Of a stretch of DNA of 64,000 nt, positions 1-64,000 are shown piece after piece (position 1 is the stretch's first letter; each line of letters begins with the position of its first letter). The DNA is taken from contig JAAXVL010000001.1 in NCBI GenBank assembly GCA_013335535.1, forward strand, positions 885,764 through 949,763, given 5' to 3'. A model generated the notes under the pieces. That model saw nothing but the letters and a program-made list of their open reading frames with translations. It was not told the origin of the DNA and ran no database searches. The position numbers and the translations under genes were made by a program. Source of the stretch: Azonexaceae bacterium. GTDB taxonomy: Bacteria > Pseudomonadota > Gammaproteobacteria > Burkholderiales > Rhodocyclaceae.

Positions 1-1
1 G

Positions 2-175
2 CTGGCGGTTGGCCTGATTTTCTCTGGTGCGACGCTCATTGCGCAGGCTGCGCAATTTGGCTGGGCGGCGTGGCTGCTCGTCGCGGCGACCGTGGTGGCC
101 AACCTGCGGAGCAAATTGCATCCGCTCTGGTTTATCGGCGTTGGCGCCGCGTTGGGTCTTCTCGGGCTGATCTAG
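2..175 (+). CDS. chromate transporter C-terminal fragment (probable ChrA, cut by window edge)
   Basis: Only the last 57 codons are in the window; the reading frame is open from base 2 to the TAG at 173-175. The peptide is very hydrophobic and shows two membrane segments, a short basic turn (ANLRSKLHPLW) and a final hydrophobic stretch ending GLLGLI. The HPLW turn before a last helix is typical of the C-terminal end of CHR-family chromate transporters, which expel chromate from the cytoplasm. This is a family-level guess from a short tail, and another polytopic transporter cannot be excluded. The stop codon overlaps the stop of the convergent CZB gene within one CTAG tetranucleotide, so the two genes end in each other. 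Confidence 0.5.
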   Translation: MAVGLIFSGATLIAQAAQFGWAAWLLVAATVVANLRSKLHPLWFIGVGAALGLLGLI

Positions 176-528
176 CCGCGTCGTTCACGCTGGATGGTGC
201 GCAGTTCGTCGAACAGGTTGGCCAGGCGGTGCGATTCGTCGGAGAGCTCGAGCAGGATCAGGTTGGCGTCCTCGGCCAGGCCGTTGCTGCTTAGTTCCTG
301 AATGTCGCTGGCCAGGCTGTGAAAGCGGGCGTGGCTGCGGATCAGTGCCTGGAATTGCGGCAAGGCGCGCGAGGCGTCGTCGGCGGCGGCGATGGCGTAG
401 CCGAACATGCAGCCCTGATGGTCGGACAGCGGCATGGCGGCGTAGCTGCCCCGGGCGAAGGCGTTCATGAACTGCCGGCGCCAGGTGTTGTGCAGGCGGA
501 TGGCTTCGTCGAAATCGATACCTTGCAT
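172..528 (-). CDS. stand-alone CZB (chemoreceptor zinc-binding) domain protein
   Basis: A 118-aa soluble protein made of one domain. Visible motifs are DFDEAIRLHNTWRRQF near the N-terminus, CMFGY around residue 40 and HARFH around residue 65. This His / Cys / HxxFH arrangement matches the 3His-1Cys zinc site of CZB domains, which sense zinc or hypochlorous acid in chemoreceptors and diguanylate cyclases. No output domain is attached. The start is supported by GAGGAGAAGA just upstream. It lies 10 bp after hisC on the same strand, so it is probably co-transcribed with it. A CZB domain also ends the chemoreceptor at 53256-55952. Its partner is unknown; a soluble zinc or oxidant sensor acting in trans is an inference. 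Confidence 0.8.
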   Translation of the reverse strand: MQGIDFDEAIRLHNTWRRQFMNAFARGSYAAMPLSDHQGCMFGYAIAAADDASRALPQFQALIRSHARFHSLASDIQELSSNGLAEDANLILLELSDESHRLANLFDELRTIQRERRG

Positions 529-538
529 CGTCTTCTCC

Positions 539-1630
539 TCAGGCCAGGATGGCTTGCAATGTTTGCGTCAGCGCCTGGCACTCGGCGTCGGTGCCGACCG
601 TGATGCGCAGGAACTGGTCGATGCGCGGCAATTTGAAGTGGCGGACGATGATGCTCTTGTCGCGCAGCGCCTTGGCCAGCTCGGCGGCATCACGTTGCGG
701 ATGGCGGGCGAAAATGAAATTGGCGCCCGAGGGCAGGACCTCGAAACCGAGACCGCGCAGCTCGGCGGTCAGCGTGTCGCGCGTGGCGATCACGGCGCGG
801 CAGCATTGCTCGAAATACGCCTCGTCTTCCATGGCGGCGACGGCGCCGACGATGGCCAGTCGGTCCAGCGGGTAGGAATTGAAGCTGTTCTTGACGCGCT
901 CGAGCGCTTCGATCAGGGCCGGGTGGCCAATGGCGAAACCGACGCGCAGCCCGGCCAGCGAACGCGATTTGGACAGCGTGTGGATGACCAGCAGGTTGTC
1001 GTAGCGGGCGACGAGCGGAATGGCCGTGTCGCCACCGAAGTCGACGTAGGCTTCATCAACGACGACGACGACATCCGGATTGGCCTTGAGGATCTGCTCG
1101 ATGGCGTCGAGCGCCAGCAGGCGACCGGTCGGCGCATTCGGATTCGGGAAGATGATGCCGCCGATTTCATTTTTGGCCGATTTTTCCGGTTGACCGTGGA
1201 AGTCGTCCGGATTGATGGAAAAGTCCTCGGCCAGCGGCACGGTGCGGTAATCGATGCCATACAGGCCGCAATACACCGGGTAGAAGCTGTAGGTGATGTC
1301 CGGAAACAGGATGGGCGCCTCGTGCTTGAGCAGCGCCATGAAGACGTGGGCCAGCACCTCGTCCGAGCCGTTGCCGACAAAGACCTGTTGCGGGCTGATG
1401 CTGTGGCGTTTGGCCACCGCGGCCTTGAGCAGGTCGGCGTTCGGGTCCGGGTAAAGGCGCAGGCGTGCGGCATCGTTACCAAGCTCCGCCTGAATCGCCG
1501 CCAGCACCTTGGGCGAGGGCGGGAAAGGGTTTTCGTTGGTATTGAGCTTGATCAGGTTGGCGATCTTGGGCTGCTCGCCCGGGACGTAGGGGGTGAGGTC
1601 GCGGACGACCTGGCTCCAGAAGCGACTCAT
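539..1630 (-). CDS. hisC: histidinol-phosphate aminotransferase
   Basis: A 363-aa class I/II PLP aminotransferase that converts imidazole acetol phosphate and glutamate to histidinol phosphate in histidine biosynthesis. Visible motifs are NENPFPPSP (33-40), YPDPN (60-64), NGSDEV (87-92), PNPNAPTG (162-169), DEAYVDF (192-198) and the PLP lysine in TLSKSRS (Lys221). Length is normal. The gene is divergent from hisB, whereas in many betaproteobacteria hisC sits in line upstream of hisB. Residues about 144-156, a loop just before PNPNAPTG, are encoded by a copy of the dispersed 37-bp repeat described at 1165-1201. All catalytic motifs remain, so the enzyme is probably active. The stand-alone CZB gene follows closely. 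Confidence 0.95.
1165..1201 (+). repeat. dispersed repeat, copy 1 (inside hisC)
   Basis: This copy reads ATTTTTGGCC, a short A/T spacer of CGA-type ending in a T-run, then TTCCGGTTGACCGTGGAA. It is antisense to hisC and is translated there as HGQPEKSAK. The TTCC-GGT-TG-ACC-GT-GGAA core is an imperfect inverted repeat. The same core occurs at six other places in this window. Confidence 0.8.
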
Positions 1631-1709
1631 GGGGTTTTCACGGAAGGCGTAAAAGTAGGCTGAAATGGTATCATGGCCCTCCGTTAAAAGCCTTTTGCAG
1701 CCTTAAACC

Positions 1710-2297
1710 ATGCGGCAAGCCGAAATTACTCGCAACACGCTGGAGACGCAGATCACCGTGCGGCTCAATCTCGATGGCACCGGTCAGGGCAAATTTGCCA
1801 CCGGCGTCTCCTTCCTCGACCACATGCTCGACCAGATCGCCCGCCATGGCTTGATCGACATCGACATCGAGGCGGTAGGCGACCTGCACATCGATGCTCA
1901 CCACACTGTCGAGGACATCGGCATCACCTTCGGCCAGGCGCTGGCCAAGGCCTGGGGCGACAAGAAGGGACTGACCCGTTACGGTCACAGCTACGTGCCG
2001 CTCGACGAAGCACTGTCGCGCGTCGTCATCGACCTCTCCGGCCGGCCGGGGCTGGAGCTCAATGTCGAGTTCTCGCGGGCGGTCATCGGCAGTTTCGATG
2101 TCGATCTCGTGTCCGAGTTTTTCCACGGCCTGGTTAACCATGCCGGGGTGACGCTGCACATCGACAACCTGCGTGGCAAGAACGCCCACCATCAGGCTGA
2201 AACCATCTTCAAGGCCTTTGGTCGCGCCCTGCGCATGGCGGTCACGCCCGACCCGCGCATGGCCGGCACCATGCCGTCGACGAAAGGCTCGCTGTGA
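1710..2297 (+). CDS. hisB: imidazoleglycerol-phosphate dehydratase
   Basis: A 195-aa monofunctional IGP dehydratase, without the phosphatase domain fused to it in enteric bacteria. It dehydrates imidazole glycerol phosphate to imidazole acetol phosphate. Metal-binding motifs are DHML (37-40), HHTVED (64-69) and a second set around residues 147-175 (HAGVTLH and NAHHQAE). It starts the hisBHAFIE run. A TATCAT sequence at 1668-1673 could be a -10 element, but no good -35 was found. The stop overlaps the GTG start of hisH, which suggests translational coupling. Confidence 0.96.
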
Positions 2298-2950
2298 GCG
2301 CTGGCGGTAAGGTCGACGGCGCCATCGCCGTCATCGACTATGGCATGGGTAACCTGCGTTCCGTGTCGAAGGCGTTGGAGCACGTGGCCGGCGGCAAGCC
2401 GGTCGTCGTCACGGCCGATCCGGCCGTCGTCGCCGCCGCCGAGCGCGTCGTTTTTCCCGGTCAGGGCGCCATGCCCGACTGCATGGCCGAACTCGACGCG
2501 CGCGGCCTGCGCGCTGCGGTGCTGGCGGCCGCCAAGTCCAAACCTTTCCTCGGCATCTGTGTCGGCGAGCAAATGCTCTTCGAGCACAGCGACGAAGGCA
2601 ATGTGCCGGCGCTCGGCGTCTTTCCCGGCAACGTTAAGCGTTTCCCCGATGAAAAGATGCATCTGCCCACTGGCGAGCGCCTGAAGGTGCCGCATATGGG
2701 CTGGAACGAAGTACGCCAGAAATCGCATGCGCTGTGGAACGGCATCGCCGACGGCTCGCGCTTTTATTTCGTGCACAGCTACTTTGTCGAACCGGCCGAT
2801 CCGGCGCTGGTTACCGGCACTTGCGAGTACGGCGTGCCCTTTACCTGTGCGGTGGGGCGGGATAATATCTTTGCGGTTCAATTTCACCCCGAGAAAAGTG
2901 CTCGCGACGGCCTGCAACTCCTGAAAAACTTCGTTGCCTGGCAACCCTGA
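2294..2950 (+). CDS. hisH: imidazole glycerol phosphate synthase, glutamine amidotransferase subunit
   Basis: A 218-aa class I glutamine amidotransferase. It supplies ammonia to HisF, forming IGP and AICAR from PRFAR. The nucleophile Cys89 is in FLGICVGEQ, and His198 and Glu200 are in FHPEKS, completing the catalytic triad. The oxyanion-strand motif [10 protein letters not shown] is present. It starts with GTG at 2294 inside the hisB stop (GTGA overlap). The first eight residues form a short extension before the conserved [15 protein letters not shown] variant replaces the more common GMQL after the nucleophile. Confidence 0.96.
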
Positions 2951-2984
2951 TTCGCTTCTGTCGAATTTAATCTCCTAGAATCCC

Positions 2985-3725
2985 ATGCTGATTATTCCCG
3001 CGATTGATCTCAAGGACGGCCAATGCGTCCGTTTGAAACAGGGCCTGATGGAACAGGCCACTGTCTTTTCCGATAGCCCGGCCGAACAGGCCCGCCACTG
3101 GCTTGCCCAAGGCGCTCGTCGTCTGCATCTGGTCGACCTGAATGGTGCCTTTGCCGGCAAGCCGAAGAACGCCGCGGCAATCAAGGCCATTCTGGCCGAG
3201 GTCGGTGACGACATTCCCGTCCAGCTCGGGGGTGGCATTCGCGACCTCGACACCATCGAAGCCTGCCTCGACGGCGGCCTCTCCTACGTCATCATCGGCA
3301 CCGCCGCGGTCAAGAATCCCGGTTTCCTGCACGACGCCTGCGTCGCCTTCCCCGGCCACATCATCGTCGGCCTCGACGCCAAGGACGGCAAGGTGGCGAC
3401 CGATGGCTGGTCCAAGCTGACCGGCCATGATGTCGTCGACCTGGCCAAGAAATACGAAGACTATGGCGTCGAGTCGATCATCTACACTGACATCGGTCGC
3501 GACGGCATGCTCACCGGCCTCAATATCGACGCCACCGTGCGTCTGGCCCAGGCCCTGACCATTCCTGTCATCGCCTCCGGCGGCCTGACCAACCTTGATG
3601 ACATCCGCGCCCTGTGCGCGGTCGAAGGCGAAGGGGTGGTCGGCACCATTGCCGGTCGTGCGGTGTATGACGGTTCCCTCGATTTCAAGGCGGCGCAGGA
3701 ACTCGCTGATCAACTGGGCGCCTGA
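2985..3725 (+). CDS. hisA: phosphoribosylformimino-5-aminoimidazole carboxamide ribotide isomerase
   Basis: A 246-aa (beta-alpha)8-barrel isomerase that converts ProFAR to PRFAR. The N-terminus [17 protein letters not shown] holds the catalytic base Asp8; Asp131 is in VGLDAKDG, and YTDIGRDGM (167-175) is the late phosphate-side motif. It follows hisH after 34 bp, the largest gap in the his run. No clear Shine-Dalgarno sequence is visible before the ATG. Its stop overlaps the start of hisF (TGATG). Confidence 0.96.
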
Positions 3726-4483
3726 TGCTCGCCAAGCGCATCATCCCCTGTCTTGACGTCACGGCTGGCCGCGTCGTCAAGGGCACCAATTTTGTCGGCT
3801 TGCGCGATGCCGGTGACCCGATTGAAATCGCCCGTCGCTACAACGAGCAGGGGGCCGACGAGGTTACTTTTCTCGACATCACGGCGTCGTCTGATCAGCG
3901 CGACATCATCCTGCATATCGTCGAAGCCTGTGCCGAGCAGGTTTTCATTCCGCTGACCGTCGGCGGTGGCGTGCGCAAGGTCGAAGACGTTCGCCGCTTG
4001 CTCAACGCTGGTGCCGACAAGGTGTCGATGAACACGGCCGCGGTGCAGAACCCGGATCTCGTGTTCGAGGCTTCGAGCAAGGTCGGTTCGCAGTGCATCG
4101 TCGTCGCCATCGATGCCAAGCAGGTGGCTCCTGGTCAATGGCACGTCTTCACGCATGGCGGCCGCAACGATACCGGCCTTGATACGATTGAATGGGCTAA
4201 AAAGGTGGCCGCTCTCGGCGCCGGCGAAATCCTGCTGACCAGCATGGATCGCGACGGCACCAAGAACGGTTTCGACCTCGCGCTGACCCGCGCTGTTTCC
4301 GATGCCGTGTCGATCCCGGTCATTGCCTCGGGTGGTGTTGGCAACCTGCAGCATCTGGCTGATGGCGTTTCCGAAGGTCGTGCCGATGCCGTGCTCGCCG
4401 CCTCAATCTTCCATTTTGGCGAATACACCGTGCGCCAGGCCAAGGAATACATGGCCGCCCGCGGCATAGAAGTACGCTTGTGA
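3725..4483 (+). CDS. hisF: imidazole glycerol phosphate synthase cyclase subunit
   Basis: A 252-aa barrel enzyme and partner of HisH. It closes the imidazole ring using ammonia channelled through the barrel. [12 protein letters not shown] contains catalytic Asp11 and VVAIDAK contains Asp130, both at the positions expected for the family. GGGVR (80-84) and IASGGVG form the two phosphate-binding sites. It overlaps hisA at its start and the GTG start of hisI at its stop, so all three are likely translationally coupled. Confidence 0.97.
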
Positions 4484-4878
4484 GCGACCTCGACAACGCC
4501 CTGAGCTGGCTGGAAGCCTTGAAATGGGACGCTGACGGCATGATTCCGGCCATTGCCCAGGATGAAAACGGGCGGGTCGTCATGTTTGCCTACATGAACC
4601 GCGAATCGCTGCAGGAAACGCTTCAGTGCGGCAACGCGGTATACTGGTCGCGCTCGAGAAAGCGCCTGTGGCGCAAGGGTGAGGAGTCGGGGCATTTTCA
4701 GAAAATCCACTCCATCCGCACCGATTGCGATGGCGACGTTTTGCTGTTGAGCATTGAACAAGTGGGCGGCATTGCCTGTCATACTGGCCGCGAGAGCTGT
4801 TTTTTCAATGAATTGAACGGGGACCGCTGGGTTCCCGCTGATCCGGTTCTGAAAGACCCGAAGGAAATCTACAAATGA
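4480..4878 (+). CDS. hisI: phosphoribosyl-AMP cyclohydrolase
   Basis: A 132-aa monofunctional PR-AMP cyclohydrolase; the HisE activity is encoded separately by the next gene. It opens the adenine ring of PR-AMP. DCDGD (82-86) and the cysteines Cys83, Cys100 and Cys107 ([10 protein letters not shown]) are the metal-binding residues. [10 protein letters not shown] and [17 protein letters not shown] are characteristic family stretches. It starts with GTG within the hisF stop and ends overlapping hisE (ATGA). Confidence 0.96.
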
Positions 4879-5201
4879 GCACCCATGACATCCTGCACCG
4901 TCTCTCCGAGACGCTGGCTTCGCGTCGGCATGCCGATCCGGAAAAGTCCTACACCGCCAAGCTCTTTTCGGAAGGTCCTGATTCGATTTTGAAAAAAATC
5001 GGCGAGGAATGTGCCGAGCTGATCATGGCCGCCAAGGATGGCAAGCGCCTCAATATTGTCTGGGAATCCACCGACGTGATTTATCACGTGCTTGTCCTAC
5101 TCGCCTTCTATGGCTTGAGCATCGAGGACGTTTCGCAGGAAATGCGCCGCCGCGAGGGCATTTCCGGCATCGATGAAAAGGCTTCCCGGGGCGCCAAGTG
5201 A
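4875..5201 (+). CDS. hisE: phosphoribosyl-ATP pyrophosphatase
   Basis: A 108-aa all-helical MazG-like pyrophosphohydrolase that removes pyrophosphate from PR-ATP. The [13 protein letters not shown] segment and [15 protein letters not shown] helix carry the acidic metal-binding residues. [21 protein letters not shown] is typical of the family. It overlaps hisI upstream and the GTG start of the HIT-family gene downstream. Confidence 0.95.
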
Positions 5202-5548
5202 GCGATTGCATTTTCTGCAAGATCGTTGACGGGAAGATCCCTGCCCAGAAGGTCTATGAGGACGAGGATATCCTCGCCTTCAACGACATCAATCCGGCGC
5301 GGCCCGTACATGTTCTGGTGATTCCGAAGAAGCACATCACCTCGCTGGCGACTGCCGGAGCCGAAGACGCACCGGTTCTCGGCAAGATACTGGCCAAGGC
5401 CAACGAAATTGCGGTAACTCAAGGCAGCCCGGACGGTTTCCGGGTGATCATCAATACAGGACGTGTGGGGCAGCAGGAAGTGCCGCATCTGCACGCGCAC
5501 ATCGTGGGCGGACCGGAGCCGGTCGGTCCCATGCTCAAACGCATTTAG
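5198..5548 (+). CDS. hinT: HIT-family (HINT-type) purine nucleotide hydrolase
   Basis: A 116-aa histidine-triad protein. It begins [15 protein letters not shown] and carries the triad HLHAH at residues 97-101 followed by IVGG. Members hydrolyse adenosine phosphoramidates and aminoacyl-AMP adducts. It starts with GTG inside the hisE stop, so it belongs to the his transcript. The his-hinT-tat order is common in betaproteobacteria; it suggests shared expression rather than a shared pathway. Confidence 0.92.
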
Positions 5549-5558
5549 GAGACACATC

Positions 5559-5792
5559 ATGGGCAGTTTTTCCATTTGGCACTGGCTGATCGTTCTGGTC
5601 ATCGTCATGCTCATTTTTGGTACCAAGAAATTGCGCAATGTCGGGCAGGATCTGGGCGGCGCCGTCAAGGGTTTCAAGGACGGCATGAAGGACGCGACGG
5701 CGGGTGACAAACCAGCCGATGCAGCACAACCGACTCAACAGGTCAGCGGTCAGACCATCGACGTCGAAGTCAAGGAAAAGACCAAGAGCTAG
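5559..5792 (+). CDS. tatA: Sec-independent translocase TatA
   Basis: A 77-aa membrane protein forming the Tat pore for folded proteins. It has a short N-terminal helix ([16 protein letters not shown]), the [10 protein letters not shown] hinge, an amphipathic helix and a charged tail. The ATG at 5559 is preceded by AGGAGA. A longer reading frame in the same phase starts upstream inside hinT, but it lacks this ribosome site and family match. It is followed by an 89-bp gap with a stem-loop before tatB. Confidence 0.95.
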
Positions 5793-5807
5793 GATCGGGC
5801 TGCTGGA

Positions 5808-5862
5808 TTTTAGGATCGCGTGTTTGGAGCATGCTCCCGGATTCTAAAAACTTGCTCCTCAA
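5808..5862 (+). other. stem-loop in the tatA-tatB gap
   Basis: The 89-bp gap holds the perfect 12-bp palindrome GGAGCATGCTCC, flanked by TTTTAGGAT on the left and ATTCTAAAA on the right, which can pair imperfectly. No T-run follows, so it is not a standard terminator. It may shape the mRNA and the ratio of TatA to TatB. tatB has no good Shine-Dalgarno sequence after it. Confidence 0.35.
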
Positions 5863-5881
5863 TCCTCGTTCCTGAAAAACT

Positions 5882-6247
5882 ATGTTCGATATCGGCTTTT
5901 CCGAATTGATGGTGATCGGCATCGTGGCACTGATTGTCATCGGCCCCGAGCGCCTGCCCAAAGTGGCTCGCACGCTGGGGCACCTGCTCGGTCGCGCCCA
6001 GCGTTACGTCAACGATGTGAAGTCGGACATCAGTCGTGAAGTGCAGCTCGACGAATTGAAAAAACTGCAGTCGCAGGTTTCCAATTCGGCGCGCGAGCTC
6101 GAAAGCTCGGTGCGCAGCGAATATGAGTCGGCGCGCAGCGCGATTGAAGCACCGGCCAAGGAGGCTGCTGCCGAGTTGCAATCGACGGCTGCCTCTCTGA
6201 CGGAAACCCTGCCGGTCGCAGACGCCACCCATAAGCCTGCGGCATGA
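5882..6247 (+). CDS. tatB: Sec-independent translocase TatB
   Basis: A 121-aa protein starting MFDIGFSELMVIGIVALIVIG with PERLPKVART after the helix, the standard TatB signature. A long amphipathic and coiled-coil-like helix follows (about 40-100), with an Ala/Glu-rich tail. TatB binds TatC and receives twin-arginine substrates. It overlaps tatC by ATGA. Confidence 0.95.
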   Translation: MFDIGFSELMVIGIVALIVIGPERLPKVARTLGHLLGRAQRYVNDVKSDISREVQLDELKKLQSQVSNSARELESSVRSEYESARSAIEAPAKEAAAELQSTAASLTETLPVADATHKPAA

Positions 6248-7071
6248 GCGATACGCCGGAAGATTCCTTTATTTCGCATCTGATCGAACTGCGCGACCGC
6301 CTGTTGCGCAGCCTGATCGCCATCGCCGTCGTGCTCGGGGTGCTCTGCCTTTATCCCGGACCAGGCGAGATTTACGACATCCTCGCCGCCCCGCTGACGC
6401 GGGCCTTGCCTGAAGGCACCAAGATGGTCGCCATCGGCGTCATCACGCCGTTCATGGTGCCGCTCAAAGTGACGGCGATGGTCGCCTTCATCCTGGCCTT
6501 GCCATTCATTCTTTACCAGGTCTGGGCCTTCGTGGCGCCCGGCTTGTATGCGCACGAAAAGCGCCTGGGTATTCCGCTGATCATTTCCAGCACCTTGCTG
6601 TTTATCGCGGGCATGTCCTTCTGCTATTTCTTCGTCTTCGGGCAGGTGTTCAGCTTCATCAACAGCTTCGCGCCGAAAAGCATTACGCCGGCGCCGGATA
6701 TCGAAGCCTACCTGTCCTTCGTGATGACCATGTTCCTGGCCTTCGGCATCGCCTTCGAGGTGCCGGTGGCGCTCGTCATGCTGGTCAAGCTCGGTGTCGT
6801 GACGGTCGAAAAGCTCAAGGAATGGCGTTCCTACTTCATCGTCGGCGCCTTTGTGGTCGCCGCCGTGGTGACGCCGCCCGATGTGGTTTCCCAGTTGGCG
6901 CTGGCCATTCCGATGTGCCTGCTTTACGAGTTGGGTATCCTGGCCTCGCGGCTTGTGTCGCGGCCGGCGCCGGTGGAGGAGCTCGCCACGGTCAACCCGG
7001 AAAATGCGGCAAAAATGGAAGCCGAAATGGACAAGGCGGAAGAAGAGTTCCGCAACCTGTCCAAGGACTGA
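6244..7071 (+). CDS. tatC: Sec-independent translocase TatC
   Basis: A 275-aa protein with six predicted membrane segments. It is the receptor for twin-arginine signal peptides. The N-terminal HLIELRDRLLRS holds the conserved Glu and the cytoplasmic signal-binding surface; PFILYQVWAFVAPGLYAHEKR is the typical first cytoplasmic loop. The C-terminal extension of about 30 charged residues is longer than in enteric bacteria. It ends directly against the convergent amidotransferase gene, with no spacer and no visible terminator. Confidence 0.96.
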   Translation: MSDTPEDSFISHLIELRDRLLRSLIAIAVVLGVLCLYPGPGEIYDILAAPLTRALPEGTKMVAIGVITPFMVPLKVTAMVAFILALPFILYQVWAFVAPGLYAHEKRLGIPLIISSTLLFIAGMSFCYFFVFGQVFSFINSFAPKSITPAPDIEAYLSFVMTMFLAFGIAFEVPVALVMLVKLGVVTVEKLKEWRSYFIVGAFVVAAVVTPPDVVSQLALAIPMCLLYELGILASRLVSRPAPVEELATVNPENAAKMEAEMDKAEEEFRNLSKD

Positions 7072-7875
7072 TCAGGGCTTTTTCACCGGCCCCGGTCGGG
7101 TCGCCAGGGTTTTGACCGGCGATCCCTCCTCGAACCACCACAAAGTCCCCGGTGGCATGTCCGTCCACGCTTCGTTGTCCGTCAGCGGTAGAGTGGCGAT
7201 GACGGCGACGCGGTCGTTCGGCGACGTGACATCGCTGAAATCGACCGTGATGTCCTGATCTTTGAGGTGTGCTTGGGCAAACGGTGCCTTGCGCACGATG
7301 TGGCTGAGCTTGGTCGAAGCATGGGCGAACAGGCAGTCGCCGTTCGAGAGCAGGAAGTTGAACTCGCCATGCTGTGAAACTTGCAGCGTCAGCTCATGCA
7401 CCGCATCGAACAGCGCACGGCGCTCCGGCACATGGTTGCCGAATCGCTGGCGCAACTCCTGCAGTAGCCAGCAAAAAGCGCGCTCGCTGTCGGTCAGGCC
7501 GACGGGAATGAAGCTGCCATCGAGTTGCGGCATGAAATCGAAAAGGTTGCCGTTGTGGGCGAAAATCCAGTAGCGGCCCCACAGTTCGCGCATGAACGGA
7601 TGGGTGTTTTCGAGTCCGACGGCGCCCTGCGTTGCCTTGCGAATATGGGCGATGACGTTCTTCGAGCGGATCGGATAACGGCGGACCAGTTCGGCGACCG
7701 GCGAGGTGCTTGACGGCTGTGGGTCGAGAAAAAGGCGGGTGCCTTTGCCTTCAAAAAAGGCGATGCCCCAACCATCCGAATGCACATCCGTGGCGCCGCC
7801 ACGGGCCTGGAATCCGCTGAACGAAAAGCAGATGTCGGTCGGCACGTTGCAGTTCATGCCCAGAAGCTGGCACAT
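7072..7875 (-). CDS. class II glutamine amidotransferase-like protein (YafJ family)
   Basis: A 267-aa Ntn-type amidotransferase domain. Processing of Met1 would expose Cys2 (MCQLLGMNC) as the nucleophile. HSDGWGIAFF (34-43), IAHIRKATQG and THPF...FAHNGNL are glutaminase-site motifs. No second synthase domain is present, so the acceptor substrate is unknown. YafJ-like proteins are widespread and poorly characterised. It is followed on the same strand, 3 bp upstream in coordinates of its start, by the DegS-like gene, so the two may be co-transcribed. Confidence 0.9.
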   Translation of the reverse strand: MCQLLGMNCNVPTDICFSFSGFQARGGATDVHSDGWGIAFFEGKGTRLFLDPQPSSTSPVAELVRRYPIRSKNVIAHIRKATQGAVGLENTHPFMRELWGRYWIFAHNGNLFDFMPQLDGSFIPVGLTDSERAFCWLLQELRQRFGNHVPERRALFDAVHELTLQVSQHGEFNFLLSNGDCLFAHASTKLSHIVRKAPFAQAHLKDQDITVDFSDVTSPNDRVAVIATLPLTDNEAWTDMPPGTLWWFEEGSPVKTLATRPGPVKKP

Positions 7876-7878
7876 GGC

Positions 7879-9033
7879 TTACTCTTTTTCGGCGCGCATG
7901 GCTGGACGTTTGCCGATCTTGACCTGGACTTCAACGATGGTCTTGTCGCGGCGCAGGCGGAATGCCGAACGGTCGTCCGGGGTCAGGGCGGCAATCAGGT
8001 CGAGCATGACCTGCGGATCCTTGACGGCTTTGCCGCCGACCGAGAGCAGGACATCGCCCGGGCGGATGCCGGCCGTGTCGGCCGGGCTGCCGCGTACGAC
8101 ACCGGCGATCAGGGCACCTTCGTTGTCGGGCAGACCGAAGGATTCGGCCAGTTCGGGCGTGATTTCCTGGGCTTCGACGCCGATCCAGCCACGCGTCACG
8201 GCACCGGTGCGGATGATCTGTTCCATGATGCTGCGCGCGCTGGAAACCGGGATGGCGAAGCCAATGCCGAGCGAGCCGCCGGTGCGCGAATAGATTGCCG
8301 AATTGATGCCGACCAGGTTGCCGTTGACGTCGATCAGCGCGCCGCCCGAGTTGCCGGGGTTGATCGCGGCATCGGTCTGGATGAAGTTCTCGAAGGTGTT
8401 GATGCCCAGGTGTGAGCGGCCGAGAGCGGAAACGATGCCCATGGTCACCGTTTGGCCAACACCGAACGGGTTGCCGATGGCGAGCACGACATCGCCGACA
8501 CGCAGGTTGTCGAGCTGGCCGAAGGTGATGGCCGGCAACTTGTCGGCCTTGATCTGCAGGATGGCGAGATCGGATTCCGGGTCGCTGCCGACGATCTTGG
8601 CCTTGTAGGTCTTGCTGTCATTGAGCGAAACCTGGATGTCGTCGGCGCCGTCGATGACGTGGTAATTGGTCAGGATGTAGCCGTTGGGACTGACGATAAC
8701 GCCAGAGCCAAGGCCGGAGTTGCGTTGTGGCTGGCCTTCCGGGCGCTCGCCGAAAAAGTGGCGGAAAATCGGGTCATCGAACAGCGGATGGCGTTGTTGC
8801 TTGACTTCCTGCGTCGTGTAGATGTGCACGACCGAGGGCAGGGCGGCGCGGGCAGCTTCACGATACGAGCCGGTCGGCGTGACTTTGCCTTCGTCGCCGC
8901 TGGCCGGCGCTTCCTGCACGGCCAGGACCGCCTGTCGTTGCGGCAGCCACTCCGGTTTGAGCGTGGTGACAACGAACAGAATGGCCAGCGCAACGGTGAC
9001 CGTTTGTGCAAAAATCAGCCACAACCTCTGCAT
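7879..9033 (-). CDS. membrane-anchored HtrA-family serine protease (DegS/AlgW-like)
   Basis: A 384-aa protein with one N-terminal membrane segment (about 7-24), a trypsin-like domain and a single C-terminal PDZ domain (about 280-370). The catalytic triad is His125 (NYHVIDGA), Asp155 (SDLAIL) and Ser229 (NPGNSGGAL). A membrane anchor with one PDZ domain fits DegS/AlgW, which cleave an anti-sigma factor during envelope stress, rather than two-PDZ DegP. The start codon is 13 bp from the divergent Nif3-like start, so its promoter must lie inside that neighbour or the transcript is nearly leaderless. Confidence 0.92.
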
Positions 9034-9046
9034 GGAAATTGTCTCA

Positions 9047-9793
9047 ATGAAGCGTGAAGAATTGGTGAACTATCTGGACGGGCTATTAATGCCCGGAAAG
9101 TTCCGGGATTATTGCCCAAACGGCCTGCAAGTGGAAGGCAGATCCGAGATTACCCGCATTGTGGCTGGCGTAACGGCCAGTCAGGCGCTGCTTGATGCGG
9201 CCGTCGAACGTGATGCTGATGCCATTCTTGTGCACCACGGCTATTTCTGGAAAGGCGAGGATGGCCGGGTCACCGGTATCCGACGCAAGCGTCTGGCGAC
9301 GCTGCTGGCCAATGACATCAATTTGCTGGCCTATCACCTGCCGCTCGACGCGCACCCGGAGTTCGGCAATAACGCTCAGTTGGCGAGCCGGCTTGGCTGG
9401 GTTCCGGAGGGCCGTTTTGGCGAACAGGATATCGCCTGGCTAGGAACGCTGGCTGAGCCTCGTGACTTGTCGGCGCTGGCGGAGAAAGTGGCGGCGGTTC
9501 TCGGTCGGGAGCCGCTGATCATCGGCGAAGGTGTCCGGCCAATTCGGCGGATCGCCTGGTGCTCCGGCGGAGCACAGGGCTATTTCGAGCAGGCCGTTGC
9601 ACTCGGCGTCGACGCTTTCATGTCCGGTGAAATTTCAGAGCAGACTGTTCATCTGGCCCGCGAGAGCGGGGTGGCCTACTTGGCAGCCGGGCATCACGCC
9701 ACCGAGCGTTACGGGGTTCAGGCGCTGGCCGGGCATCTGGCGCAGCAGTTTGGCATCAACTGCGAATTCGTCGATGTGGATAACCCGGTCTGA
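9047..9793 (+). CDS. Nif3-like dinuclear metal centre protein (YbgI/NIF3 family)
   Basis: A 248-aa protein. The conserved parts are [11 protein letters not shown] near the start, ILVHHGYFW (His63-His64), [21 protein letters not shown] and the C-terminal GHHATERYG. These histidines and acidic residues form the two-metal site of the family. YbgI-type proteins have been linked to GTP cyclohydrolase I type 2 activity, but the cellular role is unclear. The ATG at 9047 is chosen; an in-frame ATG at 9032 would overlap the divergent protease start. Neither has a good ribosome site. Confidence 0.88.
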
Positions 9794-9799
9794 GGTGTC

Positions 9800-11590
9800 T
9801 TAGCTGGGACGTTTGAGGCCGTAGGCATCGACCAGGATGCGCATGAGTAAAGCGATCTCTTCGACGACTTCGAGCGGGAAACCATTGCGCTGTCCCGTCC
9901 GGATATCGTGGACCAAGCTGAATAGGTAGTCGACGCTTTCCTGGGTGCCCCACAGTCGAGCGGCCTTATGGATGACGTGTGGGAAGTCCTCCAGGGTTTT
10001 TAGCCCGGAGATGGGGGTGGTCGAATCATTCCAGGCGGGAATCCCGGCATTGAAGTGGCTACGCATTTTCGCTGCCAGCGCTTCGAACTCTTCGCGCATG
10101 CCGCCCCGGCGGTAGAGGTCGAGCAACATGCTCCACGGCTCAATGCTCTTGGGGAGCGTTTCGTCGATATGTTCCGCCAGTGTCTCGGCGGCACCGCGCA
10201 GGCGTCCGAAGGCGAGCATGATTTCTGCCAGCTCCAGAACAGAGTCCTCATCCTCCATGTTTCCTTCAGTTACTTCGGCTTCCGACAGTTGGGAAACGTC
10301 GCTATCGGGCAAGGTGGGGACCGGAAAATCGGATGTTTCAGGCAGCTGAGGAGCGGCATCCTGTGGCGCCAGTTGAGGCGTAGGTGCCTCGTCAGGCAGC
10401 GGTGTTGCTTGGCCGCCTCCATTCTGGGAAGCGGCGGCACGGTCGCTGGCGAAGCCAAGCGGTGCTCGCGCTTCATTCGGGCGCCGGCGTTGACCAAGAT
10501 AGTGCGCCATACCGAACGAAAAGCCCGCTCCGACACCTGCACTGAGCAGTAACTCGAGCCAGTTGGTTGGTGTTGGAATATTGCTCGCCATGGCAGTGGT
10601 GCTGACGGCTGCTACAGTGGTGGGCGTATTCAACGCTTGCGACAACTGGATGCGGTTCTGTACCTCGATGGCTTTGGTGGCGAGATTGAGAGCCTCGTCC
10701 ATCTTTTCCATTTCGCGTGTGAGTTGGTGCAGGGTGGTTTCGAGTTTGAGGAGTCGTTCCTCTGTTTCGGCGATGGTGGTGAGGCCGGAGTTTCCCTTGC
10801 TGCTGGGGGGCGGAACCTCGGTTGCTGAGCCGAGCACCAGGCGGTCTGCCCCGCTTGGCAGGGCGATGGCAGGGGCCGGCTTGGGTTTGCGCGGCTGAGC
10901 TGGTGGCTTGGCAGATGGCGGTTCGCGATCGCTGACCTGTGTTTCGGCGGTATTCGCAGCCTTCTGGCGTGGCGGCGTACTGCGTGGGCGGGCGGGGATG
11001 CGGACGGTAGTTCCTTCAGGGAGCGGTATGTCGGCATCCAAGCTGGGGTTGGCTCGTTTTAAGGCGGCCAGCAGGCGTTGGCGTTCGGCAGGCGTTGCTG
11101 GCTCTTGGGCGTCGGCGATGCCTTCGAGTGTTTCACCTTCGCGGGCCGCCATCTCGGCGTAGCGGCGGGGTTTATTGGCAGACGGAAAAGCATCTGTGGC
11201 GATCGCACTTTGCGGTAAGGCCATGGGGGCTTCCGGCATCAGCACATACGCGCGCTCGACGTCGTAGCCACAGCCGGCCCGCAGACCGATGGTGAAGATG
11301 GGGTCGCTGATGGAACGGGTGCCGATGATCTGCAGGATATAGGCTTGGCCACGGCGAATCAGGCGTGGTTTCCCGGCAGTGACGACAGGAAGTTCCGATC
11401 CGCGCAAGGCAAGCAGTGAAAAACAGGCGTTAAGTGGCGGTTCGTTGCTGCTGGTCAGGATTGGAACTTCTGCCATCAGCGGCTCGCCGATGCGTGATTG
11501 CAGCGACATTTCACCGAAGCCGATGGCACTGGCTATGGTCGGCGCGAGTGCGGCGCTTAGTGCGAAAATACTGGCTATTTTGTGTCCCAT
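9800..11590 (-). CDS. FimV-like peptidoglycan/pilus-assembly protein
   Basis: A 596-aa protein. Residues 1-22 are a signal peptide, followed by the FimV N-terminal signature (GFGEMSLQSRIGEPLMAEVPI). A LysM-like segment (about 140-195) may bind peptidoglycan. A Pro/Lys-rich linker, a coiled coil (ETEERLLKLETTLHQL region) and one membrane segment (NWLELLLSAGVGAGFSFGM) come next. The cytoplasmic part is Pro/Asp-rich and ends in TPR-like helices (LELAEIMLAFGRLRGA onwards). FimV/HubP proteins organise cell poles and type IV pili. It is shorter than typical FimV (about 900 aa). The relation to the pilin at 23680 is inferred only. Confidence 0.75.
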   Translation of the reverse strand: MGHKIASIFALSAALAPTIASAIGFGEMSLQSRIGEPLMAEVPILTSSNEPPLNACFSLLALRGSELPVVTAGKPRLIRRGQAYILQIIGTRSISDPIFTIGLRAGCGYDVERAYVLMPEAPMALPQSAIATDAFPSANKPRRYAEMAAREGETLEGIADAQEPATPAERQRLLAALKRANPSLDADIPLPEGTTVRIPARPRSTPPRQKAANTAETQVSDREPPSAKPPAQPRKPKPAPAIALPSGADRLVLGSATEVPPPSSKGNSGLTTIAETEERLLKLETTLHQLTREMEKMDEALNLATKAIEVQNRIQLSQALNTPTTVAAVSTTAMASNIPTPTNWLELLLSAGVGAGFSFGMAHYLGQRRRPNEARAPLGFASDRAAASQNGGGQATPLPDEAPTPQLAPQDAAPQLPETSDFPVPTLPDSDVSQLSEAEVTEGNMEDEDSVLELAEIMLAFGRLRGAAETLAEHIDETLPKSIEPWSMLLDLYRRGGMREEFEALAAKMRSHFNAGIPAWNDSTTPISGLKTLEDFPHVIHKAARLWGTQESVDYLFSLVHDIRTGQRNGFPLEVVEEIALLMRILVDAYGLKRPS

Positions 11591-11695
11591 GATGCTTCTC
11601 GCGATTCGTTTTGTACTTTTTTGAAATCTAACACTTTAGGCATAGATGTGCGGTGAAATATTCCACACTTCAATTGGAAACAGGAGGTCTTGATC

Positions 11696-12397
11696 ATGAA
11701 CTTTGTTTTTGCCCCGCATCCCATTGCCAGCGTGCCGATTGCCGGTAGTGAGCAGCTTTTTCCGGTGCGCCGCATTTTTTGTGTTGGTCGCAACTATGCC
11801 GAGCATGCCCGTGAAATGGGGGCCGCCGATCAGGCAGATGGGCGGGAGCCGCCATTTTTCTTCACCAAGCCAGCCGATGCGCTGGTCTGCGGGGTTGGCG
11901 AGTTACCGGTGAAATATCCGCCGCTGACCAAGAACCTGCACCACGAAATCGAAATGGTGGTTGCGCTAGGTGCCGGTGGCGAGAATGTTCCGGTCGACGC
12001 GGCTCAGAGTCTAATTTTCGGCTATGCGGTTGGGCTCGATCTGACGCGTCGGGATATCCAGGCGCGGGCGAAAGAGAAGAGCCATCCGTGGGATATGAGC
12101 AAGGGCTTCGATCATTCGGCGGTGGCCAGTGAAATCAACCCGACATCGGCTTGCGGGCACCCGCGAACCGGGCGCATCTGGCTGACGGTGAATGGTCAGC
12201 TTCGCCAGCAGGGAGATTTGTCCGAGATGATGTGGAAGGTGCCCGACATTATTGCCAACCTGTCGACAATGGTTCGTCTCGAGGCTGGTGATTTGATCTA
12301 TACCGGTACGCCGGCCGGCGTCGGTCCGCTGCAGATCGGTGACGTACTGGAGGCGGGTGTTGACGGTGTTGGGAACCTGAGCGCCCGCATCGTCTGA
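11696..12397 (+). CDS. fumarylacetoacetate hydrolase (FAH) family protein
   Basis: A 233-aa single-domain FAH protein. RIFCVGRNYAEHAREMG is the N-terminal signature, and HHEIEMVVALG (Glu84, Glu86) provides metal ligands along with an Asp in YAVGLDLTRRD. YTGTPAGVGP near the end is the usual substrate loop. Members hydrolyse or decarboxylate beta-diketo acids in aromatic degradation. The ATG at 11696 is 8 bp after AGGAGG; an in-frame TTG at 11690 is too close to it. It is convergent with paaK, and a shared role in aromatic catabolism is plausible but not shown. Confidence 0.9.
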   Translation: MNFVFAPHPIASVPIAGSEQLFPVRRIFCVGRNYAEHAREMGAADQADGREPPFFFTKPADALVCGVGELPVKYPPLTKNLHHEIEMVVALGAGGENVPVDAAQSLIFGYAVGLDLTRRDIQARAKEKSHPWDMSKGFDHSAVASEINPTSACGHPRTGRIWLTVNGQLRQQGDLSEMMWKVPDIIANLSTMVRLEAGDLIYTGTPAGVGPLQIGDVLEAGVDGVGNLSARIV

Positions 12398-12433
12398 AAT
12401 GGATCGTCCCGTCGATGAGCGGGGCGTCCTGGA

Positions 12434-13729
12434 TTATTTCGGCCGCTTGTCGATGACCCGCTTTGCCTTGCCGATCGAGCGCTCGACGCCGCCTTCCTCG
12501 ACGATGTCGATCTTGGCCGAGATACCGATGTAGGACTTGATGTGGTGCTGCAGGTCGTGCGCGACGAATTCCTTTTCGGCGCCGCTGGCAAACTGGTGCT
12601 CGCGCTTCAGTTCGACATTGACCTTCATCGAGTCGAGGTGGCCGTCGCGGCTGACTTCGATGACGTAATGCGGCGACAGCTTCGGTTGCCTGAGGATGAG
12701 CTCCTCGATCTGCGACGGGAAGACATTGACGCCGCGAATGATCAGCATGTCGTCCGAGCGGCCGGTGATCTTGCCGATGCGGCGCATGGCGCGCGAGGTC
12801 GGGGCGAGCAGGCGGGTCAGGTCGCGCGTGCGGTAGCGGATGACCGGCATCGCTTCCTTGGTCAGCGAGGTGAAGACGAGTTCGCCCTGGCTGCCTTCGG
12901 GCAGCACTTCGCCGGTGACAGGGTCAATAATTTCTGGGTAGAAGTGGTCTTCCCAGATGACCGGGCCGTCCTTGCTTTCAGCGCATTCATTGGCGACGCC
13001 CGGGCCGATGACTTCGGACAGGCCGTAGATGTCGATGGCGTCGATGCCGAAGGCGTTCTCGATTTCGCCGCGCATGGCGTCGGTCCACGGTTCGGCGCCG
13101 TGGATGCCGATGCGCAACTCGGTGCTGCGCGGGTCAATGCCCTGGCGACGGAATTCGTCGGCGATGTTGAGCATGTACGACGGCGTGACCATGATGATGT
13201 TCGGCTTGAAGTCACAGATCAGCTGGACCTGCTTTTCGGTCTGCCCGCCGGACATTGGAATGACCGTGCAGCCCAGTCGTTCGGCCCCGTAGTGGGCGCC
13301 CAGACCGCCGGTAAACAACCCGTAGCCGTAGGCGACATGGACAATATCGCCGGGCCGGCCGCCCGAGGCGTAGATCGAACGGGCGATGAGGTCGGCCCAG
13401 GTGTCGATGTCCTTCTGCGTGTAGCCAACGACGGTCGGCTTGCCGGTCGTGCCGCTTGAGGCGTGAATGCGCGCCACCTTTTCGCGCGGCACGGCGAACA
13501 TGTTGTACGGGTAGTTGTCGCGCAGATCCTGCTTGGTCGTGAACGGAAACTTGCTCAGGTCGGCCAGCGATTTCAGGTCGTCCGGATGGACGCCGGCGGC
13601 GTCGAATTTGGCTTTGTAATACGGCACGTTCTGATAAACGTGGTTCAGCGTCCACTTCAGGCGCTCGGTTTGCAGGGCGACGATTTCGTCGCGGCTGGCG
13701 TTTTCTATGGCGTGCAGGCCCAGGCTCAT
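12434..13729 (-). CDS. paaK: phenylacetate-CoA ligase
   Basis: A 431-aa AMP-forming ligase that activates phenylacetate to phenylacetyl-CoA. The P-loop SSGTTGKPT is at residues 91-99; YGLSEVIGPGVANEC and RYRTRDLTRL are adenylation motifs, and GRSDDMLIIRGVNVFPSQIEE is the hinge region that starts the C-terminal domain. The start is supported by GGAGGGAGAG upstream; a longer frame from 13795 adds 22 unrelated residues. No other paa gene is nearby, so it may serve anaerobic or salvage activation. Confidence 0.95.
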   Translation of the reverse strand: MSLGLHAIENASRDEIVALQTERLKWTLNHVYQNVPYYKAKFDAAGVHPDDLKSLADLSKFPFTTKQDLRDNYPYNMFAVPREKVARIHASSGTTGKPTVVGYTQKDIDTWADLIARSIYASGGRPGDIVHVAYGYGLFTGGLGAHYGAERLGCTVIPMSGGQTEKQVQLICDFKPNIIMVTPSYMLNIADEFRRQGIDPRSTELRIGIHGAEPWTDAMRGEIENAFGIDAIDIYGLSEVIGPGVANECAESKDGPVIWEDHFYPEIIDPVTGEVLPEGSQGELVFTSLTKEAMPVIRYRTRDLTRLLAPTSRAMRRIGKITGRSDDMLIIRGVNVFPSQIEELILRQPKLSPHYVIEVSRDGHLDSMKVNVELKREHQFASGAEKEFVAHDLQHHIKSYIGISAKIDIVEEGGVERSIGKAKRVIDKRPK

Positions 13730-13804
13730 TGTTCTCTCCCTCCGGAACCATAAATTCTGAAGCGGCAGCCGGGGAGGACGGTTGAGACAGATCAACTGTG
13801 CCCG

Positions 13805-13841
13805 ATTTTAATTTTGGCCTTTTTTTCCGGTTGACCGTGGC
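13805..13841 (+). repeat. dispersed repeat, copy 2 (intergenic, paaK-MATE)
   Basis: AATTTTGGCC, a T-run of seven and TTCCGGTTGACCGTGG. This is a nearly full-length copy between divergent genes. In the forward frame it would read NFGLFFRLTV. Confidence 0.8.
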
Positions 13842-13888
13842 AACGGGCTGCCAGGCCGGCTGGCCGCCTTGTGCGACAATCCCGCCCC

Positions 13889-15229
13889 ATGTTTCGCGCC
13901 GCCGCGCGTGGCCTGATGGCCCACGCCCTCCCCATCCTGATCGCCCAGCTCTCCTCCATCGGCATGATGGTGGTCGATACCGCCGTGCTCGGCCATGTCA
14001 GTTCGCTCGATCTGGCTGCCGTGGCAATCGGTGGCGGCATCCACGTGTCGATCGTCTTCGCGCTGGTTGGCATAGTCCAGGCAGTGTCGCCGCTCGTCGC
14101 CCACCTGCATGGCGCCGGGCGCGATGACGAGGTGGCCGGCGTTCTCCAGCAAGGTTTCTGGCTTGCCATGCTGCTCGCCGTGCCGGGCATCGCGTTCCTG
14201 ACCCATCCCGGCGCCGTGCTCGGCATGGCCGACATGGATGCGGCGGTCGAGGCCAAGGTTCGCCAGTATCTCGCCCTGCTGGCCTGGGGTTTGCCGGCTT
14301 CGCTGTTCTATCGGACGTTCTGGGCTTTCTGCAATGCCTTGGGCAAGCCGCGGGTGCTCATGGGTATCGGGCTGTTCAGCCTGGCCCTGCATGCACTGCT
14401 GGCCTGGGGCTTCGCGTTGCAGGGCTGGTTGGGCGAACCGCTCGGCGTCGTTGGCTGCGCGCTGTCTAACATTTTGATTGGCTGGCTGGCCTGTGTCAGC
14501 GCTGGCGCCTATCTCGCCTTCGGGCCGCTTGGGCAACGCTATCGGCCATTCTCACAATGGCAGTTGCCGCACTGGGCCACCTGGCGCGAACTGCTGCGCA
14601 TTGGCGTGCCGATGGGTTTGTCCAATCTGGTTGAAATCACCTCGTTCACGCTGATCGCGCTGTTCGTTGCTTCGCTCGGGGCAACGGTGGTGGCCGGCCA
14701 TCGCATCGTCGCCAATCTGTCGGCGCTGATCTACATGATGCCGCTGTCGCTCGGCATCGCCACCATGGCTGCCGTTGGTCAGGCCGTTGGCGCGCACGAT
14801 GCGGTGCGAGCGAGGGCAACCATACGGGCCGGGTTGATCCTGGCTGGTGCGTCGTCTTCCGCTGTCGGTCTTCTGCTCTGGCTCTCGGCCGAACCGCTGG
14901 TCGCTGCGTATACCGATGACCCAGCGGTCCGCGCCGTGGCCATGAGCCTCATTGTCTATGTCGCCATCTATCAGTTTTTCGATGCGCTGCAGACCATCGC
15001 CGGCCACGTTTTGCGAGCCTACCGGGTGACTTTCGTACCGATGCTGGTCCAGATATTCTGCTTCTGGGGAGTTGGCCTGCTCGGTGGCGCCTGGCTCTGT
15101 TATCGCTGGGCAACGCCGCTCGGTGTTGCCGGCTTCTGGCTGGCGTCCGCGCTCAGTCTGCTGCTCGCCGCGGCGATGCTGCTCCCCCTGCTGCGCAAGG
15201 TGGTAGTGGCGACGGAATCATTCCCATAA
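13889..15229 (+). CDS. MATE-family multidrug/cation antiporter
   Basis: A 446-aa protein with about 12 membrane helices in two homologous halves, as in NorM-type pumps that export cationic drugs with Na+ or H+. Family motifs include ALPILIAQLSSIGMMVVDTAVLG near the N-terminus and VPMGLSNLVEITSF in the second half. The ATG at 13889 is preferred; an in-frame GTG at 13871 would add six residues. No clear ribosome site is present at either. It stands alone, facing away from paaK. Confidence 0.92.
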   Translation: MFRAAARGLMAHALPILIAQLSSIGMMVVDTAVLGHVSSLDLAAVAIGGGIHVSIVFALVGIVQAVSPLVAHLHGAGRDDEVAGVLQQGFWLAMLLAVPGIAFLTHPGAVLGMADMDAAVEAKVRQYLALLAWGLPASLFYRTFWAFCNALGKPRVLMGIGLFSLALHALLAWGFALQGWLGEPLGVVGCALSNILIGWLACVSAGAYLAFGPLGQRYRPFSQWQLPHWATWRELLRIGVPMGLSNLVEITSFTLIALFVASLGATVVAGHRIVANLSALIYMMPLSLGIATMAAVGQAVGAHDAVRARATIRAGLILAGASSSAVGLLLWLSAEPLVAAYTDDPAVRAVAMSLIVYVAIYQFFDALQTIAGHVLRAYRVTFVPMLVQIFCFWGVGLLGGAWLCYRWATPLGVAGFWLASALSLLLAAAMLLPLLRKVVVATESFP

Positions 15230-15365
15230 TTATGAATTTCGGCCTGCCGAGATTGTTAACGTCTGTGGTAAGATTTTGAGTTCAAGCCGGTATAACCGGG
15301 TGGGGTCGGGGGAAGTTTCGGCCACTGCTCATTGCTCGCAACTCAACTAAACGCAAGGAAAGCGC

Positions 15366-16526
<1,161 letters not shown>

Positions 16527-16537
16527 GGAGCTATTGA

Positions 16538-17431
16538 ATGTCCATTTTCATCAATAAGAACACCCGCATCATCACCCAGGGCATCACCGGTAAGACCGGC
16601 CAGTTCCACACGGAAAAGTGCCAGGAATACGCAAACGGCAAAGAATGCTTCGTTGCTGGCGTGAACCCGAAGAAGGCTGGCGAAAGCATCTTCAATATTC
16701 CTATCTTCGGTTCCGTCAAGGAAGCTGCGGCCGAAACCGGTGCTACCGTTTCCGTCATCTACGTGCCGCCTCCGGGTGCTGCCGCTGCGATCTGGGAAGC
16801 TGTTGAGGCCGACCTCGATCTGGCCATCTGTATTACCGAAGGCATTCCTGTTCGCGACATGCTGATCCTGCGCAACAAGATGAAGGAAAAGGAAGCCAAG
16901 GGCGGCAAGAAGACCCTGCTGCTCGGCCCGAACTGCCCTGGTCTGATTACCCCGGACGAAGTGAAGATCGGCATCATGCCGGGTCACATCCACCGCAAGG
17001 GTCGCATCGGCGTCGTTTCCCGTTCCGGCACCCTGACCTACGAAGCCGTTGGCCAGCTGACCGAAATTGGTCTCGGCCAGTCGTCTGCCGTCGGTATCGG
17101 TGGTGACCCGATCAACGGTCTGAAGCACATCGACGTCATGAAGGCCTTCAACGACGATCCGGATACAGACGCGGTCATCATGATCGGCGAAATCGGCGGT
17201 CCTGACGAAGCCGAAGCCGCCATGTGGTGCAAGGAAAACATGAAGAAGCCTATCGTTGGCTTCATCGCTGGTGTTACCGCTCCTGCCGGCAAGCGCATGG
17301 GTCACGCTGGTGCGTTGATCTCCGGCGGTGCCGACACGGCTGATGCCAAGCTGGAAATCATGGAAGCCTGTGGTTTCACCGTGACGCGCAACCCGTCCGA
17401 AATGGCCAAGCTGCTCAAGGCCTTGCTGTAA
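16538..17431 (+). CDS. sucD: succinyl-CoA synthetase alpha subunit
   Basis: A 297-aa CoA-binding subunit. The phosphorylated His256 lies in KRMGHAGALISGG. ITGKTGQFHTE and GVNPKKAG mark the CoA-binding Rossmann domain, and LLGPNCPGLI is the second domain signature. An AAGGAGC ribosome site precedes the ATG. It ends the sucCD operon at a strong terminator at 17452-17480. Confidence 0.97.
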   Translation: MSIFINKNTRIITQGITGKTGQFHTEKCQEYANGKECFVAGVNPKKAGESIFNIPIFGSVKEAAAETGATVSVIYVPPPGAAAAIWEAVEADLDLAICITEGIPVRDMLILRNKMKEKEAKGGKKTLLLGPNCPGLITPDEVKIGIMPGHIHRKGRIGVVSRSGTLTYEAVGQLTEIGLGQSSAVGIGGDPINGLKHIDVMKAFNDDPDTDAVIMIGEIGGPDEAEAAMWCKENMKKPIVGFIAGVTAPAGKRMGHAGALISGGADTADAKLEIMEACGFTVTRNPSEMAKLLKALL

Positions 17432-17451
17432 AATTCGAGCCTAGCTCAACC

Positions 17452-17480
17452 AAAAAGGCGGGCCTCGTGTCCGCCTTTTT
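17452..17480 (+). terminator. intrinsic terminator after sucCD
   Basis: AAAAAGGCGG and CCGCCTTTTT form a 10-bp stem around a 9-nt loop, ending in a T-run. The next gene's ATG is only 14 bp further on. Confidence 0.88.
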
Positions 17481-17494
17481 TTCGCCTGGTTTTT

Positions 17495-18196
17495 ATGGAA
17501 ATTGATTTAACTTCTGCCGTTTTCTGGGTTGCCGTCGGCCAGATCATCCTGATCGATATCGTGCTTTCTGGTGACAACGCGGTGGTCATCGCACTGGCCT
17601 GCCGCAATCTTTCCCCAGAGCAGCGGCGGACCGGTATTTTCTGGGGCATCGCCGGGGCGGTCAGCCTGCGCGTCGTGCTCACTGTGTTTGCCGCGCTGGT
17701 CATGAACCTGCCGTGGCTCAAGCTCGTTGGCGGCCTGCTGCTGGTATGGATTGCCGTCAAGCTCATGCTGCCGGAAGACGAGGAGGGGCACGACATCGAG
17801 TCGTCGGCCAATCTCTGGGGGGCGGTCAAGACCATCGTCGTCGCCGACTTTGTCATGAGTCTCGACAACGTCATCGCGGTGGCTGGCGCGGCGCATGGCA
17901 GCCTGGCCTTGCTGCTTTTCGGGCTGGCCGTCAGCATCCCGCTCATCGTCTGGTCGAGCCAGCTGATCCTGCACTGGATGGAACGTTTTCCGTCCATCGT
18001 GCTGCTTGGTGCCGGTTTGCTGGGTTACGTAGCGGGACAAATGATATTTTCCGATCCGGGCGTTACCGCCATCCTCCCGCCGTTGCCAGTATGGTCAGCC
18101 AAGGCCGCTGGGGTGGTGGGCGCGCTATTGGTCGTCATTGTCGGACGCTGGCTGGAGCGACGGATTCTCGCCCGCCAGGACGTCACCATCGTTTAG
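17495..18196 (+). CDS. TerC-family integral membrane protein (YjbE-like)
   Basis: A 233-aa protein with about seven membrane helices and the two acidic family motifs SGDNAVVIAL (Asp27) and SLDNVIAVAGA (about 126). TerC-family proteins are associated with manganese export and metal loading of exported enzymes; tellurite resistance is the historical name. There is no recognisable Shine-Dalgarno sequence, because the start lies just past the sucD terminator. It is followed 9 bp later by the ornithine cyclodeaminase-like gene. Confidence 0.92.
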   Translation: MEIDLTSAVFWVAVGQIILIDIVLSGDNAVVIALACRNLSPEQRRTGIFWGIAGAVSLRVVLTVFAALVMNLPWLKLVGGLLLVWIAVKLMLPEDEEGHDIESSANLWGAVKTIVVADFVMSLDNVIAVAGAAHGSLALLLFGLAVSIPLIVWSSQLILHWMERFPSIVLLGAGLLGYVAGQMIFSDPGVTAILPPLPVWSAKAAGVVGALLVVIVGRWLERRILARQDVTIV

Positions 18197-18205
18197 GGGA
18201 AAATC

Positions 18206-19162
18206 GTGGCCTTGTTTCTTTCGGAAAATGACGTAAAAAACCTGTTGACCGTGGAAATGGCCCTGGAAGCGGTCGAGTCGGCGCATCGTGACCTGGCCAA
18301 CGGCCTGGCCATCGATACCCCGCGGGCGCGTAGCCGTCTGCCGCAGACAGTGCTGCACATTCTGCAGGGTGCGCTTCCGGCGCAAGGAGTGATCGGCTAC
18401 AAGGCCTACACCAGCAACAAGAGCGGCAACCGTTTTCTGGTCCATCTGTTCGACGCGGCGACAGGGCGGCTCAAGGCTGTCATCGAGGCTGATTATCTGG
18501 GCATGATCCGCACGGGCGCAGCAAGTGGCGTCGCCGCCCGCTGGCTGGCGCGGCCCGACGCTGCCGTGGCCGGCGTGTTTGGCGCCGGCTGGCAGGCTGA
18601 AGGCCATGTTCGGGCGATCTGTTCGGCTCTCCCGCTGGAGCGCGTCAAGGTCTACAGCCGCAAGGCTGACAAGCTGCAGGATTTCTGCCGGCGCATGAGC
18701 GAAGCGACGGGTGTCGCCGTCGAGTCGGCCGATAGCGCCGAAGAAACTGTGCGCGGCAGCGACGTCATCGGTACGGTGACGACAGCGGCCCTGCCACTTT
18801 TCGACGCCGCCTGGCTGGAGCCCGGCGCTCACATCAACGCAGCAGGTTCCAATTCGCTGATTCGGCAAGAGTTGTCGGAGGCGGCCATTCGTCGCTGCGA
18901 TCTGGTCACCGTCGATGCGGTACCGACGGCGCTGGCTGAGGCTGGTGACCTGCTCCCCTTGCTGGAGAAGGGGCGCCTGCATTCCCGCCTGTTGGTCGAG
19001 CTCGGTGAGGTGATCATCGGGCGCCATGCCGGTCGGACGTCGGCCGAGCAGATCACGCTGTTTGAGTCGCAGGGAATGGCCATTCAGGATCTTGCCGTGG
19101 CGTTGCGTGTGCTGGCGGCGGCCGAGGCCAGCGGGCTGGGTCGCCAAATGCCCATGGAATGA
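18206..19162 (+). CDS. ornithine cyclodeaminase / mu-crystallin family NAD(P)-dependent enzyme
   Basis: A 318-aa protein of standard length. The N-terminal ENDVKNLLTVEMALEAVE is the family start, MIRTGAASGVAARWLA (about 102-117) is the substrate helix, and GVFGAGWQAEGHVRAI is the dinucleotide-binding turn. Members include ornithine cyclodeaminase, alanine dehydrogenase and ketimine reductase, so the substrate cannot be named. It starts with GTG behind AGGGGAAA and is probably co-transcribed with the TerC gene. Confidence 0.92.
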   Translation: MALFLSENDVKNLLTVEMALEAVESAHRDLANGLAIDTPRARSRLPQTVLHILQGALPAQGVIGYKAYTSNKSGNRFLVHLFDAATGRLKAVIEADYLGMIRTGAASGVAARWLARPDAAVAGVFGAGWQAEGHVRAICSALPLERVKVYSRKADKLQDFCRRMSEATGVAVESADSAEETVRGSDVIGTVTTAALPLFDAAWLEPGAHINAAGSNSLIRQELSEAAIRRCDLVTVDAVPTALAEAGDLLPLLEKGRLHSRLLVELGEVIIGRHAGRTSAEQITLFESQGMAIQDLAVALRVLAAAEASGLGRQMPME

Positions 19163-19194
19163 GGTTTGACCGAAACGCAACGACAGGTAAGAAT

Positions 19195-19210
19195 GTCACG
19201 ATTTTGTGAC
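19195..19210. promoter_or_regulatory. perfect inverted repeat GTCAC-N6-GTGAC
   Basis: A symmetric site in the 202-bp gap before the PP2C gene, 155 bp upstream of its start. The half-sites are in the opposite order to a CRP site. It could bind a dimeric regulator; none is identified. Confidence 0.3.
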
Positions 19211-19364
19211 TCCAATTCCTAGGGGGCACAGCCATTTGCGGAGAAAGCATGTTCGGGGGAGCGAGGCATTCAGCAGCGATATATCGCGGGACACGAGCGG
19301 GTCCGCCGATGCTTTTAGCTGAACATCCGATGTGCCGCACATCTCTTTCGACAGAGTTTCCCTG

Positions 19365-20186
19365 ATGAAACTGGCTGATGCCCTGGAAATCGTGATGCGT
19401 ACCGATCCGGGCATGATTCGTTCGCATAACGAAGATGCCATCTACGCCGATGCCGGTCTTGGCGTGGCCATCCTGGCCGACGGCATGGGCGGCTACAACG
19501 CCGGGGAGGTCGCCAGTGGCCTGGCGACGACCCGACTGGCCGAGGACATGGCGGGCGTCATCAATTCCCCGGCTGTGCTGGGCAAGGGGCTGCATGATGC
19601 AGCCGTTGTCGAAGCACATATCGTCAATGAGGTGAAGGCCGCCAATCTGGCCATCTTCAATGCAGCCCAGAGTTGTTCACAGTACACGGGTATGGGCACG
19701 ACGCTGGTTCTGGCCTGGTTTTACAATAATCGGATGAGCGTCGCCCACGTTGGCGATTCGCGCCTGTATCGTCTGCGCGACGATAAATTTGAGCAGCTGA
19801 CGCGTGATCATTCCCTCTTACAGGAACAGCTTGATAATGGCATTATCACTGCTGAACAGGCCCGCTATGCGGAAAACCGGAATCTGGTGACCAGGGCGCT
19901 CGGGGTCGATCCCGAGGTCGAGGTTGAAGTTCACGATTACGACGTACGTTCAGGGGACATCGTGTTGCTGTGTTCCGATGGATTGAACGACATGATCGAG
20001 GACCACGATATTGCGGTAACGCTGCAGACGTTGGGCAGCAACCTGGCTTTGGCGGCGGATCATCTGGTTCATACGACCAATGCCAACGGCGGGCGAGATA
20101 ACGTCTCGGTCATTCTGGTCAAGGTAGTCGGCGATTTCGCATCGCCAAAGGGTTGGTGGCAGCGGCTACTGACCCGTTTGCAGTGA
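19365..20186 (+). CDS. PP2C-type protein serine/threonine phosphatase
   Basis: A 273-aa PPM/PP2C phosphatase with all the metal-binding motifs: RSHNEDA (20-26), ADGMGGYNAGE (Asp39), HVGDSRLYRLR, LCSDGLNDMIED and GGRDNVSVILV. The length is that of bare catalytic domains such as Stp/PrpC. The ATG at 19365 is chosen over an in-frame GTG at 19332, since homology begins at MKLADAL. The FHA gene follows 15 bp later; a phosphatase with a phosphothreonine reader suggests a Ser/Thr kinase elsewhere, as none is in this window. Confidence 0.93.
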   Translation: MKLADALEIVMRTDPGMIRSHNEDAIYADAGLGVAILADGMGGYNAGEVASGLATTRLAEDMAGVINSPAVLGKGLHDAAVVEAHIVNEVKAANLAIFNAAQSCSQYTGMGTTLVLAWFYNNRMSVAHVGDSRLYRLRDDKFEQLTRDHSLLQEQLDNGIITAEQARYAENRNLVTRALGVDPEVEVEVHDYDVRSGDIVLLCSDGLNDMIEDHDIAVTLQTLGSNLALAADHLVHTTNANGGRDNVSVILVKVVGDFASPKGWWQRLLTRLQ

Positions 20187-20201
20187 TATGGGGAAGGCAA
20201 G

Positions 20202-20906
20202 ATGGCAAAACTGATCCTCTCGATGGATGGTCTGGTGCTCAAGGAAATTCAGCTCAATCAGGAGCGACTGACCATTGGTCGCAAGCCGCAGAACGATATC
20301 CAGATCGACAATCTGGCGATCTCGGGCGAGCACGCCGTGGTCGTCACCATTCTCGCTGATTCCTTTCTTGAAGACCTGAACAGCACCAACGGAACGCTGG
20401 TCAATGGCCAGCCGATCAAGAAGCACTTCCTGCGCAACAACGACATCATCGAACTCGGCAAATACAAACTGAAGTACATGGCCGATCTGCAGGCTGGCGC
20501 CGCTGCCAGCGATTTCGAAAAGAACGCCGCGATCCGTTCGGGTTCGCTGAAGTTGCCCTCGGAGCTGCAACTGGCACCAACCGAGAGCATGACCCGGTCG
20601 AGTATCGGCATGGCCTCCCAGCCCAAGGCCCCGGTGCCGGGCATGTCAGCCGCCATACAACTCCTCAATGGCCCGAATGCCGGCAAGGAGCTTGATCTGA
20701 CCAAAACGCTGACCACTCTGGGCAAGCCCGGTTTGCAGGTGGCGGTGATCGCCAAGCGGCCACACGGCTATTTCATCACCCATGTCGAAGGGCGGCAGTT
20801 CCCCATCGTCAATGGCAAGGCGCTCGATGCGCAGGCTGTTCCGCTCGGTGACCATGATGTGATCGAGATCGCCGGCATCAAGATGGAATTTTTCATCAAG
20901 CATTGA
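20202..20906 (+). CDS. FHA-domain protein with a second FHA-like half
   Basis: A 234-aa soluble protein. Residues 20-90 are a canonical FHA domain with GRKPQNDI (Arg27), ISGEHA (41-44) and LNSTNGTLVNG, the phosphothreonine-binding surface. A linker rich in Ala, Ser and Pro follows. Residues 150-234 look like a second, degenerate FHA fold (IQLLNGPNAGKELDL, TTLGKPG, FPIVNGKAL) without the key Arg/Ser pair. A GGGGAAGG ribosome site precedes the ATG. It is probably regulated together with the PP2C phosphatase. Confidence 0.92.
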   Translation: MAKLILSMDGLVLKEIQLNQERLTIGRKPQNDIQIDNLAISGEHAVVVTILADSFLEDLNSTNGTLVNGQPIKKHFLRNNDIIELGKYKLKYMADLQAGAAASDFEKNAAIRSGSLKLPSELQLAPTESMTRSSIGMASQPKAPVPGMSAAIQLLNGPNAGKELDLTKTLTTLGKPGLQVAVIAKRPHGYFITHVEGRQFPIVNGKALDAQAVPLGDHDVIEIAGIKMEFFIKH

Positions 20907-21024
20907 AATTGATGGTTTTTTGACCGGCGACAGGGCTGTTTCGGGATCCCAAGGTTACAATCCGAGTCGGCCAGCACCCGGGTGACCCGAGGGGCGGCCC
21001 AACTTATCGGCAGGCCCAACAAGC

Positions 21025-21792
21025 ATGAAGCTCCGCGTACTCGGCTGCAGTGGTGGTATCGGTGGCAGACACCAGAGAACTACGTCGTTCCTCGTTGACC
21101 ACGACATCCTGATCGACGCCGGTACTGGCGTCGGCGAATTGTCGATAGCGGAACTTGCGGCCATCGATCACGTTTTCCTCACACACGCCCATCTCGATCA
21201 CGTTGCCGCGCTGCCGATGATGATCGATACCGTGGCTGATCGCCGCGACAAGCCGCTTACCGTGTACGGCACCGAGGCGGTGCTCGACAGTCTGCGCAAG
21301 CATATTTTCAATTGGGCGATCTGGCCTGACTTTTCCGAAGTTCCCTCGGCCGAGCAGCCCTTCATGCGCTATCGCAGCATCGAATTGGCAGAGACGGTTT
21401 CGCTGGTCGGGCGTCAGGTTTCGGCGCTGCCGGCCAATCACACTGTGCCGGCTGTTGGCTATTGCCTCGATTCCGGTGCCGCCAGTCTGGTGTTTTCTGG
21501 CGATACCGGGCCGTGCGAAGCGTTCTGGCAAGCCGTGAATGTCGTTCCCAACCTGCGCCACCTGATCATCGAGTGCGCCTTCCCCAACCGCGAGTCGCGA
21601 TTGGCAGAGATGTCCAAGCACTATTGGCCGGATGTGCTGGCGGCTGAACTGAACAAATTGACGCGCCCCTGCCAGATTCACATTTCGCATCTGAAACCAG
21701 GGCAGGTCGAGGTCACTATGGAAGAAATTAACCGCTGTCTTCAGGCGTTTTCTCCCGGCATGCTGCAAAACAACCAGATTTTCGAGTTCTGA
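21025..21792 (+). CDS. MBL-fold metallohydrolase, class II cyclic-nucleotide phosphodiesterase-like
   Basis: A 255-aa metallo-beta-lactamase-fold protein. FLTHAHLDH (His54, His56, Asp58, His59) is the metal motif, and FSGDTGP plus HISHLKPGQ supply later ligands. The MKLRVLGCSGGIGG start and the ILIDAGTGVGEL strand resemble proteins annotated as 3',5'-cyclic-nucleotide phosphodiesterases, so cAMP hydrolysis is the leading guess, without proof. A 118-bp gap separates it from the FHA gene and contains a TACAAT (20956-20961) that could be a -10 element. Confidence 0.8.
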   Translation: MKLRVLGCSGGIGGRHQRTTSFLVDHDILIDAGTGVGELSIAELAAIDHVFLTHAHLDHVAALPMMIDTVADRRDKPLTVYGTEAVLDSLRKHIFNWAIWPDFSEVPSAEQPFMRYRSIELAETVSLVGRQVSALPANHTVPAVGYCLDSGAASLVFSGDTGPCEAFWQAVNVVPNLRHLIIECAFPNRESRLAEMSKHYWPDVLAAELNKLTRPCQIHISHLKPGQVEVTMEEINRCLQAFSPGMLQNNQIFEF

Positions 21793-21807
21793 CTGAGACG
21801 CCCTTTC

Positions 21808-23394
21808 ATGGAAACCTCGGACGACCTGTTTCGCCGCCTGGAACAGCTCAACGATATCGGTGCCTCGCTGTCCAGCGAGCACAACATCAAGCTGCTGCTC
21901 GAAAAGATTGTCCTCGCCGCCAAGCAGATCACCAGGGCTGATGGCGGAACGCTCTATCTGTTGTCGGATGACAAGCGCCACCTGCATTTCGAAATCGTCC
22001 GCACCAGTTCGCTGAACCTGGCCTTTGGCGGCTCCAGCGATCAGCCCACCTCGGGCAAGTTCCCCGACCTGCCGCTCTATCGCCACGATGGCTCAGCCAA
22101 CGACTGCATGGTCGCTGCCTACGCCGCCATAACGGGCAAGACGGTCAATATCGCCGATGCCTATAGCGCCGAGGGATTCGATTTTTCCGGTACGCGCCAG
22201 TTCGACGCGCGAACCGGCTATCGCTCGCAGTCTTTCCTGACTGTGCCGATGAAGGATCACGAGGGCGAGATCATCGGCGTGCTGCAACTGATCAATGCCC
22301 TCAGCCCGACCGACGGGGCGGTCAGCGAATTCTCCCAGGCCGACCAGCGTCTCGCCGAATCGCTTGCCTCGCAAGCCGCCATCGCGCTGAGCAACCGGCA
22401 ACTCGTTGAGCAACTCGAGGCGCTCTTCGAATCCTTCGTCAAGCTCATCAACCTGGCCATCGATGAAAAGTCGCCCTACACCGGCGGCCACTGCCAGCGC
22501 GTGCCGGAACTGACCATGATGCTCGCCGAAGCCGCCGATGCGACCAGCGAAGGTCCGCTCGCCGACTTCAAACTGACCGACAAGGACCGCTACGAACTGC
22601 GCATCGCCGCGCTGCTCCACGACTGTGGCAAGGTCACGACGCCGGTGCACATCGTGGACAAGGCGACCAAGCTGCAAACCATTTACGATCGCATCCATCT
22701 CATCGACACGCGTTTTGAAGTCGTCAAGCGTGACGCCGAGATTCGCAAATGGAAAAGCATCGCCGAAGGCATGGGGCCGGCTGAGGCCGAGCAAATCTGT
22801 TTTGATTTTTGCCAAAAAATTCCGGTTGACCGTGAGATTTTGCATCGGGCCAATATCGGCTGCGAAAAAATGGCCGATGAAGACATTGAGCACGTCCGGC
22901 GAATCACCGCCGAGTATCGCTGGCGCAACGCCGACGGCGAGGATGTCCCGTTCCTCAGCGATGACGAACTCGAAAACCTGACTATCCGCTCCGGCACACT
23001 GACCTGCGCCGAGCGCGACATTATCAACTACCACATCGTCGCCACCATCAAGATGCTCGAACAGCTACCGTGGCCGCGACACCTGAAAAACGTCCCCGAA
23101 TACGCCGGCGGTCACCACGAACGAATGGACGGCAAAGGCTACCCCAAAGGCCTCAAGCGCGAAAACATGAGCTGGCAGGCTCGGATAATGGGCATCGCCG
23201 ACATCTTCGAAGCGCTCACCGCCAAGGATCGGCCGTACAAAGAAGGCATGAAACTCTCGGAAGCGCTGGGCATCCTCGAACGCTTCAGCCTCAATGGCCA
23301 TATCGACCCCGCCCTGCACGAAGTTTTCATCGGCAGCGAGGTGTACCGCCGATACGCCAGCGCTTTCCTGAAAAGCCATCAGGTCGACTGCTGA
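21808..23394 (+). CDS. GAF-HD-GYP cyclic-di-GMP phosphodiesterase
   Basis: A 528-aa protein. The GAF sensor spans about 15-195. The HD-GYP domain follows: HD pair at 271-272 (LLHDCGKVTTP) and HHERMDGKGYP at 436-446. The HD-to-GYP distance is about 165 residues, roughly 100 more than in typical HD-GYP domains. A copy of the dispersed repeat encodes about residues 332-343 (DFCQKIPVDRE) in this extra region. No membrane segment is seen. It follows the MBL-fold gene by 15 bp, linking c-di-GMP with a possible cAMP enzyme. Confidence 0.92.
   Translation: METSDDLFRRLEQLNDIGASLSSEHNIKLLLEKIVLAAKQITRADGGTLYLLSDDKRHLHFEIVRTSSLNLAFGGSSDQPTSGKFPDLPLYRHDGSANDCMVAAYAAITGKTVNIADAYSAEGFDFSGTRQFDARTGYRSQSFLTVPMKDHEGEIIGVLQLINALSPTDGAVSEFSQADQRLAESLASQAAIALSNRQLVEQLEALFESFVKLINLAIDEKSPYTGGHCQRVPELTMMLAEAADATSEGPLADFKLTDKDRYELRIAALLHDCGKVTTPVHIVDKATKLQTIYDRIHLIDTRFEVVKRDAEIRKWKSIAEGMGPAEAEQICFDFCQKIPVDREILHRANIGCEKMADEDIEHVRRITAEYRWRNADGEDVPFLSDDELENLTIRSGTLTCAERDIINYHIVATIKMLEQLPWPRHLKNVPEYAGGHHERMDGKGYPKGLKRENMSWQARIMGIADIFEALTAKDRPYKEGMKLSEALGILERFSLNGHIDPALHEVFIGSEVYRRYASAFLKSHQVDC
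22801..22835 (+). repeat. dispersed repeat, copy 3 (inside HD-GYP gene)
   Basis: TTTGATTTTTGCC, an A-rich spacer instead of the T-run, then TTCCGGTTGACCGTGAG. It is sense to the gene and read as the IPVDR frame, and it is one of the more diverged copies. Confidence 0.7.
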
Positions 23395-23616
23395 ATCATC
23401 GTCGGGCTATCTGGCTGGTGTTGTATTTGCCATATTTACTGCTTGAAGTCGCTATGCCTGCCGCATTGCGTCCACTCAGGGTGACGCAAATTGGCACGTC
23501 TTTCGACGCGTCTGGATGCTAGATTTTTTTACGGTTAGCAACAAAAGTCGCCAAAGCCATGAATGAGAAGGGATTCTCGAAAATATGGGTGGAATCGATG
23601 CTGCTTTTCCAACTCC

Positions 23617-23632
23617 TGGCACGGAATCTGTT
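23617..23632 (+). promoter_or_regulatory. possible sigma-54 promoter for the pilin gene
   Basis: TGGCACG-N4-CTGTT has a perfect -24 half and a weak -12 half (GT instead of GC). It lies 48 bp before the pilin ATG. Type IV pilin genes are sigma-54-dependent in several proteobacteria. A second candidate (TGGAAT-N5-CTGCT) lies at 23590-23605. The rest of the 285-bp gap shows no gene. Confidence 0.4.
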
Positions 23633-23679
23633 ATAGGTAACTCAGCGGCCTTCCGCCTTGTCACTAAAAGGAGATTCAA

Positions 23680-24030
23680 ATGAAGAATGTTCAAAAAGGT
23701 TTCACCCTGATCGAACTGATGATCGTCGTCGCCATTATCGGTATTCTGGCCGCAGTCGCTCTGCCGCAATATCGTAGCTATACCCAGAAATCGGCGGATG
23801 CGGCATGCTTGGCTGAAGCAACTGCTGTTTCCCGTGGCGCTGCTGCGGCCGCCGCAAATAACGATGCAGACCTGCTTCCTACCACCACGCTTACCGCCTG
23901 TACGGGCACTCTGCCAACTTCTGCAACTTGGACGTCTACAGCGGTAACGTTTAATACGGCCAATGGTCGTGGCGTTGCCGGTAAGGTTATCAGTTGCAAT
24001 TACACCACCGGTACTTGTGGACTTAGCTAA
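23680..24030 (+). CDS. type IV major pilin-like protein
   Basis: A 116-aa prepilin. The short leader MKNVQKG is followed by [24 protein letters not shown], given here as a family motif: prepilin peptidase would cut after Gly7 and methylate Phe1, and Glu5 is present. The globular domain is small, about 35 residues shorter than typical pilins, with four cysteines that could form disulfides. Ala/Thr-rich stretches may be glycosylated. An AAGGAGA ribosome site precedes the ATG. A strong terminator follows, then a PglL-like ligase gene. Confidence 0.93.
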
Positions 24031-24047
24031 TAGAATAATCTGAATAT

Positions 24048-24064
24048 TCAACCCGTTGGGTTGA
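24048..24064. other. perfect hairpin after the pilin gene
   Basis: TCAACCC-GTT-GGGTTGA forms a 7-bp stem immediately before the main terminator. It may protect the abundant pilin mRNA. Confidence 0.5.
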
Positions 24065-24070
24065 GTAACG

Positions 24071-24098
24071 AACCGGGGCAAATGCCCCGGTTTTTTTT
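24071..24098 (+). terminator. intrinsic terminator after the pilin gene
   Basis: AACCGGGGC and GCCCCGGTT form a 9-bp stem with a 4-nt loop, followed by eight T residues. It separates high pilin expression from the ligase downstream. Confidence 0.9.
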
Positions 24099-24121
24099 GG
24101 CGGAAATTCTATTTTGCGCAT

Positions 24122-25825
24122 ATGAACGGTTCGATATTCGTGTCTCAAAGGACAGTTGTGTTCCCTTTTATTGCGCGTGTTCCTGTGGCGGTATCGCTTG
24201 CCTTGAGTTGGTTGATCGTCAACCATCCAATGCCTTGGCCTGCGTTTTATTCCGATGCTTTGGCCGCACTTGTGCTCTGGGTCGTATCGCTGGTTGTGCT
24301 GGCCAGGCGAGGAAAATCCGTTTCCGTTCCCATTTTGTTCTTGTGGTGTTTCGCCGTAGCGCTGCTTCCGTGGTTGCAGTTTGGGAAAGGTGAAATCTAT
24401 TTCTTCGGCACAGCGTGGATTCACTCACTTTATCTGCTTGGGTTTGCCGTTGCAGTACTCGTAGGCTACGACTGGGAAAGAACGGCAGAAGGTGAGTGTC
24501 TCGATTTCCTGTTTTTGGCCATTGTCATGGCTGCCACCCTTTCGGTCGTCATGCAACTTATTCAGTGGATGGCGTTGGATATCGGTTCGATATTAGTTCT
24601 GCAACCGGGAAGAGACCGCTATGACGCCAATCTGGGGCAACCCAACCAGTTGGCCTCTCTGCTCCTGCTGGGATCATGCGGTGTAGCCTGGGGTTACGCT
24701 CGCGGTTTCCTGAGGGCTTCTGTTTCGGTTGTGTTGTTGGTTTATTTGCTGACAGGCGTTGCGCTTACAGGGTCGAGAACGGCATGGCTCAACGTGGCAG
24801 GATTGGCAATTTTCCTGCCGATGTTCTGGCAAGAAAGAAGGCCTAAGCATCTACGACTCACCTTGGTTGCTCTTGCGGGGTATTTTTTTGCACTCAGCCT
24901 TTCATTGCCAACGCTAAATCATTGGTTGTTTGGAGGCGAGGCGGTTCTGCGCGAAGCATCCGATCCGCTCCGCTTGATGATCTGGCGCATTTTCGCCCAT
25001 GCTGTCATCAAAGGTCCTTTCCTTGGTTATGGCTGGGGTCAGTCGATTTCCGCTGCGCTGATGAATCCAGCATATCCTGACCAGACAGTGTTGTCTTATG
25101 CGCACAATCTTTTTCTCGATTTGATGGCCTACAACGGTCTGTTGATCGGCGGATTAATATCGGTCGGGATCATTTATATTTTCTGGTGTTTTCTAAAACA
25201 CATTCGGCGTCCCGAGGCCACGATTCCCTTTGCCTCCGCGGCAGTGCTGCTGGTACATGCCATGGTTGAGTATCCGCTGCATTATGGTTACTTTCTGCTG
25301 CCCTTCGGGATGTTCGTGGGGATATTGTGTTTTCATTCGCATGTGCGGGAAATTGGGGGCTTGTCCAGGCGGGGACTTGTTGCGGCTCTGTTGGTGTTTG
25401 GCGGTGCGTTGATAATTACCATTCATGACTGCCTGGAAGCCGAGCGGACCTACTTCGCCATTAATTATTCGAAGCGAAACAAGGAAGTACCTGTTGGCGA
25501 GCGACCTGTGTTGTATGTGCTGGATCAATGGCAGGAACGCCTGCGATTGGCAAACATGTTTCGCCCTGCGATTGAAAATGGTGCGAATCGTCAATGGATT
25601 TGGAGTGTGCTGGTTACAACCCCTGACCCTGCATATGCACTCAATCTGGCTCAGAATTATGCAGCCAATGGTCAACCGATGGAGGCACGTTATTGGCTGG
25701 AGTTAATGTGCAAAATAGCTCCCGTTGAGGTGGCCAAGCGACTTGAAGGCGAATGGCGCGTGCTTCGAAATGTTGAGACTATCTATGCAGCTGTCGATTG
25801 GGGTGCTTGTTCCGAGTCAAGATAA
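24122..25825 (+). CDS. PglL/TfpO-type O-oligosaccharyltransferase, Wzy_C family
   Basis: A 567-aa polytopic membrane protein with about 11-12 helices. The large periplasmic part holds NLGQPNQLASLLLLG (about 178-192) and TGSRTAWL, both typical of PglL ligases, and GYGWGQS plus AHNLFLDLMAYNG belong to the Wzy_C region. The soluble C-terminal tail of about 130 residues also fits PglL. It lies directly downstream of the pilin gene, so transfer of a lipid-linked glycan to pilin in the periplasm is the likely job. Base composition is less GC-rich than the surrounding core genes. The first ATG is used; ATG and GTG alternatives within the first 30 codons exist. Confidence 0.82.
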   Translation: MNGSIFVSQRTVVFPFIARVPVAVSLALSWLIVNHPMPWPAFYSDALAALVLWVVSLVVLARRGKSVSVPILFLWCFAVALLPWLQFGKGEIYFFGTAWIHSLYLLGFAVAVLVGYDWERTAEGECLDFLFLAIVMAATLSVVMQLIQWMALDIGSILVLQPGRDRYDANLGQPNQLASLLLLGSCGVAWGYARGFLRASVSVVLLVYLLTGVALTGSRTAWLNVAGLAIFLPMFWQERRPKHLRLTLVALAGYFFALSLSLPTLNHWLFGGEAVLREASDPLRLMIWRIFAHAVIKGPFLGYGWGQSISAALMNPAYPDQTVLSYAHNLFLDLMAYNGLLIGGLISVGIIYIFWCFLKHIRRPEATIPFASAAVLLVHAMVEYPLHYGYFLLPFGMFVGILCFHSHVREIGGLSRRGLVAALLVFGGALIITIHDCLEAERTYFAINYSKRNKEVPVGERPVLYVLDQWQERLRLANMFRPAIENGANRQWIWSVLVTTPDPAYALNLAQNYAANGQPMEARYWLELMCKIAPVEVAKRLEGEWRVLRNVETIYAAVDWGACSESR

Positions 25826-25914
25826 ACGATGTTGTGACTTGGTGTAATGTGGCATAGGGGGCTGACCCCTATTTAAAGAAGACTAGGAATGATTTGTGCT
25901 GAACTGAAGATGCC

Positions 25915-27303
25915 ATGAGTGGGGCGATTAAGCCGAAGGTGCTGTCGATCATTGTCGCCTTTTTGGCTGCAATTGCTGCCTCCGTGATATTTTTTGCCCA
26001 TCCTGATCTTACATGGCATGATCAGCAGCGACTGGGGCAGGTTTGTATATCGATCGGGGCTTTTGTCGGCATTTTGTTGCTCCGGCTCCCCGCCGTTGTT
26101 AGTGTAAACCGAGTTTTGGTTTTGCCTGCAGTGGGTGTTCTAGTGCTTGGTTCCTTGTCTGTTTCTTTGGCCTTGAATCCATTTTGGGCCGCAGCCGAGT
26201 ACGCTTTGCTGCTAGCGGGTATTGGTTTAGGAGCTTTTGTTTTTTGCCTTATGCGCGAATTTGGAGATACCGCTGACCTAGTTTTGGGCGGCATTTTGCG
26301 TTTGTTGTTGGCAGGAATGGTTCTCCAGTTTTATGTCTCGGTTGTCTCGGCGATGGCTCATGCCGAGCTATTTTTTGCACCGTGGAGCCTGCTGCATGGC
26401 TTCTCGAACATGCGATTCGAAGGACAGTTCTTAACTATTGTAGTGCCGTTGTTAGGGGCTTCCATGTTTATTCCTAACGAGAGTAGTCTCGGTTACCCCC
26501 GTTGGTTGGATATCTTTCTGATGGTTTCTCTCGCGGGGATGGTTTTCGTGGCCGGTACCCGAGGAACGATTGCTGCTTGGTTGGCTGCCTCAATCATCTT
26601 TTGGTGCTTGACTGGGGGAGCGAGAAACATTGCAAACCGCATGTTCTTGATATTGGTGACAGGTTTTGTTCTCGCTTGGTTGGTCTTGTTCTCGGTTTCT
26701 TGGGTGACAGGTCAACCTGCAGATTACCGCTTTGCTGGTGAGCAGGTGTTCGGTTTGTCGGCAAGAGAAATTCTTTGGCAACATGCATGGGCCAAGATTT
26801 TAGAATTTCCCTGGCTTGGAATCGGGCCAATGCATTTCGCTTCGTTGAAGAATCCGGTCGCAGCCCACCCTCATCAGGCGCTGTTGCAAATCGCCAGCGA
26901 GTGGGGGCTGCCCGTATTTTTAATGATCACGGCCACTGTTGCGATCTGGTTATTCAAAGTCTTTGCCGAAGTTAGATCCGGTGATGCCAAGGCAGGTAGT
27001 GATCTCAGGTGGGCGTTGCTGTTCGCTGTCTTGGCGTCCATGGTCCAAAGCATGGTCGATGGCGTTTTGGTGATGCCTTATACGCAGCTATGGTTGGCGA
27101 TTGTGGTCGGTTGGTGTTCCGCTCGGTGCCTTCCCGTGTTTCAGGGTGAGACAACGAAGGTTCCAGGCTGGCTTCCTCTGCTACTGTGGGGGGCGGCCAA
27201 CGTATTACTGGTTGCTGTTGTGGTGATGAGTTACCCTAGCCTTGTCGGTGCGCCTGAATATTGCGGCGGTGGACCTCGATTCTGGTGTAATGGTCGAATA
27301 TAG
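25915..27303 (+). CDS. O-antigen ligase / Wzy-like membrane protein
   Basis: A 462-aa protein with about 11-12 membrane helices and no clear soluble domain. AGTRGTIAAWLA (about 206) and WLGIGPMHFASLKNPVAAHPHQALLQ (stated as a region near 300) match the Wzy_C ligase/polymerase pattern: a conserved Arg, then a His-rich loop facing the periplasm. It is 89 bp after the PglL-like gene and shares its lower GC content, so both may have arrived together or evolve under relaxed constraint. A polymerase, or a second ligase for the pilin glycan, are the options. Confidence 0.78.
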   Translation: MSGAIKPKVLSIIVAFLAAIAASVIFFAHPDLTWHDQQRLGQVCISIGAFVGILLLRLPAVVSVNRVLVLPAVGVLVLGSLSVSLALNPFWAAAEYALLLAGIGLGAFVFCLMREFGDTADLVLGGILRLLLAGMVLQFYVSVVSAMAHAELFFAPWSLLHGFSNMRFEGQFLTIVVPLLGASMFIPNESSLGYPRWLDIFLMVSLAGMVFVAGTRGTIAAWLAASIIFWCLTGGARNIANRMFLILVTGFVLAWLVLFSVSWVTGQPADYRFAGEQVFGLSAREILWQHAWAKILEFPWLGIGPMHFASLKNPVAAHPHQALLQIASEWGLPVFLMITATVAIWLFKVFAEVRSGDAKAGSDLRWALLFAVLASMVQSMVDGVLVMPYTQLWLAIVVGWCSARCLPVFQGETTKVPGWLPLLLWGAANVLLVAVVVMSYPSLVGAPEYCGGGPRFWCNGRI

Positions 27304-27320
27304 TCCTGCAATTGTCTTTG

Positions 27321-27355
27321 CTACGGTCAACTGGAAAAAATGACCAAATTCGAAA
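27321..27355 (-). repeat. dispersed repeat, copy 7 (intergenic, diverged)
   Basis: On the minus strand it reads AATTTGGTCA, a T-run and TTCCAGTTGACCGTAG. About five mismatches to the consensus. It lies between the Wzy-like gene and the convergent CYTH/CHAD gene. Confidence 0.65.
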
Positions 27356-27408
27356 CTGCGGGCTGTAGCCAGTAATTCAATTCGCCTGCATGTACGGCTG
27401 CTTCTTAT

Positions 27409-28872
27409 TTACGGTGCCTTTTGCGCCAGCCAGGTTTGCAGCGACTCTGGCAACTCACTAACCAGCAAAGCGTGCCGGCCTGTTATCCAGCCGTGGATCG
27501 GGCCGGCCGGGCGCCCATCCAGGGCTTCCGTGATCAGCGTATTGGCGGTGATGTGGTCGTTGATCAGGCCGAGTTCGTCCTGAAGTTGCGATAGCGCGGC
27601 CAGATAGGGGCTGAGCTTTCGTTGTGGCAGCAAGGGGGCGAAGAACTCCAGCGTGTAGCGCAGCTTCTTGAAGGTGATGCGCATTTTGTGGCGCTCACTT
27701 GGTGTGAGCTCGGCGTGTCGGCGGGCCATGCGCCGGGCTTTCCGGGCGTGGCTGCGGATTTGCTGCTGGGCGAAATCCTTGATTGGCATCGGTAAAGTGT
27801 CACTCAGTGTATAAACAGCGGCGGTGAACTCAAGCAACAGGCGCGGATACTCCGTGACGGCAAGTAGGCCGATGACGGACTTTCGTGCACTGCTGGCGCG
27901 GCGTTGTGCTGCTTTGCGCAGGCGTTTGATGTCGCGGTTGTCCGGAAAGGCTTCGGCAATGGGGGGCAGTGTTTCTTCGAGGAAAACGTCCCAGTTGCGC
28001 GTGTCGCCCAGGGCTCCGGCCAGCGTTTGCCAGGTCTGGCCATAGGCGGCGACAAATTCAGGCGGCAGTACCGGGGCGAAGAGCTTGATCGCCGAACGCA
28101 GACGACGTAGCGCAACGCGGGCCTGGTGGATGAATTCTGCTTCGCCACCCAACAGCAGCCCTTTTTCGTTGCGCTGGAAATGTTCCAGGCAGCCTAGCGC
28201 AATGCTGCGAAAGGCTTCGATGGGCGTTTGCCGCTCGTTGATCGACACCGGTTTGCTTTTGAACGGCCGAAGCGGTTCGTCGAGAAAAAGCATGTAGCCA
28301 CGCTCGGCCTTGCTGGCGATGGCGGGGAAGAGGTCGAAGTTTTCCTGAAGTTTTCGGGTCAGGTTGAAGATGTCGTCGACCTGGCCCGAAAGCAGTTCGA
28401 GCTCGATTTCGCAGATCGCTGTCTGGCGGCCACGGCTTTCGATCTGGCCGCGGTCGATGGCGAGTTCGATCAAGGATTCGCCAAACGGCACATGCCAAAT
28501 CTGGCGTCGAAAATCGGTTGTGAAAATGGCTTCGAACTGATCGATGCGTCGCTCGAGAAAGTCGCGGAAGTCGTCCGCGTCAACGTGGCTGAAATCGAAA
28601 ACCCCCGGCGTTGCCGGCGCTTCCCATTCGCTGCGCATGGCCAGTCCGCCACTGGCCGGCTCGGCCGATTTGACGGTGCACAGCCATTGCCAGCCTTTCT
28701 TGCGGAAGCGCACGGCAACGCGCCGGGCGTGCAGTTCCAGCGTTGGAGTGTCGAAATAGGTGTTGAGCAAACGTAGCTTCTGCGAACGGATGTTGGCGAG
28801 CAAGGGGTGATCGGCCAGCTTGCGTGCGGCTTTTGGGCTCAGTTGAAGCTTGAGTTCGATTTCAGTGCTCAT
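27409..28872 (-). CDS. CYTH-CHAD domain protein (inorganic triphosphatase YgiF-like)
   Basis: A 487-aa protein. The N-terminal CYTH domain (1-200) shows the metal/phosphate motif EIELK (Glu4, Glu6, Lys8) and further basic and acidic pairs of the triphosphate tunnel. The C-terminal CHAD domain (about 215-487) is helical, rich in His, Arg and Lys, and is known in other proteins to bind polyphosphate. Members cleave inorganic triphosphate. It is 3 bp downstream of lapD on the same strand, so the lapG-lapD-CYTH/CHAD transcript links c-di-GMP signalling with polyphosphate metabolism in expression at least. Confidence 0.92.
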   Translation of the reverse strand: MSTEIELKLQLSPKAARKLADHPLLANIRSQKLRLLNTYFDTPTLELHARRVAVRFRKKGWQWLCTVKSAEPASGGLAMRSEWEAPATPGVFDFSHVDADDFRDFLERRIDQFEAIFTTDFRRQIWHVPFGESLIELAIDRGQIESRGRQTAICEIELELLSGQVDDIFNLTRKLQENFDLFPAIASKAERGYMLFLDEPLRPFKSKPVSINERQTPIEAFRSIALGCLEHFQRNEKGLLLGGEAEFIHQARVALRRLRSAIKLFAPVLPPEFVAAYGQTWQTLAGALGDTRNWDVFLEETLPPIAEAFPDNRDIKRLRKAAQRRASSARKSVIGLLAVTEYPRLLLEFTAAVYTLSDTLPMPIKDFAQQQIRSHARKARRMARRHAELTPSERHKMRITFKKLRYTLEFFAPLLPQRKLSPYLAALSQLQDELGLINDHITANTLITEALDGRPAGPIHGWITGRHALLVSELPESLQTWLAQKAP

Positions 28873-28875
28873 CGT

Positions 28876-30789
28876 TCAATTCCTCGGGACGGCGGGGCCG
28901 GTTGCACCATCGAAGCCCAGTTCGGGCAGGATGGCGAGTTCTTCGGCGGTCTGGACGCCTTCGGCGATAACGGTCAAACCAATATTATGCGCGATGCTGC
29001 ACAGTCCCTTGATGAAGGCCTGGTTGCCGGTTTGGGTATCGATGGCGCGGATGAAGCTGCCGTCGACCTTGAGGTAGTCGAGGCCGATGCCGTGCAGCCG
29101 ACCGATCTCGCTGAACTGCCGGCCAAAGTGCTCGATGCCGAGGCGGCAACCGAGGGGGCGCAGCGCGTCACAGAAAGCATGGAATTCATCGAAATGCTGG
29201 AAGACGCCGATTTCGGATACTTCCAGCCAGAGGCGAGGTGCCAGGTCCTTGCGGGCGGCGATCTGGGCGAACAGTCGGGCGCGGAAAGAGGCGTCGAGAA
29301 TGGACTCTCCCGACAGGTTGACCGCAACAGCTGGGGCTCCGGCGGCAATGCGTTCCAGCGCCAGACGGGCGGCAGCCAGATCGAGCTCGGTGGTCATGGA
29401 TAGGCGTGAAGCCATCGGCATGAAACTGCCGGCGGTCAGCCATTCACCGTCCTCGGTCGTTTGCAGGCGGAGCGGGCATTCGAAGTGCAGCAATTGTCCA
29501 GCGTTACCAGCTACCGGGAAATCGATCAAACGCAGGCGCTGGGTCTGGATGGCGCCTTCGAGCAGCTTCTTCCAGTCGGAGTTTGAGGTGGCGTGCTGAT
29601 CGCAATCGCTCTCGGCACGGCACCAAGCCAGCCCGCTCTGGCCCTCGGCTGATGCCAGCGCGGTGTCGACGCGAGACATCAGGCTGCCTATCGTCTGGCC
29701 ATGCAGATAGACACCGCTGGCGATATGGCCGATGCGTTCGCCATCGATCAGGCCGGCCGCGGTCAGATCATTTAGTGCGTGCAGCAGTATTTCGGCATAG
29801 GGCGCCGGGTCCTGAACGCCTGGCAGTAGCAGTGCGAAATCAGCGCCGTTCAGGCGGGCTGAGGCGGCATTGGGTTTTTCCGCAGCCAGTCCGTTCAAGG
29901 TGCTGCCGAGTCGACGGAGCAGTTCATCGGCCATTTCCCGGCCGGCCCGCTTGTTGATGCCCGCCAGGTCAGCCAGCCGTAGCAAGACCAGCGAGCCGGA
30001 TGCTGCTGCGTCGTCGTCGCTGAGGGCGGCGGCCAGCTGATTCATGAAAAAGGCGCGGTTGGCCAGGCCGGTCAGGCTGTCCTGGTTCGCTTCACGGCGA
30101 ACCTTTTCAAGTCGGGCGGCCTCCTCGGCAAACATGGCCTTGAGGCGGTCGACCATGGCATTCATCGCGCTGGCTAGGCTCTTCAACTCGGGCGTCGCGG
30201 GTTCCTGGATGGTTGTGAAGCGTCTTTCGCTGATAGCTTGGGCTTGGCCAACCACCGCGTCGAGTGGACGGCGAATACCGCGCAGGAATTGCATGCCAAT
30301 CAGGCCCATCAAGCCACCGCCAATGGCAAACCAGCCGAGTAGCTTGAGGGCGCCGTGCCACAGTTCTTCATAGGCAAAATGGCTGTGGCTGACCAGTTCT
30401 ATCATGCCGAACTGATTCCAGCCCGAAGAAACCTGGGCTTGCCCCGGTAACGAGTCAATCGGGAAAAGGCGGATGAACCAGTCGGGCACCTTTCCTGAAT
30501 CCTGCGGGCTGGATTTTTCAATCATGGTCTTGCCATTGGGATCGATCAGCCGAACAGCCGCATATTGGCCGCTGTCGAAGACGGCCGCGACCTGCAGCTC
30601 GACCGTCACCGGATCCTTGTCCAGTTGCGACATCGAGAGGGCCAGCGTGGCGGCATTGTCGTTGTTCTTGATAGCCAGTTGGCGTTCCAGATAGTGGCGA
30701 GCCGTCAGCGTGCTGACAATGAAGCTGCCGGCAAACGCCATAACGGTGCTGGCGATGACCGCGAGCCAGAGTTGTCGGAATAAGGACAT
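28876..30789 (-). CDS. lapD: LapD-type c-di-GMP receptor with degenerate GGDEF and EAL domains
   Basis: A 637-aa inner-membrane protein. Two membrane helices (about 8-28 and 148-168) enclose a periplasmic LapD_MoxY_N-like sensor; a HAMP linker (about 170-225) leads to GGDEF and EAL domains. The GGDEF site is NGADF (314-318), and the EAL signature is replaced by FECPLRL (about 428), so both enzyme activities are probably lost and c-di-GMP is read instead. The HAMP and EAL layout is that of LapD, which sequesters the protease LapG when bound to c-di-GMP. lapG lies 10 bp upstream in the same operon, which supports this strongly. Confidence 0.9.
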   Translation of the reverse strand: MSLFRQLWLAVIASTVMAFAGSFIVSTLTARHYLERQLAIKNNDNAATLALSMSQLDKDPVTVELQVAAVFDSGQYAAVRLIDPNGKTMIEKSSPQDSGKVPDWFIRLFPIDSLPGQAQVSSGWNQFGMIELVSHSHFAYEELWHGALKLLGWFAIGGGLMGLIGMQFLRGIRRPLDAVVGQAQAISERRFTTIQEPATPELKSLASAMNAMVDRLKAMFAEEAARLEKVRREANQDSLTGLANRAFFMNQLAAALSDDDAAASGSLVLLRLADLAGINKRAGREMADELLRRLGSTLNGLAAEKPNAASARLNGADFALLLPGVQDPAPYAEILLHALNDLTAAGLIDGERIGHIASGVYLHGQTIGSLMSRVDTALASAEGQSGLAWCRAESDCDQHATSNSDWKKLLEGAIQTQRLRLIDFPVAGNAGQLLHFECPLRLQTTEDGEWLTAGSFMPMASRLSMTTELDLAAARLALERIAAGAPAVAVNLSGESILDASFRARLFAQIAARKDLAPRLWLEVSEIGVFQHFDEFHAFCDALRPLGCRLGIEHFGRQFSEIGRLHGIGLDYLKVDGSFIRAIDTQTGNQAFIKGLCSIAHNIGLTVIAEGVQTAEELAILPELGFDGATGPAVPRN

Positions 30790-30799
30790 GTTGATTACC

Positions 30800-31486
30800 T
30801 CACTGGAAGCCTTCAGCGCGCGCCCGGGCCAGCAAGTCCTGCCAGCGCGAAAGATTGCTCTTGCTGGACTGATTGCCGGTGCCCTGCCACAGCCCCGCGC
30901 TGTTGAAACTGAAAATCGGTGAAAGATCGCTGCGCCGGGAGGCGGGCAGGATCTGGGGATTCAGGTTGTCGAGGACCAGCGGGTCCGCGGTCGGCGTGGC
31001 GTAATAGGCCAGCACCATGTGCGCCTGGAGGAACGTTCCCGCCGGGCCGGTCTGCGCGGCTTTGACGTAAACCAGACGCAGCTTGTTGATTGGTATGCCG
31101 AGATCGATCAGCGAGTAATACTTGGCGATGGAGATATCCTCGCAATCGCCTCGTCCCTGGCCTATCGTCTCCGTAGGTGTTGCCCAGTAGTCGCTCTGCC
31201 CCCACACCGACATGTCATCATCAAAGGCAATCCGCCGATTGATGAAGTCATTGACGCGCCGCAACTTCTCCGTTTCGGAGGCCTTGAGCCCTTCGCCGAG
31301 CATGCGCTGCCAGTCGAGCAGCAACGGCACCCGGTCGGCGCCAAAGCGGCTGACCAGTACCTGCTGCAGCCGGTCAAAGTCGATGCCCAGTGCCAAAGGC
31401 AGGCCGCTCAGAGCGAGCATGCCTATGGTGGCGACAGTGGCCAGCCAGCGGAGCAGCGTAGTGTTTTTACGCAATGGACGCGTCAA
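30800..31486 (-). CDS. lapG: LapG-type periplasmic cysteine protease
   Basis: A 228-aa transglutaminase-like protease (BTLCP family) that cuts large surface adhesins and releases biofilms. The catalytic residues are Cys115 (GRGDCEDI), His156 (QAHMVLAYY) and Asp173 (VLDNLNPQ). A hydrophobic N-terminus (about 12-34) would serve as signal peptide. The start is uncertain: the frame opens with TTG at 31486, a second TTG lies at 31474, and the first ATG (31420) would cut the signal peptide. It is transcribed toward lapD and divergent from the TolC-like gene. No LapA-type adhesin is in the window. Confidence 0.92.
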   Translation of the reverse strand: MTRPLRKNTTLLRWLATVATIGMLALSGLPLALGIDFDRLQQVLVSRFGADRVPLLLDWQRMLGEGLKASETEKLRRVNDFINRRIAFDDDMSVWGQSDYWATPTETIGQGRGDCEDISIAKYYSLIDLGIPINKLRLVYVKAAQTGPAGTFLQAHMVLAYYATPTADPLVLDNLNPQILPASRRSDLSPIFSFNSAGLWQGTGNQSSKSNLSRWQDLLARARAEGFQ

Positions 31487-31546
31487 GTCGTTGAATTATC
31501 AGGTTGGAAACGTCGGTTATTTCACAGTCGCCAAATGGCTAATCTC

Positions 31547-31552
31547 TATAAT
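31547..31552 (+). promoter_or_regulatory. -10 promoter element (TATAAT) before the TolC-like gene
   Basis: A perfect TATAAT lies 28 bp before the ATG. No convincing -35 is at the usual distance; TTCACA is 20 bp upstream. An activator may be needed. Confidence 0.5.
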
Positions 31553-31580
31553 CCGGCCAAAACCCTGTTGATTATCCCCC

Positions 31581-33446
31581 ATGAAAATGAAAAAACTCGT
31601 TTCCTTGCTGCTAACCATCGCATTTCCTGCCCTTGCTAATGCAGCAGAGGCGATGCCGAGCGGCGTTGCCGTCCCCGCGACCCTGAAAGAAGTAGCGCAA
31701 CGAGCGGTGTTGAACAGTCCTGAAGTGACCTCGAAGTGGCACGCCTACCGGGCGGCCGAAGAAGAAATTGGTGTTGCGCGAGGAGGCTACCTGCCGCGCG
31801 TAGACCTCACTGCCGGCAGTGGCCGCGAAAGCCTGCGCCAGCCCACCGCCGCTGACCGCGACTACACCCGCAGCGGCGTCATGCTCAGCCTCAACCAGAT
31901 GATCTTCGACGGCTTCGCCACGAGAAACGAAGTCCGCCGCCTCGACAAAGCCCGCATCGTCCGCTACTACGAACTCCTCGACGCCTCCGAAGCCACCGCC
32001 CTCGAAGCCGGGCGCGCCTACCTCGACGTTCTGCGCTACCGCCACCTCGTCGACCTCGCCAAAGACAACTACATCCAGCACAAAGCCACCCACGACCAGA
32101 TCGAACGGCGCACCCAAAGCGGCGTCGGCCGTCGCGTCGACCTCGAACAAGCCGGCAGCCGTCTCGCCCTGGCTGAAATCAACCTCATCACCGAAAGCGC
32201 CAACCTCCACGACGTCAGCGCCCGCTACCAACGCCTCGTCGGTGCCCAACCCGCCGACGCCATCGTCCCCCCCGCCGAACTCAACAACGCCATCCCGGCC
32301 CAGGCCAAAGTTGCCCTCGACACCCTGCACCGCAAAAACCCCGCGCTCCTCGCCGCCACCGAAAACATCGAAGCCGCCCAATACGAAATCAACAACCGCC
32401 GTGGCGCCTACTCCCCCAAACTCGACTTCCGCGCCCGCACCGACAACACCCGCAACTACCTCGGAGACACCGGCGACCGTCACCACAACGTCGCCGAACT
32501 CGTCGTCAGCTGGAACCTCTTCAACGGCGGCTCCGACCGTGCTCGCGAAAAACAGACCATTGAAAAGAAAAACCTCGCCTTCGACCTGCGCGAAAAAGCC
32601 TGCCGCGACACCCGGCAAACCCTCCTCATCGCCTACAACGACGTCCTGCGCCTCAAAGAACAAGCCATCTTCAACGCCCGCCAGGTCGCCCTGCTGGAAA
32701 AAACCCGTGACGCCTACCGCGACCAGTTCAACGTCGGCCAGCGCACCCTGCTCGACCTCCTCGACACCGAAAACGAACTCCTCGCCGCCCGTCGCGCCAA
32801 CGTCAACGCCGACACCGACCTGACCCTCTCCTACCTGCGCACCTACGCCGGCATGGGCACGCTCCTCGAACAACTCGGCCTGCAACGCCTTGACACCGCC
32901 ACCCCGGGGCAGGACGAACTCGCCGACGTCGACCCCAGCCAACTCTGCCCGAACGACCCCATCGCCCTCGGCGTGCCCGACCGCAACGAACTCAACGCCA
33001 AAGCCGCCGCCCTCAACGCCAGCCGCGCCCCGCTCGTCGCCGCCGCACCCATCGCCCTCGGCCCCGAAGCCGGCATCCAGAACCAGGTCAAATCCTGGGC
33101 TGCCGCCTGGTCGGCCAGAGACTACGCCGCCTACAGCGCCTTCTACGCCCCGACCTTCACCCCGGACGGCGGTCTGACCCGCGAAGACTGGGCCCAGCTA
33201 CGCCGCGGCCGCATCTCCACCCGCGGTGACATCAACGTCGAGATTCAGGACATGAAAATCCGGATGGACGGCAACGACCGCGCCTTTGCCGAATTCCGTC
33301 AGGTCTATCAGTCCAAGGGCTACAACGACACCACGCAGAAGACGCTAGAGATGATCAAGGTCAATGGCAAGTGGCTGATCAACCGGGAAACCTCGGTGCC
33401 CTGCACCGGCAATACCGTGGGCGGGTGCAAGGGGCTGGTCAAGTAA
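31581..33446 (+). CDS. TolC-family outer-membrane efflux protein with C-terminal NTF2-like domain
   Basis: A 621-aa protein: signal peptide (1-21), TolC-type domain (about 35-430) and, after a Pro/Ala-rich linker, an NTF2/SnoaL-like domain (about 495-615; WAAAWSARDYAAYSAFYAP is its start). The TolC part fits LapE-like channels of type I secretion, in keeping with the neighbouring lapDG. An extra NTF2-like domain on the C-terminus is not usual for TolC. Codons from about 31800 to 33150 end almost always in C (CTC, GCC, ATC, AAC), unlike both ends of the gene and its neighbours, which use CTG and AAG. The antisense strand is therefore stop-free for 443 codons. Confidence 0.88.
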   Translation: MKMKKLVSLLLTIAFPALANAAEAMPSGVAVPATLKEVAQRAVLNSPEVTSKWHAYRAAEEEIGVARGGYLPRVDLTAGSGRESLRQPTAADRDYTRSGVMLSLNQMIFDGFATRNEVRRLDKARIVRYYELLDASEATALEAGRAYLDVLRYRHLVDLAKDNYIQHKATHDQIERRTQSGVGRRVDLEQAGSRLALAEINLITESANLHDVSARYQRLVGAQPADAIVPPAELNNAIPAQAKVALDTLHRKNPALLAATENIEAAQYEINNRRGAYSPKLDFRARTDNTRNYLGDTGDRHHNVAELVVSWNLFNGGSDRAREKQTIEKKNLAFDLREKACRDTRQTLLIAYNDVLRLKEQAIFNARQVALLEKTRDAYRDQFNVGQRTLLDLLDTENELLAARRANVNADTDLTLSYLRTYAGMGTLLEQLGLQRLDTATPGQDELADVDPSQLCPNDPIALGVPDRNELNAKAAALNASRAPLVAAAPIALGPEAGIQNQVKSWAAAWSARDYAAYSAFYAPTFTPDGGLTREDWAQLRRGRISTRGDINVEIQDMKIRMDGNDRAFAEFRQVYQSKGYNDTTQKTLEMIKVNGKWLINRETSVPCTGNTVGGCKGLVK

Positions 33447-33456
33447 GGCGCCTGCT

Positions 33457-33474
33457 GTCGGTGGGAACACCGAC
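33457..33474. other. hairpin after the TolC-like gene
   Basis: GTCGGTG-GGAA-CACCGAC has a 7-bp stem and a GNRA-type tetraloop, and precedes the larger hairpin. Confidence 0.5.
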
Positions 33475-33483
33475 TGCCAAAGA

Positions 33484-33510
33484 CAAAGGCCATGCGATGC
33501 ATGGCCTTTG
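33484..33510. terminator. bidirectional stem-loop between convergent genes
   Basis: CAAAGGCCATGC-GAT-GCATGGCCTTTG is a perfect 12-bp stem with a 3-nt loop. The flanking T-run is short, so termination is probable for both strands but not certain. Confidence 0.65.
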
Positions 33511-33532
33511 GCGTTTCAGGGGGGCGTCGAAA

Positions 33533-34162
33533 TCAGGCCAGCAGGCTGGCGTTCAGCGTATAGGTCCCGATCAGACTGGCTTCGGCCAGAATGTGGCCCT
33601 GAATGGCAGCACGGACTTCAGGTCCGCCGAACTTGCCATCGAGCGGCAGCGTTTCAATATCCAGGGCATACAACGTGAAAATGTAGTGATGGATGATTTC
33701 GTCGTTCCACGGCGGGCAGGGGCCATCGTAGCCGTAGTAGTCGCCGTTCATGTCGTGGTCGCCGGCAAACCAGTCGGTGTAGTTGTTGATGCCCTGCCGG
33801 CAGTCTTGTGCCGTCTGCGGCCCGGGTTTGCCGCGTGGCGTGACTTGATGACTGAATTCGCCCTCGGCAATCGAATTGAAGGTGGCGGGCAGGTCGATCA
33901 GGACCCAGTGGAAGAAATCGACGCGGGGCAGGGCGGCGGGAACGGTCCTGTCTTCCTGGTTGACGTCGTCGCCCTTGCTCGGGACATCCGGATCGTGGCA
34001 GATGAGTACGAAGGATTTTGTGCCAGCGGGGGCTTCGCTCCATGCCAGGTGAGGATTGACGTTTTTGCCAAGGCAGACGTGATGGGCCGGGTCTGGTGTG
34101 CAAAAGGAGAAATCCCCTGGAATCGCTTGCCCGTTCTCAAAGCTGGTGCTGGTCAGTTTCAT
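33533..34162 (-). CDS. PEBP family protein (YbhB/YbcL-like)
   Basis: A 209-aa phosphatidylethanolamine-binding-protein fold. The conserved core is present: NPHLAWSEAPAGTKSFVLICHDPDVP (region 36-62), DFFHWVLIDLPA and GYDGPCPPW, which line the anion-binding pocket. It lacks a clear signal peptide, so it is probably cytoplasmic. It is longer than YbhB (158 aa) owing to loops after the DPD motif. The ligand is unknown. The gene is 16 bp from murJ on the same strand. Confidence 0.92.
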   Translation of the reverse strand: MKLTSTSFENGQAIPGDFSFCTPDPAHHVCLGKNVNPHLAWSEAPAGTKSFVLICHDPDVPSKGDDVNQEDRTVPAALPRVDFFHWVLIDLPATFNSIAEGEFSHQVTPRGKPGPQTAQDCRQGINNYTDWFAGDHDMNGDYYGYDGPCPPWNDEIIHHYIFTLYALDIETLPLDGKFGGPEVRAAIQGHILAEASLIGTYTLNASLLA

Positions 34163-34178
34163 CGTTACCTCTCCCGTG

Positions 34179-35726
34179 TTACGCCGCCTGGCGTTTGAAG
34201 TCGCTCAGGCGGAAGCCAAGAATCCGAAGTGTGACGAAATAGGCGCTGGCGCCAAGCGGCACCAGCCAGGCTAAATGGATTGTCCGGTCGACAAAGCTCC
34301 TTTGCAACCAGCTTGTTTCCAGGCCCATGCCAAACCATAGAATGCCGCCCATGACGATCAATGCGAGTAGCAGCTTGCTGCTGAAAATCAGCCACCCCGC
34401 CTGTGGCTGATAGATTTCCAGGCGGCGCAGGCCGCGATAGAGCATCAGCGCATTCAGGCAGGCCGCCAGACCGATCGACAGGGCCAAGCCGGCATGCTCC
34501 AGCCAGCCGACGAAGGCGAGGTTCATGATTTGCGTGGCAGCCAGCGAGATCAGTGCAATGCGTACCGGGGTCCGGATGTTCTGGCGGGCGTAGAAACCGG
34601 GCGCCAGTACCTTGACGAGAATCATGCCGGTCAGCCCGACGGTGTAGGCAACCAGGGCTTCGCGGGTACGGAAGACGTCATCGGCCGAAAAGGCGCCGTG
34701 ATAGAACAGGGCCGAGATCAGCGGTACGGCCAGGATAGCCAGAGCCAGGGCGGCCGGTGCGGCGAGCAGCAGGGTCAGGCGCAGCCCCCAGTCGAGCAGG
34801 CGCGAATACTCAACGGGGTTGTTGCTGGCGTGGTAGCGGGACAGCGAGGGCAGCAGGATCGTCCCCAGTGTGGCGCCGAGCATGCCGGAAGGAAACTCCA
34901 TCAGGCGGTCGGCGTAGTACAGCCAGGAAACGCTGCCTGATTGCAGGAACGAAGCAAAGATGGTGTTGATCAGGAGGCTGATCTGTGAAACCGAAACGCC
35001 GATCATGGCTGGCGCCATCAGTTTCGTTATGCGGCGAACCCCAGGGTCGGCCCAGGCGGCGCGCCAGTTGAGTGACGGGCGGGGCAACATGGCAATTTTT
35101 TTCAGGGCGGGGATCTGGATTGCCAGTTGCAACAGGCCGCCGAGAAAAACCGCCCACCCCAGCACCAGCACCGGCGGGTCGAAATAGGGGGCGGCAAACA
35201 GCGCCATGCCAATGATGGACAGGTTGAGCAGAACGGGTGTGAACGCTGGCAGCGCGAAGCGGCTCCAGCTATTGAGAATGCCACCCGAGAGGGCAACCAG
35301 CGACATGAAGAAAATGTACGGGAAGGTGATTCGGGTCAGCATCACCGTCAACTCGAACTTGCCTGCGTCTGCTACAAAGCCGGGGGCAGAGACCCAGACC
35401 AGTAAAGGGGCGGTTGCAATGCCGATGGCCGTGACGGCAAAAAGCGCCATCGACAGCAGGCTGGCGACGTGGTCGACCAGTGTGCGCGTATTCTCCTCGC
35501 TGCCCTTGTTCTTGTATTCACCCAGGATGGGAACGAAAGCTTGAGAAAAGGCGCCTTCGGCAAACATCCGGCGCAGCAGATTGGGCAGCTTGAAGGCGAC
35601 AAAAAAAGCATCGGTAGCCAGTCCGGCGCCGAAGCTGCGGGCAATGACGAAGTCACGTGCGAAGCCGAGAATTCTTGAAAGCAGGGTCATGCCACTGACC
35701 GTGGCCAGCGCGCGTAGCAGGTTCAT
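34179..35726 (-). CDS. murJ: lipid II flippase MurJ
   Basis: A 515-aa MOP-superfamily protein with about 14 membrane helices. It flips lipid II for peptidoglycan synthesis. [25 protein letters not shown] and [14 protein letters not shown] are family signatures, and the central Arg/Lys-lined cavity is suggested by charges in helices 1, 2, 7 and 8. Length is normal. The ATG is placed directly at the conserved start. It is transcribed away from the tRNA gene. Confidence 0.96.
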
Positions 35727-35841
35727 GTGATATGGGTGTTGCTGAAAAGCGTGATTCTACGCTGTGCCTTCTACGAAGGCCGTAAAAGGCATTCAAGATG
35801 GATTTGTTGATGCTAAAGCGAGGGATTCCGAATGCGCCTTG

Positions 35842-35870
35842 TTGCCCGTATGGATCAGCTAATGTAGAAT
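35842..35870 (+). promoter_or_regulatory. sigma-70 promoter for tRNA-Thr
   Basis: TTGCCC-N17-TAGAAT, followed by a GC-rich discriminator (TCGCGGCC) as expected for a stable-RNA promoter under stringent control. The tRNA starts 15 bp after the -10. Confidence 0.7.
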
Positions 35871-35885
35871 TCGCGGCCTTGGTTT

Positions 35886-35961
35886 GCCGCTTTAGCTCAG
35901 TTGGTAGAGCAGTTCATTCGTAATGAAAAGGTCGCCAGTTCGATTCCGGCAAGCGGCACCA
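35886..35961 (+). tRNA. tRNA-Thr (anticodon CGT)
   Basis: A 76-nt cloverleaf with the 3' CCA encoded. The acceptor stem GCCGCTT/AAGCGGC is perfect, the D arm is GCTC...GAGC, and the anticodon loop TTCGTAA gives CGT, reading ACG threonine codons. Two non-pairs are visible: G27-A43 at the anticodon stem base and A52-C62 in the T stem. These do not break the fold, and the promoter and terminator are good, so it is probably active. Confidence 0.93.
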
Positions 35962-35970
35962 TCTTGATTT

Positions 35971-35994
35971 AGCCCACCTCGCGTGGGCTTTTTC
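35971..35994 (+). terminator. intrinsic terminator after tRNA-Thr
   Basis: AGCCCAC-CTCGC-GTGGGCT followed by five T residues (7-bp stem). It also lies at the convergent end of the diguanylate cyclase gene. Confidence 0.85.
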
Positions 35995-36010
35995 ATTTCC
36001 GTGGCGCTAT

Positions 36011-36982
36011 TTACTCGCGATTGAGCGTGACCCGATTCCGGCCGGCATTCTTGGCGGCATAAAGACAGGAATCAGCTGATTTGACCAACTGTTGCGGTGC
36101 TTTGTCCGCGCTCGGTTGTGTGCAGGCGACACCGAAGCTGCAGGAAACACGGCCGTCGATGCCGCGTTCGTGTGGGATGCACAGATCGCGAGCTGACTGG
36201 CGCATGCGTTCGGCCACCGCGTAGGCGCCCGTGGCGTCTGTGCCGGGCAGGATGGCAACGAACTCTTCGCCGCCATAGCGAGCAACAGTGTCTTCGACAC
36301 GAAACAGCGATTCGCTGAGTGAGCTGGCCACCGCCTTTAGACAGAAGTCGCCGGCCTGGTGGCCATAGATGTCATTGAATTGCTTGAAGAAGTCGACGTC
36401 GCTGAGGACGATGCTGAGCGGCGTGTCATTGCGGATGCAACGCTTCCACTCGACCGCCAGGGTGTCGTCAAAATGGCGTCGGTTGGGGATGCCGGTCAGG
36501 CTGTCGAGAATGGCGATTTCCTTGAGCTGACGATGGACTTCGCAGATTTCCTGTTGCCGGGTAGATATCCGCAGCATGGCGCGTACCTTGGCTAGCAGCA
36601 CGACTTCCGAGACTGGCTTGGCGAGGAAGTCGTCGCCGCCGGCCAGGATTCCCTGGGCGAGCGTGTCTTCGTCAGCCACCGACGAAAGGAAGACGATTGG
36701 CGTCCATGGCGAAATTCCCGTTTCAATTCTGGATAGCTCCCAGGCGCGGATTCTTCGTGTCAGCTCGATGCCGTTAGTGTCTTGCTGGGTGGTGTCGAGC
36801 AGAACCAGACCGGGTGAGGCTTCGCGGAACATCTGTAGCGCCTGGTCGCCGTCGCCGGTGGCGATGGTTTTGACTTCTGGCAGTTGGCGCAGGCACTCGC
36901 AAATCAAAGCCCTGTTGCTCGCCGACGGGTCGATGACGAGTACGGTCGGCCGGCTTCGGTCGGGGGCGATCAGCTCGGACAT
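36011..36982 (-). CDS. response regulator with GGDEF output (diguanylate cyclase)
   Basis: A 323-aa protein: receiver domain (about 12-130) with the phospho-acceptor Asp63 (LVLLDTT) and KP motif (DDFLAKPV), a short coiled coil, and a GGDEF domain (about 165-320). The active site is RYGGEEF and an RxxD inhibitory site (RVED) lies five residues before it, so product inhibition by c-di-GMP is likely. It is similar in layout to WspR/PleD-type enzymes. No histidine kinase adjoins it. It could provide the c-di-GMP sensed by LapD. Confidence 0.93.
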   Translation of the reverse strand: MSELIAPDRSRPTVLVIDPSASNRALICECLRQLPEVKTIATGDGDQALQMFREASPGLVLLDTTQQDTNGIELTRRIRAWELSRIETGISPWTPIVFLSSVADEDTLAQGILAGGDDFLAKPVSEVVLLAKVRAMLRISTRQQEICEVHRQLKEIAILDSLTGIPNRRHFDDTLAVEWKRCIRNDTPLSIVLSDVDFFKQFNDIYGHQAGDFCLKAVASSLSESLFRVEDTVARYGGEEFVAILPGTDATGAYAVAERMRQSARDLCIPHERGIDGRVSCSFGVACTQPSADKAPQQLVKSADSCLYAAKNAGRNRVTLNRE

Positions 36983-37145
36983 GATCGGATAGCCTTGGTT
37001 GGTCAGGATATTTACCGATCATAGCACCGTGCCGGCTCGAGATCGACTGCCGGGGCATTTTCGAACGCGGTGTCGAGGAGTAATATGTGCCTTCTTTCCA
37101 TACGGTACCGTCTGGAAAACGATAAATATTCAGGAGATGCTTGCG

Positions 37146-37913
37146 ATGCAAATTCAGGACAAGGTATTTTTGGTAACAGGGGCTGGCTCCGGACTGGGAG
37201 CGGCGACCGCATCTGCTTTGGCGGAGGCCGGAGCGAAAGTGGTGTTGGTCGACCTGAATCGTCAGGCTGGCGAAAAGATGGCGGCTGAACTGGGCGCAAA
37301 CACCTGTTTTGTCGAAACGGATGTGGCCAACGAGGCTTCTGCGGTCAACGCGATAAATACGGCTATTTCCAAATTTGGTGCATTGCACGGCCTGGTGAAT
37401 TGCGCCGGTGTCGCGCCGGCCGAGAAGGTGCTTGGCAAGGAAGGCCCGCATCGGCTGGAAAGCTTCGCCAAGGTCATCAACATCAATCTGGTTGGTACGT
37501 TCAACATGATCCGCCTGGCGGCCGATGCGATGATGAAGCACGAGCCGGATGCGGGCGGTGAGCGTGGTGTGATCGTCAATACTGCCTCTGTCGCCGCCTA
37601 CGAAGGTCAGCTCGGCCAGGCAGCCTACGCCGCCTCGAAGGGTGGCATCGTCGCACTGACACTGCCGGTTGCCCGTGAGTTGGCGCGCAGTGGTATCCGC
37701 TGCGTGACCATCGCTCCGGGTATCATGGAAACGCCGATGCTGCTTGGTATGCCGCCCGAAGTGCAGGATTCGCTGAACAAGATGGTGCCGTTCCCGACGC
37801 GCATGGGCAAGCCAGCCGAGTATGCGGCGCTGGTCCGGCACATCGCCGAGAACGCGTATCTGAATGGCGAAGTCATCAGGCTGGATGGTGCCATCCGGAT
37901 GGGCGTCAAATAA
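37146..37913 (+). CDS. short-chain dehydrogenase (3-hydroxyacyl-CoA dehydrogenase type II-like)
   Basis: A 255-aa SDR. The cofactor motif TGAGSGLG is at 11-18, NCAG at about 90, the catalytic Ser in NTASVAA and YAASKGG (Tyr, Lys) around 160. PGIMETPML and the late LDGAIRM are typical of the 2-methyl-3-hydroxybutyryl-CoA dehydrogenase / HSD10 group, so a role in fatty or branched-chain acyl-CoA oxidation is likely. The ATG at 37146 is nine bases after AGGAG; an ATG at 37137 abuts that site and is less likely. A UUCG-loop terminator follows. Confidence 0.9.
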
Positions 37914-37940
37914 ACTATACTTCGGCTCCGTCCTTGACCC

Positions 37941-37964
37941 AAAAGGCACTTCGGTGCCTTTTTA
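37941..37964 (+). terminator. intrinsic terminator between the SDR gene and ccoI
   Basis: AAAAGGCAC-TTCG-GTGCCTTTT: 9-bp stem closed by a UUCG tetraloop and followed by T residues. The ccoI ATG starts at 37969, five bases after the structure. Confidence 0.88.
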
Positions 37965-37968
37965 TTTG

Positions 37969-40407
37969 ATGCCCCCCGCTTCTTGCTATCACTGTGGCCT
38001 GCCGATTCCCGATGATGTCGATCTGTCGGTGAAAATAGGCAGCGAGCCGCGGGCCATGTGCTGTTTCGGCTGCCAGGCGGTGGCGCAGTCAATCGTCGAT
38101 AACGGCCTGGCGGACTATTACCGCAGTCGCGATGCGATGCCCGAGTCGCCGCGCGAGGCCATGCCGGCGATCCTCGATCAGCTGGTAATGTACGACCATG
38201 CCGAGTTCCAGAAAAGCTTCGTCAAGGAGCTTGGGCATAACGAGCGCGAGGCGTCGCTGCTTCTCGAAGGTATCACCTGCTCTGCCTGCATCTGGCTCAA
38301 CGAACAGCATGTCGGCCGCCTGCCGGGGGTGACGGCCGTTAACATTAATTACACGACGCGCCGGGCGCGCGTACGCTGGGACGACTCTCGCATCAAGCTC
38401 TCGGACATCCTCGCCGCCGTCGCCGCCATTGGCTACCGCGCCTACCCGTACGATGCGGCCAAGAACGAGGAGATTTCCCGCAAGGAACGGCGCGACGCCA
38501 TGTGGCGCCTGTGGGTCGCTGGTTTCGGCATGATGCAGGTCATGATGTACGCCTACCCGGTTTACATCGCCGACGGTGATATGGCACCCGACATTGAAAG
38601 CCTGATGCGCTGGGCCAGCATGTTGCTGACCATGCCGGTCATCTTTTATTCCTCGGCGCCGTTTTTCCGCAATGCCTGGCGCGATATCAAATTGCGTCGT
38701 GTCGGCATGGATGTGCCGGTGGCGCTCGGTGTTGGTGCAGCGTTTGTCGCCAGTTGCTGGGCAACGTTTGTGCAGGCCGGAGAGGTCTATTTCGATTCAG
38801 TCACGATGTTCATCTTCTTCCTGCTCGGCGGCCGGTATCTGGAAATGACGGCGCGCCAGAAGGCGGTGAGCGTCACCGAAGCGCTGGCCCGATTGCTGCC
38901 GGCGTTTGCACAAAAAATGCCCAAATTTCCGGTTGACCGTGGCACCGAGCAATGTGTCGTTGCCGATCTGCGTTCCGGTGATTACGTCATGGTCCGGGCC
39001 GGAGATATTGTGCCGGCGGACGGCCGGGTAATCGAGGGCATCAGTTGCGCCAACGAGGCCTTGCTGACGGGGGAAAGCAAGCCCGTGTCGAAGTCGCCTG
39101 GCGAGGCGGTGACCGGTGGGTCGATCAATGCCGAAAGCCCTTTGGTTGTACAGGTCGAGCAAGTTGGTGAGGGAACGCGCTTGTCAGCGATCATCCAGTT
39201 GATGGAGCGGGCTGCAGCGGAGAAGCCGAAAATCGTCGTGCTGGCCGATCGCATCGCTAGCTATTTCGTCGCGGTCCTGCTCGCCGTGGCAATTCTTGTT
39301 GCCGTCGGCTGGTATTTCGTCGATCCATCGAAGGTGTTGTGGATCACCGTTTCGGTGCTGGTCGTAACTTGTCCGTGTGCACTTTCTCTGGCCACGCCGA
39401 TTGCGCTGACGGTGTCGGCCGGTGCCCTGGCCAAGGACGGTTTGCTGGTCACGCGCGGGCACGCCATTGAAACGTTGGCGCGGGCGACACACTTTGTCTT
39501 TGATAAAACAGGTACCTTGACCACGGGGCACATGCACCTGGTGGATGTTTTGCCGACTGCGGGCGAGAGCCGGGATGCCTGTCTTGCCATGGCCGCCGCG
39601 CTTGAGCACGCCTCCGAGCACCCTGTGGCGAGTGCACTCCGTCAGGCCGCAGGGGAAGCCTTGCCCGAAACATCAGCGGTAATTAGTGAGCCCGGGCAGG
39701 GTATCGAGGCGCTCGTGGCCGGCCGCTGTTGCCGCATCGGCCGCCCCGCTTATGCGCTGGCCCTGAGCGCCGCGAAGTTGCCGGATGCTGCCACTCAATG
39801 GCTGGAAAGCGGTGACACTGTAGTGGCTCTGGCTGATGAGACTGGCTGCCTTGCCCTGTTCCGGATCGGCGACGAATTGCGCCAAGAGTCGCTTTCCTTG
39901 ATTTCAGAACTTCGGGCTGCCGGGAAGAAAGTCATTCTTCTGACCGGCGATGCGCCTGCCGTAGCACATCTGGTAGCCGGCAAGCTCGGTATCGCGGACG
40001 TTCGGGCCGGTGTTACGCCTCAGGGCAAGCACGATTGCGTCACCAGTCTCCAGGCTGAAGGCGCCGTCGTCGCCATGCTTGGTGATGGGGTCAATGATGC
40101 GCCGGTGTTGGCTCAGGCGCAGGTATCGATTGCCATGGGCGGGGGGGCGCAACTGGCCAGGACGCAGTCCGATTTCATCCTACTCTCGGAGAATCTGGAC
40201 CATTTGCGTCACGGACTAAGGCGCGCCAGGAAAACGTTGCAAGTGATTCATCAGAATCTCTGGTGGTCCTTCGCGTACAATTTTGTCGCCCTGCCATTGG
40301 CCATCGCTGGTTACGTAACCCCCTGGATTGCCGGTATCGGCATGTCGGCCAGTTCTTTGTTGGTCGTCCTTAACTCACTGCGCATTCAGCGCGTGGAGAC
40401 AGATTGA
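37969..40407 (+). CDS. ccoI: cbb3 oxidase copper-loading P1B-type ATPase CcoI/FixI
   Basis: An 812-aa P-type ATPase that delivers copper for cbb3 oxidase assembly. An N-terminal Cys-rich stretch (CYHCG, CCFGC) precedes a heavy-metal-associated domain with TCSAC (104-107). CPC is at 468-470 in the transport helix, and the phosphorylated Asp512 is in DKTGT; TGDGVND-like GDGVNDAP lies near the end. Residues about 315-325 (MPKFPVDRG), in the actuator-domain segment, are encoded by a copy of the dispersed repeat. No ribosome site is seen, since the start abuts a terminator. It overlaps ccoS by TGATG. Confidence 0.95.
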   Translation: MPPASCYHCGLPIPDDVDLSVKIGSEPRAMCCFGCQAVAQSIVDNGLADYYRSRDAMPESPREAMPAILDQLVMYDHAEFQKSFVKELGHNEREASLLLEGITCSACIWLNEQHVGRLPGVTAVNINYTTRRARVRWDDSRIKLSDILAAVAAIGYRAYPYDAAKNEEISRKERRDAMWRLWVAGFGMMQVMMYAYPVYIADGDMAPDIESLMRWASMLLTMPVIFYSSAPFFRNAWRDIKLRRVGMDVPVALGVGAAFVASCWATFVQAGEVYFDSVTMFIFFLLGGRYLEMTARQKAVSVTEALARLLPAFAQKMPKFPVDRGTEQCVVADLRSGDYVMVRAGDIVPADGRVIEGISCANEALLTGESKPVSKSPGEAVTGGSINAESPLVVQVEQVGEGTRLSAIIQLMERAAAEKPKIVVLADRIASYFVAVLLAVAILVAVGWYFVDPSKVLWITVSVLVVTCPCALSLATPIALTVSAGALAKDGLLVTRGHAIETLARATHFVFDKTGTLTTGHMHLVDVLPTAGESRDACLAMAAALEHASEHPVASALRQAAGEALPETSAVISEPGQGIEALVAGRCCRIGRPAYALALSAAKLPDAATQWLESGDTVVALADETGCLALFRIGDELRQESLSLISELRAAGKKVILLTGDAPAVAHLVAGKLGIADVRAGVTPQGKHDCVTSLQAEGAVVAMLGDGVNDAPVLAQAQVSIAMGGGAQLARTQSDFILLSENLDHLRHGLRRARKTLQVIHQNLWWSFAYNFVALPLAIAGYVTPWIAGIGMSASSLLVVLNSLRIQRVETD
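38912..38943 (+). repeat. dispersed repeat, copy 4 (inside ccoI)
   Basis: The conserved right part AAATTTCCGGTTGACCGTGG is intact; the left part is replaced by AAAAAATGCCC. It is sense to ccoI and read as FPVDRG, the same frame as in the HD-GYP gene. Confidence 0.7.
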
Positions 40408-40598
40408 TGGAAAGCGTATACCTCCTCATTCCGGTGTCGGTCATCCTTGTCTTCGGAATCGCCATTGCCTTCTGGTGGTCGGTGCGCAGCGGGCAATTCG
40501 ATGATCTCGAGGGGCCTGGCTTTCGTGTTCTGATGGACGAGGATCAGCCCCAGACGACCGACGATGCCAAGGAACCCAACAAACGAGAGAATGTTTGA
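40407..40598 (+). CDS. ccoS: cbb3 oxidase maturation protein CcoS
   Basis: A 63-aa protein with one N-terminal membrane helix followed by FWWSVRSGQFDDLEGPGFRVL, the defining FixS/CcoS segment. It is needed for cofactor insertion into the oxidase. The ATG at 40407 overlaps the ccoI stop; an in-frame TTG lies one codon earlier. An FNR-like palindrome covers its last codons. Confidence 0.93.
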   Translation: MESVYLLIPVSVILVFGIAIAFWWSVRSGQFDDLEGPGFRVLMDEDQPQTTDDAKEPNKRENV

Positions 40599-40608
40599 CC
40601 TGCGTCAA
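40595..40608. promoter_or_regulatory. FNR/FixK-like palindrome TTGAC-N4-GTCAA
   Basis: Perfectly symmetric, with TTGA-N6-TCAA as FixK needs, but C/G instead of T/A at the inner positions. It overlaps the end of ccoS. Weaker than the 40780 site. Confidence 0.4.
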
Positions 40609-40684
40609 CGCTCGAGGTGCTTGCGCTTGGCAATATGCTCACATTGTGAAGCGAAAGTTTCACAGCAATTCTCTGTTGGGGTTG

Positions 40685-40711
40685 GGGTGCGTTACGACGC
40701 ACCCTTTTTTT
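40685..40711 (+). terminator. intrinsic terminator after ccoS
   Basis: GGGTGCGT-TACG-ACGCACCC plus seven T residues (8-bp stem). It separates ccoIS from ccoNOQP. Confidence 0.88.
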
Positions 40712-40779
40712 GTCCACGCGCCGGGCATCCTCTGCAGCGCCTAGATATTTCGGAGTATCTGCCTTAGATAATAGGTAGG

Positions 40780-40793
40780 TTGATCTAGGTCAA
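40780..40793. promoter_or_regulatory. FNR/ANR-type box before ccoN
   Basis: TTGAT-CTAG-GTCAA matches the TTGAT-N4-ATCAA consensus with one change. A TAACAT at 40815-40820 could be the -10 of a class II promoter with the box near -41. This fits low-oxygen induction of the cbb3 oxidase. Confidence 0.72.
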
Positions 40794-40889
40794 AACAGCG
40801 CCCCTGAACTAGAATAACATCGCTTTCCATGTGCCCCCTTGGGTTAAGGGAGGTGGGCATTCCGTTTTTTCTTTACGAGAGGTGGGTTC

Positions 40890-42314
40890 ATGTCTGGAAC
40901 GAAAACCACATATAACGATAAAGTCGTACGGCAATTCGCTGTCATGACTGTTATTTGGGGCATTGTTGGCATGCTGGTCGGTGTCATCATTGCTGCGCAG
41001 TTGGTCTGGCCGGAGCTGAATATTGGCTTCCTGCACTTTGGTCGTCTGCGCCCGTTGCACACTAATGCGGTTATTTTTGCGTTTGGTGGTTGCGCCCTGT
41101 TTGCAACGTCTTACTGGTGCGTTCAGCGCACTGGGCACACCCGTTTGTGGGGTGGTCCGCTAATTCCCTTTACTTTCTGGGGTTGGCAACTTGTCATTCT
41201 GCTGGCTGCTATTACTTTGCCGTTGGGTATTACCCAGGGCAAGGAATACGCTGAGCTGGAATGGCCTATCGATATCCTGATCACGCTGGTCTGGGTTTCC
41301 TACGCAATCGTTTTCTTCGGCACCATCGGCAAGCGCACCGTTTCCCACATTTATGTGGCTAACTGGTTCTTTGGCGCGATGATCATCGCCGTCGCCCTGT
41401 TGCACTTGGGTAATAGCGCTGCGTTGCCGGTTTCTTTCCTGAAGTCGTATTCGGCTTACTCCGGTGTTCAGGATGCGATGATTCAGTGGTGGTATGGCCA
41501 CAACGCCGTGGGTTTCTTCCTGACCGCAGGCTTCCTCGGCATGATGTACTACTTCGTGCCGAAGCAGGCTGGTCGTCCGGTTTATTCCTACCGTTTGTCC
41601 GTGGTCCACTTCTGGGCTCTGATCTTTACGTACATGTGGGCGGGTCCTCACCATCTTCATTACACCGCGTTGCCTGACTGGACCCAGTCCGTCGGCATGG
41701 TCTTCTCCCTGATTCTGCTGGCTCCTTCGTGGGGTGGCATGATCAACGGCATCATGACCCTGTCGGGTGCCTGGCATAAGCTGCGCGACGATCCCGTCCT
41801 GAAGTTCCTGATCACTTCGCTGTCCTTCTACGGTATGTCCACGTTCGAAGGTCCGATGATGTCGATCAAGACCGTCAATGCGCTGTCGCACTACACGGAC
41901 TGGACTGTTGGTCACGTTCACTCTGGCGCTCTTGGCTGGGTGGCGATGGTTTCCATTGGCTCCATGTACTACCTGCTGCCGAAGCTCTTTGGTAAGACCG
42001 AAATGTATAGCACCAAGCTGATGACGACCCACTTCTGGATCGCGACGATCGGCACCGTGCTTTACATTGCTTCGACCTGGATTTCCGGTGTGATGCAGGG
42101 CCTGATGTGGCGTGCGGTTAATGCAGACGGTACGCTGGCTTACAGCTTCGTCGAGTCCGTCAAGGGTTCCTATCCGTTCTGGGCTATCCGCTGGTTGGGT
42201 GGTGTTCTCTTCCTGTCGGGCATGCTGATCATGGCTTACAACATGTTCAAGACCATGGCTGGCGGTAACACCAAGGACACACCGGTGATCGTTCCGGTTG
42301 GTCATCACGCCTGA
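40890..42314 (+). CDS. ccoN: cbb3 cytochrome c oxidase subunit I
   Basis: A 474-aa membrane subunit with about 12 helices holding haem b and the haem b3-CuB site. Conserved histidines are visible in [10 protein letters not shown] (low-spin haem), [10 protein letters not shown] (CuB and the cross-linked Tyr), [10 protein letters not shown] (CuB ligands) and [11 protein letters not shown]. It is the proton-pumping high-affinity oxygen reductase core. It follows the FNR box by about 100 bp and begins ccoNOQP, with 16 bp to ccoO. Confidence 0.97.
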
Positions 42315-42330
42315 TTAGGGGGGAATAATA

Positions 42331-42966
42331 ATGCTCAAGCATGAACAAATTGAAAAGAGCGTAACGCTCCTCATCATTCTTACGCTGTTGGTTGTGATCT
42401 GGGGCGGTTTGCTGGAAATTGTTCCGCTGTTCTTCCAGAAGTCGACCACTACGCCGGTTGAAGGTACGAAGCCGTACGACGCTGTTCGTCTTGCCGGGCG
42501 TGACGTCTATCTTCGCGAAGGCTGCTACAACTGCCATTCGCAGATGATTCGTCCGTTCCGTGCCGAGACCGAGCGCTATGGTCACTACTCGGTTGCCGGT
42601 GAGTATGTCTATGATCACCCGTTCCAGTGGGGCTCCAAGCGTACCGGTCCTGATATTCATCGTGTCGGCGGTCGTTACTCCGACGAGTGGCAGCGTGCTC
42701 ACCTGATCAATCCTCGTGACGTGGTCCCTGAGTCCAACATGCCGGCATTTGCCTTCCTGGCAAATACCAAGGCCAAGGATTCGGTTGGCGCCGATATTGA
42801 GAAGAAGATGCAGGTCATGCGTACCTATGCAAATGTCCGCGGTATTCCGACCTACTCCGACGAAGAGATCAAGGGTGCCAAGGCTGCTATCGGCGACAAG
42901 ACCGAGCTCGATGTCCTGATTGCCTACCTGCAGGGCTTGGGTACGGCGCTGAAGAACGTCAAGTAA
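42331..42966 (+). CDS. ccoO: cbb3 oxidase monohaem cytochrome c subunit
   Basis: A 211-aa protein anchored by one N-terminal helix. The haem site is CYNCHSQ (CxxCH) with a Met ligand in [28 protein letters not shown]-type residues match CcoO. It passes electrons to ccoN. The GGGGGAATAATA upstream is a fair ribosome site. Confidence 0.96.
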
Positions 42967-42971
42967 TAGCC

Positions 42972-43148
42972 ATGGACATCAACGATCTGCGTTCCATCGT
43001 TACGGTTGTCGGGTTGCTCTGCTTCCTGGGAATCGTGGGGTGGGCCTACGGCAAGGGTAGCAAGAAGGGGTTTGAGGAAGCTGCCAACTTGCCGTTCGCG
43101 GAGCATGATGATCAGGGAGTGACGTCAAAACCGTCGCACCCCCGCTGA
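42972..43148 (+). CDS. ccoQ: cbb3 oxidase small subunit CcoQ
   Basis: A 58-aa membrane peptide: MDINDLRSIVTVVGLL start, one helix, then WAYGKGSKKGFEEAANLPF, the CcoQ/FixQ signature. It stabilises the oxidase under oxygen. It sits 5 bp after ccoO and 14 bp before ccoP, as expected. Confidence 0.9.
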   Translation: MDINDLRSIVTVVGLLCFLGIVGWAYGKGSKKGFEEAANLPFAEHDDQGVTSKPSHPR

Positions 43149-43162
43149 AAAAAGGAAAGCAA

Positions 43163-44062
43163 ATGAGCGATTTCGTTAGCGATTTTTGGAACCTGTACGT
43201 AGTTGTAATCGTGCTGGCAAGTATCCTTGCCTGTGCGGTGCTCCTGATTGTGCAGGGAAAGGCGACGTTTACCCCGGGCAAGACCATGGGGCACGTTTGG
43301 GATGAAACCCTCGAGGAATACAACAATCCAATGCCGAAATGGTGGAGTTGGATGTTTGTAATCACCGTTATTTTTGCTCTGGTTTATTTGGCCCTGTATC
43401 CGGGGCTTGGTAACTACAAGGGTATGCTCGGCTGGACATCTGGTGGCCAGCACAAGGCAGAAGTCGAGAAGATGGATGCTACGGTCAAGCCTTTGTTTGA
43501 CAAGTTCATGGCCATGGATGTCAAGGCTGTGGCCGGTGACAAGCAAGCCATGGAAATGGGCAAGCGCCTGTTCCTGACCTACTGCATGCAGTGTCACGGT
43601 GCCGATGCTCGTGGGGCCAAAGGTTTCCCGAATCTGACCGATGCCGACTGGCAATATGGTGGCGAGCCGGAACAGATCAAGGAAACCATTTCCAATGGTC
43701 GTATGGGTGTCATGCCTCCGCATGAGCAGTTGGGCGCAGACAGCATCAAGGATCTGGCCAACTATGTCCGTTCGCTGTCAGGTCTCCCGAATGACTCCGT
43801 CCGTGCTGCCAAGGGTAAGGAAACTTTTGCCTCTGCCGGTTGTGTCGGTTGTCATGGCATGGACGCCCATGGCATGCAAGCCGTTGGTGCTCCTAACCTG
43901 ACCGACAAGATCTGGTTGTATGGTTCTTCTGAAGCGACCATCACCGAAACGATCACCAAGGGTCGCCAGAATCAGATGCCAGCCTGGAAGGAATTCCTGG
44001 GTGAGGCCAAGGTGCATCTGCTTTCAGCCTACGTGATTAGCCTGAGCCAAGGCGCCAAGTAA
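43163..44062 (+). CDS. ccoP: cbb3 oxidase dihaem cytochrome c subunit
   Basis: A 299-aa protein. Two N-terminal membrane helices (about 8-28 and 57-77) flank the conserved ETLEEYNNPMPKWW. Two periplasmic haem sites are CMQCHG (about 141) and CVGCHG (about 229), each with downstream Met ligands (GVMPPHE, NQMPAW). It takes electrons from soluble cytochrome c. An AAAGGAAAG ribosome site precedes the ATG. It ends ccoNOQP at a strong terminator. Confidence 0.97.
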   Translation: MSDFVSDFWNLYVVVIVLASILACAVLLIVQGKATFTPGKTMGHVWDETLEEYNNPMPKWWSWMFVITVIFALVYLALYPGLGNYKGMLGWTSGGQHKAEVEKMDATVKPLFDKFMAMDVKAVAGDKQAMEMGKRLFLTYCMQCHGADARGAKGFPNLTDADWQYGGEPEQIKETISNGRMGVMPPHEQLGADSIKDLANYVRSLSGLPNDSVRAAKGKETFASAGCVGCHGMDAHGMQAVGAPNLTDKIWLYGSSEATITETITKGRQNQMPAWKEFLGEAKVHLLSAYVISLSQGAK

Positions 44063-44072
44063 TTGGTATTTG

Positions 44073-44098
44073 CGGGGCGGCTTGGCCGCCCCGTTTTT
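44073..44098 (+). terminator. intrinsic terminator after ccoNOQP
   Basis: CGGGGCGGC-TTG-GCCGCCCCG plus five T residues: a 9-bp GC stem. Confidence 0.9.
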
Positions 44099-44185
44099 CA
44101 TTTTAATACACTGATTTGTATCTAAATTGCGTTGAAGTGGCGTCCGGCAATGCACGTTCAGCGGAATTTAGATACGGATAAGACA

Positions 44186-45607
44186 ATGACTGAACCCTCC
44201 AGTAATAGTCCCCACATCAAATCTACCGATACCCAGTCGGTAGTGTCTTTTTACGAGAAGCATAAAAAAGTCTATATCCGCGACGTCAAAGGGTGGTGGA
44301 ACAACTGGCGCTGGATCCTGGTCTGGGTTACGCAGATACTTTTTTATTGTGTTCCCTGGCTAGAGTGGAACGGTCGGCAGGCTGTTCTGCTCCATCTGGT
44401 TGAACGAAAATTCTATTTGTTTGGCTTGGTCTTGTGGCCACAAGATGTTTTCTACCTGGCATTGCTGTTGATCGTTTCCGCTTATGCCTTGTTTTTGTTT
44501 ACGGCAATTGCGGGGCGCTTGTTCTGTGGGTATGCCTGCCCTCAGACGGTGTACACCGAAATATTCATGTGGATCGAAAACAGGATCGAAGGAGACCGTT
44601 CGGCCCGCATGAAGTTGGACAAGGGGCCGCTGACGGCCAGAAAAGTCCGCCTAAAGGTGGTAAAGCACGCGATCTGGTTACTGATTTCCTTGTGGACAGG
44701 CTTTACGCTGGTGGCTTATTTCACGCCGGTGACTGAACTTCTGGCAGCGCTTCCTTTCGATTTCTCAGGATGGGAACTATTCTGGACGTTCTTCTACGGT
44801 GGCTTTTGTTATATGCAGGCGGGTTTTCTCCGTGAGCAGGTCTGCAAGTACATGTGCCCTTATGCGCGTTTTCAAGGCGTCATGTTCGATCCGGACACGC
44901 TGATTATTACCTACGATCCGGAGCGAGGGGAGCCGCGCGGTGCTCGTAAGAAGGCTGTAGATACCAAAGAGTCAGGTCTTGGCGACTGCGTGGACTGCGG
45001 ATTGTGTGTGGTCGTTTGTCCGACCGGCATCGATATTCGCAAAGGCCAGCAATACGAATGTATCGGATGCGGTGCTTGCATTGATGCCTGTGACCCGGTA
45101 ATGGACAAGTTGGGTTTGCCCCGAGGGCTTATCCGCTATACTACGGAAAACGCACTGGCCAAGCATTTCACCCCCAGAGAAGTGATCGCGCATCTTATTC
45201 GACCGCGGATCATTCTTTACACGGTAATTTTGACGGCGATCACCGTCGCGGCAACATGGTCTTTGGCGGTTCGTGTGCCACTCAAGGTCGATGTTATTCG
45301 CGACCGTTCTCTTTTGGCGAGAGAGGCGGATGATGGGCGTATCGAAAACGTCTATAACCTGAAAGTCATGAATACCACCGAGGAGCCCAAGCGCTACGCG
45401 TTGTCAGTTGAGGGTATGGAAGGGGTGGAGATTGTTGGTGACCGTATCGTTGAGGTTGCCAGTGCAGAGAACCATGAAGTGACTATAGTCGTTCGTGTTC
45501 CTCCGGAGTCCGGGAAAAAAGGCGCGAACACCATTTATTTTGATATCAAGGCACTGAACCACGACAAGATTGCGGTTCATGAAAAAGCCTCATTCCTGAT
45601 GCCCTGA
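44186..45607 (+). CDS. ccoG: cbb3 oxidase accessory 4Fe-4S protein CcoG/RdxA
   Basis: A 473-aa polytopic protein with about five helices. FCGYACPQTVYTEIFMWIE is the CcoG signature, CKYMCPYARFQ is the second Cys cluster, and two ferredoxin-type clusters follow (CVDCGLCVVVCPTG and CIGCGACIDACDP). A C-terminal Ig-like periplasmic domain completes it. It is linked to copper reduction and supply for the oxidase. ATG at 44186 is chosen with GGATAAG upstream; in-frame ATG at 44150 and TTG at 44132 are also possible. Confidence 0.95.
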   Translation: MTEPSSNSPHIKSTDTQSVVSFYEKHKKVYIRDVKGWWNNWRWILVWVTQILFYCVPWLEWNGRQAVLLHLVERKFYLFGLVLWPQDVFYLALLLIVSAYALFLFTAIAGRLFCGYACPQTVYTEIFMWIENRIEGDRSARMKLDKGPLTARKVRLKVVKHAIWLLISLWTGFTLVAYFTPVTELLAALPFDFSGWELFWTFFYGGFCYMQAGFLREQVCKYMCPYARFQGVMFDPDTLIITYDPERGEPRGARKKAVDTKESGLGDCVDCGLCVVVCPTGIDIRKGQQYECIGCGACIDACDPVMDKLGLPRGLIRYTTENALAKHFTPREVIAHLIRPRIILYTVILTAITVAATWSLAVRVPLKVDVIRDRSLLAREADDGRIENVYNLKVMNTTEEPKRYALSVEGMEGVEIVGDRIVEVASAENHEVTIVVRVPPESGKKGANTIYFDIKALNHDKIAVHEKASFLMP

Positions 45608-45608
45608 C

Positions 45609-46130
45609 ATGAGTAATTCAATGACATTGAATAATGACAATCGACCTTGGTACAAGGAGCGCTGGCCTTGGTTTTTGATGGCGGGGCCAAGTATCGTAAT
45701 TGTTGCCGGCTTTATTACGCTTTGGCTGGCCATTGTAAGCAATGATGGTTTGGTAACGGACGACTATTACAAGCAGGGGCTTGCGGTGAACCAGAGCCTG
45801 CAGCGCGACCATCAAGCTGGCAGCCTTGGCTTGCAGGGCGATGTGATGCGTTCTGGCGCCAATTTGCGACTCCTGCTCCGCGCCGATAGCGAAGCAGGGC
45901 TACCGTCGGAGATTGTTCTGAAACTGGCGCATCCAACCCGTGCCGGGCAGGATCAGTTGGTCAAGATGACGATGGAAGGACCAGGTTTTTACAGCGGCAT
46001 ACTTGCCGCGGATATTTCAGGGCGTTGGCTTGTGTCGATTGAGGATCCCGCTGCTAAGTGGCGCCTTCAAGGCGAATGGCAAGCTGATTCGTTGGAACCG
46101 TTGCGTCTGAAGGCGCGGGCGGGAAAGTAG
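45609..46130 (+). CDS. ccoH: cbb3 oxidase assembly protein CcoH/FixH
   Basis: A 173-aa protein with one N-terminal helix (about 22-42) and a periplasmic FixH domain containing DDYYKQGLAVNQSLQRDH, the family signature. It acts with CcoG and CcoI in copper delivery and assembly. It starts one base after the ccoG stop, so the two are co-translated. Confidence 0.93.
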   Translation: MSNSMTLNNDNRPWYKERWPWFLMAGPSIVIVAGFITLWLAIVSNDGLVTDDYYKQGLAVNQSLQRDHQAGSLGLQGDVMRSGANLRLLLRADSEAGLPSEIVLKLAHPTRAGQDQLVKMTMEGPGFYSGILAADISGRWLVSIEDPAAKWRLQGEWQADSLEPLRLKARAGK

Positions 46131-46158
46131 TTTTTTAATTGTTACTGGGAGGTGACAT

Positions 46159-46299
46159 ATGGCGTGGGAACTTTTGTTTAGCAGCGATTTCGGTTTGATG
46201 AGCTTTGCAGTCATCGTCGGCGTTTTGGTCATCGGTGTGGTTATGGGCAAAATGTACTCCAACAAGATGGAAGAAGACGCACGCAAGGCTGGCAAGTAA
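46159..46299 (+). CDS. small membrane protein, DUF3149 family
   Basis: A 46-aa peptide, MAWELLFSSDFGLMSFA onwards, with one helix and the charged tail KMEEDARKAGK. The Phe/Leu pattern of the start and the MEEDA tail match DUF3149, a small family seen near cco genes in betaproteobacteria. A GGGAGGTGA ribosome site gives a clear start. A role in the cbb3 oxidase is inferred from position only. A terminator follows. Confidence 0.82.
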   Translation: MAWELLFSSDFGLMSFAVIVGVLVIGVVMGKMYSNKMEEDARKAGK

Positions 46300-46342
46300 C
46301 ATTGCTACTGATCTCATCGCTCTCTGAGCGGTGCGTGTCATG

Positions 46343-46380
46343 AACCCCCGATTGGCTTGGCTGGTCGGGGGTTTGTTTTT
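46343..46380 (+). terminator. intrinsic terminator after the cco locus
   Basis: AACCCCCGA and TCGGGGGTT form a 9-bp stem with a 13-nt loop, followed by TGTTTTTT. Confidence 0.85.
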
Positions 46381-46407
46381 TGGTGCAGGGAGCGGTAAAC
46401 CTAAAGC

Positions 46408-47061
46408 ATGTTGATCCGCGCCTTGTTCATTTCTGCTTTGTTTCATTTCGTGATTTTTCTATCGGCGGATCATCTTGAGCGCGTTGCTCCGCCAGCAGTA
46501 TCAGGGCCTGGAATCGGTGTTCTGGAGATGCGTATTGCTTTGCGCGAGAAGCCGCAAGTGCTTTCACCAGCGGTTACTAAGCAGGGAGTATCGGATGTGG
46601 TGCCTGAATCAGCTGTTCAAAAATCCGATTTTGTCCCAGAGAAGAAAACAAAGGATTTGAATATTGGCCGTTTTTTCCGGTCGACCGTGGAAGTTGCCAA
46701 CTTGAATCATACGGATGCCAGTCGATCCCCTGATATCAAGTCTCCTGAGCTCCCGTCCGCCTCAGTAGAGGAGCTCGGGCAATATCGCTTGAATGTGGCG
46801 CGGAGTGCCCGACAGTTCAAGGTTTATCCATCGCTAGCACGGGAAAATGGATGGGAGGGGGTGGCCCATGTTACCGTTGCTCTGCCATTTGACTTGGGAC
46901 GCCCTGTCGTCTCGCTGGGTCGGTCGTCCGGCCACGCGGTTCTGGATCGTCAAGCGCTTGATATGGTTGAGCAGGCGGTAAGTCTGGCGCTCATGCCGGA
47001 GGGCTTGCGCGGCAAAGGGTTGAGCATTTCGGTCCCGGTGGAGTACCGCCTTGCCGATTGA
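46408..47061 (+). CDS. TonB-like energy transducer
   Basis: A 217-aa protein. An N-terminal helix (about 4-20) acts as signal anchor, followed by a low-complexity linker and a TonB_C-type domain (about 120-217; GVAHVTVALPFDLGRPVVSLGRSSGHAVLDRQAL). The linker lacks the long Pro-rich repeats of TonB. Residues about 83-95 (NIGRFFRSTVE) are encoded by a copy of the dispersed repeat, in a frame different from those in ccoI and the HD-GYP gene. No ExbB/ExbD genes adjoin it. A weak AGGGAGCGG precedes the start. Confidence 0.8.
   Translation: MLIRALFISALFHFVIFLSADHLERVAPPAVSGPGIGVLEMRIALREKPQVLSPAVTKQGVSDVVPESAVQKSDFVPEKKTKDLNIGRFFRSTVEVANLNHTDASRSPDIKSPELPSASVEELGQYRLNVARSARQFKVYPSLARENGWEGVAHVTVALPFDLGRPVVSLGRSSGHAVLDRQALDMVEQAVSLALMPEGLRGKGLSISVPVEYRLAD
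46655..46692 (+). repeat. dispersed repeat, copy 5 (inside TonB-like gene)
   Basis: AATATTGGCCG, six T and TTCCGGTCGACCGTGGAA. It is sense and read as NIGRFFRSTVE. One change in the core (TTGACC to TCGACC) makes the centre a perfect GGTCGACC palindrome. Confidence 0.8.
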
Positions 47062-47067
47062 GGATGC

Positions 47068-47604
47068 TCAGGGCGCCGGAAGCGCTGTTTCGTGAAAGTC
47101 GTAGGTGCCCTTAGCGCGGTCTGCGAGGTAGCGCTCGAGGCACAGTTTAACGCTGTGAAAGGCCAGTGCGTCCCACGGAATCTCTTCGGGATCGCATAGA
47201 CGGACCTCAAGGCTCTCCTCTCCCGCTGCAAAGTGCGCGTCAACCATGCGGCCGCGATAGAACAGATGGACCTGATTGATATGGGCAATGCTGATCATGG
47301 CGAAGGGTGCATCAATCAATATCCTTGCCCCTGCCTCCTCGTGTGTTTCGCGAATTGCAGCCTGCGAAGTGGTTTCACCATTCTCCATAAAGCCGGCTGG
47401 TAGCGTCCAGAACCCGTGTCTTGGCTCGATGGCTCGCCGGCACAAGAGGATCCGGTTGTCCCACTCCGCGACGCAACCAACGACTAGGCGCGGGTTTTCG
47501 TAGTGGATGTGGCCGCATGCATTGCAGACATGCCGAGGTAGCGAGTCACCCGGCGGGATGATAAAAGTAACATTCGCGCCGCAATGGTTACAGTATTGGA
47601 TCAT
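47068..47604 (-). CDS. NUDIX hydrolase with N-terminal zinc ribbon
   Basis: A 178-aa protein. A zinc ribbon (CNHCG and CNACG, residues 5-31) is followed by a Nudix domain whose box runs from GFMENGE to REtHEEAGA (about 71-93). This layout is shared with NudC/YgdP-type and related hydrolases that cleave dinucleotides or ADP-sugars. The substrate is unknown. It is convergent with the TonB-like gene. Confidence 0.93.
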   Translation of the reverse strand: MIQYCNHCGANVTFIIPPGDSLPRHVCNACGHIHYENPRLVVGCVAEWDNRILLCRRAIEPRHGFWTLPAGFMENGETTSQAAIRETHEEAGARILIDAPFAMISIAHINQVHLFYRGRMVDAHFAAGEESLEVRLCDPEEIPWDALAFHSVKLCLERYLADRAKGTYDFHETALPAP

Positions 47605-47694
47605 GGGGTTTGGATCAGCGTGACAATGCGTCCAAGTCTACCACCGGGGCTATTGGCAAAGCCGAGGATCGACGGGTGTCGATTCTCTCTTTCT

Positions 47695-47724
47695 TTGCAC
47701 TCGGGCAATTCAAGTGGCTACAAT
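47695..47724 (+). promoter_or_regulatory. sigma-70 promoter for motAB
   Basis: TTGCAC-N18-TACAAT, with start of transcription predicted near 47731, 56 bp before the motA ATG. No sigma-28 motif (TAAA-N15-GCCGATAA) was found. Confidence 0.5.
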
Positions 47725-47786
47725 AGCGAAAACCAATTACTGGGCGGATCTGCGCTGGTTCTGGCTGGCGCGACAGGGGGCTTTGC

Positions 47787-48644
47787 ATGTTTCTGATTGT
47801 TGGTTACGTCATCATTCTGGCTTCGGCGCTGGGAACGTATGCACTGCATGGGAGTCTCCTTGCCCTTTGGGTGCCGACTGAATACGTGGCGATTATCGGC
47901 CTGACGATCGGCTATTTCGTTGCCGCAAACGATATCAAGATCATCAAGGCAACGGTCGGTGCCGTTCCTGGAATCCTCAAGGGATCAAAATACAACAAGG
48001 CATTCTATGTCGATGCTTTGGCCATGCTTTTTGAAATTCTTGGCAAAGTGCGCAAGGAAGGCTTGATGTCCATCGAAGGTGACATCGAAAACCCCGAAGC
48101 CAGCCCGATCTTCAGCAAATATCCCAATCTGGTGCACGACCATCATGTGATGGAATTTACCTGCGACTACCTTCGCATGATGGTGGGCGGCAATCTGAAT
48201 ACAGTCGAAATCGAGAGCTTGATGGACGTCGAGCTGGAAACGCATCACCACGAGGCTGCTGAGCCCGGGCATGTCGTGTCCAGCATCGCCGGTGCCGTGC
48301 CCGCCTTCGGTATCGTGGTAGCGGTGATGGGGGTCGTCAACGTAATGGGTTCGGTCGGCAGCCCACCGGCTGTTCTCGGCAAGATGATTGGCGGGGCCTT
48401 GGTCGGAACCTTCCTCGGTATTCTTATTTCCTATGGTTTCGTTGAGCCGGTAGCCAAGCTCCTGGAGCAAAAAGCGAATGAAGGAGCCACCATCTACAAG
48501 ACCATCAAGATGGTTCTTCTGGCTTCCATGTCTGGTTATGCTCCTCAGGTCGCCATCGAGTTCGGCCGGAAGACATTGGGATCACACGAGCGTCCCAGTT
48601 TTATTGAGCTTGAGGAAGAGCTGAAGGCTCGCAAAGGCAAGTAG
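47787..48644 (+). CDS. motA: flagellar motor stator protein MotA
   Basis: A 285-aa four-helix stator subunit. The charged cytoplasmic loop (about 60-165) that meets FliG contains conserved Arg/Glu (VRKEGLMSIEGDIENP). Helices 3 and 4 contain VPAFGIVVAVMGVV and the GTFLGILISYGF line of the proton path. Length is typical. It precedes motB by 27 bp. Confidence 0.96.
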   Translation: MFLIVGYVIILASALGTYALHGSLLALWVPTEYVAIIGLTIGYFVAANDIKIIKATVGAVPGILKGSKYNKAFYVDALAMLFEILGKVRKEGLMSIEGDIENPEASPIFSKYPNLVHDHHVMEFTCDYLRMMVGGNLNTVEIESLMDVELETHHHEAAEPGHVVSSIAGAVPAFGIVVAVMGVVNVMGSVGSPPAVLGKMIGGALVGTFLGILISYGFVEPVAKLLEQKANEGATIYKTIKMVLLASMSGYAPQVAIEFGRKTLGSHERPSFIELEEELKARKGK

Positions 48645-48671
48645 CCTTTCGCCCGACATTAAATAAATACG

Positions 48672-49622
48672 ATGAGCGACGATTCCACACGCCCAATAAT
48701 CATCAAGCGCAAGAAGGTTGTTGCGGGTGGCGCACACGGTGGCGCATGGAAAATTGCCTATGCCGACTTCGTGACGGCGATGATGGCTTTCTTCCTTTTG
48801 ATGTGGCTGCTTGGCTCCACTGCCAAGGGGGATTTACAGGGTATTGCTGATTTTTTCCAGAACCCTCTGAAGGTTTCCAGCCAGGGAGGTAGTGGTTCAG
48901 GAGATGCCACCAGCGTACTTCAGGGGGGCGGCAAGGATTTGACGCGCCAATCGGGGCAGGTCAAGCGCGGCGACGTCGAGGCCAAAAAATCGACCTCCTT
49001 TTCCAAGGAGGCTCAGGCAGAGTTTCGGCGCAAGGAGCAGGAGCGCCTGGAGAGCCTGAAGGCTGACATTGAAAAAATGATCGAGCAGAGTCCCCAGTTG
49101 GCACAGTTCAAGAAGCAGATGCTGCTCGACATAACCTCTGAGGGGTTACGCATCCAGATTGTCGACGAGCAAAACCGCCCGATGTTTGATTCCAGTAGCG
49201 CCGACCTTAAACCCTATACACGGGATATCCTGCGTCAGATCGGCAAGGCCTTGAATGGGGTTGCGAACCGGATCAGTCTGGCTGGACATACTGATGCCTC
49301 GCAGTTTTCTGGCGGTGAAAAAGGTTTTTCAAATTGGGAATTGTCAGCCAATCGCGCAAATGCGTCACGGCGCGAGTTGGTGCTTGGCGGCATGGACGAC
49401 AGCAAGGTTTTGCGCGTCGTCGGATTGTCATCGACTGTCCTTTTTGACAAAAATGATCCGCTGAACTCTGTTAACCGGAGAATCAGTATTGTTGTCCTGA
49501 ATCGCAAAACAGAGATAGCTATTTTGCAGGAAGAAGGGCCTGAGTCCGAGGCAGGTGGCGAGGAAGGGATTCTTCCAGAGGGATTAAAGCTACCCATGGG
49601 GAGTAAAGGTACCGCTGGTTGA
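48672..49622 (+). CDS. motB: flagellar motor stator protein MotB
   Basis: A 316-aa protein. One helix carries the proton-binding Asp32 in IAYADFVTAMMAFFLLMW. A plug/linker region follows, then an OmpA-like peptidoglycan-binding domain (about 165-285; GHTDASQFSGGEKGFSNWELSANRA), with NRRISIVVL at its end. It anchors the stator to the wall. The start is 27 bp after motA. Confidence 0.96.
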   Translation: MSDDSTRPIIIKRKKVVAGGAHGGAWKIAYADFVTAMMAFFLLMWLLGSTAKGDLQGIADFFQNPLKVSSQGGSGSGDATSVLQGGGKDLTRQSGQVKRGDVEAKKSTSFSKEAQAEFRRKEQERLESLKADIEKMIEQSPQLAQFKKQMLLDITSEGLRIQIVDEQNRPMFDSSSADLKPYTRDILRQIGKALNGVANRISLAGHTDASQFSGGEKGFSNWELSANRANASRRELVLGGMDDSKVLRVVGLSSTVLFDKNDPLNSVNRRISIVVLNRKTEIAILQEEGPESEAGGEEGILPEGLKLPMGSKGTAG

Positions 49623-49923
49623 AATGCCGGCCAGCTGCGTCTGGGCGCCAGCTATCGGTGGTAGCGGATAGCTGTATTTTTAGCTAGCCAGGGTTTTCAC
49701 CTCTGGCCAAGGCAGTGTAGTGAAGAAAAAACAGGGGAATATTTTGCGAAACAGCGTAATTCCAGGAAAAACCTCGGCATTGTTTTGAAGCCAACGCTTG
49801 GTACTTTGGCCATATTTCGCAAAAACTAAGTGCTGCTTCGCAAGAAATGGACAATAATCCGTTAGTCAAACAGGCTTCACCAGTAGGGAGCCAGAGTTGT
49901 TCTGATTTTTATCGAGGAAAAAA
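49623..49923. other. 301-bp intergenic region between motB and cheY
   Basis: Holds the motB terminator near its start and otherwise no supportable gene; a 61-codon minus-strand frame is not credible. No sigma-28 or sigma-54 motif was recognised. The cheY ribosome site (GAGGAAA) is at its end. Confidence 0.6.
49650..49681 (+). terminator. possible terminator after motB
   Basis: AGCTATC and GATAGCT pair as a 7-bp stem around a 10-nt loop, followed by GTATTTTT. Confidence 0.55.
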
Positions 49924-50289
49924 ATGGCAAAAACCATTCTTGCAGTTGACGATTCCGCATCCATCCGTCAGATGGTGTCCTTTACCCTGAAGAGTGCTGG
50001 TTACGACGTAGTCGAAGCTGTCGATGGTCAGGATGGGCTGGACAAAGCCAAAACCAAAAGCATCAATCTGGTGCTGACTGACCAGAATATGCCGCGCATG
50101 GACGGGCTGACGTTGATCAAAAATCTTCGTGGAATGCCGCAATATGCCTCCACCCCCATTCTGATGCTGACTACCGAGTCTTCGGATGCGATGAAATCGC
50201 AAGGGCGAGCAGCCGGCGCCACCGGTTGGCTGGTTAAGCCTTTCGACCCCCAAAAACTGATCGAAGTCGTACGCAAGGTGATCGGCTAA
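49924..50289 (+). CDS. cheY: chemotaxis response regulator CheY
   Basis: A 121-aa single receiver domain. Phospho-acceptor Asp53 (LVLTDQNMPRMDG), acid pair Asp9-Asp10, switch Thr (LTTESS) and Lys in LVKPFDP are present. It resembles the CheY adjacent to CheA in operons of many beta- and gammaproteobacteria. It is likely phosphorylated by the CheA encoded 87 bp downstream. Confidence 0.95.
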   Translation: MAKTILAVDDSASIRQMVSFTLKSAGYDVVEAVDGQDGLDKAKTKSINLVLTDQNMPRMDGLTLIKNLRGMPQYASTPILMLTTESSDAMKSQGRAAGATGWLVKPFDPQKLIEVVRKVIG

Positions 50290-50376
50290 GTTAAGCCGGC
50301 GGACCTGTAACAGGGCGGGTCTTTTGCATTCAATTTTCGGCTTCCAGGATACTGGGCGCCGAGATCAGGGGGTGGC

Positions 50377-52704
50377 ATGACTATCGACATGAGTCAGTTC
50401 TACCAGGTTTTTTTTGAGGAATCGGCAGAGCACTTGGCAACGATGGAGGGGCTGTTGCTGGAACTGGATATTGAAAATCCGGATTCTGAGCAACTTAACG
50501 CGATCTTTCGTGCCGCACATTCGATCAAGGGGAGCGCGGGGACCTTCGGTTTTACCGATCTGGCCGAAACGACTCATATCCTGGAGAACCTGCTCGATCG
50601 CATTCGTAAGCAGGAGTTAGGTCTTCGGGCGGATATGGTCGATGCCTTTCTGGAGTCAGGCGATCTTCTGCGCGAAATGCTTGAAGCCCACCAAGGGCGA
50701 GGAGAGGTCGATCCGGCTGTTGTAGCCTCGATTTGTGCTCGCCTGCGTCAGTTGTCTGCTGACAAACCCGCAGCACCACAGTCGGCGATGGTCCAGGCTA
50801 GCGTAGCCACAGAGCAAGAAAAGCGGGGTGGTGCGCGAGCTTTCGACATACAGTTTGTGCCAACAGAGGTCTCGGCCAAGGGCGATGGTATTTCGCATTT
50901 GCTCGAAGCGCTCCGTGGTCTGGGGACTTTGGAAATACTGAGTCAACCGGCCTCGGATATGAACAACGTCGGATATTGGCAACTTCGCCTGCGAACCGAG
51001 GCTGGGCAGGATGACTTTGCGGATCAGATTGATTTTATTGCTGAAAATGGTGCCTGGCGTGTAGTCGAGGAGTCCGTGCTTGATGACCAGGACGGGGCTT
51101 TCGGCTTTTTCGGGGATTCTCCGGGGGTACCTGACGAGAACCAGAGCTATGGCTTTTTTGAGCCGCTCGATAGTGGGCCATCTCTTGCGCCGTCTATCCC
51201 GGTAGCTGTGGCCGAGGATGACTCTTATGGTTTCTTCGATCCGCTTCCGTCAGCCGGAGGGGGGCTGGCTGTTGTCGACGCAGCAGGAACTGAAGATGGT
51301 GATGGCTACGGTTTCTTTACCCCGCTGGTAGGTCAGGTTGCTACGCCGCCGTTGGCTGAAGAGGGGGATGGATTTGGCTTCTTCGAACCCCTTCCTCCTG
51401 TTCCGGTTTCAACGTCCCCTGCGTCGCCAGTTGCTGCGGAAAATCCTGTTGCCCCGAAGTCGGCTGAGAAGAAGACCGAGGAATTCCATGCCCGGCCAGC
51501 CAAAGTGGCGCCCGCGTCAGCGGGGGACTCTTCAATTCGCGTCAGCGTCGAAAAAGTGGATCAACTAATCAATCTGGTTGGCGAACTGGTCATTACGCAG
51601 GCGATGTTGCTGCAGACGGCAGCGCAGATGCAGGAAAATGCACCAGAGCGCCTGGTCAACGGCTTGGCGCAACTGGAACGAAATACCCGCGATTTGCAGG
51701 AATCCGTCATGTCTATCCGGATGATGCAGATATCATTCGTTTTTTCGCGTTTTCCTCGTGTTGTCCGTGATCTTTCCGCCAAACTGGGCAAGCAGGTCGA
51801 ACTAAAGACTTCCGGCGAAACAACGGAACTGGACAAAGGTTTGATCGAGCGGATCGCCGATCCCTTGACACACCTTATCCGCAATAGTCTCGATCACGGT
51901 ATCGAATTACCAGAAACCCGTATCGCTGCGGGCAAGAGTCCGGTCGGAACAATTACCCTGAAGGCCTATCATCAGGGCGGCAACATCGTCATTGAAGTGG
52001 GTGACGATGGCGCCGGCCTGCCTCGCAACAAGATATTGGCCAAGGCCCGCGAACGTGGATTGCCGGTTTCCGATCAGATGACAGACCAGGAGGTTTTCCT
52101 TCTGATTTTCGAAGCAGGCTTCTCGACGGCCGATCAGGTGACTGATGTGTCCGGGCGAGGAGTGGGTATGGATGTCGTCCGCCGCAATATTCAGTCGATG
52201 GGCGGTCGGGTTGAGATCGAATCCATGCTGGGCGTGGGGACGAGAATGACTGTCCGTTTGCCGCTGACGCTGGCTATTCTTGATGGAATGTCGATCTCCG
52301 TCGGAGATCAGACCTACATTTTGCCGCTTTCTTATGTGGTTGAATCTTTCCAGCCGCAGACCGGTGACATCAAGACTTTATCAAATCAGGCACGGGTCAT
52401 TCAGGTTCGGGGTGAGTATTTGCCCGTCGTGGTTTTGCACGAATTGTTCAATATCAAGTCGTGTTCTAGCAATTTTACGCAAGGCATCATGGTTGTTGTT
52501 GATGCTGATGGAATTAAGGCAGCGTTGTTTGTCGATGCGTTGGTTGGTCAGCATCAGGTTGTAATCAAGAGTCTGGAGGCAAACTATCGCCGCGTACAGG
52601 GTATTTCCGGTGCGACCATCATGGGCGACGGCCATGTGGCGCTGATTCTTGATGTGTCGGCTATCGCCGGCATGGCAAAGACAAGCCTGCAAAAAGCCGG
52701 CTGA
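50377..52704 (+). CDS. cheA: chemotaxis histidine kinase CheA
   Basis: A 775-aa kinase. P1 (HPt) holds the phosphorylated His48 in RAAHSIKGSAG. A P2-like domain spans about 145-235 (FDIQFVPTEVSAKGDGISHLL...). Then comes a long linker (about 240-385) with five repeats of [YF]GFF[EDT]PL-like motifs starting near residues 242, 258, 284, 311 and 333. P3, P4 (HLIRNSLDHGIE, GDDGAGLP, GRGVGMDVV) and a CheW-like P5 domain (about 635-770) follow. It reads chemoreceptors and phosphorylates CheY/CheB/CheV. A GGGGGTGG ribosome site is upstream. Confidence 0.95.
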   Translation: MTIDMSQFYQVFFEESAEHLATMEGLLLELDIENPDSEQLNAIFRAAHSIKGSAGTFGFTDLAETTHILENLLDRIRKQELGLRADMVDAFLESGDLLREMLEAHQGRGEVDPAVVASICARLRQLSADKPAAPQSAMVQASVATEQEKRGGARAFDIQFVPTEVSAKGDGISHLLEALRGLGTLEILSQPASDMNNVGYWQLRLRTEAGQDDFADQIDFIAENGAWRVVEESVLDDQDGAFGFFGDSPGVPDENQSYGFFEPLDSGPSLAPSIPVAVAEDDSYGFFDPLPSAGGGLAVVDAAGTEDGDGYGFFTPLVGQVATPPLAEEGDGFGFFEPLPPVPVSTSPASPVAAENPVAPKSAEKKTEEFHARPAKVAPASAGDSSIRVSVEKVDQLINLVGELVITQAMLLQTAAQMQENAPERLVNGLAQLERNTRDLQESVMSIRMMQISFVFSRFPRVVRDLSAKLGKQVELKTSGETTELDKGLIERIADPLTHLIRNSLDHGIELPETRIAAGKSPVGTITLKAYHQGGNIVIEVGDDGAGLPRNKILAKARERGLPVSDQMTDQEVFLLIFEAGFSTADQVTDVSGRGVGMDVVRRNIQSMGGRVEIESMLGVGTRMTVRLPLTLAILDGMSISVGDQTYILPLSYVVESFQPQTGDIKTLSNQARVIQVRGEYLPVVVLHELFNIKSCSSNFTQGIMVVVDADGIKAALFVDALVGQHQVVIKSLEANYRRVQGISGATIMGDGHVALILDVSAIAGMAKTSLQKAG

Positions 52705-52726
52705 CAGTTGAATTGAGGAGCAAGAG

Positions 52727-53227
52727 ATGGAAGCGATGACGCATGGTGGTGGGGCGGCCGGCGAAGACGATCTGGTGCCCAGTGAATACCTGACTTTCAC
52801 GCTGGGCAGCGAAGAGTACGCAATTGATATCCTCAAGGTGCAGGAGATTCGTGGCTACGAGCAGCCGACGCTGATTGCCAATGCCCCTGCATTTATAAAG
52901 GGGGTGATCAACCTGCGAGGCATCATCGTTCCCATTGTCGATCTGCGCATCAAATTCAATCTTGGCAAGATCGAATACACCCCATTCACCGTGGTGATCA
53001 TTCTCAATATAGCGGGGCGTGTGATTGGGGCCGTGGTCGACAGTGTATCTGATGTGTTTTCTCTGACGCGTTCGCAAATTCGCCAAGCACCTGATTTTTC
53101 GGGGACTTTTGATACAAAGTACATACTTGGCCTGGCAACGATCGATAGTCGCATGATGATCGTGACTGATATTGAGCGCTTGATGACCAGTGCCGATATG
53201 GCGCTCATCGATTCGGCCAGCGAATAA
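52727..53227 (+). CDS. cheW: chemotaxis coupling protein CheW
   Basis: A 166-aa CheW-fold protein (about 20-160). [19 protein letters not shown] and [18 protein letters not shown] are hallmark strands. It couples CheA to the receptors. It is 22 bp after cheA with a GAGGAGCAAGAG ribosome site. Confidence 0.96.
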
Positions 53228-53255
53228 CGTACAGCCCTCGACCAGGAGTAGTGGC

Positions 53256-55952
53256 ATGTTGAATTTACGCAATTACAAGATTGGCACTCGCCTGATCTTG
53301 ACCACGGTTGGTGCATTGGCCCTGATGATCGCGTTTGTTGCGATTGCCTGGCTCAGCCTGAATTTGATTAGCGACAAGGTTGATCACATCGCTAACAACA
53401 ATATCAAGAAGACTGAGTTGGCTGTCGACATGCGTACACGGAATCTGTTGATCGGCAGACACGTGCGTACTGCGTTGATCTATGAGGAATCCGAGAAGCA
53501 ACTGGGTGAGGAGAAGAAGGTCAGTGCTGATCTTCAAGCCTATATGACGTCAGAAAATCAGCTTCGGGAAACACTGGTCACGGCGCGCGGAAAGGAAATA
53601 CACGAGCGCGTCGTGCTGGCCAGAAAAGCGGCAGAGCAATCTATTTCCCGGATGTTCGTACTGATAAAGGCTGGGAACCGTCCCGAGCTTGAAGATCAAT
53701 TTTTCAATAGTTTTCGCCCAAAAATGCAGATTTGGTTCGATGCAGTGGACGAAATATTGCAGCTCCAGAGAGAGAATAATCTACGCGATTTAGCGGAAAT
53801 TGAATCAGTTAAGTCACGTGTCCAGACCTCCATGTTGTTGATGATTGGCTTGGCTCTGATCGTCATGATTCCGGCCGGACTGTGGGTGACGCGCCAGATT
53901 ACCGGCCCCTTGGGGGCGGCTGTCGGCGTGGCGGATGCCGTTGCTGCGGGCAATCTCGATAACAGCATTGATGTGAGCGGTAACGACGAGCCTGCGCAGT
54001 TATTGAATGCGCTCAGTCGCATGCAGGCAGATATCAAGGCACGTACGGAAGGTGAGCGTCGAGTGGCCAATGAGGCGCTTCGCATCAAGGTGGCTTTGGA
54101 TGTGACATCAAACAGCGTGATGGTTGCTGACCCGGACGGCGTGATTGTTTATTGCAATGCTGCTGTGCTGGAAATGATGCAAGTGGCCGAGGCCGATATT
54201 CGCAAGGACCTTCCGTCATTCAGGGCCAATTCGATTCTGGGCTCCAATTTCGATATCTACCACAAGAGCACGGCCCATCAGCGCAACCTGCTGGCAGGCC
54301 TGAAAGGCATGCATCGCACACAAATCGCGGTTGGCGGTCGTACGTTCAGATTAGTGGCCAGCCCGATTGTCAATGAACGTAACGAGCGTCTCGGAACCGT
54401 TGTTGAATGGACGGATCGTACCGCTGAGGTCGCTGTTGAGGAGGAAGTTGGCAGCATTATTGCCGCCGCGGCTTCCGGTGATTTCTCGCGCCGCATTGAT
54501 GCCAGCGAGATGAGTGGTTTCTTCAGACACATTTCTACTGGGATCAATGATCTTCTCGAGGTGAATAGTCAGGCGCTGGCTGATGTAGGGGCAATGCTGA
54601 CGCGACTGTCACAAGGGGATCTGACCCGCAAGATCGATACCGAATACCAAGGTGTGCTTGGCCGCTTGAAGGATGATGCCAATGTCACCGTCGATAACCT
54701 TCAGGAGATCATTTTCTCGATTAAAAGTGCGACCGATGCGATTAACACGGCTGCGCAGGAAATTGCCAGCGGTAACCAGGATTTGTCGGGGCGAACCGAG
54801 CAGCAGGCATCGAGTCTCGAAGAAACTGCGTCGAGCATGGAGCAGTTGACCAGCACTGTCAAACAGAACGCCGACAACGCGCGTCAGGCCAATGAACTGG
54901 CGAGCAATGCTCAGCGGGTCGCTGAAAAAGGCGGCCAAGTTGTCGGGCAGGTTGTTGAAACCATGGGGGCAATCCACCAGGCTTCGAACAGAATTTCTGA
55001 CATCATCAGCGTAATTGACGGTATCGCGTTCCAGACAAATATTTTGGCTCTCAATGCGGCGGTTGAAGCGGCTCGTGCGGGTGAACAGGGCCGTGGTTTT
55101 GCCGTGGTGGCAACTGAAGTTCGAAATCTCGCCCAACGCAGTGCGGCTGCGGCCAAGGAAATAAAGTCCCTGATTTCCGACTCTGTCGATAAGGTACAAA
55201 CTGGCGGGCGTTTGGTCGATCAGGCAGGTCAAACGATGGGTGAGGTCGTGGCCAGCATCCAACGTGTCGCCAAGATCATGTCTGATATTTCCTATGCAAG
55301 CCGCGAGCAAACTGCTGGTATAGAGCAGGTTGGCCTGGCTGTTAGCCAGATGGACGAAATGACGCAGCAGAATGCCGCGCTGGTCGAACAGGCAGCAGCG
55401 GCAGCCGAAAGCCTCGAAGAGCAGGCGCGCAATTTAGCGGAGTCGGTAGCGGTATTTCGTCTTTCGGGTGGCTTGATCGTCCAAGGGCAGTCTGAACTTG
55501 CCGGCCTGGACTTTGATGGAGCGATAGCTGCGCATGGAAAATGGAAGCAACGCCTGCTCGATTATGTGGCCGGTGGTGATGAGCAACTGGACCCCGCTAT
55601 CGTAGGACGTGACGACCAGTGCGCCTTGGGTTGCTGGATCCACGGCGATGGCCGTGCGCTGCGCGGCAATTCCAAATATACCGAGCTCAAGGGGGAACAC
55701 GCGGGATTCCATCGCTGCGCGGCGGATGTCATACGAACCCAATTGGCTGGCAATAGCGACGGCGCGCGGGCCCAAATATCCGGCGAATTTACCAATCGAT
55801 CTGCACGCGTCATCGGATTGCTGGAAAGCATGCGAGGAGGAGGGAAAAATCCGCCTCCGAAGCAATTGACCGCAGCAGCTCCCAGGACTGTTTCCCCGGT
55901 CAAAATGCCGGCGCTCGTTGCGCCGGATGATGACGAGTGGGAAGAGTTTTAA
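53256..55952 (+). CDS. methyl-accepting chemotaxis protein with PAS and CZB domains
   Basis: An 898-aa receptor. Two membrane helices (about 14-36 and 190-212) enclose a four-helix periplasmic sensor; HAMP follows. A PAS-like domain (about 270-390; [17 protein letters not shown]...), a second HAMP and the signalling domain (about 500-740, hairpin tip [27 protein letters not shown]) come next. The C-terminus carries a CZB zinc-binding domain ([31 protein letters not shown]) and ends DEWEEF. The CZB domain suggests zinc or hypochlorite sensing. The last residues resemble the NWETF tether for CheR/CheB. Start is at 53256 with AGGAG upstream. Confidence 0.93.
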
Positions 55953-55974
55953 GACAACAGGGTCATAGAAAAAT

Positions 55975-58900
55975 ATGCGAAATAATCAGCCTGTGACGAA
56001 TGTGGAGATTGAGGTGGATGACTACCACCTCATCGCTTCCAAGACTGATCTCAAGGGGCAGATTACCTATGTCAATCAAGCTTTTATTGACATCAGCGGG
56101 TTTTCTGAGTCGGAGCTGATCGGTCAGCCTCACAATATTTTGCGCCATCCGGATATGCCATCTGAGGCATTTGCCGATTTGTGGCAGGACCTCAAGCATG
56201 GTCGTCCGTGGACCGGCATGGTCAAGAACCGGTGCAAGAACGGAGACTATTACTGGGTTTTAGCCAATGTGACGCCGCTGCGTGAGAACGGTACGGTCGT
56301 CGGCTATATGTCTGTGCGTCGGAAGGCGAGCCGAGAGCAGATTTCTGCAGCTGAAATGGCGTATTCGGAAATCCGCGAAAAACGTGCAGGCGGCAAGATC
56401 ATCTCTCATGGCAACGTGGTTAGAGGCGGTGGGCTCGGGGTTCTGCGGCGCTGGATGTCTGATGCGTCATCCTCCCAAAAAATTGTACTGGGAATGTTGC
56501 TGGGGTTCGGGATCATTCTGGGGGGGGCGACCAACTTGCTTGGGGGCCACCTGGCAACGCTACTGGATGTTCAGGGGCGCGAAAGTCTGAGAAATGATGT
56601 GGGTCTGATCCGTGTCATGGTTGAAACGAACCTGACGGCTCTGCGCAAAGAAGCCATTCAGTTGAACCGTGGCTTTGCGATGTCCTTTCAGGACGATATT
56701 GTTCTTGAGGGGGGCGAAGAGCAAGGAGTCCTTCGTACGTCCAGAGGCGATGTCCTGAACGGAAAGTTCGAAATAGTCGATCGTTTTACTGAGAAAACAG
56801 GTGCGGTTGCCACAATTTTTAGTCGCAAGGGTGATGACTTCGTCCGGGTTTCGACGTCAGTCAAAAAAGAGAATGGCGAACGTGCCGTTGGTACCAACCT
56901 GGCCAAGGAACATCCGGCTCTGGCTGAGCTATTGGCAGGGAAGCCCTATGTCGGACAGGCAACTCTCTTCGGAAAGGCTTTCTACACCAGTTACACGCCC
57001 ATTTTTGCAAAGAGCGGCAAAATCATAGGTGCCACATTTATCGGGCTTGATATCTCGACAGAGCTGGAAGCCCTTAAAAAGCAGATTCGCTCATTGAAGG
57101 TGGGGGAGACGGGTTATTACTTTGTGCTTGATGCAAGCAAAGGTAAGGACTTCGGTAATCTTCTCGTGCATCCAGCCAAGGAGGGAACCAACGTTCTTGG
57201 TGCCAAGGATGCCGGTGGTCGCGAGTTCATTCGCGAAATGCTGGAACGAGGTAACGGGGAGATTAGTTATCCATGGATCAACACCGAATTGGGTGACACT
57301 GCAACACGGGAAAAGATTGTGGTGTTTGACACACTGCCTGATGCCAAGTGGCTGATTGCCGGTGGAACCTATCTTGACGAGTTTCACGCCCTTTCAAGTC
57401 AGACTACCCGCTATGTCGTGATCGGCGGACTGATCCTGGCGTTGCTGCTTGCCGCATTTCTCTACCTGCTTATTTCGAAGCTGATTGTCCGGCCGCTGCA
57501 ACAAAAGGTTCTGCCCGTTTTTAACGACCTAGCAGAAGGTCGATACGATACGCGACTGGATGTCGGGGCAAATGATGAGGTTGGCCAGGTCCTTCAGGGG
57601 CTCCAGTCGATGCAAATGCAGCAAGGATTCAATGTTGCGGAGGCGCAGCGTATTGCCAACGACAATCTACGCATTCGCATTGCGCTGGATTGCGTTTCAG
57701 CCAATTTGCGGATTGCCGATGACGAAGGGAAGGTGATCTACGCTAACAAGGGGCTGCTGACAACCTTGCGCCAGATTGAGCCTGGTCTGCGTGAACAGCA
57801 GCCGAATTTCAGCGTTGACGGGTTCATCGGCAGCAATATTGGCGTGTTTTATCAGGATCCGGCTGCTGCACTCAAAAGCTTGCGTGAGTTGCAGGGGACT
57901 CGCCAGACAGAACTCGATATTGGCCGGCGGATTTATAACATCATTACTAACCCGATCATCAATGAGCGTGGCCAGCGCCTCGGTACCGTGGGCGAATGGG
58001 TTGATCGTACGGCCGAATTGAATGCCCAGCGATCAGTGGCTGATCTCGTATCGCGTGCGTCAGCCGGGGATCTCGGGGCGCGCCTCGATACCTCTTCGCT
58101 GGAAGGCTTTTACAAGGAGCTTGGCACAGGCATCAATAGCTTGGTTGAGACCAGCGGCGCGGCGATTGGCGAGATTGCCGATCTTCTGTCTAGAGTGGCG
58201 GATGGCGATCTCACCCAGACGCTGACTAGCTCGTATCAGGGGACCTTTGGTCGCTTGCGCGATGATGCGAACCAGACTGTCACGCAGTTGCGTAATCTGG
58301 TCGGCGAAATTCAGTTGTCTGCGCAAATGATCAATACGGCTGCCAAGGAAATTGCATCGGGCAACCAGGATCTGTCCGGGCGGACTGAAGAGCAGGCGAG
58401 TAGCCTCGAAGAGACGGCGTCGAGCATGGAGCAACTGACCAGCACGGTGAGGCAGAACGCCGACAACGCACGTCAGGCAAACGAACTGGCTGGTACCGCC
58501 CAGCGGGTTGCCGATAAGGGCGGCGAGGTGGTGGGGCAAGTCGTCAACACCATGAGTGCAATCCATCAGTCGAGCAGCAAGATCGCTGACATCATTGGGG
58601 TGATCGATGGTATCGCCTTCCAGACCAATATTCTTGCCCTCAACGCGGCCGTCGAGGCTGCACGGGCGGGAGAGCAGGGGCGCGGATTTGCCGTGGTGGC
58701 CACCGAGGTGCGAAATTTGGCTCAGCGTAGTGCTGCCGCAGCAAAGGAAATCAAGGGTTTGATCTCAGACTCGGTCGACAAGGTCGAAACAGGCAACAAA
58801 TTGGTTGATCAGGCAGGCCGAACGATGGAAGAGGTCGTGTCGAGTATCAAGCGTGTGGCCAAGATCATGGGTGATATTTCCGATGCCAGTACCGAGCAGA

Positions 58901-59199
58901 GCGCGGGTATCGAGCAGGTTAGTTTGGCGGTAAGCCAGATGGATGAGGTGACGCAACAGAATGCGGCCCTTGTCGAGCAGGCTGCGGCAGCGGCCGAGAG
59001 CCTGGAAGAGCAGGCGCATCAACTGACGCAGACTGTTGCGGTATTCCGGATTGGCGACAGCAACATGACTTCGCGCCTTGCCTCGCCACCGCCTCGAATC
59101 GAGCGCAAAGCCGAATCGGCAATGAAAACCGAGCCGCCTCGAGGTCCAAAGGCACAATTGCAACATGTCAGTCTTGATGATGAGTGGGAAGAGTTCTAG
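55975..59199 (+). CDS. methyl-accepting chemotaxis protein with PAS, Cache and second PAS domains
   Basis: A 1074-aa receptor. An N-terminal cytoplasmic Aer-like PAS (about 15-120, [13 protein letters not shown]) is followed by a membrane helix (about 165-190), a large periplasmic Cache-type sensor (about 195-475), a second helix (about 480-502), HAMP, a second PAS (about 560-680), HAMP-like repeats and the signalling domain (about 770-1040, hairpin tip as in the preceding receptor). It ends DDEWEEF. Two senses, redox or energy through PAS and a ligand through Cache, may be combined. It is close in sequence to the preceding receptor in the signalling part, suggesting duplication or gene conversion. 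Confidence 0.92.
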
Positions 59200-59201
59200 C
59201 C

Positions 59202-60104
59202 ATGGCTGATATTCGAAATCCGGCTCAGCCTGTATCTACTATCCTGTCATCGTTGTCAGCCAGTTTGCCCGCTCGAGATAGTACGGCGAGGGAGTTTACG
59301 TTTTCGACGACTGATTTTGAGCGCGTTCGCAAACTGATCTACCAGCATGCGGGGATTTCTTTGTCGCCGGTCAAGCAGGATATGGTCTATTCGCGTCTGG
59401 CGAGACGTCTGCGCGCAACGGGAATGCGTTCTTTTGCCGAGTATCTTGACGGGTTGGAACGAAATGGCGGCGATGAGTGGGAGCGCTTCGTCAATTCGCT
59501 GACGACAAATCTGACCTCGTTTTTTCGCGAGCCGCACCACTTCCCGATCTTTGCCGATCACATTCGCAAGATTGGCACGAAACGCCCTATCCGGGTCTGG
59601 TGCTCGGCGGCATCGACGGGGGAGGAACCCTATTCGATCGCGATGACCGTGGCTGAAACCTTTGGCTCCAATGTCTCGCACATCTCGATCGTCGCTTCGG
59701 ATCTCGATACCAATGTGCTGGCGACTGCTGCCAAAGGCGTTTATCCCGTCGAACGGGTTGAAAAATTGTCACCGGAGCGTCTGCGTAAATTCTTTCTGCG
59801 CGGCACTGGCAGCCAGGATGGTTTCGTTTCGGTTCGTCCCGAGTTGAAGCAGATGGTCAGTTTTCAGCGGACCAACCTGCTGGACACGAGCTATGCCGTC
59901 AAGGGGCCGCTCGATGTCATATTTTGCCGAAATGTGATGATCTATTTCGACAAGCCAACTCAGTACAAGATTCTGTCGCGCTTTGCTCCGATGATGCAGC
60001 CAGACGGGCTGATGTTTGCTGGCCACTCGGAAAGCTTTTTGCACGCGGCCGATCTTTTCAAGTCCCAGGGCAAGACAGTTTATGCCCCGGTGCAGGCTCG
60101 ATAG
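59202..60104 (+). CDS. cheR: chemoreceptor glutamate methyltransferase CheR
   Basis: A 300-aa SAM-dependent methyltransferase. N-terminal helical domain (about 30-90), then the catalytic part with WCSAASTGEEPYSIAM (SAM binding), ASDLDTNVL and IFCRNVMIYFD, and a beta subdomain that would bind a receptor tail. The ATG at 59202 follows the receptor stop by two bases; an in-frame GTG at 59184 is inside the receptor gene. It should act on the WEEF-tailed receptors next to it. Confidence 0.96.
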   Translation: MADIRNPAQPVSTILSSLSASLPARDSTAREFTFSTTDFERVRKLIYQHAGISLSPVKQDMVYSRLARRLRATGMRSFAEYLDGLERNGGDEWERFVNSLTTNLTSFFREPHHFPIFADHIRKIGTKRPIRVWCSAASTGEEPYSIAMTVAETFGSNVSHISIVASDLDTNVLATAAKGVYPVERVEKLSPERLRKFFLRGTGSQDGFVSVRPELKQMVSFQRTNLLDTSYAVKGPLDVIFCRNVMIYFDKPTQYKILSRFAPMMQPDGLMFAGHSESFLHAADLFKSQGKTVYAPVQAR

Positions 60105-60116
60105 GGAAGGCGCCGG

Positions 60117-60722
60117 GTGCAACACTCCTACGATGAACAGCTAGCGACAAATCGATACTTCGACCGGAAGTTCGGTCTTGAAGCAGCCAAAATATTGCCG
60201 GGCGAATACTTCGTTTCCAACAAGGAAGCGCTACTGGTGACCGTTCTCGGTTCATGTGTTGCCGCCTGTATTCGTGATGCCGACTCCGGAATTGGCGGGA
60301 TGAATCATTTCATGTTGCCGGATGATGGTGGTCGCAGCCCGCTTGCGATGTCGACCCGCTATGGTACCTACGCCATGGAAGTGCTGATTAATCATCTGCT
60401 CAAGCTGGGCGCACGACGCAATCGTCTTGAGGCCAAGGTATTTGGCGGGGGGGCTGTCATGGCGAGCCTGGCGAGTAGTAACGTCGGCGCCAAAAATGCG
60501 GAATTCGTCCTTGATTTCCTGAAGACCGAAAAGGTTCCTGTCGTCGCCAAGGACTTGCTGGATTCATATCCCCGGAAAGTCTATTATTTTCCGCATTCAG
60601 GACGCGTTCTGGTCAAGAAATTGCACCGAGTGCACAACGAAACCTTGTTCAGCCGCGAAAACGATTACAAGGTACGCCTGACCGGTTCTACCATCGAAGG
60701 CGATGTCGAGTTGTTCGTTTGA
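60117..60722 (+). CDS. cheD: chemoreceptor glutamine deamidase CheD
   Basis: A 201-aa cysteine deamidase. LGSCVAACIRD holds the catalytic Cys (about residue 44) and GGMNHFMLP the His (about 60-63); YGTYAMEVLINHLLKLGA is the third conserved block. It starts with GTG behind AGGGAAGG. It converts receptor Gln to Glu, and can act with CheB. A dispersed-repeat copy follows it. Confidence 0.95.
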   Translation: MQHSYDEQLATNRYFDRKFGLEAAKILPGEYFVSNKEALLVTVLGSCVAACIRDADSGIGGMNHFMLPDDGGRSPLAMSTRYGTYAMEVLINHLLKLGARRNRLEAKVFGGGAVMASLASSNVGAKNAEFVLDFLKTEKVPVVAKDLLDSYPRKVYYFPHSGRVLVKKLHRVHNETLFSRENDYKVRLTGSTIEGDVELFV

Positions 60723-60758
60723 CACGGTCAACCGGAAAAAAGCGCCAATTTTGAAATT
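60723..60758 (-). repeat. dispersed repeat, copy 6 (intergenic, cheD-cheB)
   Basis: On the minus strand it reads AAATTTCAAAATTGGCGC, a T-run and TTCCGGTTGACCGTGT. It fills most of the 53 bp between the two genes, starting one base after the cheD stop, so the cheB ribosome site region contains no AGGAGG-like sequence. Confidence 0.78.
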
Positions 60759-60775
60759 TTTCTCAATAGATGCCC

Positions 60776-61816
60776 ATGAAAATTCGAGTCCTGATCGTTG
60801 ACGATTCGGCATTAATGCGTGGCTTGTTGAGCAAATTGGTCAGCATGGGGCCCGATATGGAGGTGGTGGGGGCGGCACCTGACGCCCAAACTGCCCGTGA
60901 AATGATCAAGGTGTTGAATCCGGATGTCATGACGCTTGACGTCCATATGCCCAAAATGGGAGGGCTTGAGTTTCTCGAGCGCTTGATGCGCTTGCGGCCT
61001 ATGCCGGTTGTCATGGTGTCGTCGTTTACCGAATCTGGTTCGGAGACCACGCTGAAAGCCCTTGAGCTTGGGGCTGTAGATTTTATAGGCAAGCCACGGG
61101 CTGATAGTGGCAGGAGCATGGAAAGCTATGCAGAAGAATTGGTCGAAAAAATCCGCGCTGCCAAAGGCGCGCGTTTGCGTGGGTCAATGAGTTCCACCGC
61201 CGCTCCGCCGTCGTTAGCGACGCATACCAGACCCGGTTTAGCCGCGAGTGGAAAGATCATCTTTGTCGGCGCATCAACCGGAGGAACCGAGGCGATCAAA
61301 GAGTTCCTCATGGGGATTCCAGCGGATTGCCCGCCCATTCTCATCGTTCAGCATATGCCGGAATCCTTCACGGCCTCATTTGCCCGTCGTCTGGATTCTC
61401 TGTGCGCACCTCGCGTCGTCGAGGCGCAAGGGAATGAAAAGATCGAGCCGGGTAACGTCTATGTAGCGCCGGGACATTCACATTTGCTCATTCGACGGGG
61501 CAATTCCGGCTTCCTCACCGAATTGGCCCCGACGCCTCCGGTAAATCGTCATCGCCCATCCGTCGACGTACTGTTTGATTCGGCTGCCGCCTTGGTTGGG
61601 CGTAAGGCAGTTGGCGTTATTCTTACCGGAATGGGCAAGGATGGCGCTCAGGGGTTGTTGCGCCTGCGTCAGGCTGGCGCGAGAACTTTTGGTCAGGATG
61701 AGGCGAGCTGTGTCGTATACGGAATGCCGCGCGAAGCTTTTCTGATTGGCGCAGTCGAAGAGCAGTGCCCGCTCGAAGATATGGCGCGGCGGGTGATTTC
61801 CGCGATTTGTGTTTGA
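60776..61816 (+). CDS. cheB: chemotaxis-specific methylesterase/deamidase CheB
   Basis: A 346-aa two-domain enzyme. Receiver with Asp55 ([13 protein letters not shown]) and a methylesterase with the triad Ser167 (GASTGGTEA), His193 (IVQHMPESF) and Asp289 (GMGKDGAQG), the spacing known for CheB. Residues 110-150 are the linker. An ATG at 60770 would add two residues. No ribosome site is visible; the preceding 36 bp is a dispersed-repeat copy. It removes methyl groups added by CheR. Confidence 0.95.
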
Positions 61817-61894
61817 CCCACCAGCCGGGCTTGTTGCCGATGGTTAAAGGATTAAACTAGAACTCGATTCGTTTTTTTTGGGATAGGAAAACAA

Positions 61895-62200
61895 ATGCAA
61901 GCAAGCATTCTCAATGAATCCGGCAAGGTCACCATCAAACTTGTCGGTCGTTTTGATTTCAATACTCACCGCGAATTTCGGGCAGCCTATGAACCCTTGG
62001 TCGCCGATTCTGCTATTCGATCTGTCGCTGTGGATTTCGCCGGGGTCGATTATCTTGATAGCTCGGCATTGGGTATGTTGTTGATGTTGCGCGACAAATT
62101 GGGCGGAGCAAACAAGGAAGTGGCACTCACTGGTGTTCGCGGCAACGTAAAACAGGTGCTAGATATTGCTAATTTTGGTAAATTGTTTCAAATTTCCTAA
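61895..62200 (+). CDS. STAS-domain protein (anti-sigma-factor antagonist-like)
   Basis: A 101-aa single STAS domain. DYLDSSALGMLLMLRDKL contains the conserved Ser (about residue 59) that is phosphorylated in SpoIIAA-like proteins. It sits between cheB and cheV, and no cognate kinase or phosphatase is adjacent. A role in tuning the chemotaxis cluster or linking it to the PP2C/FHA pathway is a guess. ATAGGAAAAC is upstream. Confidence 0.92.
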   Translation: MQASILNESGKVTIKLVGRFDFNTHREFRAAYEPLVADSAIRSVAVDFAGVDYLDSSALGMLLMLRDKLGGANKEVALTGVRGNVKQVLDIANFGKLFQIS

Positions 62201-62357
62201 ATGTTCGGTCCAGTAGACCGTTAATGGAAGATGGGGTGGGCACCCAAATGGTGCTGGCAGCAGGTTCGTCGCTGGGAGACGATGAGGTTGGAAGAGGCTG
62301 TTTTTGGGCTTCTTGCTTCCGAAGTCGGCCGGATACGCAACATGCGAGAGGATGACA

Positions 62358-63326
62358 ATGTCTGAGTTATTAAAGAATATCGACGCGCGAACAAAACTGG
62401 CGGGCACCAACAAGCTCGAGATTCTTTTGTTCTTTCTCGGCGTGGACCAGCGTACGGGGCGTCGCGAGACCTATGGCATCAATGTCTTCAAGGTACGCGA
62501 AGTCATGCGTACCCCGGTGATTACCGCTGCCCCCGATATGCCCGCCTCAGTAGAGGGCATGGTTAGTTTGCGCGGTGCGCTGGTACCGGTCATCGACCTC
62601 GCCAAATATTCGGGCATATCCCCGGAAACGCCTCGCGAAATAATGATCGTTACCGAATATAACGGCCACACCCAAGGCTTTCTGGTCGAAGGAGTGGATA
62701 CCATCCTTCGCCTGGACTGGAGCAAGATGCGCGTTCCTCCGGAGATGCTGACCTCGCAGACTGGTGGTTTGGTGACAGCCGTTACCGAATTGGAAGACAA
62801 CCGTCTGGTGATGATGATGGATGTCGAAAAAGTCCTCTCGGAAACCACCAGCATCGACAACGAGATCATGTACCGTGGCGTTGTCGCTGTGGACAAGCCG
62901 GACAGCACGGTCTTTTATTGCGATGACTCGAGCGTCGCTCGCAAGCAAATTGAACGTACGCTTGCAGCCATGGGCGTCAGGGGCATCTCGGCGGTGAATG
63001 GCCGTCAGATGTGGGAAGAAATGGAGAAGGTCGCGACCTATGCGCAGTCCGTAGGCAAGCCCGCGTCGTCCATGATCAGTCTGGTGCTTACTGACATTGA
63101 AATGCCCGAAATGGATGGCTACATCCTAACCAAAAAAATCAAGTCGGATCCGCGGTTCAACGGGATACCCGTCATAATGCATTCGTCATTATCCGGGATG
63201 TCCAACCAGAAGTTGGGCGCATCAGTGGGGGTTGATGAATATGTGCCAAAGTTTGAGCCCCTGCGTTTGTCTGAAACATTGGCGCGGCGATTGGGCGTGG
63301 ACACGATGCCGGTTCGTGCGGCTTGA
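62358..63326 (+). CDS. cheV: chemotaxis coupling-receiver protein CheV (first copy)
   Basis: A 322-aa fusion: CheW-like domain (about 10-165; EILLFFLGV, YGINVFKVREVM, MVSLRGALVPVIDLAKYSG) and receiver domain (about 185-315) with Asp in VLTDIEMPEMDG. A KFEP sequence replaces the usual KP switch lysine motif only in spacing (YVPKFEP). The ATG at 62358 has GAGAGG seven bases upstream; ATG at 62352 is close to it. A 157-bp gap separates it from the STAS gene. A paralogue follows after 17 bp. Confidence 0.93.
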   Translation: MSELLKNIDARTKLAGTNKLEILLFFLGVDQRTGRRETYGINVFKVREVMRTPVITAAPDMPASVEGMVSLRGALVPVIDLAKYSGISPETPREIMIVTEYNGHTQGFLVEGVDTILRLDWSKMRVPPEMLTSQTGGLVTAVTELEDNRLVMMMDVEKVLSETTSIDNEIMYRGVVAVDKPDSTVFYCDDSSVARKQIERTLAAMGVRGISAVNGRQMWEEMEKVATYAQSVGKPASSMISLVLTDIEMPEMDGYILTKKIKSDPRFNGIPVIMHSSLSGMSNQKLGASVGVDEYVPKFEPLRLSETLARRLGVDTMPVRAA

Positions 63327-63343
63327 GATAGCAGGAGTTGGCG

Positions 63344-64000
63344 ATGGAACTCGTTGAGAACAAAAACCTGCTTGATAGCGTTGATGCGCGGACGCGACTG
63401 GCGGGTTCCAACAAGATGGAAATTCTGTTGTTCTCGCTCGGAACGCGCGAGATTTTCGGTATCAATGTATTCAAAGTCCGCGAGGTCGGCCGGACTCCAC
63501 ATATTACCAAGACACCCAACATGCCGCGTGGTGTCGAGGGGCTGATTTCGTTGCGCGGGAATGTCATCCCGGTTCTTTCATTGGCACCGTTCATGCAACT
63601 CGATGCGCCAGCCGGACTTGGCAAGACGATGATGGTGGCTGAGTATTCAAAGCGCACTTTGGGCTTTCTGGTCCACGATGTCGATCGGATTATTCGGGTC
63701 GACTGGGAGCGCGTGAAGGCGCCGGAAAGCGTGCTGGCGACGAATCAGGGATTGATCACCGCCGTCATCGAATTGGAAAGCGGTGGACTGGTTTCCATTC
63801 TTGATGTCGAGCAGATTCTCGCCAATGCGTTCGGTGAGGCAATGATTGTCGATATCACCCCCGCAAGAGTCGATCCGGATACAAGCGTATTTTTTGTTGA
63901 CGACTCGATCGTCGCTCGGCGCAAAATCGCCGAGGTTCTGGACAAGCTCGGGGTACGTCATAAGCACGCTACCAATGGCATGGAGGCTTGGACGCGCCTC
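63344..64000 (+). CDS. cheV: CheV (second copy), cut by window edge
   Basis: 219 codons are present, and the frame runs open to the window end. It has the CheW-like domain (EILLFSLGTREIFGINVFKVREVGRTP, about 25-50 in part; LISLRGNVIPVLSLAPF) and the start of a receiver (FFVDDSIVARRKI). It is clearly paralogous to the first cheV but diverged in much of the sequence. GCAGGAGTTGGCG precedes the ATG. The phosphorylated Asp should lie just beyond the edge. Confidence 0.92.
   Translation, partial: MELVENKNLLDSVDARTRLAGSNKMEILLFSLGTREIFGINVFKVREVGRTPHITKTPNMPRGVEGLISLRGNVIPVLSLAPFMQLDAPAGLGKTMMVAEYSKRTLGFLVHDVDRIIRVDWERVKAPESVLATNQGLITAVIELESGGLVSILDVEQILANAFGEAMIVDITPARVDPDTSVFFVDDSIVARRKIAEVLDKLGVRHKHATNGMEAWTRL

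Follow-up and report, generated by a model that had tools for sequence, protein, structure and literature searches.

To our knowledge, DNA self-uptake tags have so far been described only in two bacterial families other than the one studied here. Among frequent dispersed words more generally, HIP1 is an octamer with neither an A/T tail nor a dialect system, and the DUS of the Neisseriaceae often pair as terminators. As described in two reports, the USS of the Pasteurellaceae (Haemophilus influenzae) spans ∼30 bp in total, with a short core flanked on one side by two separate A/T-rich regions, and is present in many copies whose dialects share a fixed inner core, GCGG(T) (PMC12616744, PMC7811141). 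The DUS are contiguous, up to ∼13 nt long, with the inner core CTG. A third report describes their high copy number, their dialects around a fixed core and some relatives that lack them (PMC3630211).

Here we describe a dispersed repeat from a 64-kb stretch of the G000 genome (hereafter the window, meaning the whole stretch that was analyzed). We propose, with a probability of about 80%, that this repeat is a DNA uptake sequence, that is, a self tag for natural transformation. We hold with nearly equal confidence that it represents a third, independently evolved uptake-sequence family, found in free-living Rhodocyclaceae, with approximately five dialects, a convergent Haemophilus-like core flanked on one side by A/T tracts, and repeated losses inside a single genus, with eroding relics left behind.

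The core TTCCGGTTGACCGTGG was found 11 times in the window when up to 3 mismatches were allowed, compared to 0.57 times on average and at most twice in 100 dinucleotide shuffles. Across the source genome, the 16-bp core matched with no more than 2 mismatches at 689 places (341 forward and 348 reverse), or ∼1 per 6.2 kb, vs. 5 for the reversed control. A sequence-only reading of the window had suggested that the genome could hold several hundred copies, which proved right in kind, and had named as refutation a count no higher than expected by chance or an absence from related strains; the counts far exceed expectation, and the same consensus is abundant in two sister species, G011 (497 copies) and G002 (248 copies). 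That reading took the unit to be a 31-bp consensus. The true unit is 39 bp, in which A/T tracts precede the core; it is sharply bounded and holds 53 bits over 39 columns, and the exact string AATTTTGGCC is present in only one of the seven copies it listed. The copies are distinguished by scattered substitutions, and A runs and T runs interchange in the tracts. Searching the window with Rfam at gathering score returned tRNA only, and a structured RNA was dropped as a candidate on this basis.

Using a 39-column matrix built from 82 sites of C1:1-400000 (the same contig, window not included) and a threshold of 18 bits, we identified 10 copies in the window and none in 20 Markov-shuffled windows. 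All seven places initially listed carry the repeat on the strands given. On the plus strand these are 1164..1202 (64.6 bits), within an aminotransferase gene (539-1630, minus strand); 13805..13843 (64.1 bits), which is intergenic; 22800..22838 (45.3 bits), within a GAF-HD domain gene (21808-23394, plus strand); 38907..38945 (19.5 bits), within a heavy-metal P-type ATPase gene (37864-40407, plus strand); and 46655..46693 (56.7 bits), within a gene encoding a TonB C-terminal domain (46408-47061, plus strand). On the minus strand they are 27318..27356 (49.8 bits), which is intergenic, and 60719..60757 (54.9 bits), at the end of a plus-strand gene (60117-60722). The tally of seven was nevertheless too low, as three copies had been missed: 6983..7021 (minus strand, 44.0 bits), within tatC (6244-7071, plus strand), and two weak copies, one at 18219..18257 (plus strand, 22.2 bits), which has A/T tracts and a GTTGACCGTGG core, and one at 37336..37374 (minus strand, 22.4 bits), which has the sister-dialect end GACCGCAG.

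Across the genus, GTYGACCG is constant and the flanking ends vary by species. In the eight species profiled, 68–87% of sites carry the far A/T tract ∼17 bases upstream of GTYGACCG, compared to 9–35% for its downstream mirror. G000 (54% of sites) and G335 (65%) have a clear near A/T tract, which is weak in the other six profiled species (13–41%); in G007 and G009 it is not above its downstream mirror. The core has a dyad centre, which is GTCGAC in most sisters and a near-dyad in G000. Single motif copies in G007 and G010 are perfect palindromes, and the G373 consensus, GCGGTCGACCGC, is palindromic. Dialects ending in GACCGCA are found in G007, G373 and part of G335, and their complement reads TGCGGT, a word absent from the G000 and G010 dialects. 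The motif resembles the USS in its core with one-sided A/T tracts, its high copy number and its dialects around a fixed core, but has GTYGACCG in place of the inner core GCGG(T), has a dyad centre and occurs in a different class of bacteria. The USS arrangement of GCGGT followed by two A/T tracts is found only in part, in that the tracts are present, whereas the core of G000 is CCGGTTGACCGTGG and GCGGT appears only in some sister dialects. High copy number, dialects, a fixed core and relatives without the motif are shared with the DUS, as are ComP_DUS-family pilins, which are also encoded in this genus; unlike the DUS, the motif is 39 bp long with A/T tracts and its consensus lacks CTG. Features of uptake sequences as a class, namely high copy number on both strands, origin in place by substitution and dialects with a conserved inner core, were all found here.

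Among the family members sampled, the motif is restricted to one genus, Azonexus/Dechloromonas of the Rhodocyclaceae. In searches of 297 and 249 genomes sampled from a larger group, the canonical pattern never exceeded 5 matches in 285 genomes of other genera, and the short core never exceeded 322 in 241 such genomes, compared to as many as 2440 within the genus. A few genomes of other genera surpassed their own control at low counts (e.g., 125 vs. 13 in G274), and a viral collection contained five single motif matches. Within the genus, copy number is bimodal, with 280–1211 copies in 40 of 76 genomes and 6–116 in the remaining 36, as counted with an A/T-tract pattern built partly on the genomes then counted. 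Twenty of these 36 motif-poor genomes are still above control, and motif-poor genomes are nested among bearers in one gene tree, a pattern of gain and loss.

At most sites tested, the motif copies originated in place by substitution. Of the G000-centred alignments, which excluded those extending <40 bases past the motif and hence left out the copies at 13805 and 46655, 27 of 34 were gapless across the motif site, with 13 of 18 in one set (which re-uses site 22800, free of gaps in all 12 of its sister orthologs) and 14 of 16 in the second. Site 133911, with 3 mismatches and no A/T tracts, is probably a chance match and supplied 5 of 16 alignments, all gapless; without it the combined count is 22 of 29. 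The copy at 38907 was gapless in all three sister alignments, and four of the 10 real sites tested (1164, 6983, 27318 and 60719) gave gapped alignments only, the aligned G002 sequence at 27318 having its own motif copy out of register. Alignments in the reverse direction, several of which can come from one site, were gapless in 28 of 34 cases, 13 of these at places with no motif in G000. Among three candidates put forward by the sequence-only reading, which also proposed a check for empty orthologous sites, was a tiny non-autonomous mobile element (MITE- or REP-like). Such an element would be short and dispersed with a dyad core, as seen here, and in one G007 alignment gaps of 25 and 4 bases take out much of the motif. 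However, no clean empty site, nor any gap equal to the 39-bp unit, was present among the 34 G000-centred and 34 reverse alignments, and it is scattered substitutions that separate the copies. Given the mostly gapless alignments, we dropped this candidate, which we regard as scarcely credible. A global-regulator operator or a transcription terminator is hardly more plausible and was dropped on placement evidence, which derives from the 82 sites in 400 kb of one contig with genes called by a simple codon-usage script. In these data, 42 of 82 sites lie within or border the 9% of sequence that is non-coding; motif density is ∼10-fold higher outside genes than inside, and convergent gaps are the densest (1.82 per kb; 10 sites), both of which speak for this rival. 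Divergent gaps, however, are the least dense (0.56 per kb; 5 sites), 40 of the 82 sites fall within genes in both orientations, and only one pair lies <100 bp apart in the 400 kb, a distribution that also differs from that of paired DUS.

Two further explanations account for abundance without uptake. A site for a chromosome-organizing protein (acting in nucleoid structure, segregation or division control), present chromosome-wide and, in certain species, lost along with its protein, appears unlikely. It would suit the dyad centre and the palindromic single copies of G007 and G010, as well as the hundreds of evenly spaced sites (the CV of spacing among the 82 sites is 0.71 vs. 0.98 for random placement, and 0 of 2000 simulations were as even). 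Yet the check for strand bias suggested by the sequence-only reading showed that the G-rich strand is not favored, either in G335 (36 vs. 32, from twenty samples, each of 20 kb and four of them adjacent, taken from a single complete chromosome) or in C1:1-400000 of G000 (42 vs. 40, 40-kb bins summed), and a replication-strand signal was rejected on these counts. A 39-bp, 53-bit motif with a one-sided tail and rapid dialect change is also unlike matS, KOPS, Chi, SlmA and Noc sites; roughly half of the copies lie within genes, and a resident 33.7-kb element within comEC, the one element examined, has 0 copies vs. ∼5.5 expected from genome density. Of the other candidates in the sequence-only reading, a nucleoid- or replication-protein site fits less well given the lack of strand bias, the dialects, the bimodal copy number and the absence from the comEC element, and an uptake-like sequence is favored. 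More doubtful still is a highly iterated palindrome like HIP1, maintained not through uptake but through a bias in mutation, repair or methylation. Cyanobacterial HIP1, named in one abstract, offers a precedent for a dispersed word that is very frequent and has a palindrome at its centre, and the GTCGAC centre of most sisters and the G373 consensus are in keeping with it. But the motif is long and one-sided where HIP1 is not, mutational bias would hardly yield such a 39-bp signal with interchangeable A and T runs, and it leaves the lower density in divergent gaps unexplained.

In the uptake-sequence reading, the mechanism that we infer would begin with a type IV pilus-associated surface receptor that binds the tag, such that conspecific fragments carrying it would be preferentially imported through natural transformation. 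More frequent uptake and recombination of tagged fragments would let point substitutions build up the tag at many sites, through molecular drive, with copies accumulating inside genes as well as outside them, on either strand and fairly evenly spaced. GTYGACCG would serve as the invariant recognition part and the adjoining bases as the dialect, and the one-sided A/T tracts probably make it easier for the duplex to bend or kink at the entry pore, a role already proposed for the uptake signal of Haemophilus. The motif was absent from the literature matches listed for uptake sequences, Rhodocyclaceae, Rhodocyclales, Dechloromonas, Azonexus and the core letters (the last judged by title), and the literature matches listed included no uptake experiments in the genus. 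If the reading is correct, self-selective transformation arose at least three times, here in an environmental genus. Since this genus combines bearers, eroding lineages and tagless species, the origin, maintenance and decay rate of a tag would be testable within one genus. Azonexus/Dechloromonas are wastewater denitrifiers and phosphate accumulators, and an uptake tag could ease genetic work on them.

Receptor candidates were sought among the pilins. In 30 GspH/FimT-family and 30 ComP_DUS-family proteins, no alignment column split bearers from other genomes better than shuffled labels, and presence of PF16732 or PF12019, in tables read by eye, gave no signal in the genus genomes and was rejected as a marker of the receptor. 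Damage to comEC was likewise not associated with motif absence: 5 of 39 bearers had a broken gene, compared to 8 of 32 others (Fisher p 0.23), with five genomes lacking a match left out and breaks, some of which may be contig ends, read by eye. ComEA above cut-off is missing from 5 of 40 bearers, including G335 and G014, both of which are 100% complete. Across the 76 genus genomes, the ComEC family is found in 71, ComEA above cut-off in 67, a ComP_DUS-family pilin in 70 and a GspH/FimT-family pilin in 69. G000 itself has a minor-pilin cluster, and its comEC is interrupted by the 33.7-kb element, which may leave the sequenced strain non-transformable at present.

The repeat occurs in the window at all seven places listed by the sequence-only reading, which are correct as described and real copies, and the total there rises to ten with a 53-bit scoring matrix whose 82 training sites all came from elsewhere; shuffled sequences yielded none at equal score. 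The 16-bp core, allowing three mismatches, gave 11 window matches, the mean for shuffled sequence being 0.57. Across the 4.25-Mb genome of origin (G000; other G numbers denote related Rhodocyclaceae genomes), it occurred 689 times with at most two mismatches, 341 times forward and 348 reverse, compared to 5 matches for the core read backwards, in keeping with the several hundred copies that had been anticipated. Alignment of 90 G000 sites from 464 kb (contig C1:1-400000 plus the window) revealed a motif of 39 bp with sharp edges and the approximate consensus ATTT(C/G)(A/G)(A/T)TTTTGGCC N (A/T)TTTTT CCGGTTGACCGTGG (A/C)AA. Inside the tracts, A runs and T runs substitute for each other between copies.

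Placement was analyzed in 400 kb of G000 containing 82 sites. Forty of these sites are intragenic; the other 42 lie within or border on the non-coding 9%, and motif density is tenfold higher in non-coding DNA than in genes. Convergent gaps carry 1.82 sites per kb of gap (10 sites), tandem gaps 1.22 (26 sites) and divergent gaps 0.56 (5 sites). Sites are spaced more evenly than expected by chance (CV of 0.71 vs 0.98; 0 of 2,000 simulations as even), with a single pair of sites less than 100 bp apart. No bias towards the G-rich strand was seen in twenty 20-kb samples of the complete G335 chromosome (36 copies vs 32). Five viral contigs contain the exact 17-mer, one copy each. The window also holds a direct repeat of 300 bases with 76% identity (54740-55039 and 58329-58628) in two neighbouring long reading frames, which are probably paralogues.

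The window copy at 22800 lies within a GAF-HD domain gene, and all 12 sister orthologs are gapless at this site (67.8-81.7% identity over 536-551 bases); by eye, the motif is present in G011, half-formed in G002 and absent from the remaining sister orthologs. When further sites were included, 13 of 18 alignments had zero gaps within 12 bases of the motif (of the 13, ten cover site 22800 again and three 38907), as did 14 of 16 in a second set. At least one gapless alignment was obtained for six of ten real G000 sites (22800, 38907 and C1 122363, 126940, 136203 and 141163), and gapped alignments only for the other four (1164, 6983, 27318 and 60719). When the comparison was started from sister sites instead, 28 of 34 alignments were gapless, and in 13 of these 28 G000 lacks the motif. 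The predominance of gapless orthologs suggests that copies form and decay in place, mostly through point changes. The gapped alignments contain 1 to 29 gap characters each, and in neither set (18 + 16) is there a clean 39-bp unit gap of the kind expected of an empty orthologous site. Insertion was therefore rejected, and with it the tiny non-autonomous mobile element among the original candidates.

Unbiased 10-mer counts and aligned sites revealed dialects, with a common core and varying ends among species of the genus: CCGGTTGACCGTGG in G000, roughly half GACCGCAG and half GACCGTGG in G335, GTCGACCGCAG in G373, GTCGACCGCAA in G007 and G009 (G009 from 20 sites), GTCGACCGTGA in G010 and G206 (G206 from 46 sites) and GTCGACCGCG in G031 (from 38 sites). 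The stretches examined of G171, G004 and G006 showed no excess. The G373 consensus is palindromic across GCGGTCGACCGC; in G007 and in G010, single copies are perfect palindromes. The far A/T tract is one-sided in every one of the 8 species profiled: columns -19 to -17 are 69-100% A/T, and the tract is found in 68-87% of sites vs 9-35% at the mirrored downstream place. The near tract, at about -9 to -4, stands out in G000 and G335, where the two tracts are separated by approximately one helical turn, and weak in the other species profiled. In the dialects ending GACCGCA (G007, G373, G335; loci L106-L109, L150-L153, L254-L269), the complement strand reads TGCGGT and so contains GCGGT, which is also the inner core of the uptake signals of Pasteurellaceae; this may be coincidence. 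Some G010 copies (L110-L112) form part of long, perfect inverted repeats that are bounded on either side by A/T runs; these copies may also act as bidirectional terminators. In G031 (C1:1-80000; L158-L161), AGAACCAGAA and its shifted versions reach 31-33 occurrences over 80 kb, which probably reflects a tandem repeat.

A long exact version of the motif was found in 13 database stretches, whose record titles name Dechloromonas, Azonexus, Rhodocyclaceae, Betaproteobacteria and, once, Gammaproteobacteria bacterium. In a sample of 297 genomes of the family, enrichment of the canonical pattern was limited to members of the window's genus, with at most 5 matches in each of 285 other genomes sampled. 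The shorter core GTYGACCGYR reaches 2440 matches in the genus (control 227) and at most 322 in 241 sampled genomes of other genera; a few of the latter, though low in count, lie above their own control (G274, 125 vs 13; G068, 248 vs 75), for which composition and a related signal are both possible. A pattern of A/T tract, G/C pair and core, counted in 76 genus genomes, matched 280-1211 times in 40 (the bearers) and 6-116 times in 36, its control never exceeding 15. Twenty of the 36 low-count genomes still surpass the control (Poisson below 1e-4) and appear to retain eroding relics. A tree of 13 genus members and two outgroups, built from one gene and weakly supported at some branches, places G005 (34 matches) and the pair G004 and G006 (116 and 58) within the bearers, a pattern compatible with losses of the motif.

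Uptake sequences look like this motif: they are dispersed tags that propagate themselves and form dialects, with a core that stays fixed and A/T tracts on one side. Of the candidates in the sequence-only reading, the uptake-like sequence is the best supported; the uptake step itself we infer. The Haemophilus signal, like the motif, combines a short core with a pair of A/T-rich regions, which are thought to make kinking at the pore easier (PMC12616744, PMC7811141); Neisseriaceae tags likewise form dialects around a fixed core and are missing from some relatives (PMC3630211). Because the motif shares such features and its sequence belongs to neither family, we file it as a putative new family of uptake sequences. 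Weighed against this are the interrupted comEC of G000, the 5 of 40 bearers without ComEA over cut-off, the absence of a receptor signal, the weak near tract in most sisters and the dyad-centred core, which would fit a dimeric DNA-binding protein too. The chief rival, a binding site for a chromosome-organiser protein, we regard as improbable.

Transformation genes are widespread among the 76 genus genomes, with ComEC-family genes in 71, ComEA over cut-off in 67, ComP_DUS-family pilins in 70 and GspH/FimT-family pilins in 69; ComEC, pilin and receptor-candidate features did not tell bearers from the others. The bearers without ComEA (TIGR00426) over cut-off are G335, G014, G362, G002 and G374, in which it may be lost, divergent or, if the genome is incomplete, missing from the assembly; G335 and G014 are 100%-complete. 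The TIGR00426 matches of G335, G014 and G002 sit in frames of ~780-830 aa. The G000 minor-pilin cluster encodes a ComP_DUS-family and a GspH-family pilin, followed by frames that we take to be PilV, PilW, PilX and PilY1, with neighbours that are presumably ispH, lspA and ileS. Genus-wide, the two pilin matches occur in three spacings (adjacent, ~2.3 kb and ~6-8 kb), which suggests swapped minor-pilin operons.

A 33.7-kb element of lower GC content, led by a serine recombinase, interrupts comEC in G000 (contig C33, about 109,620-143,300; L204-L206). The element contains no motif, where about 5.5 copies are expected from genome density; within the 60 kb examined, two copies flank it on the left and three on the right. 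The comEC of G375 is broken at the matching domain position, that of G034 is spread over two frames, and G004, G028, G035, G259 and G384 have shortened frames (499-571 aa) in which the match begins late. Given these splits and shortened frames, insertion or decay seems to have struck comEC repeatedly; interruption of comEC by transposable elements is reported for Piscirickettsia in an abstract.
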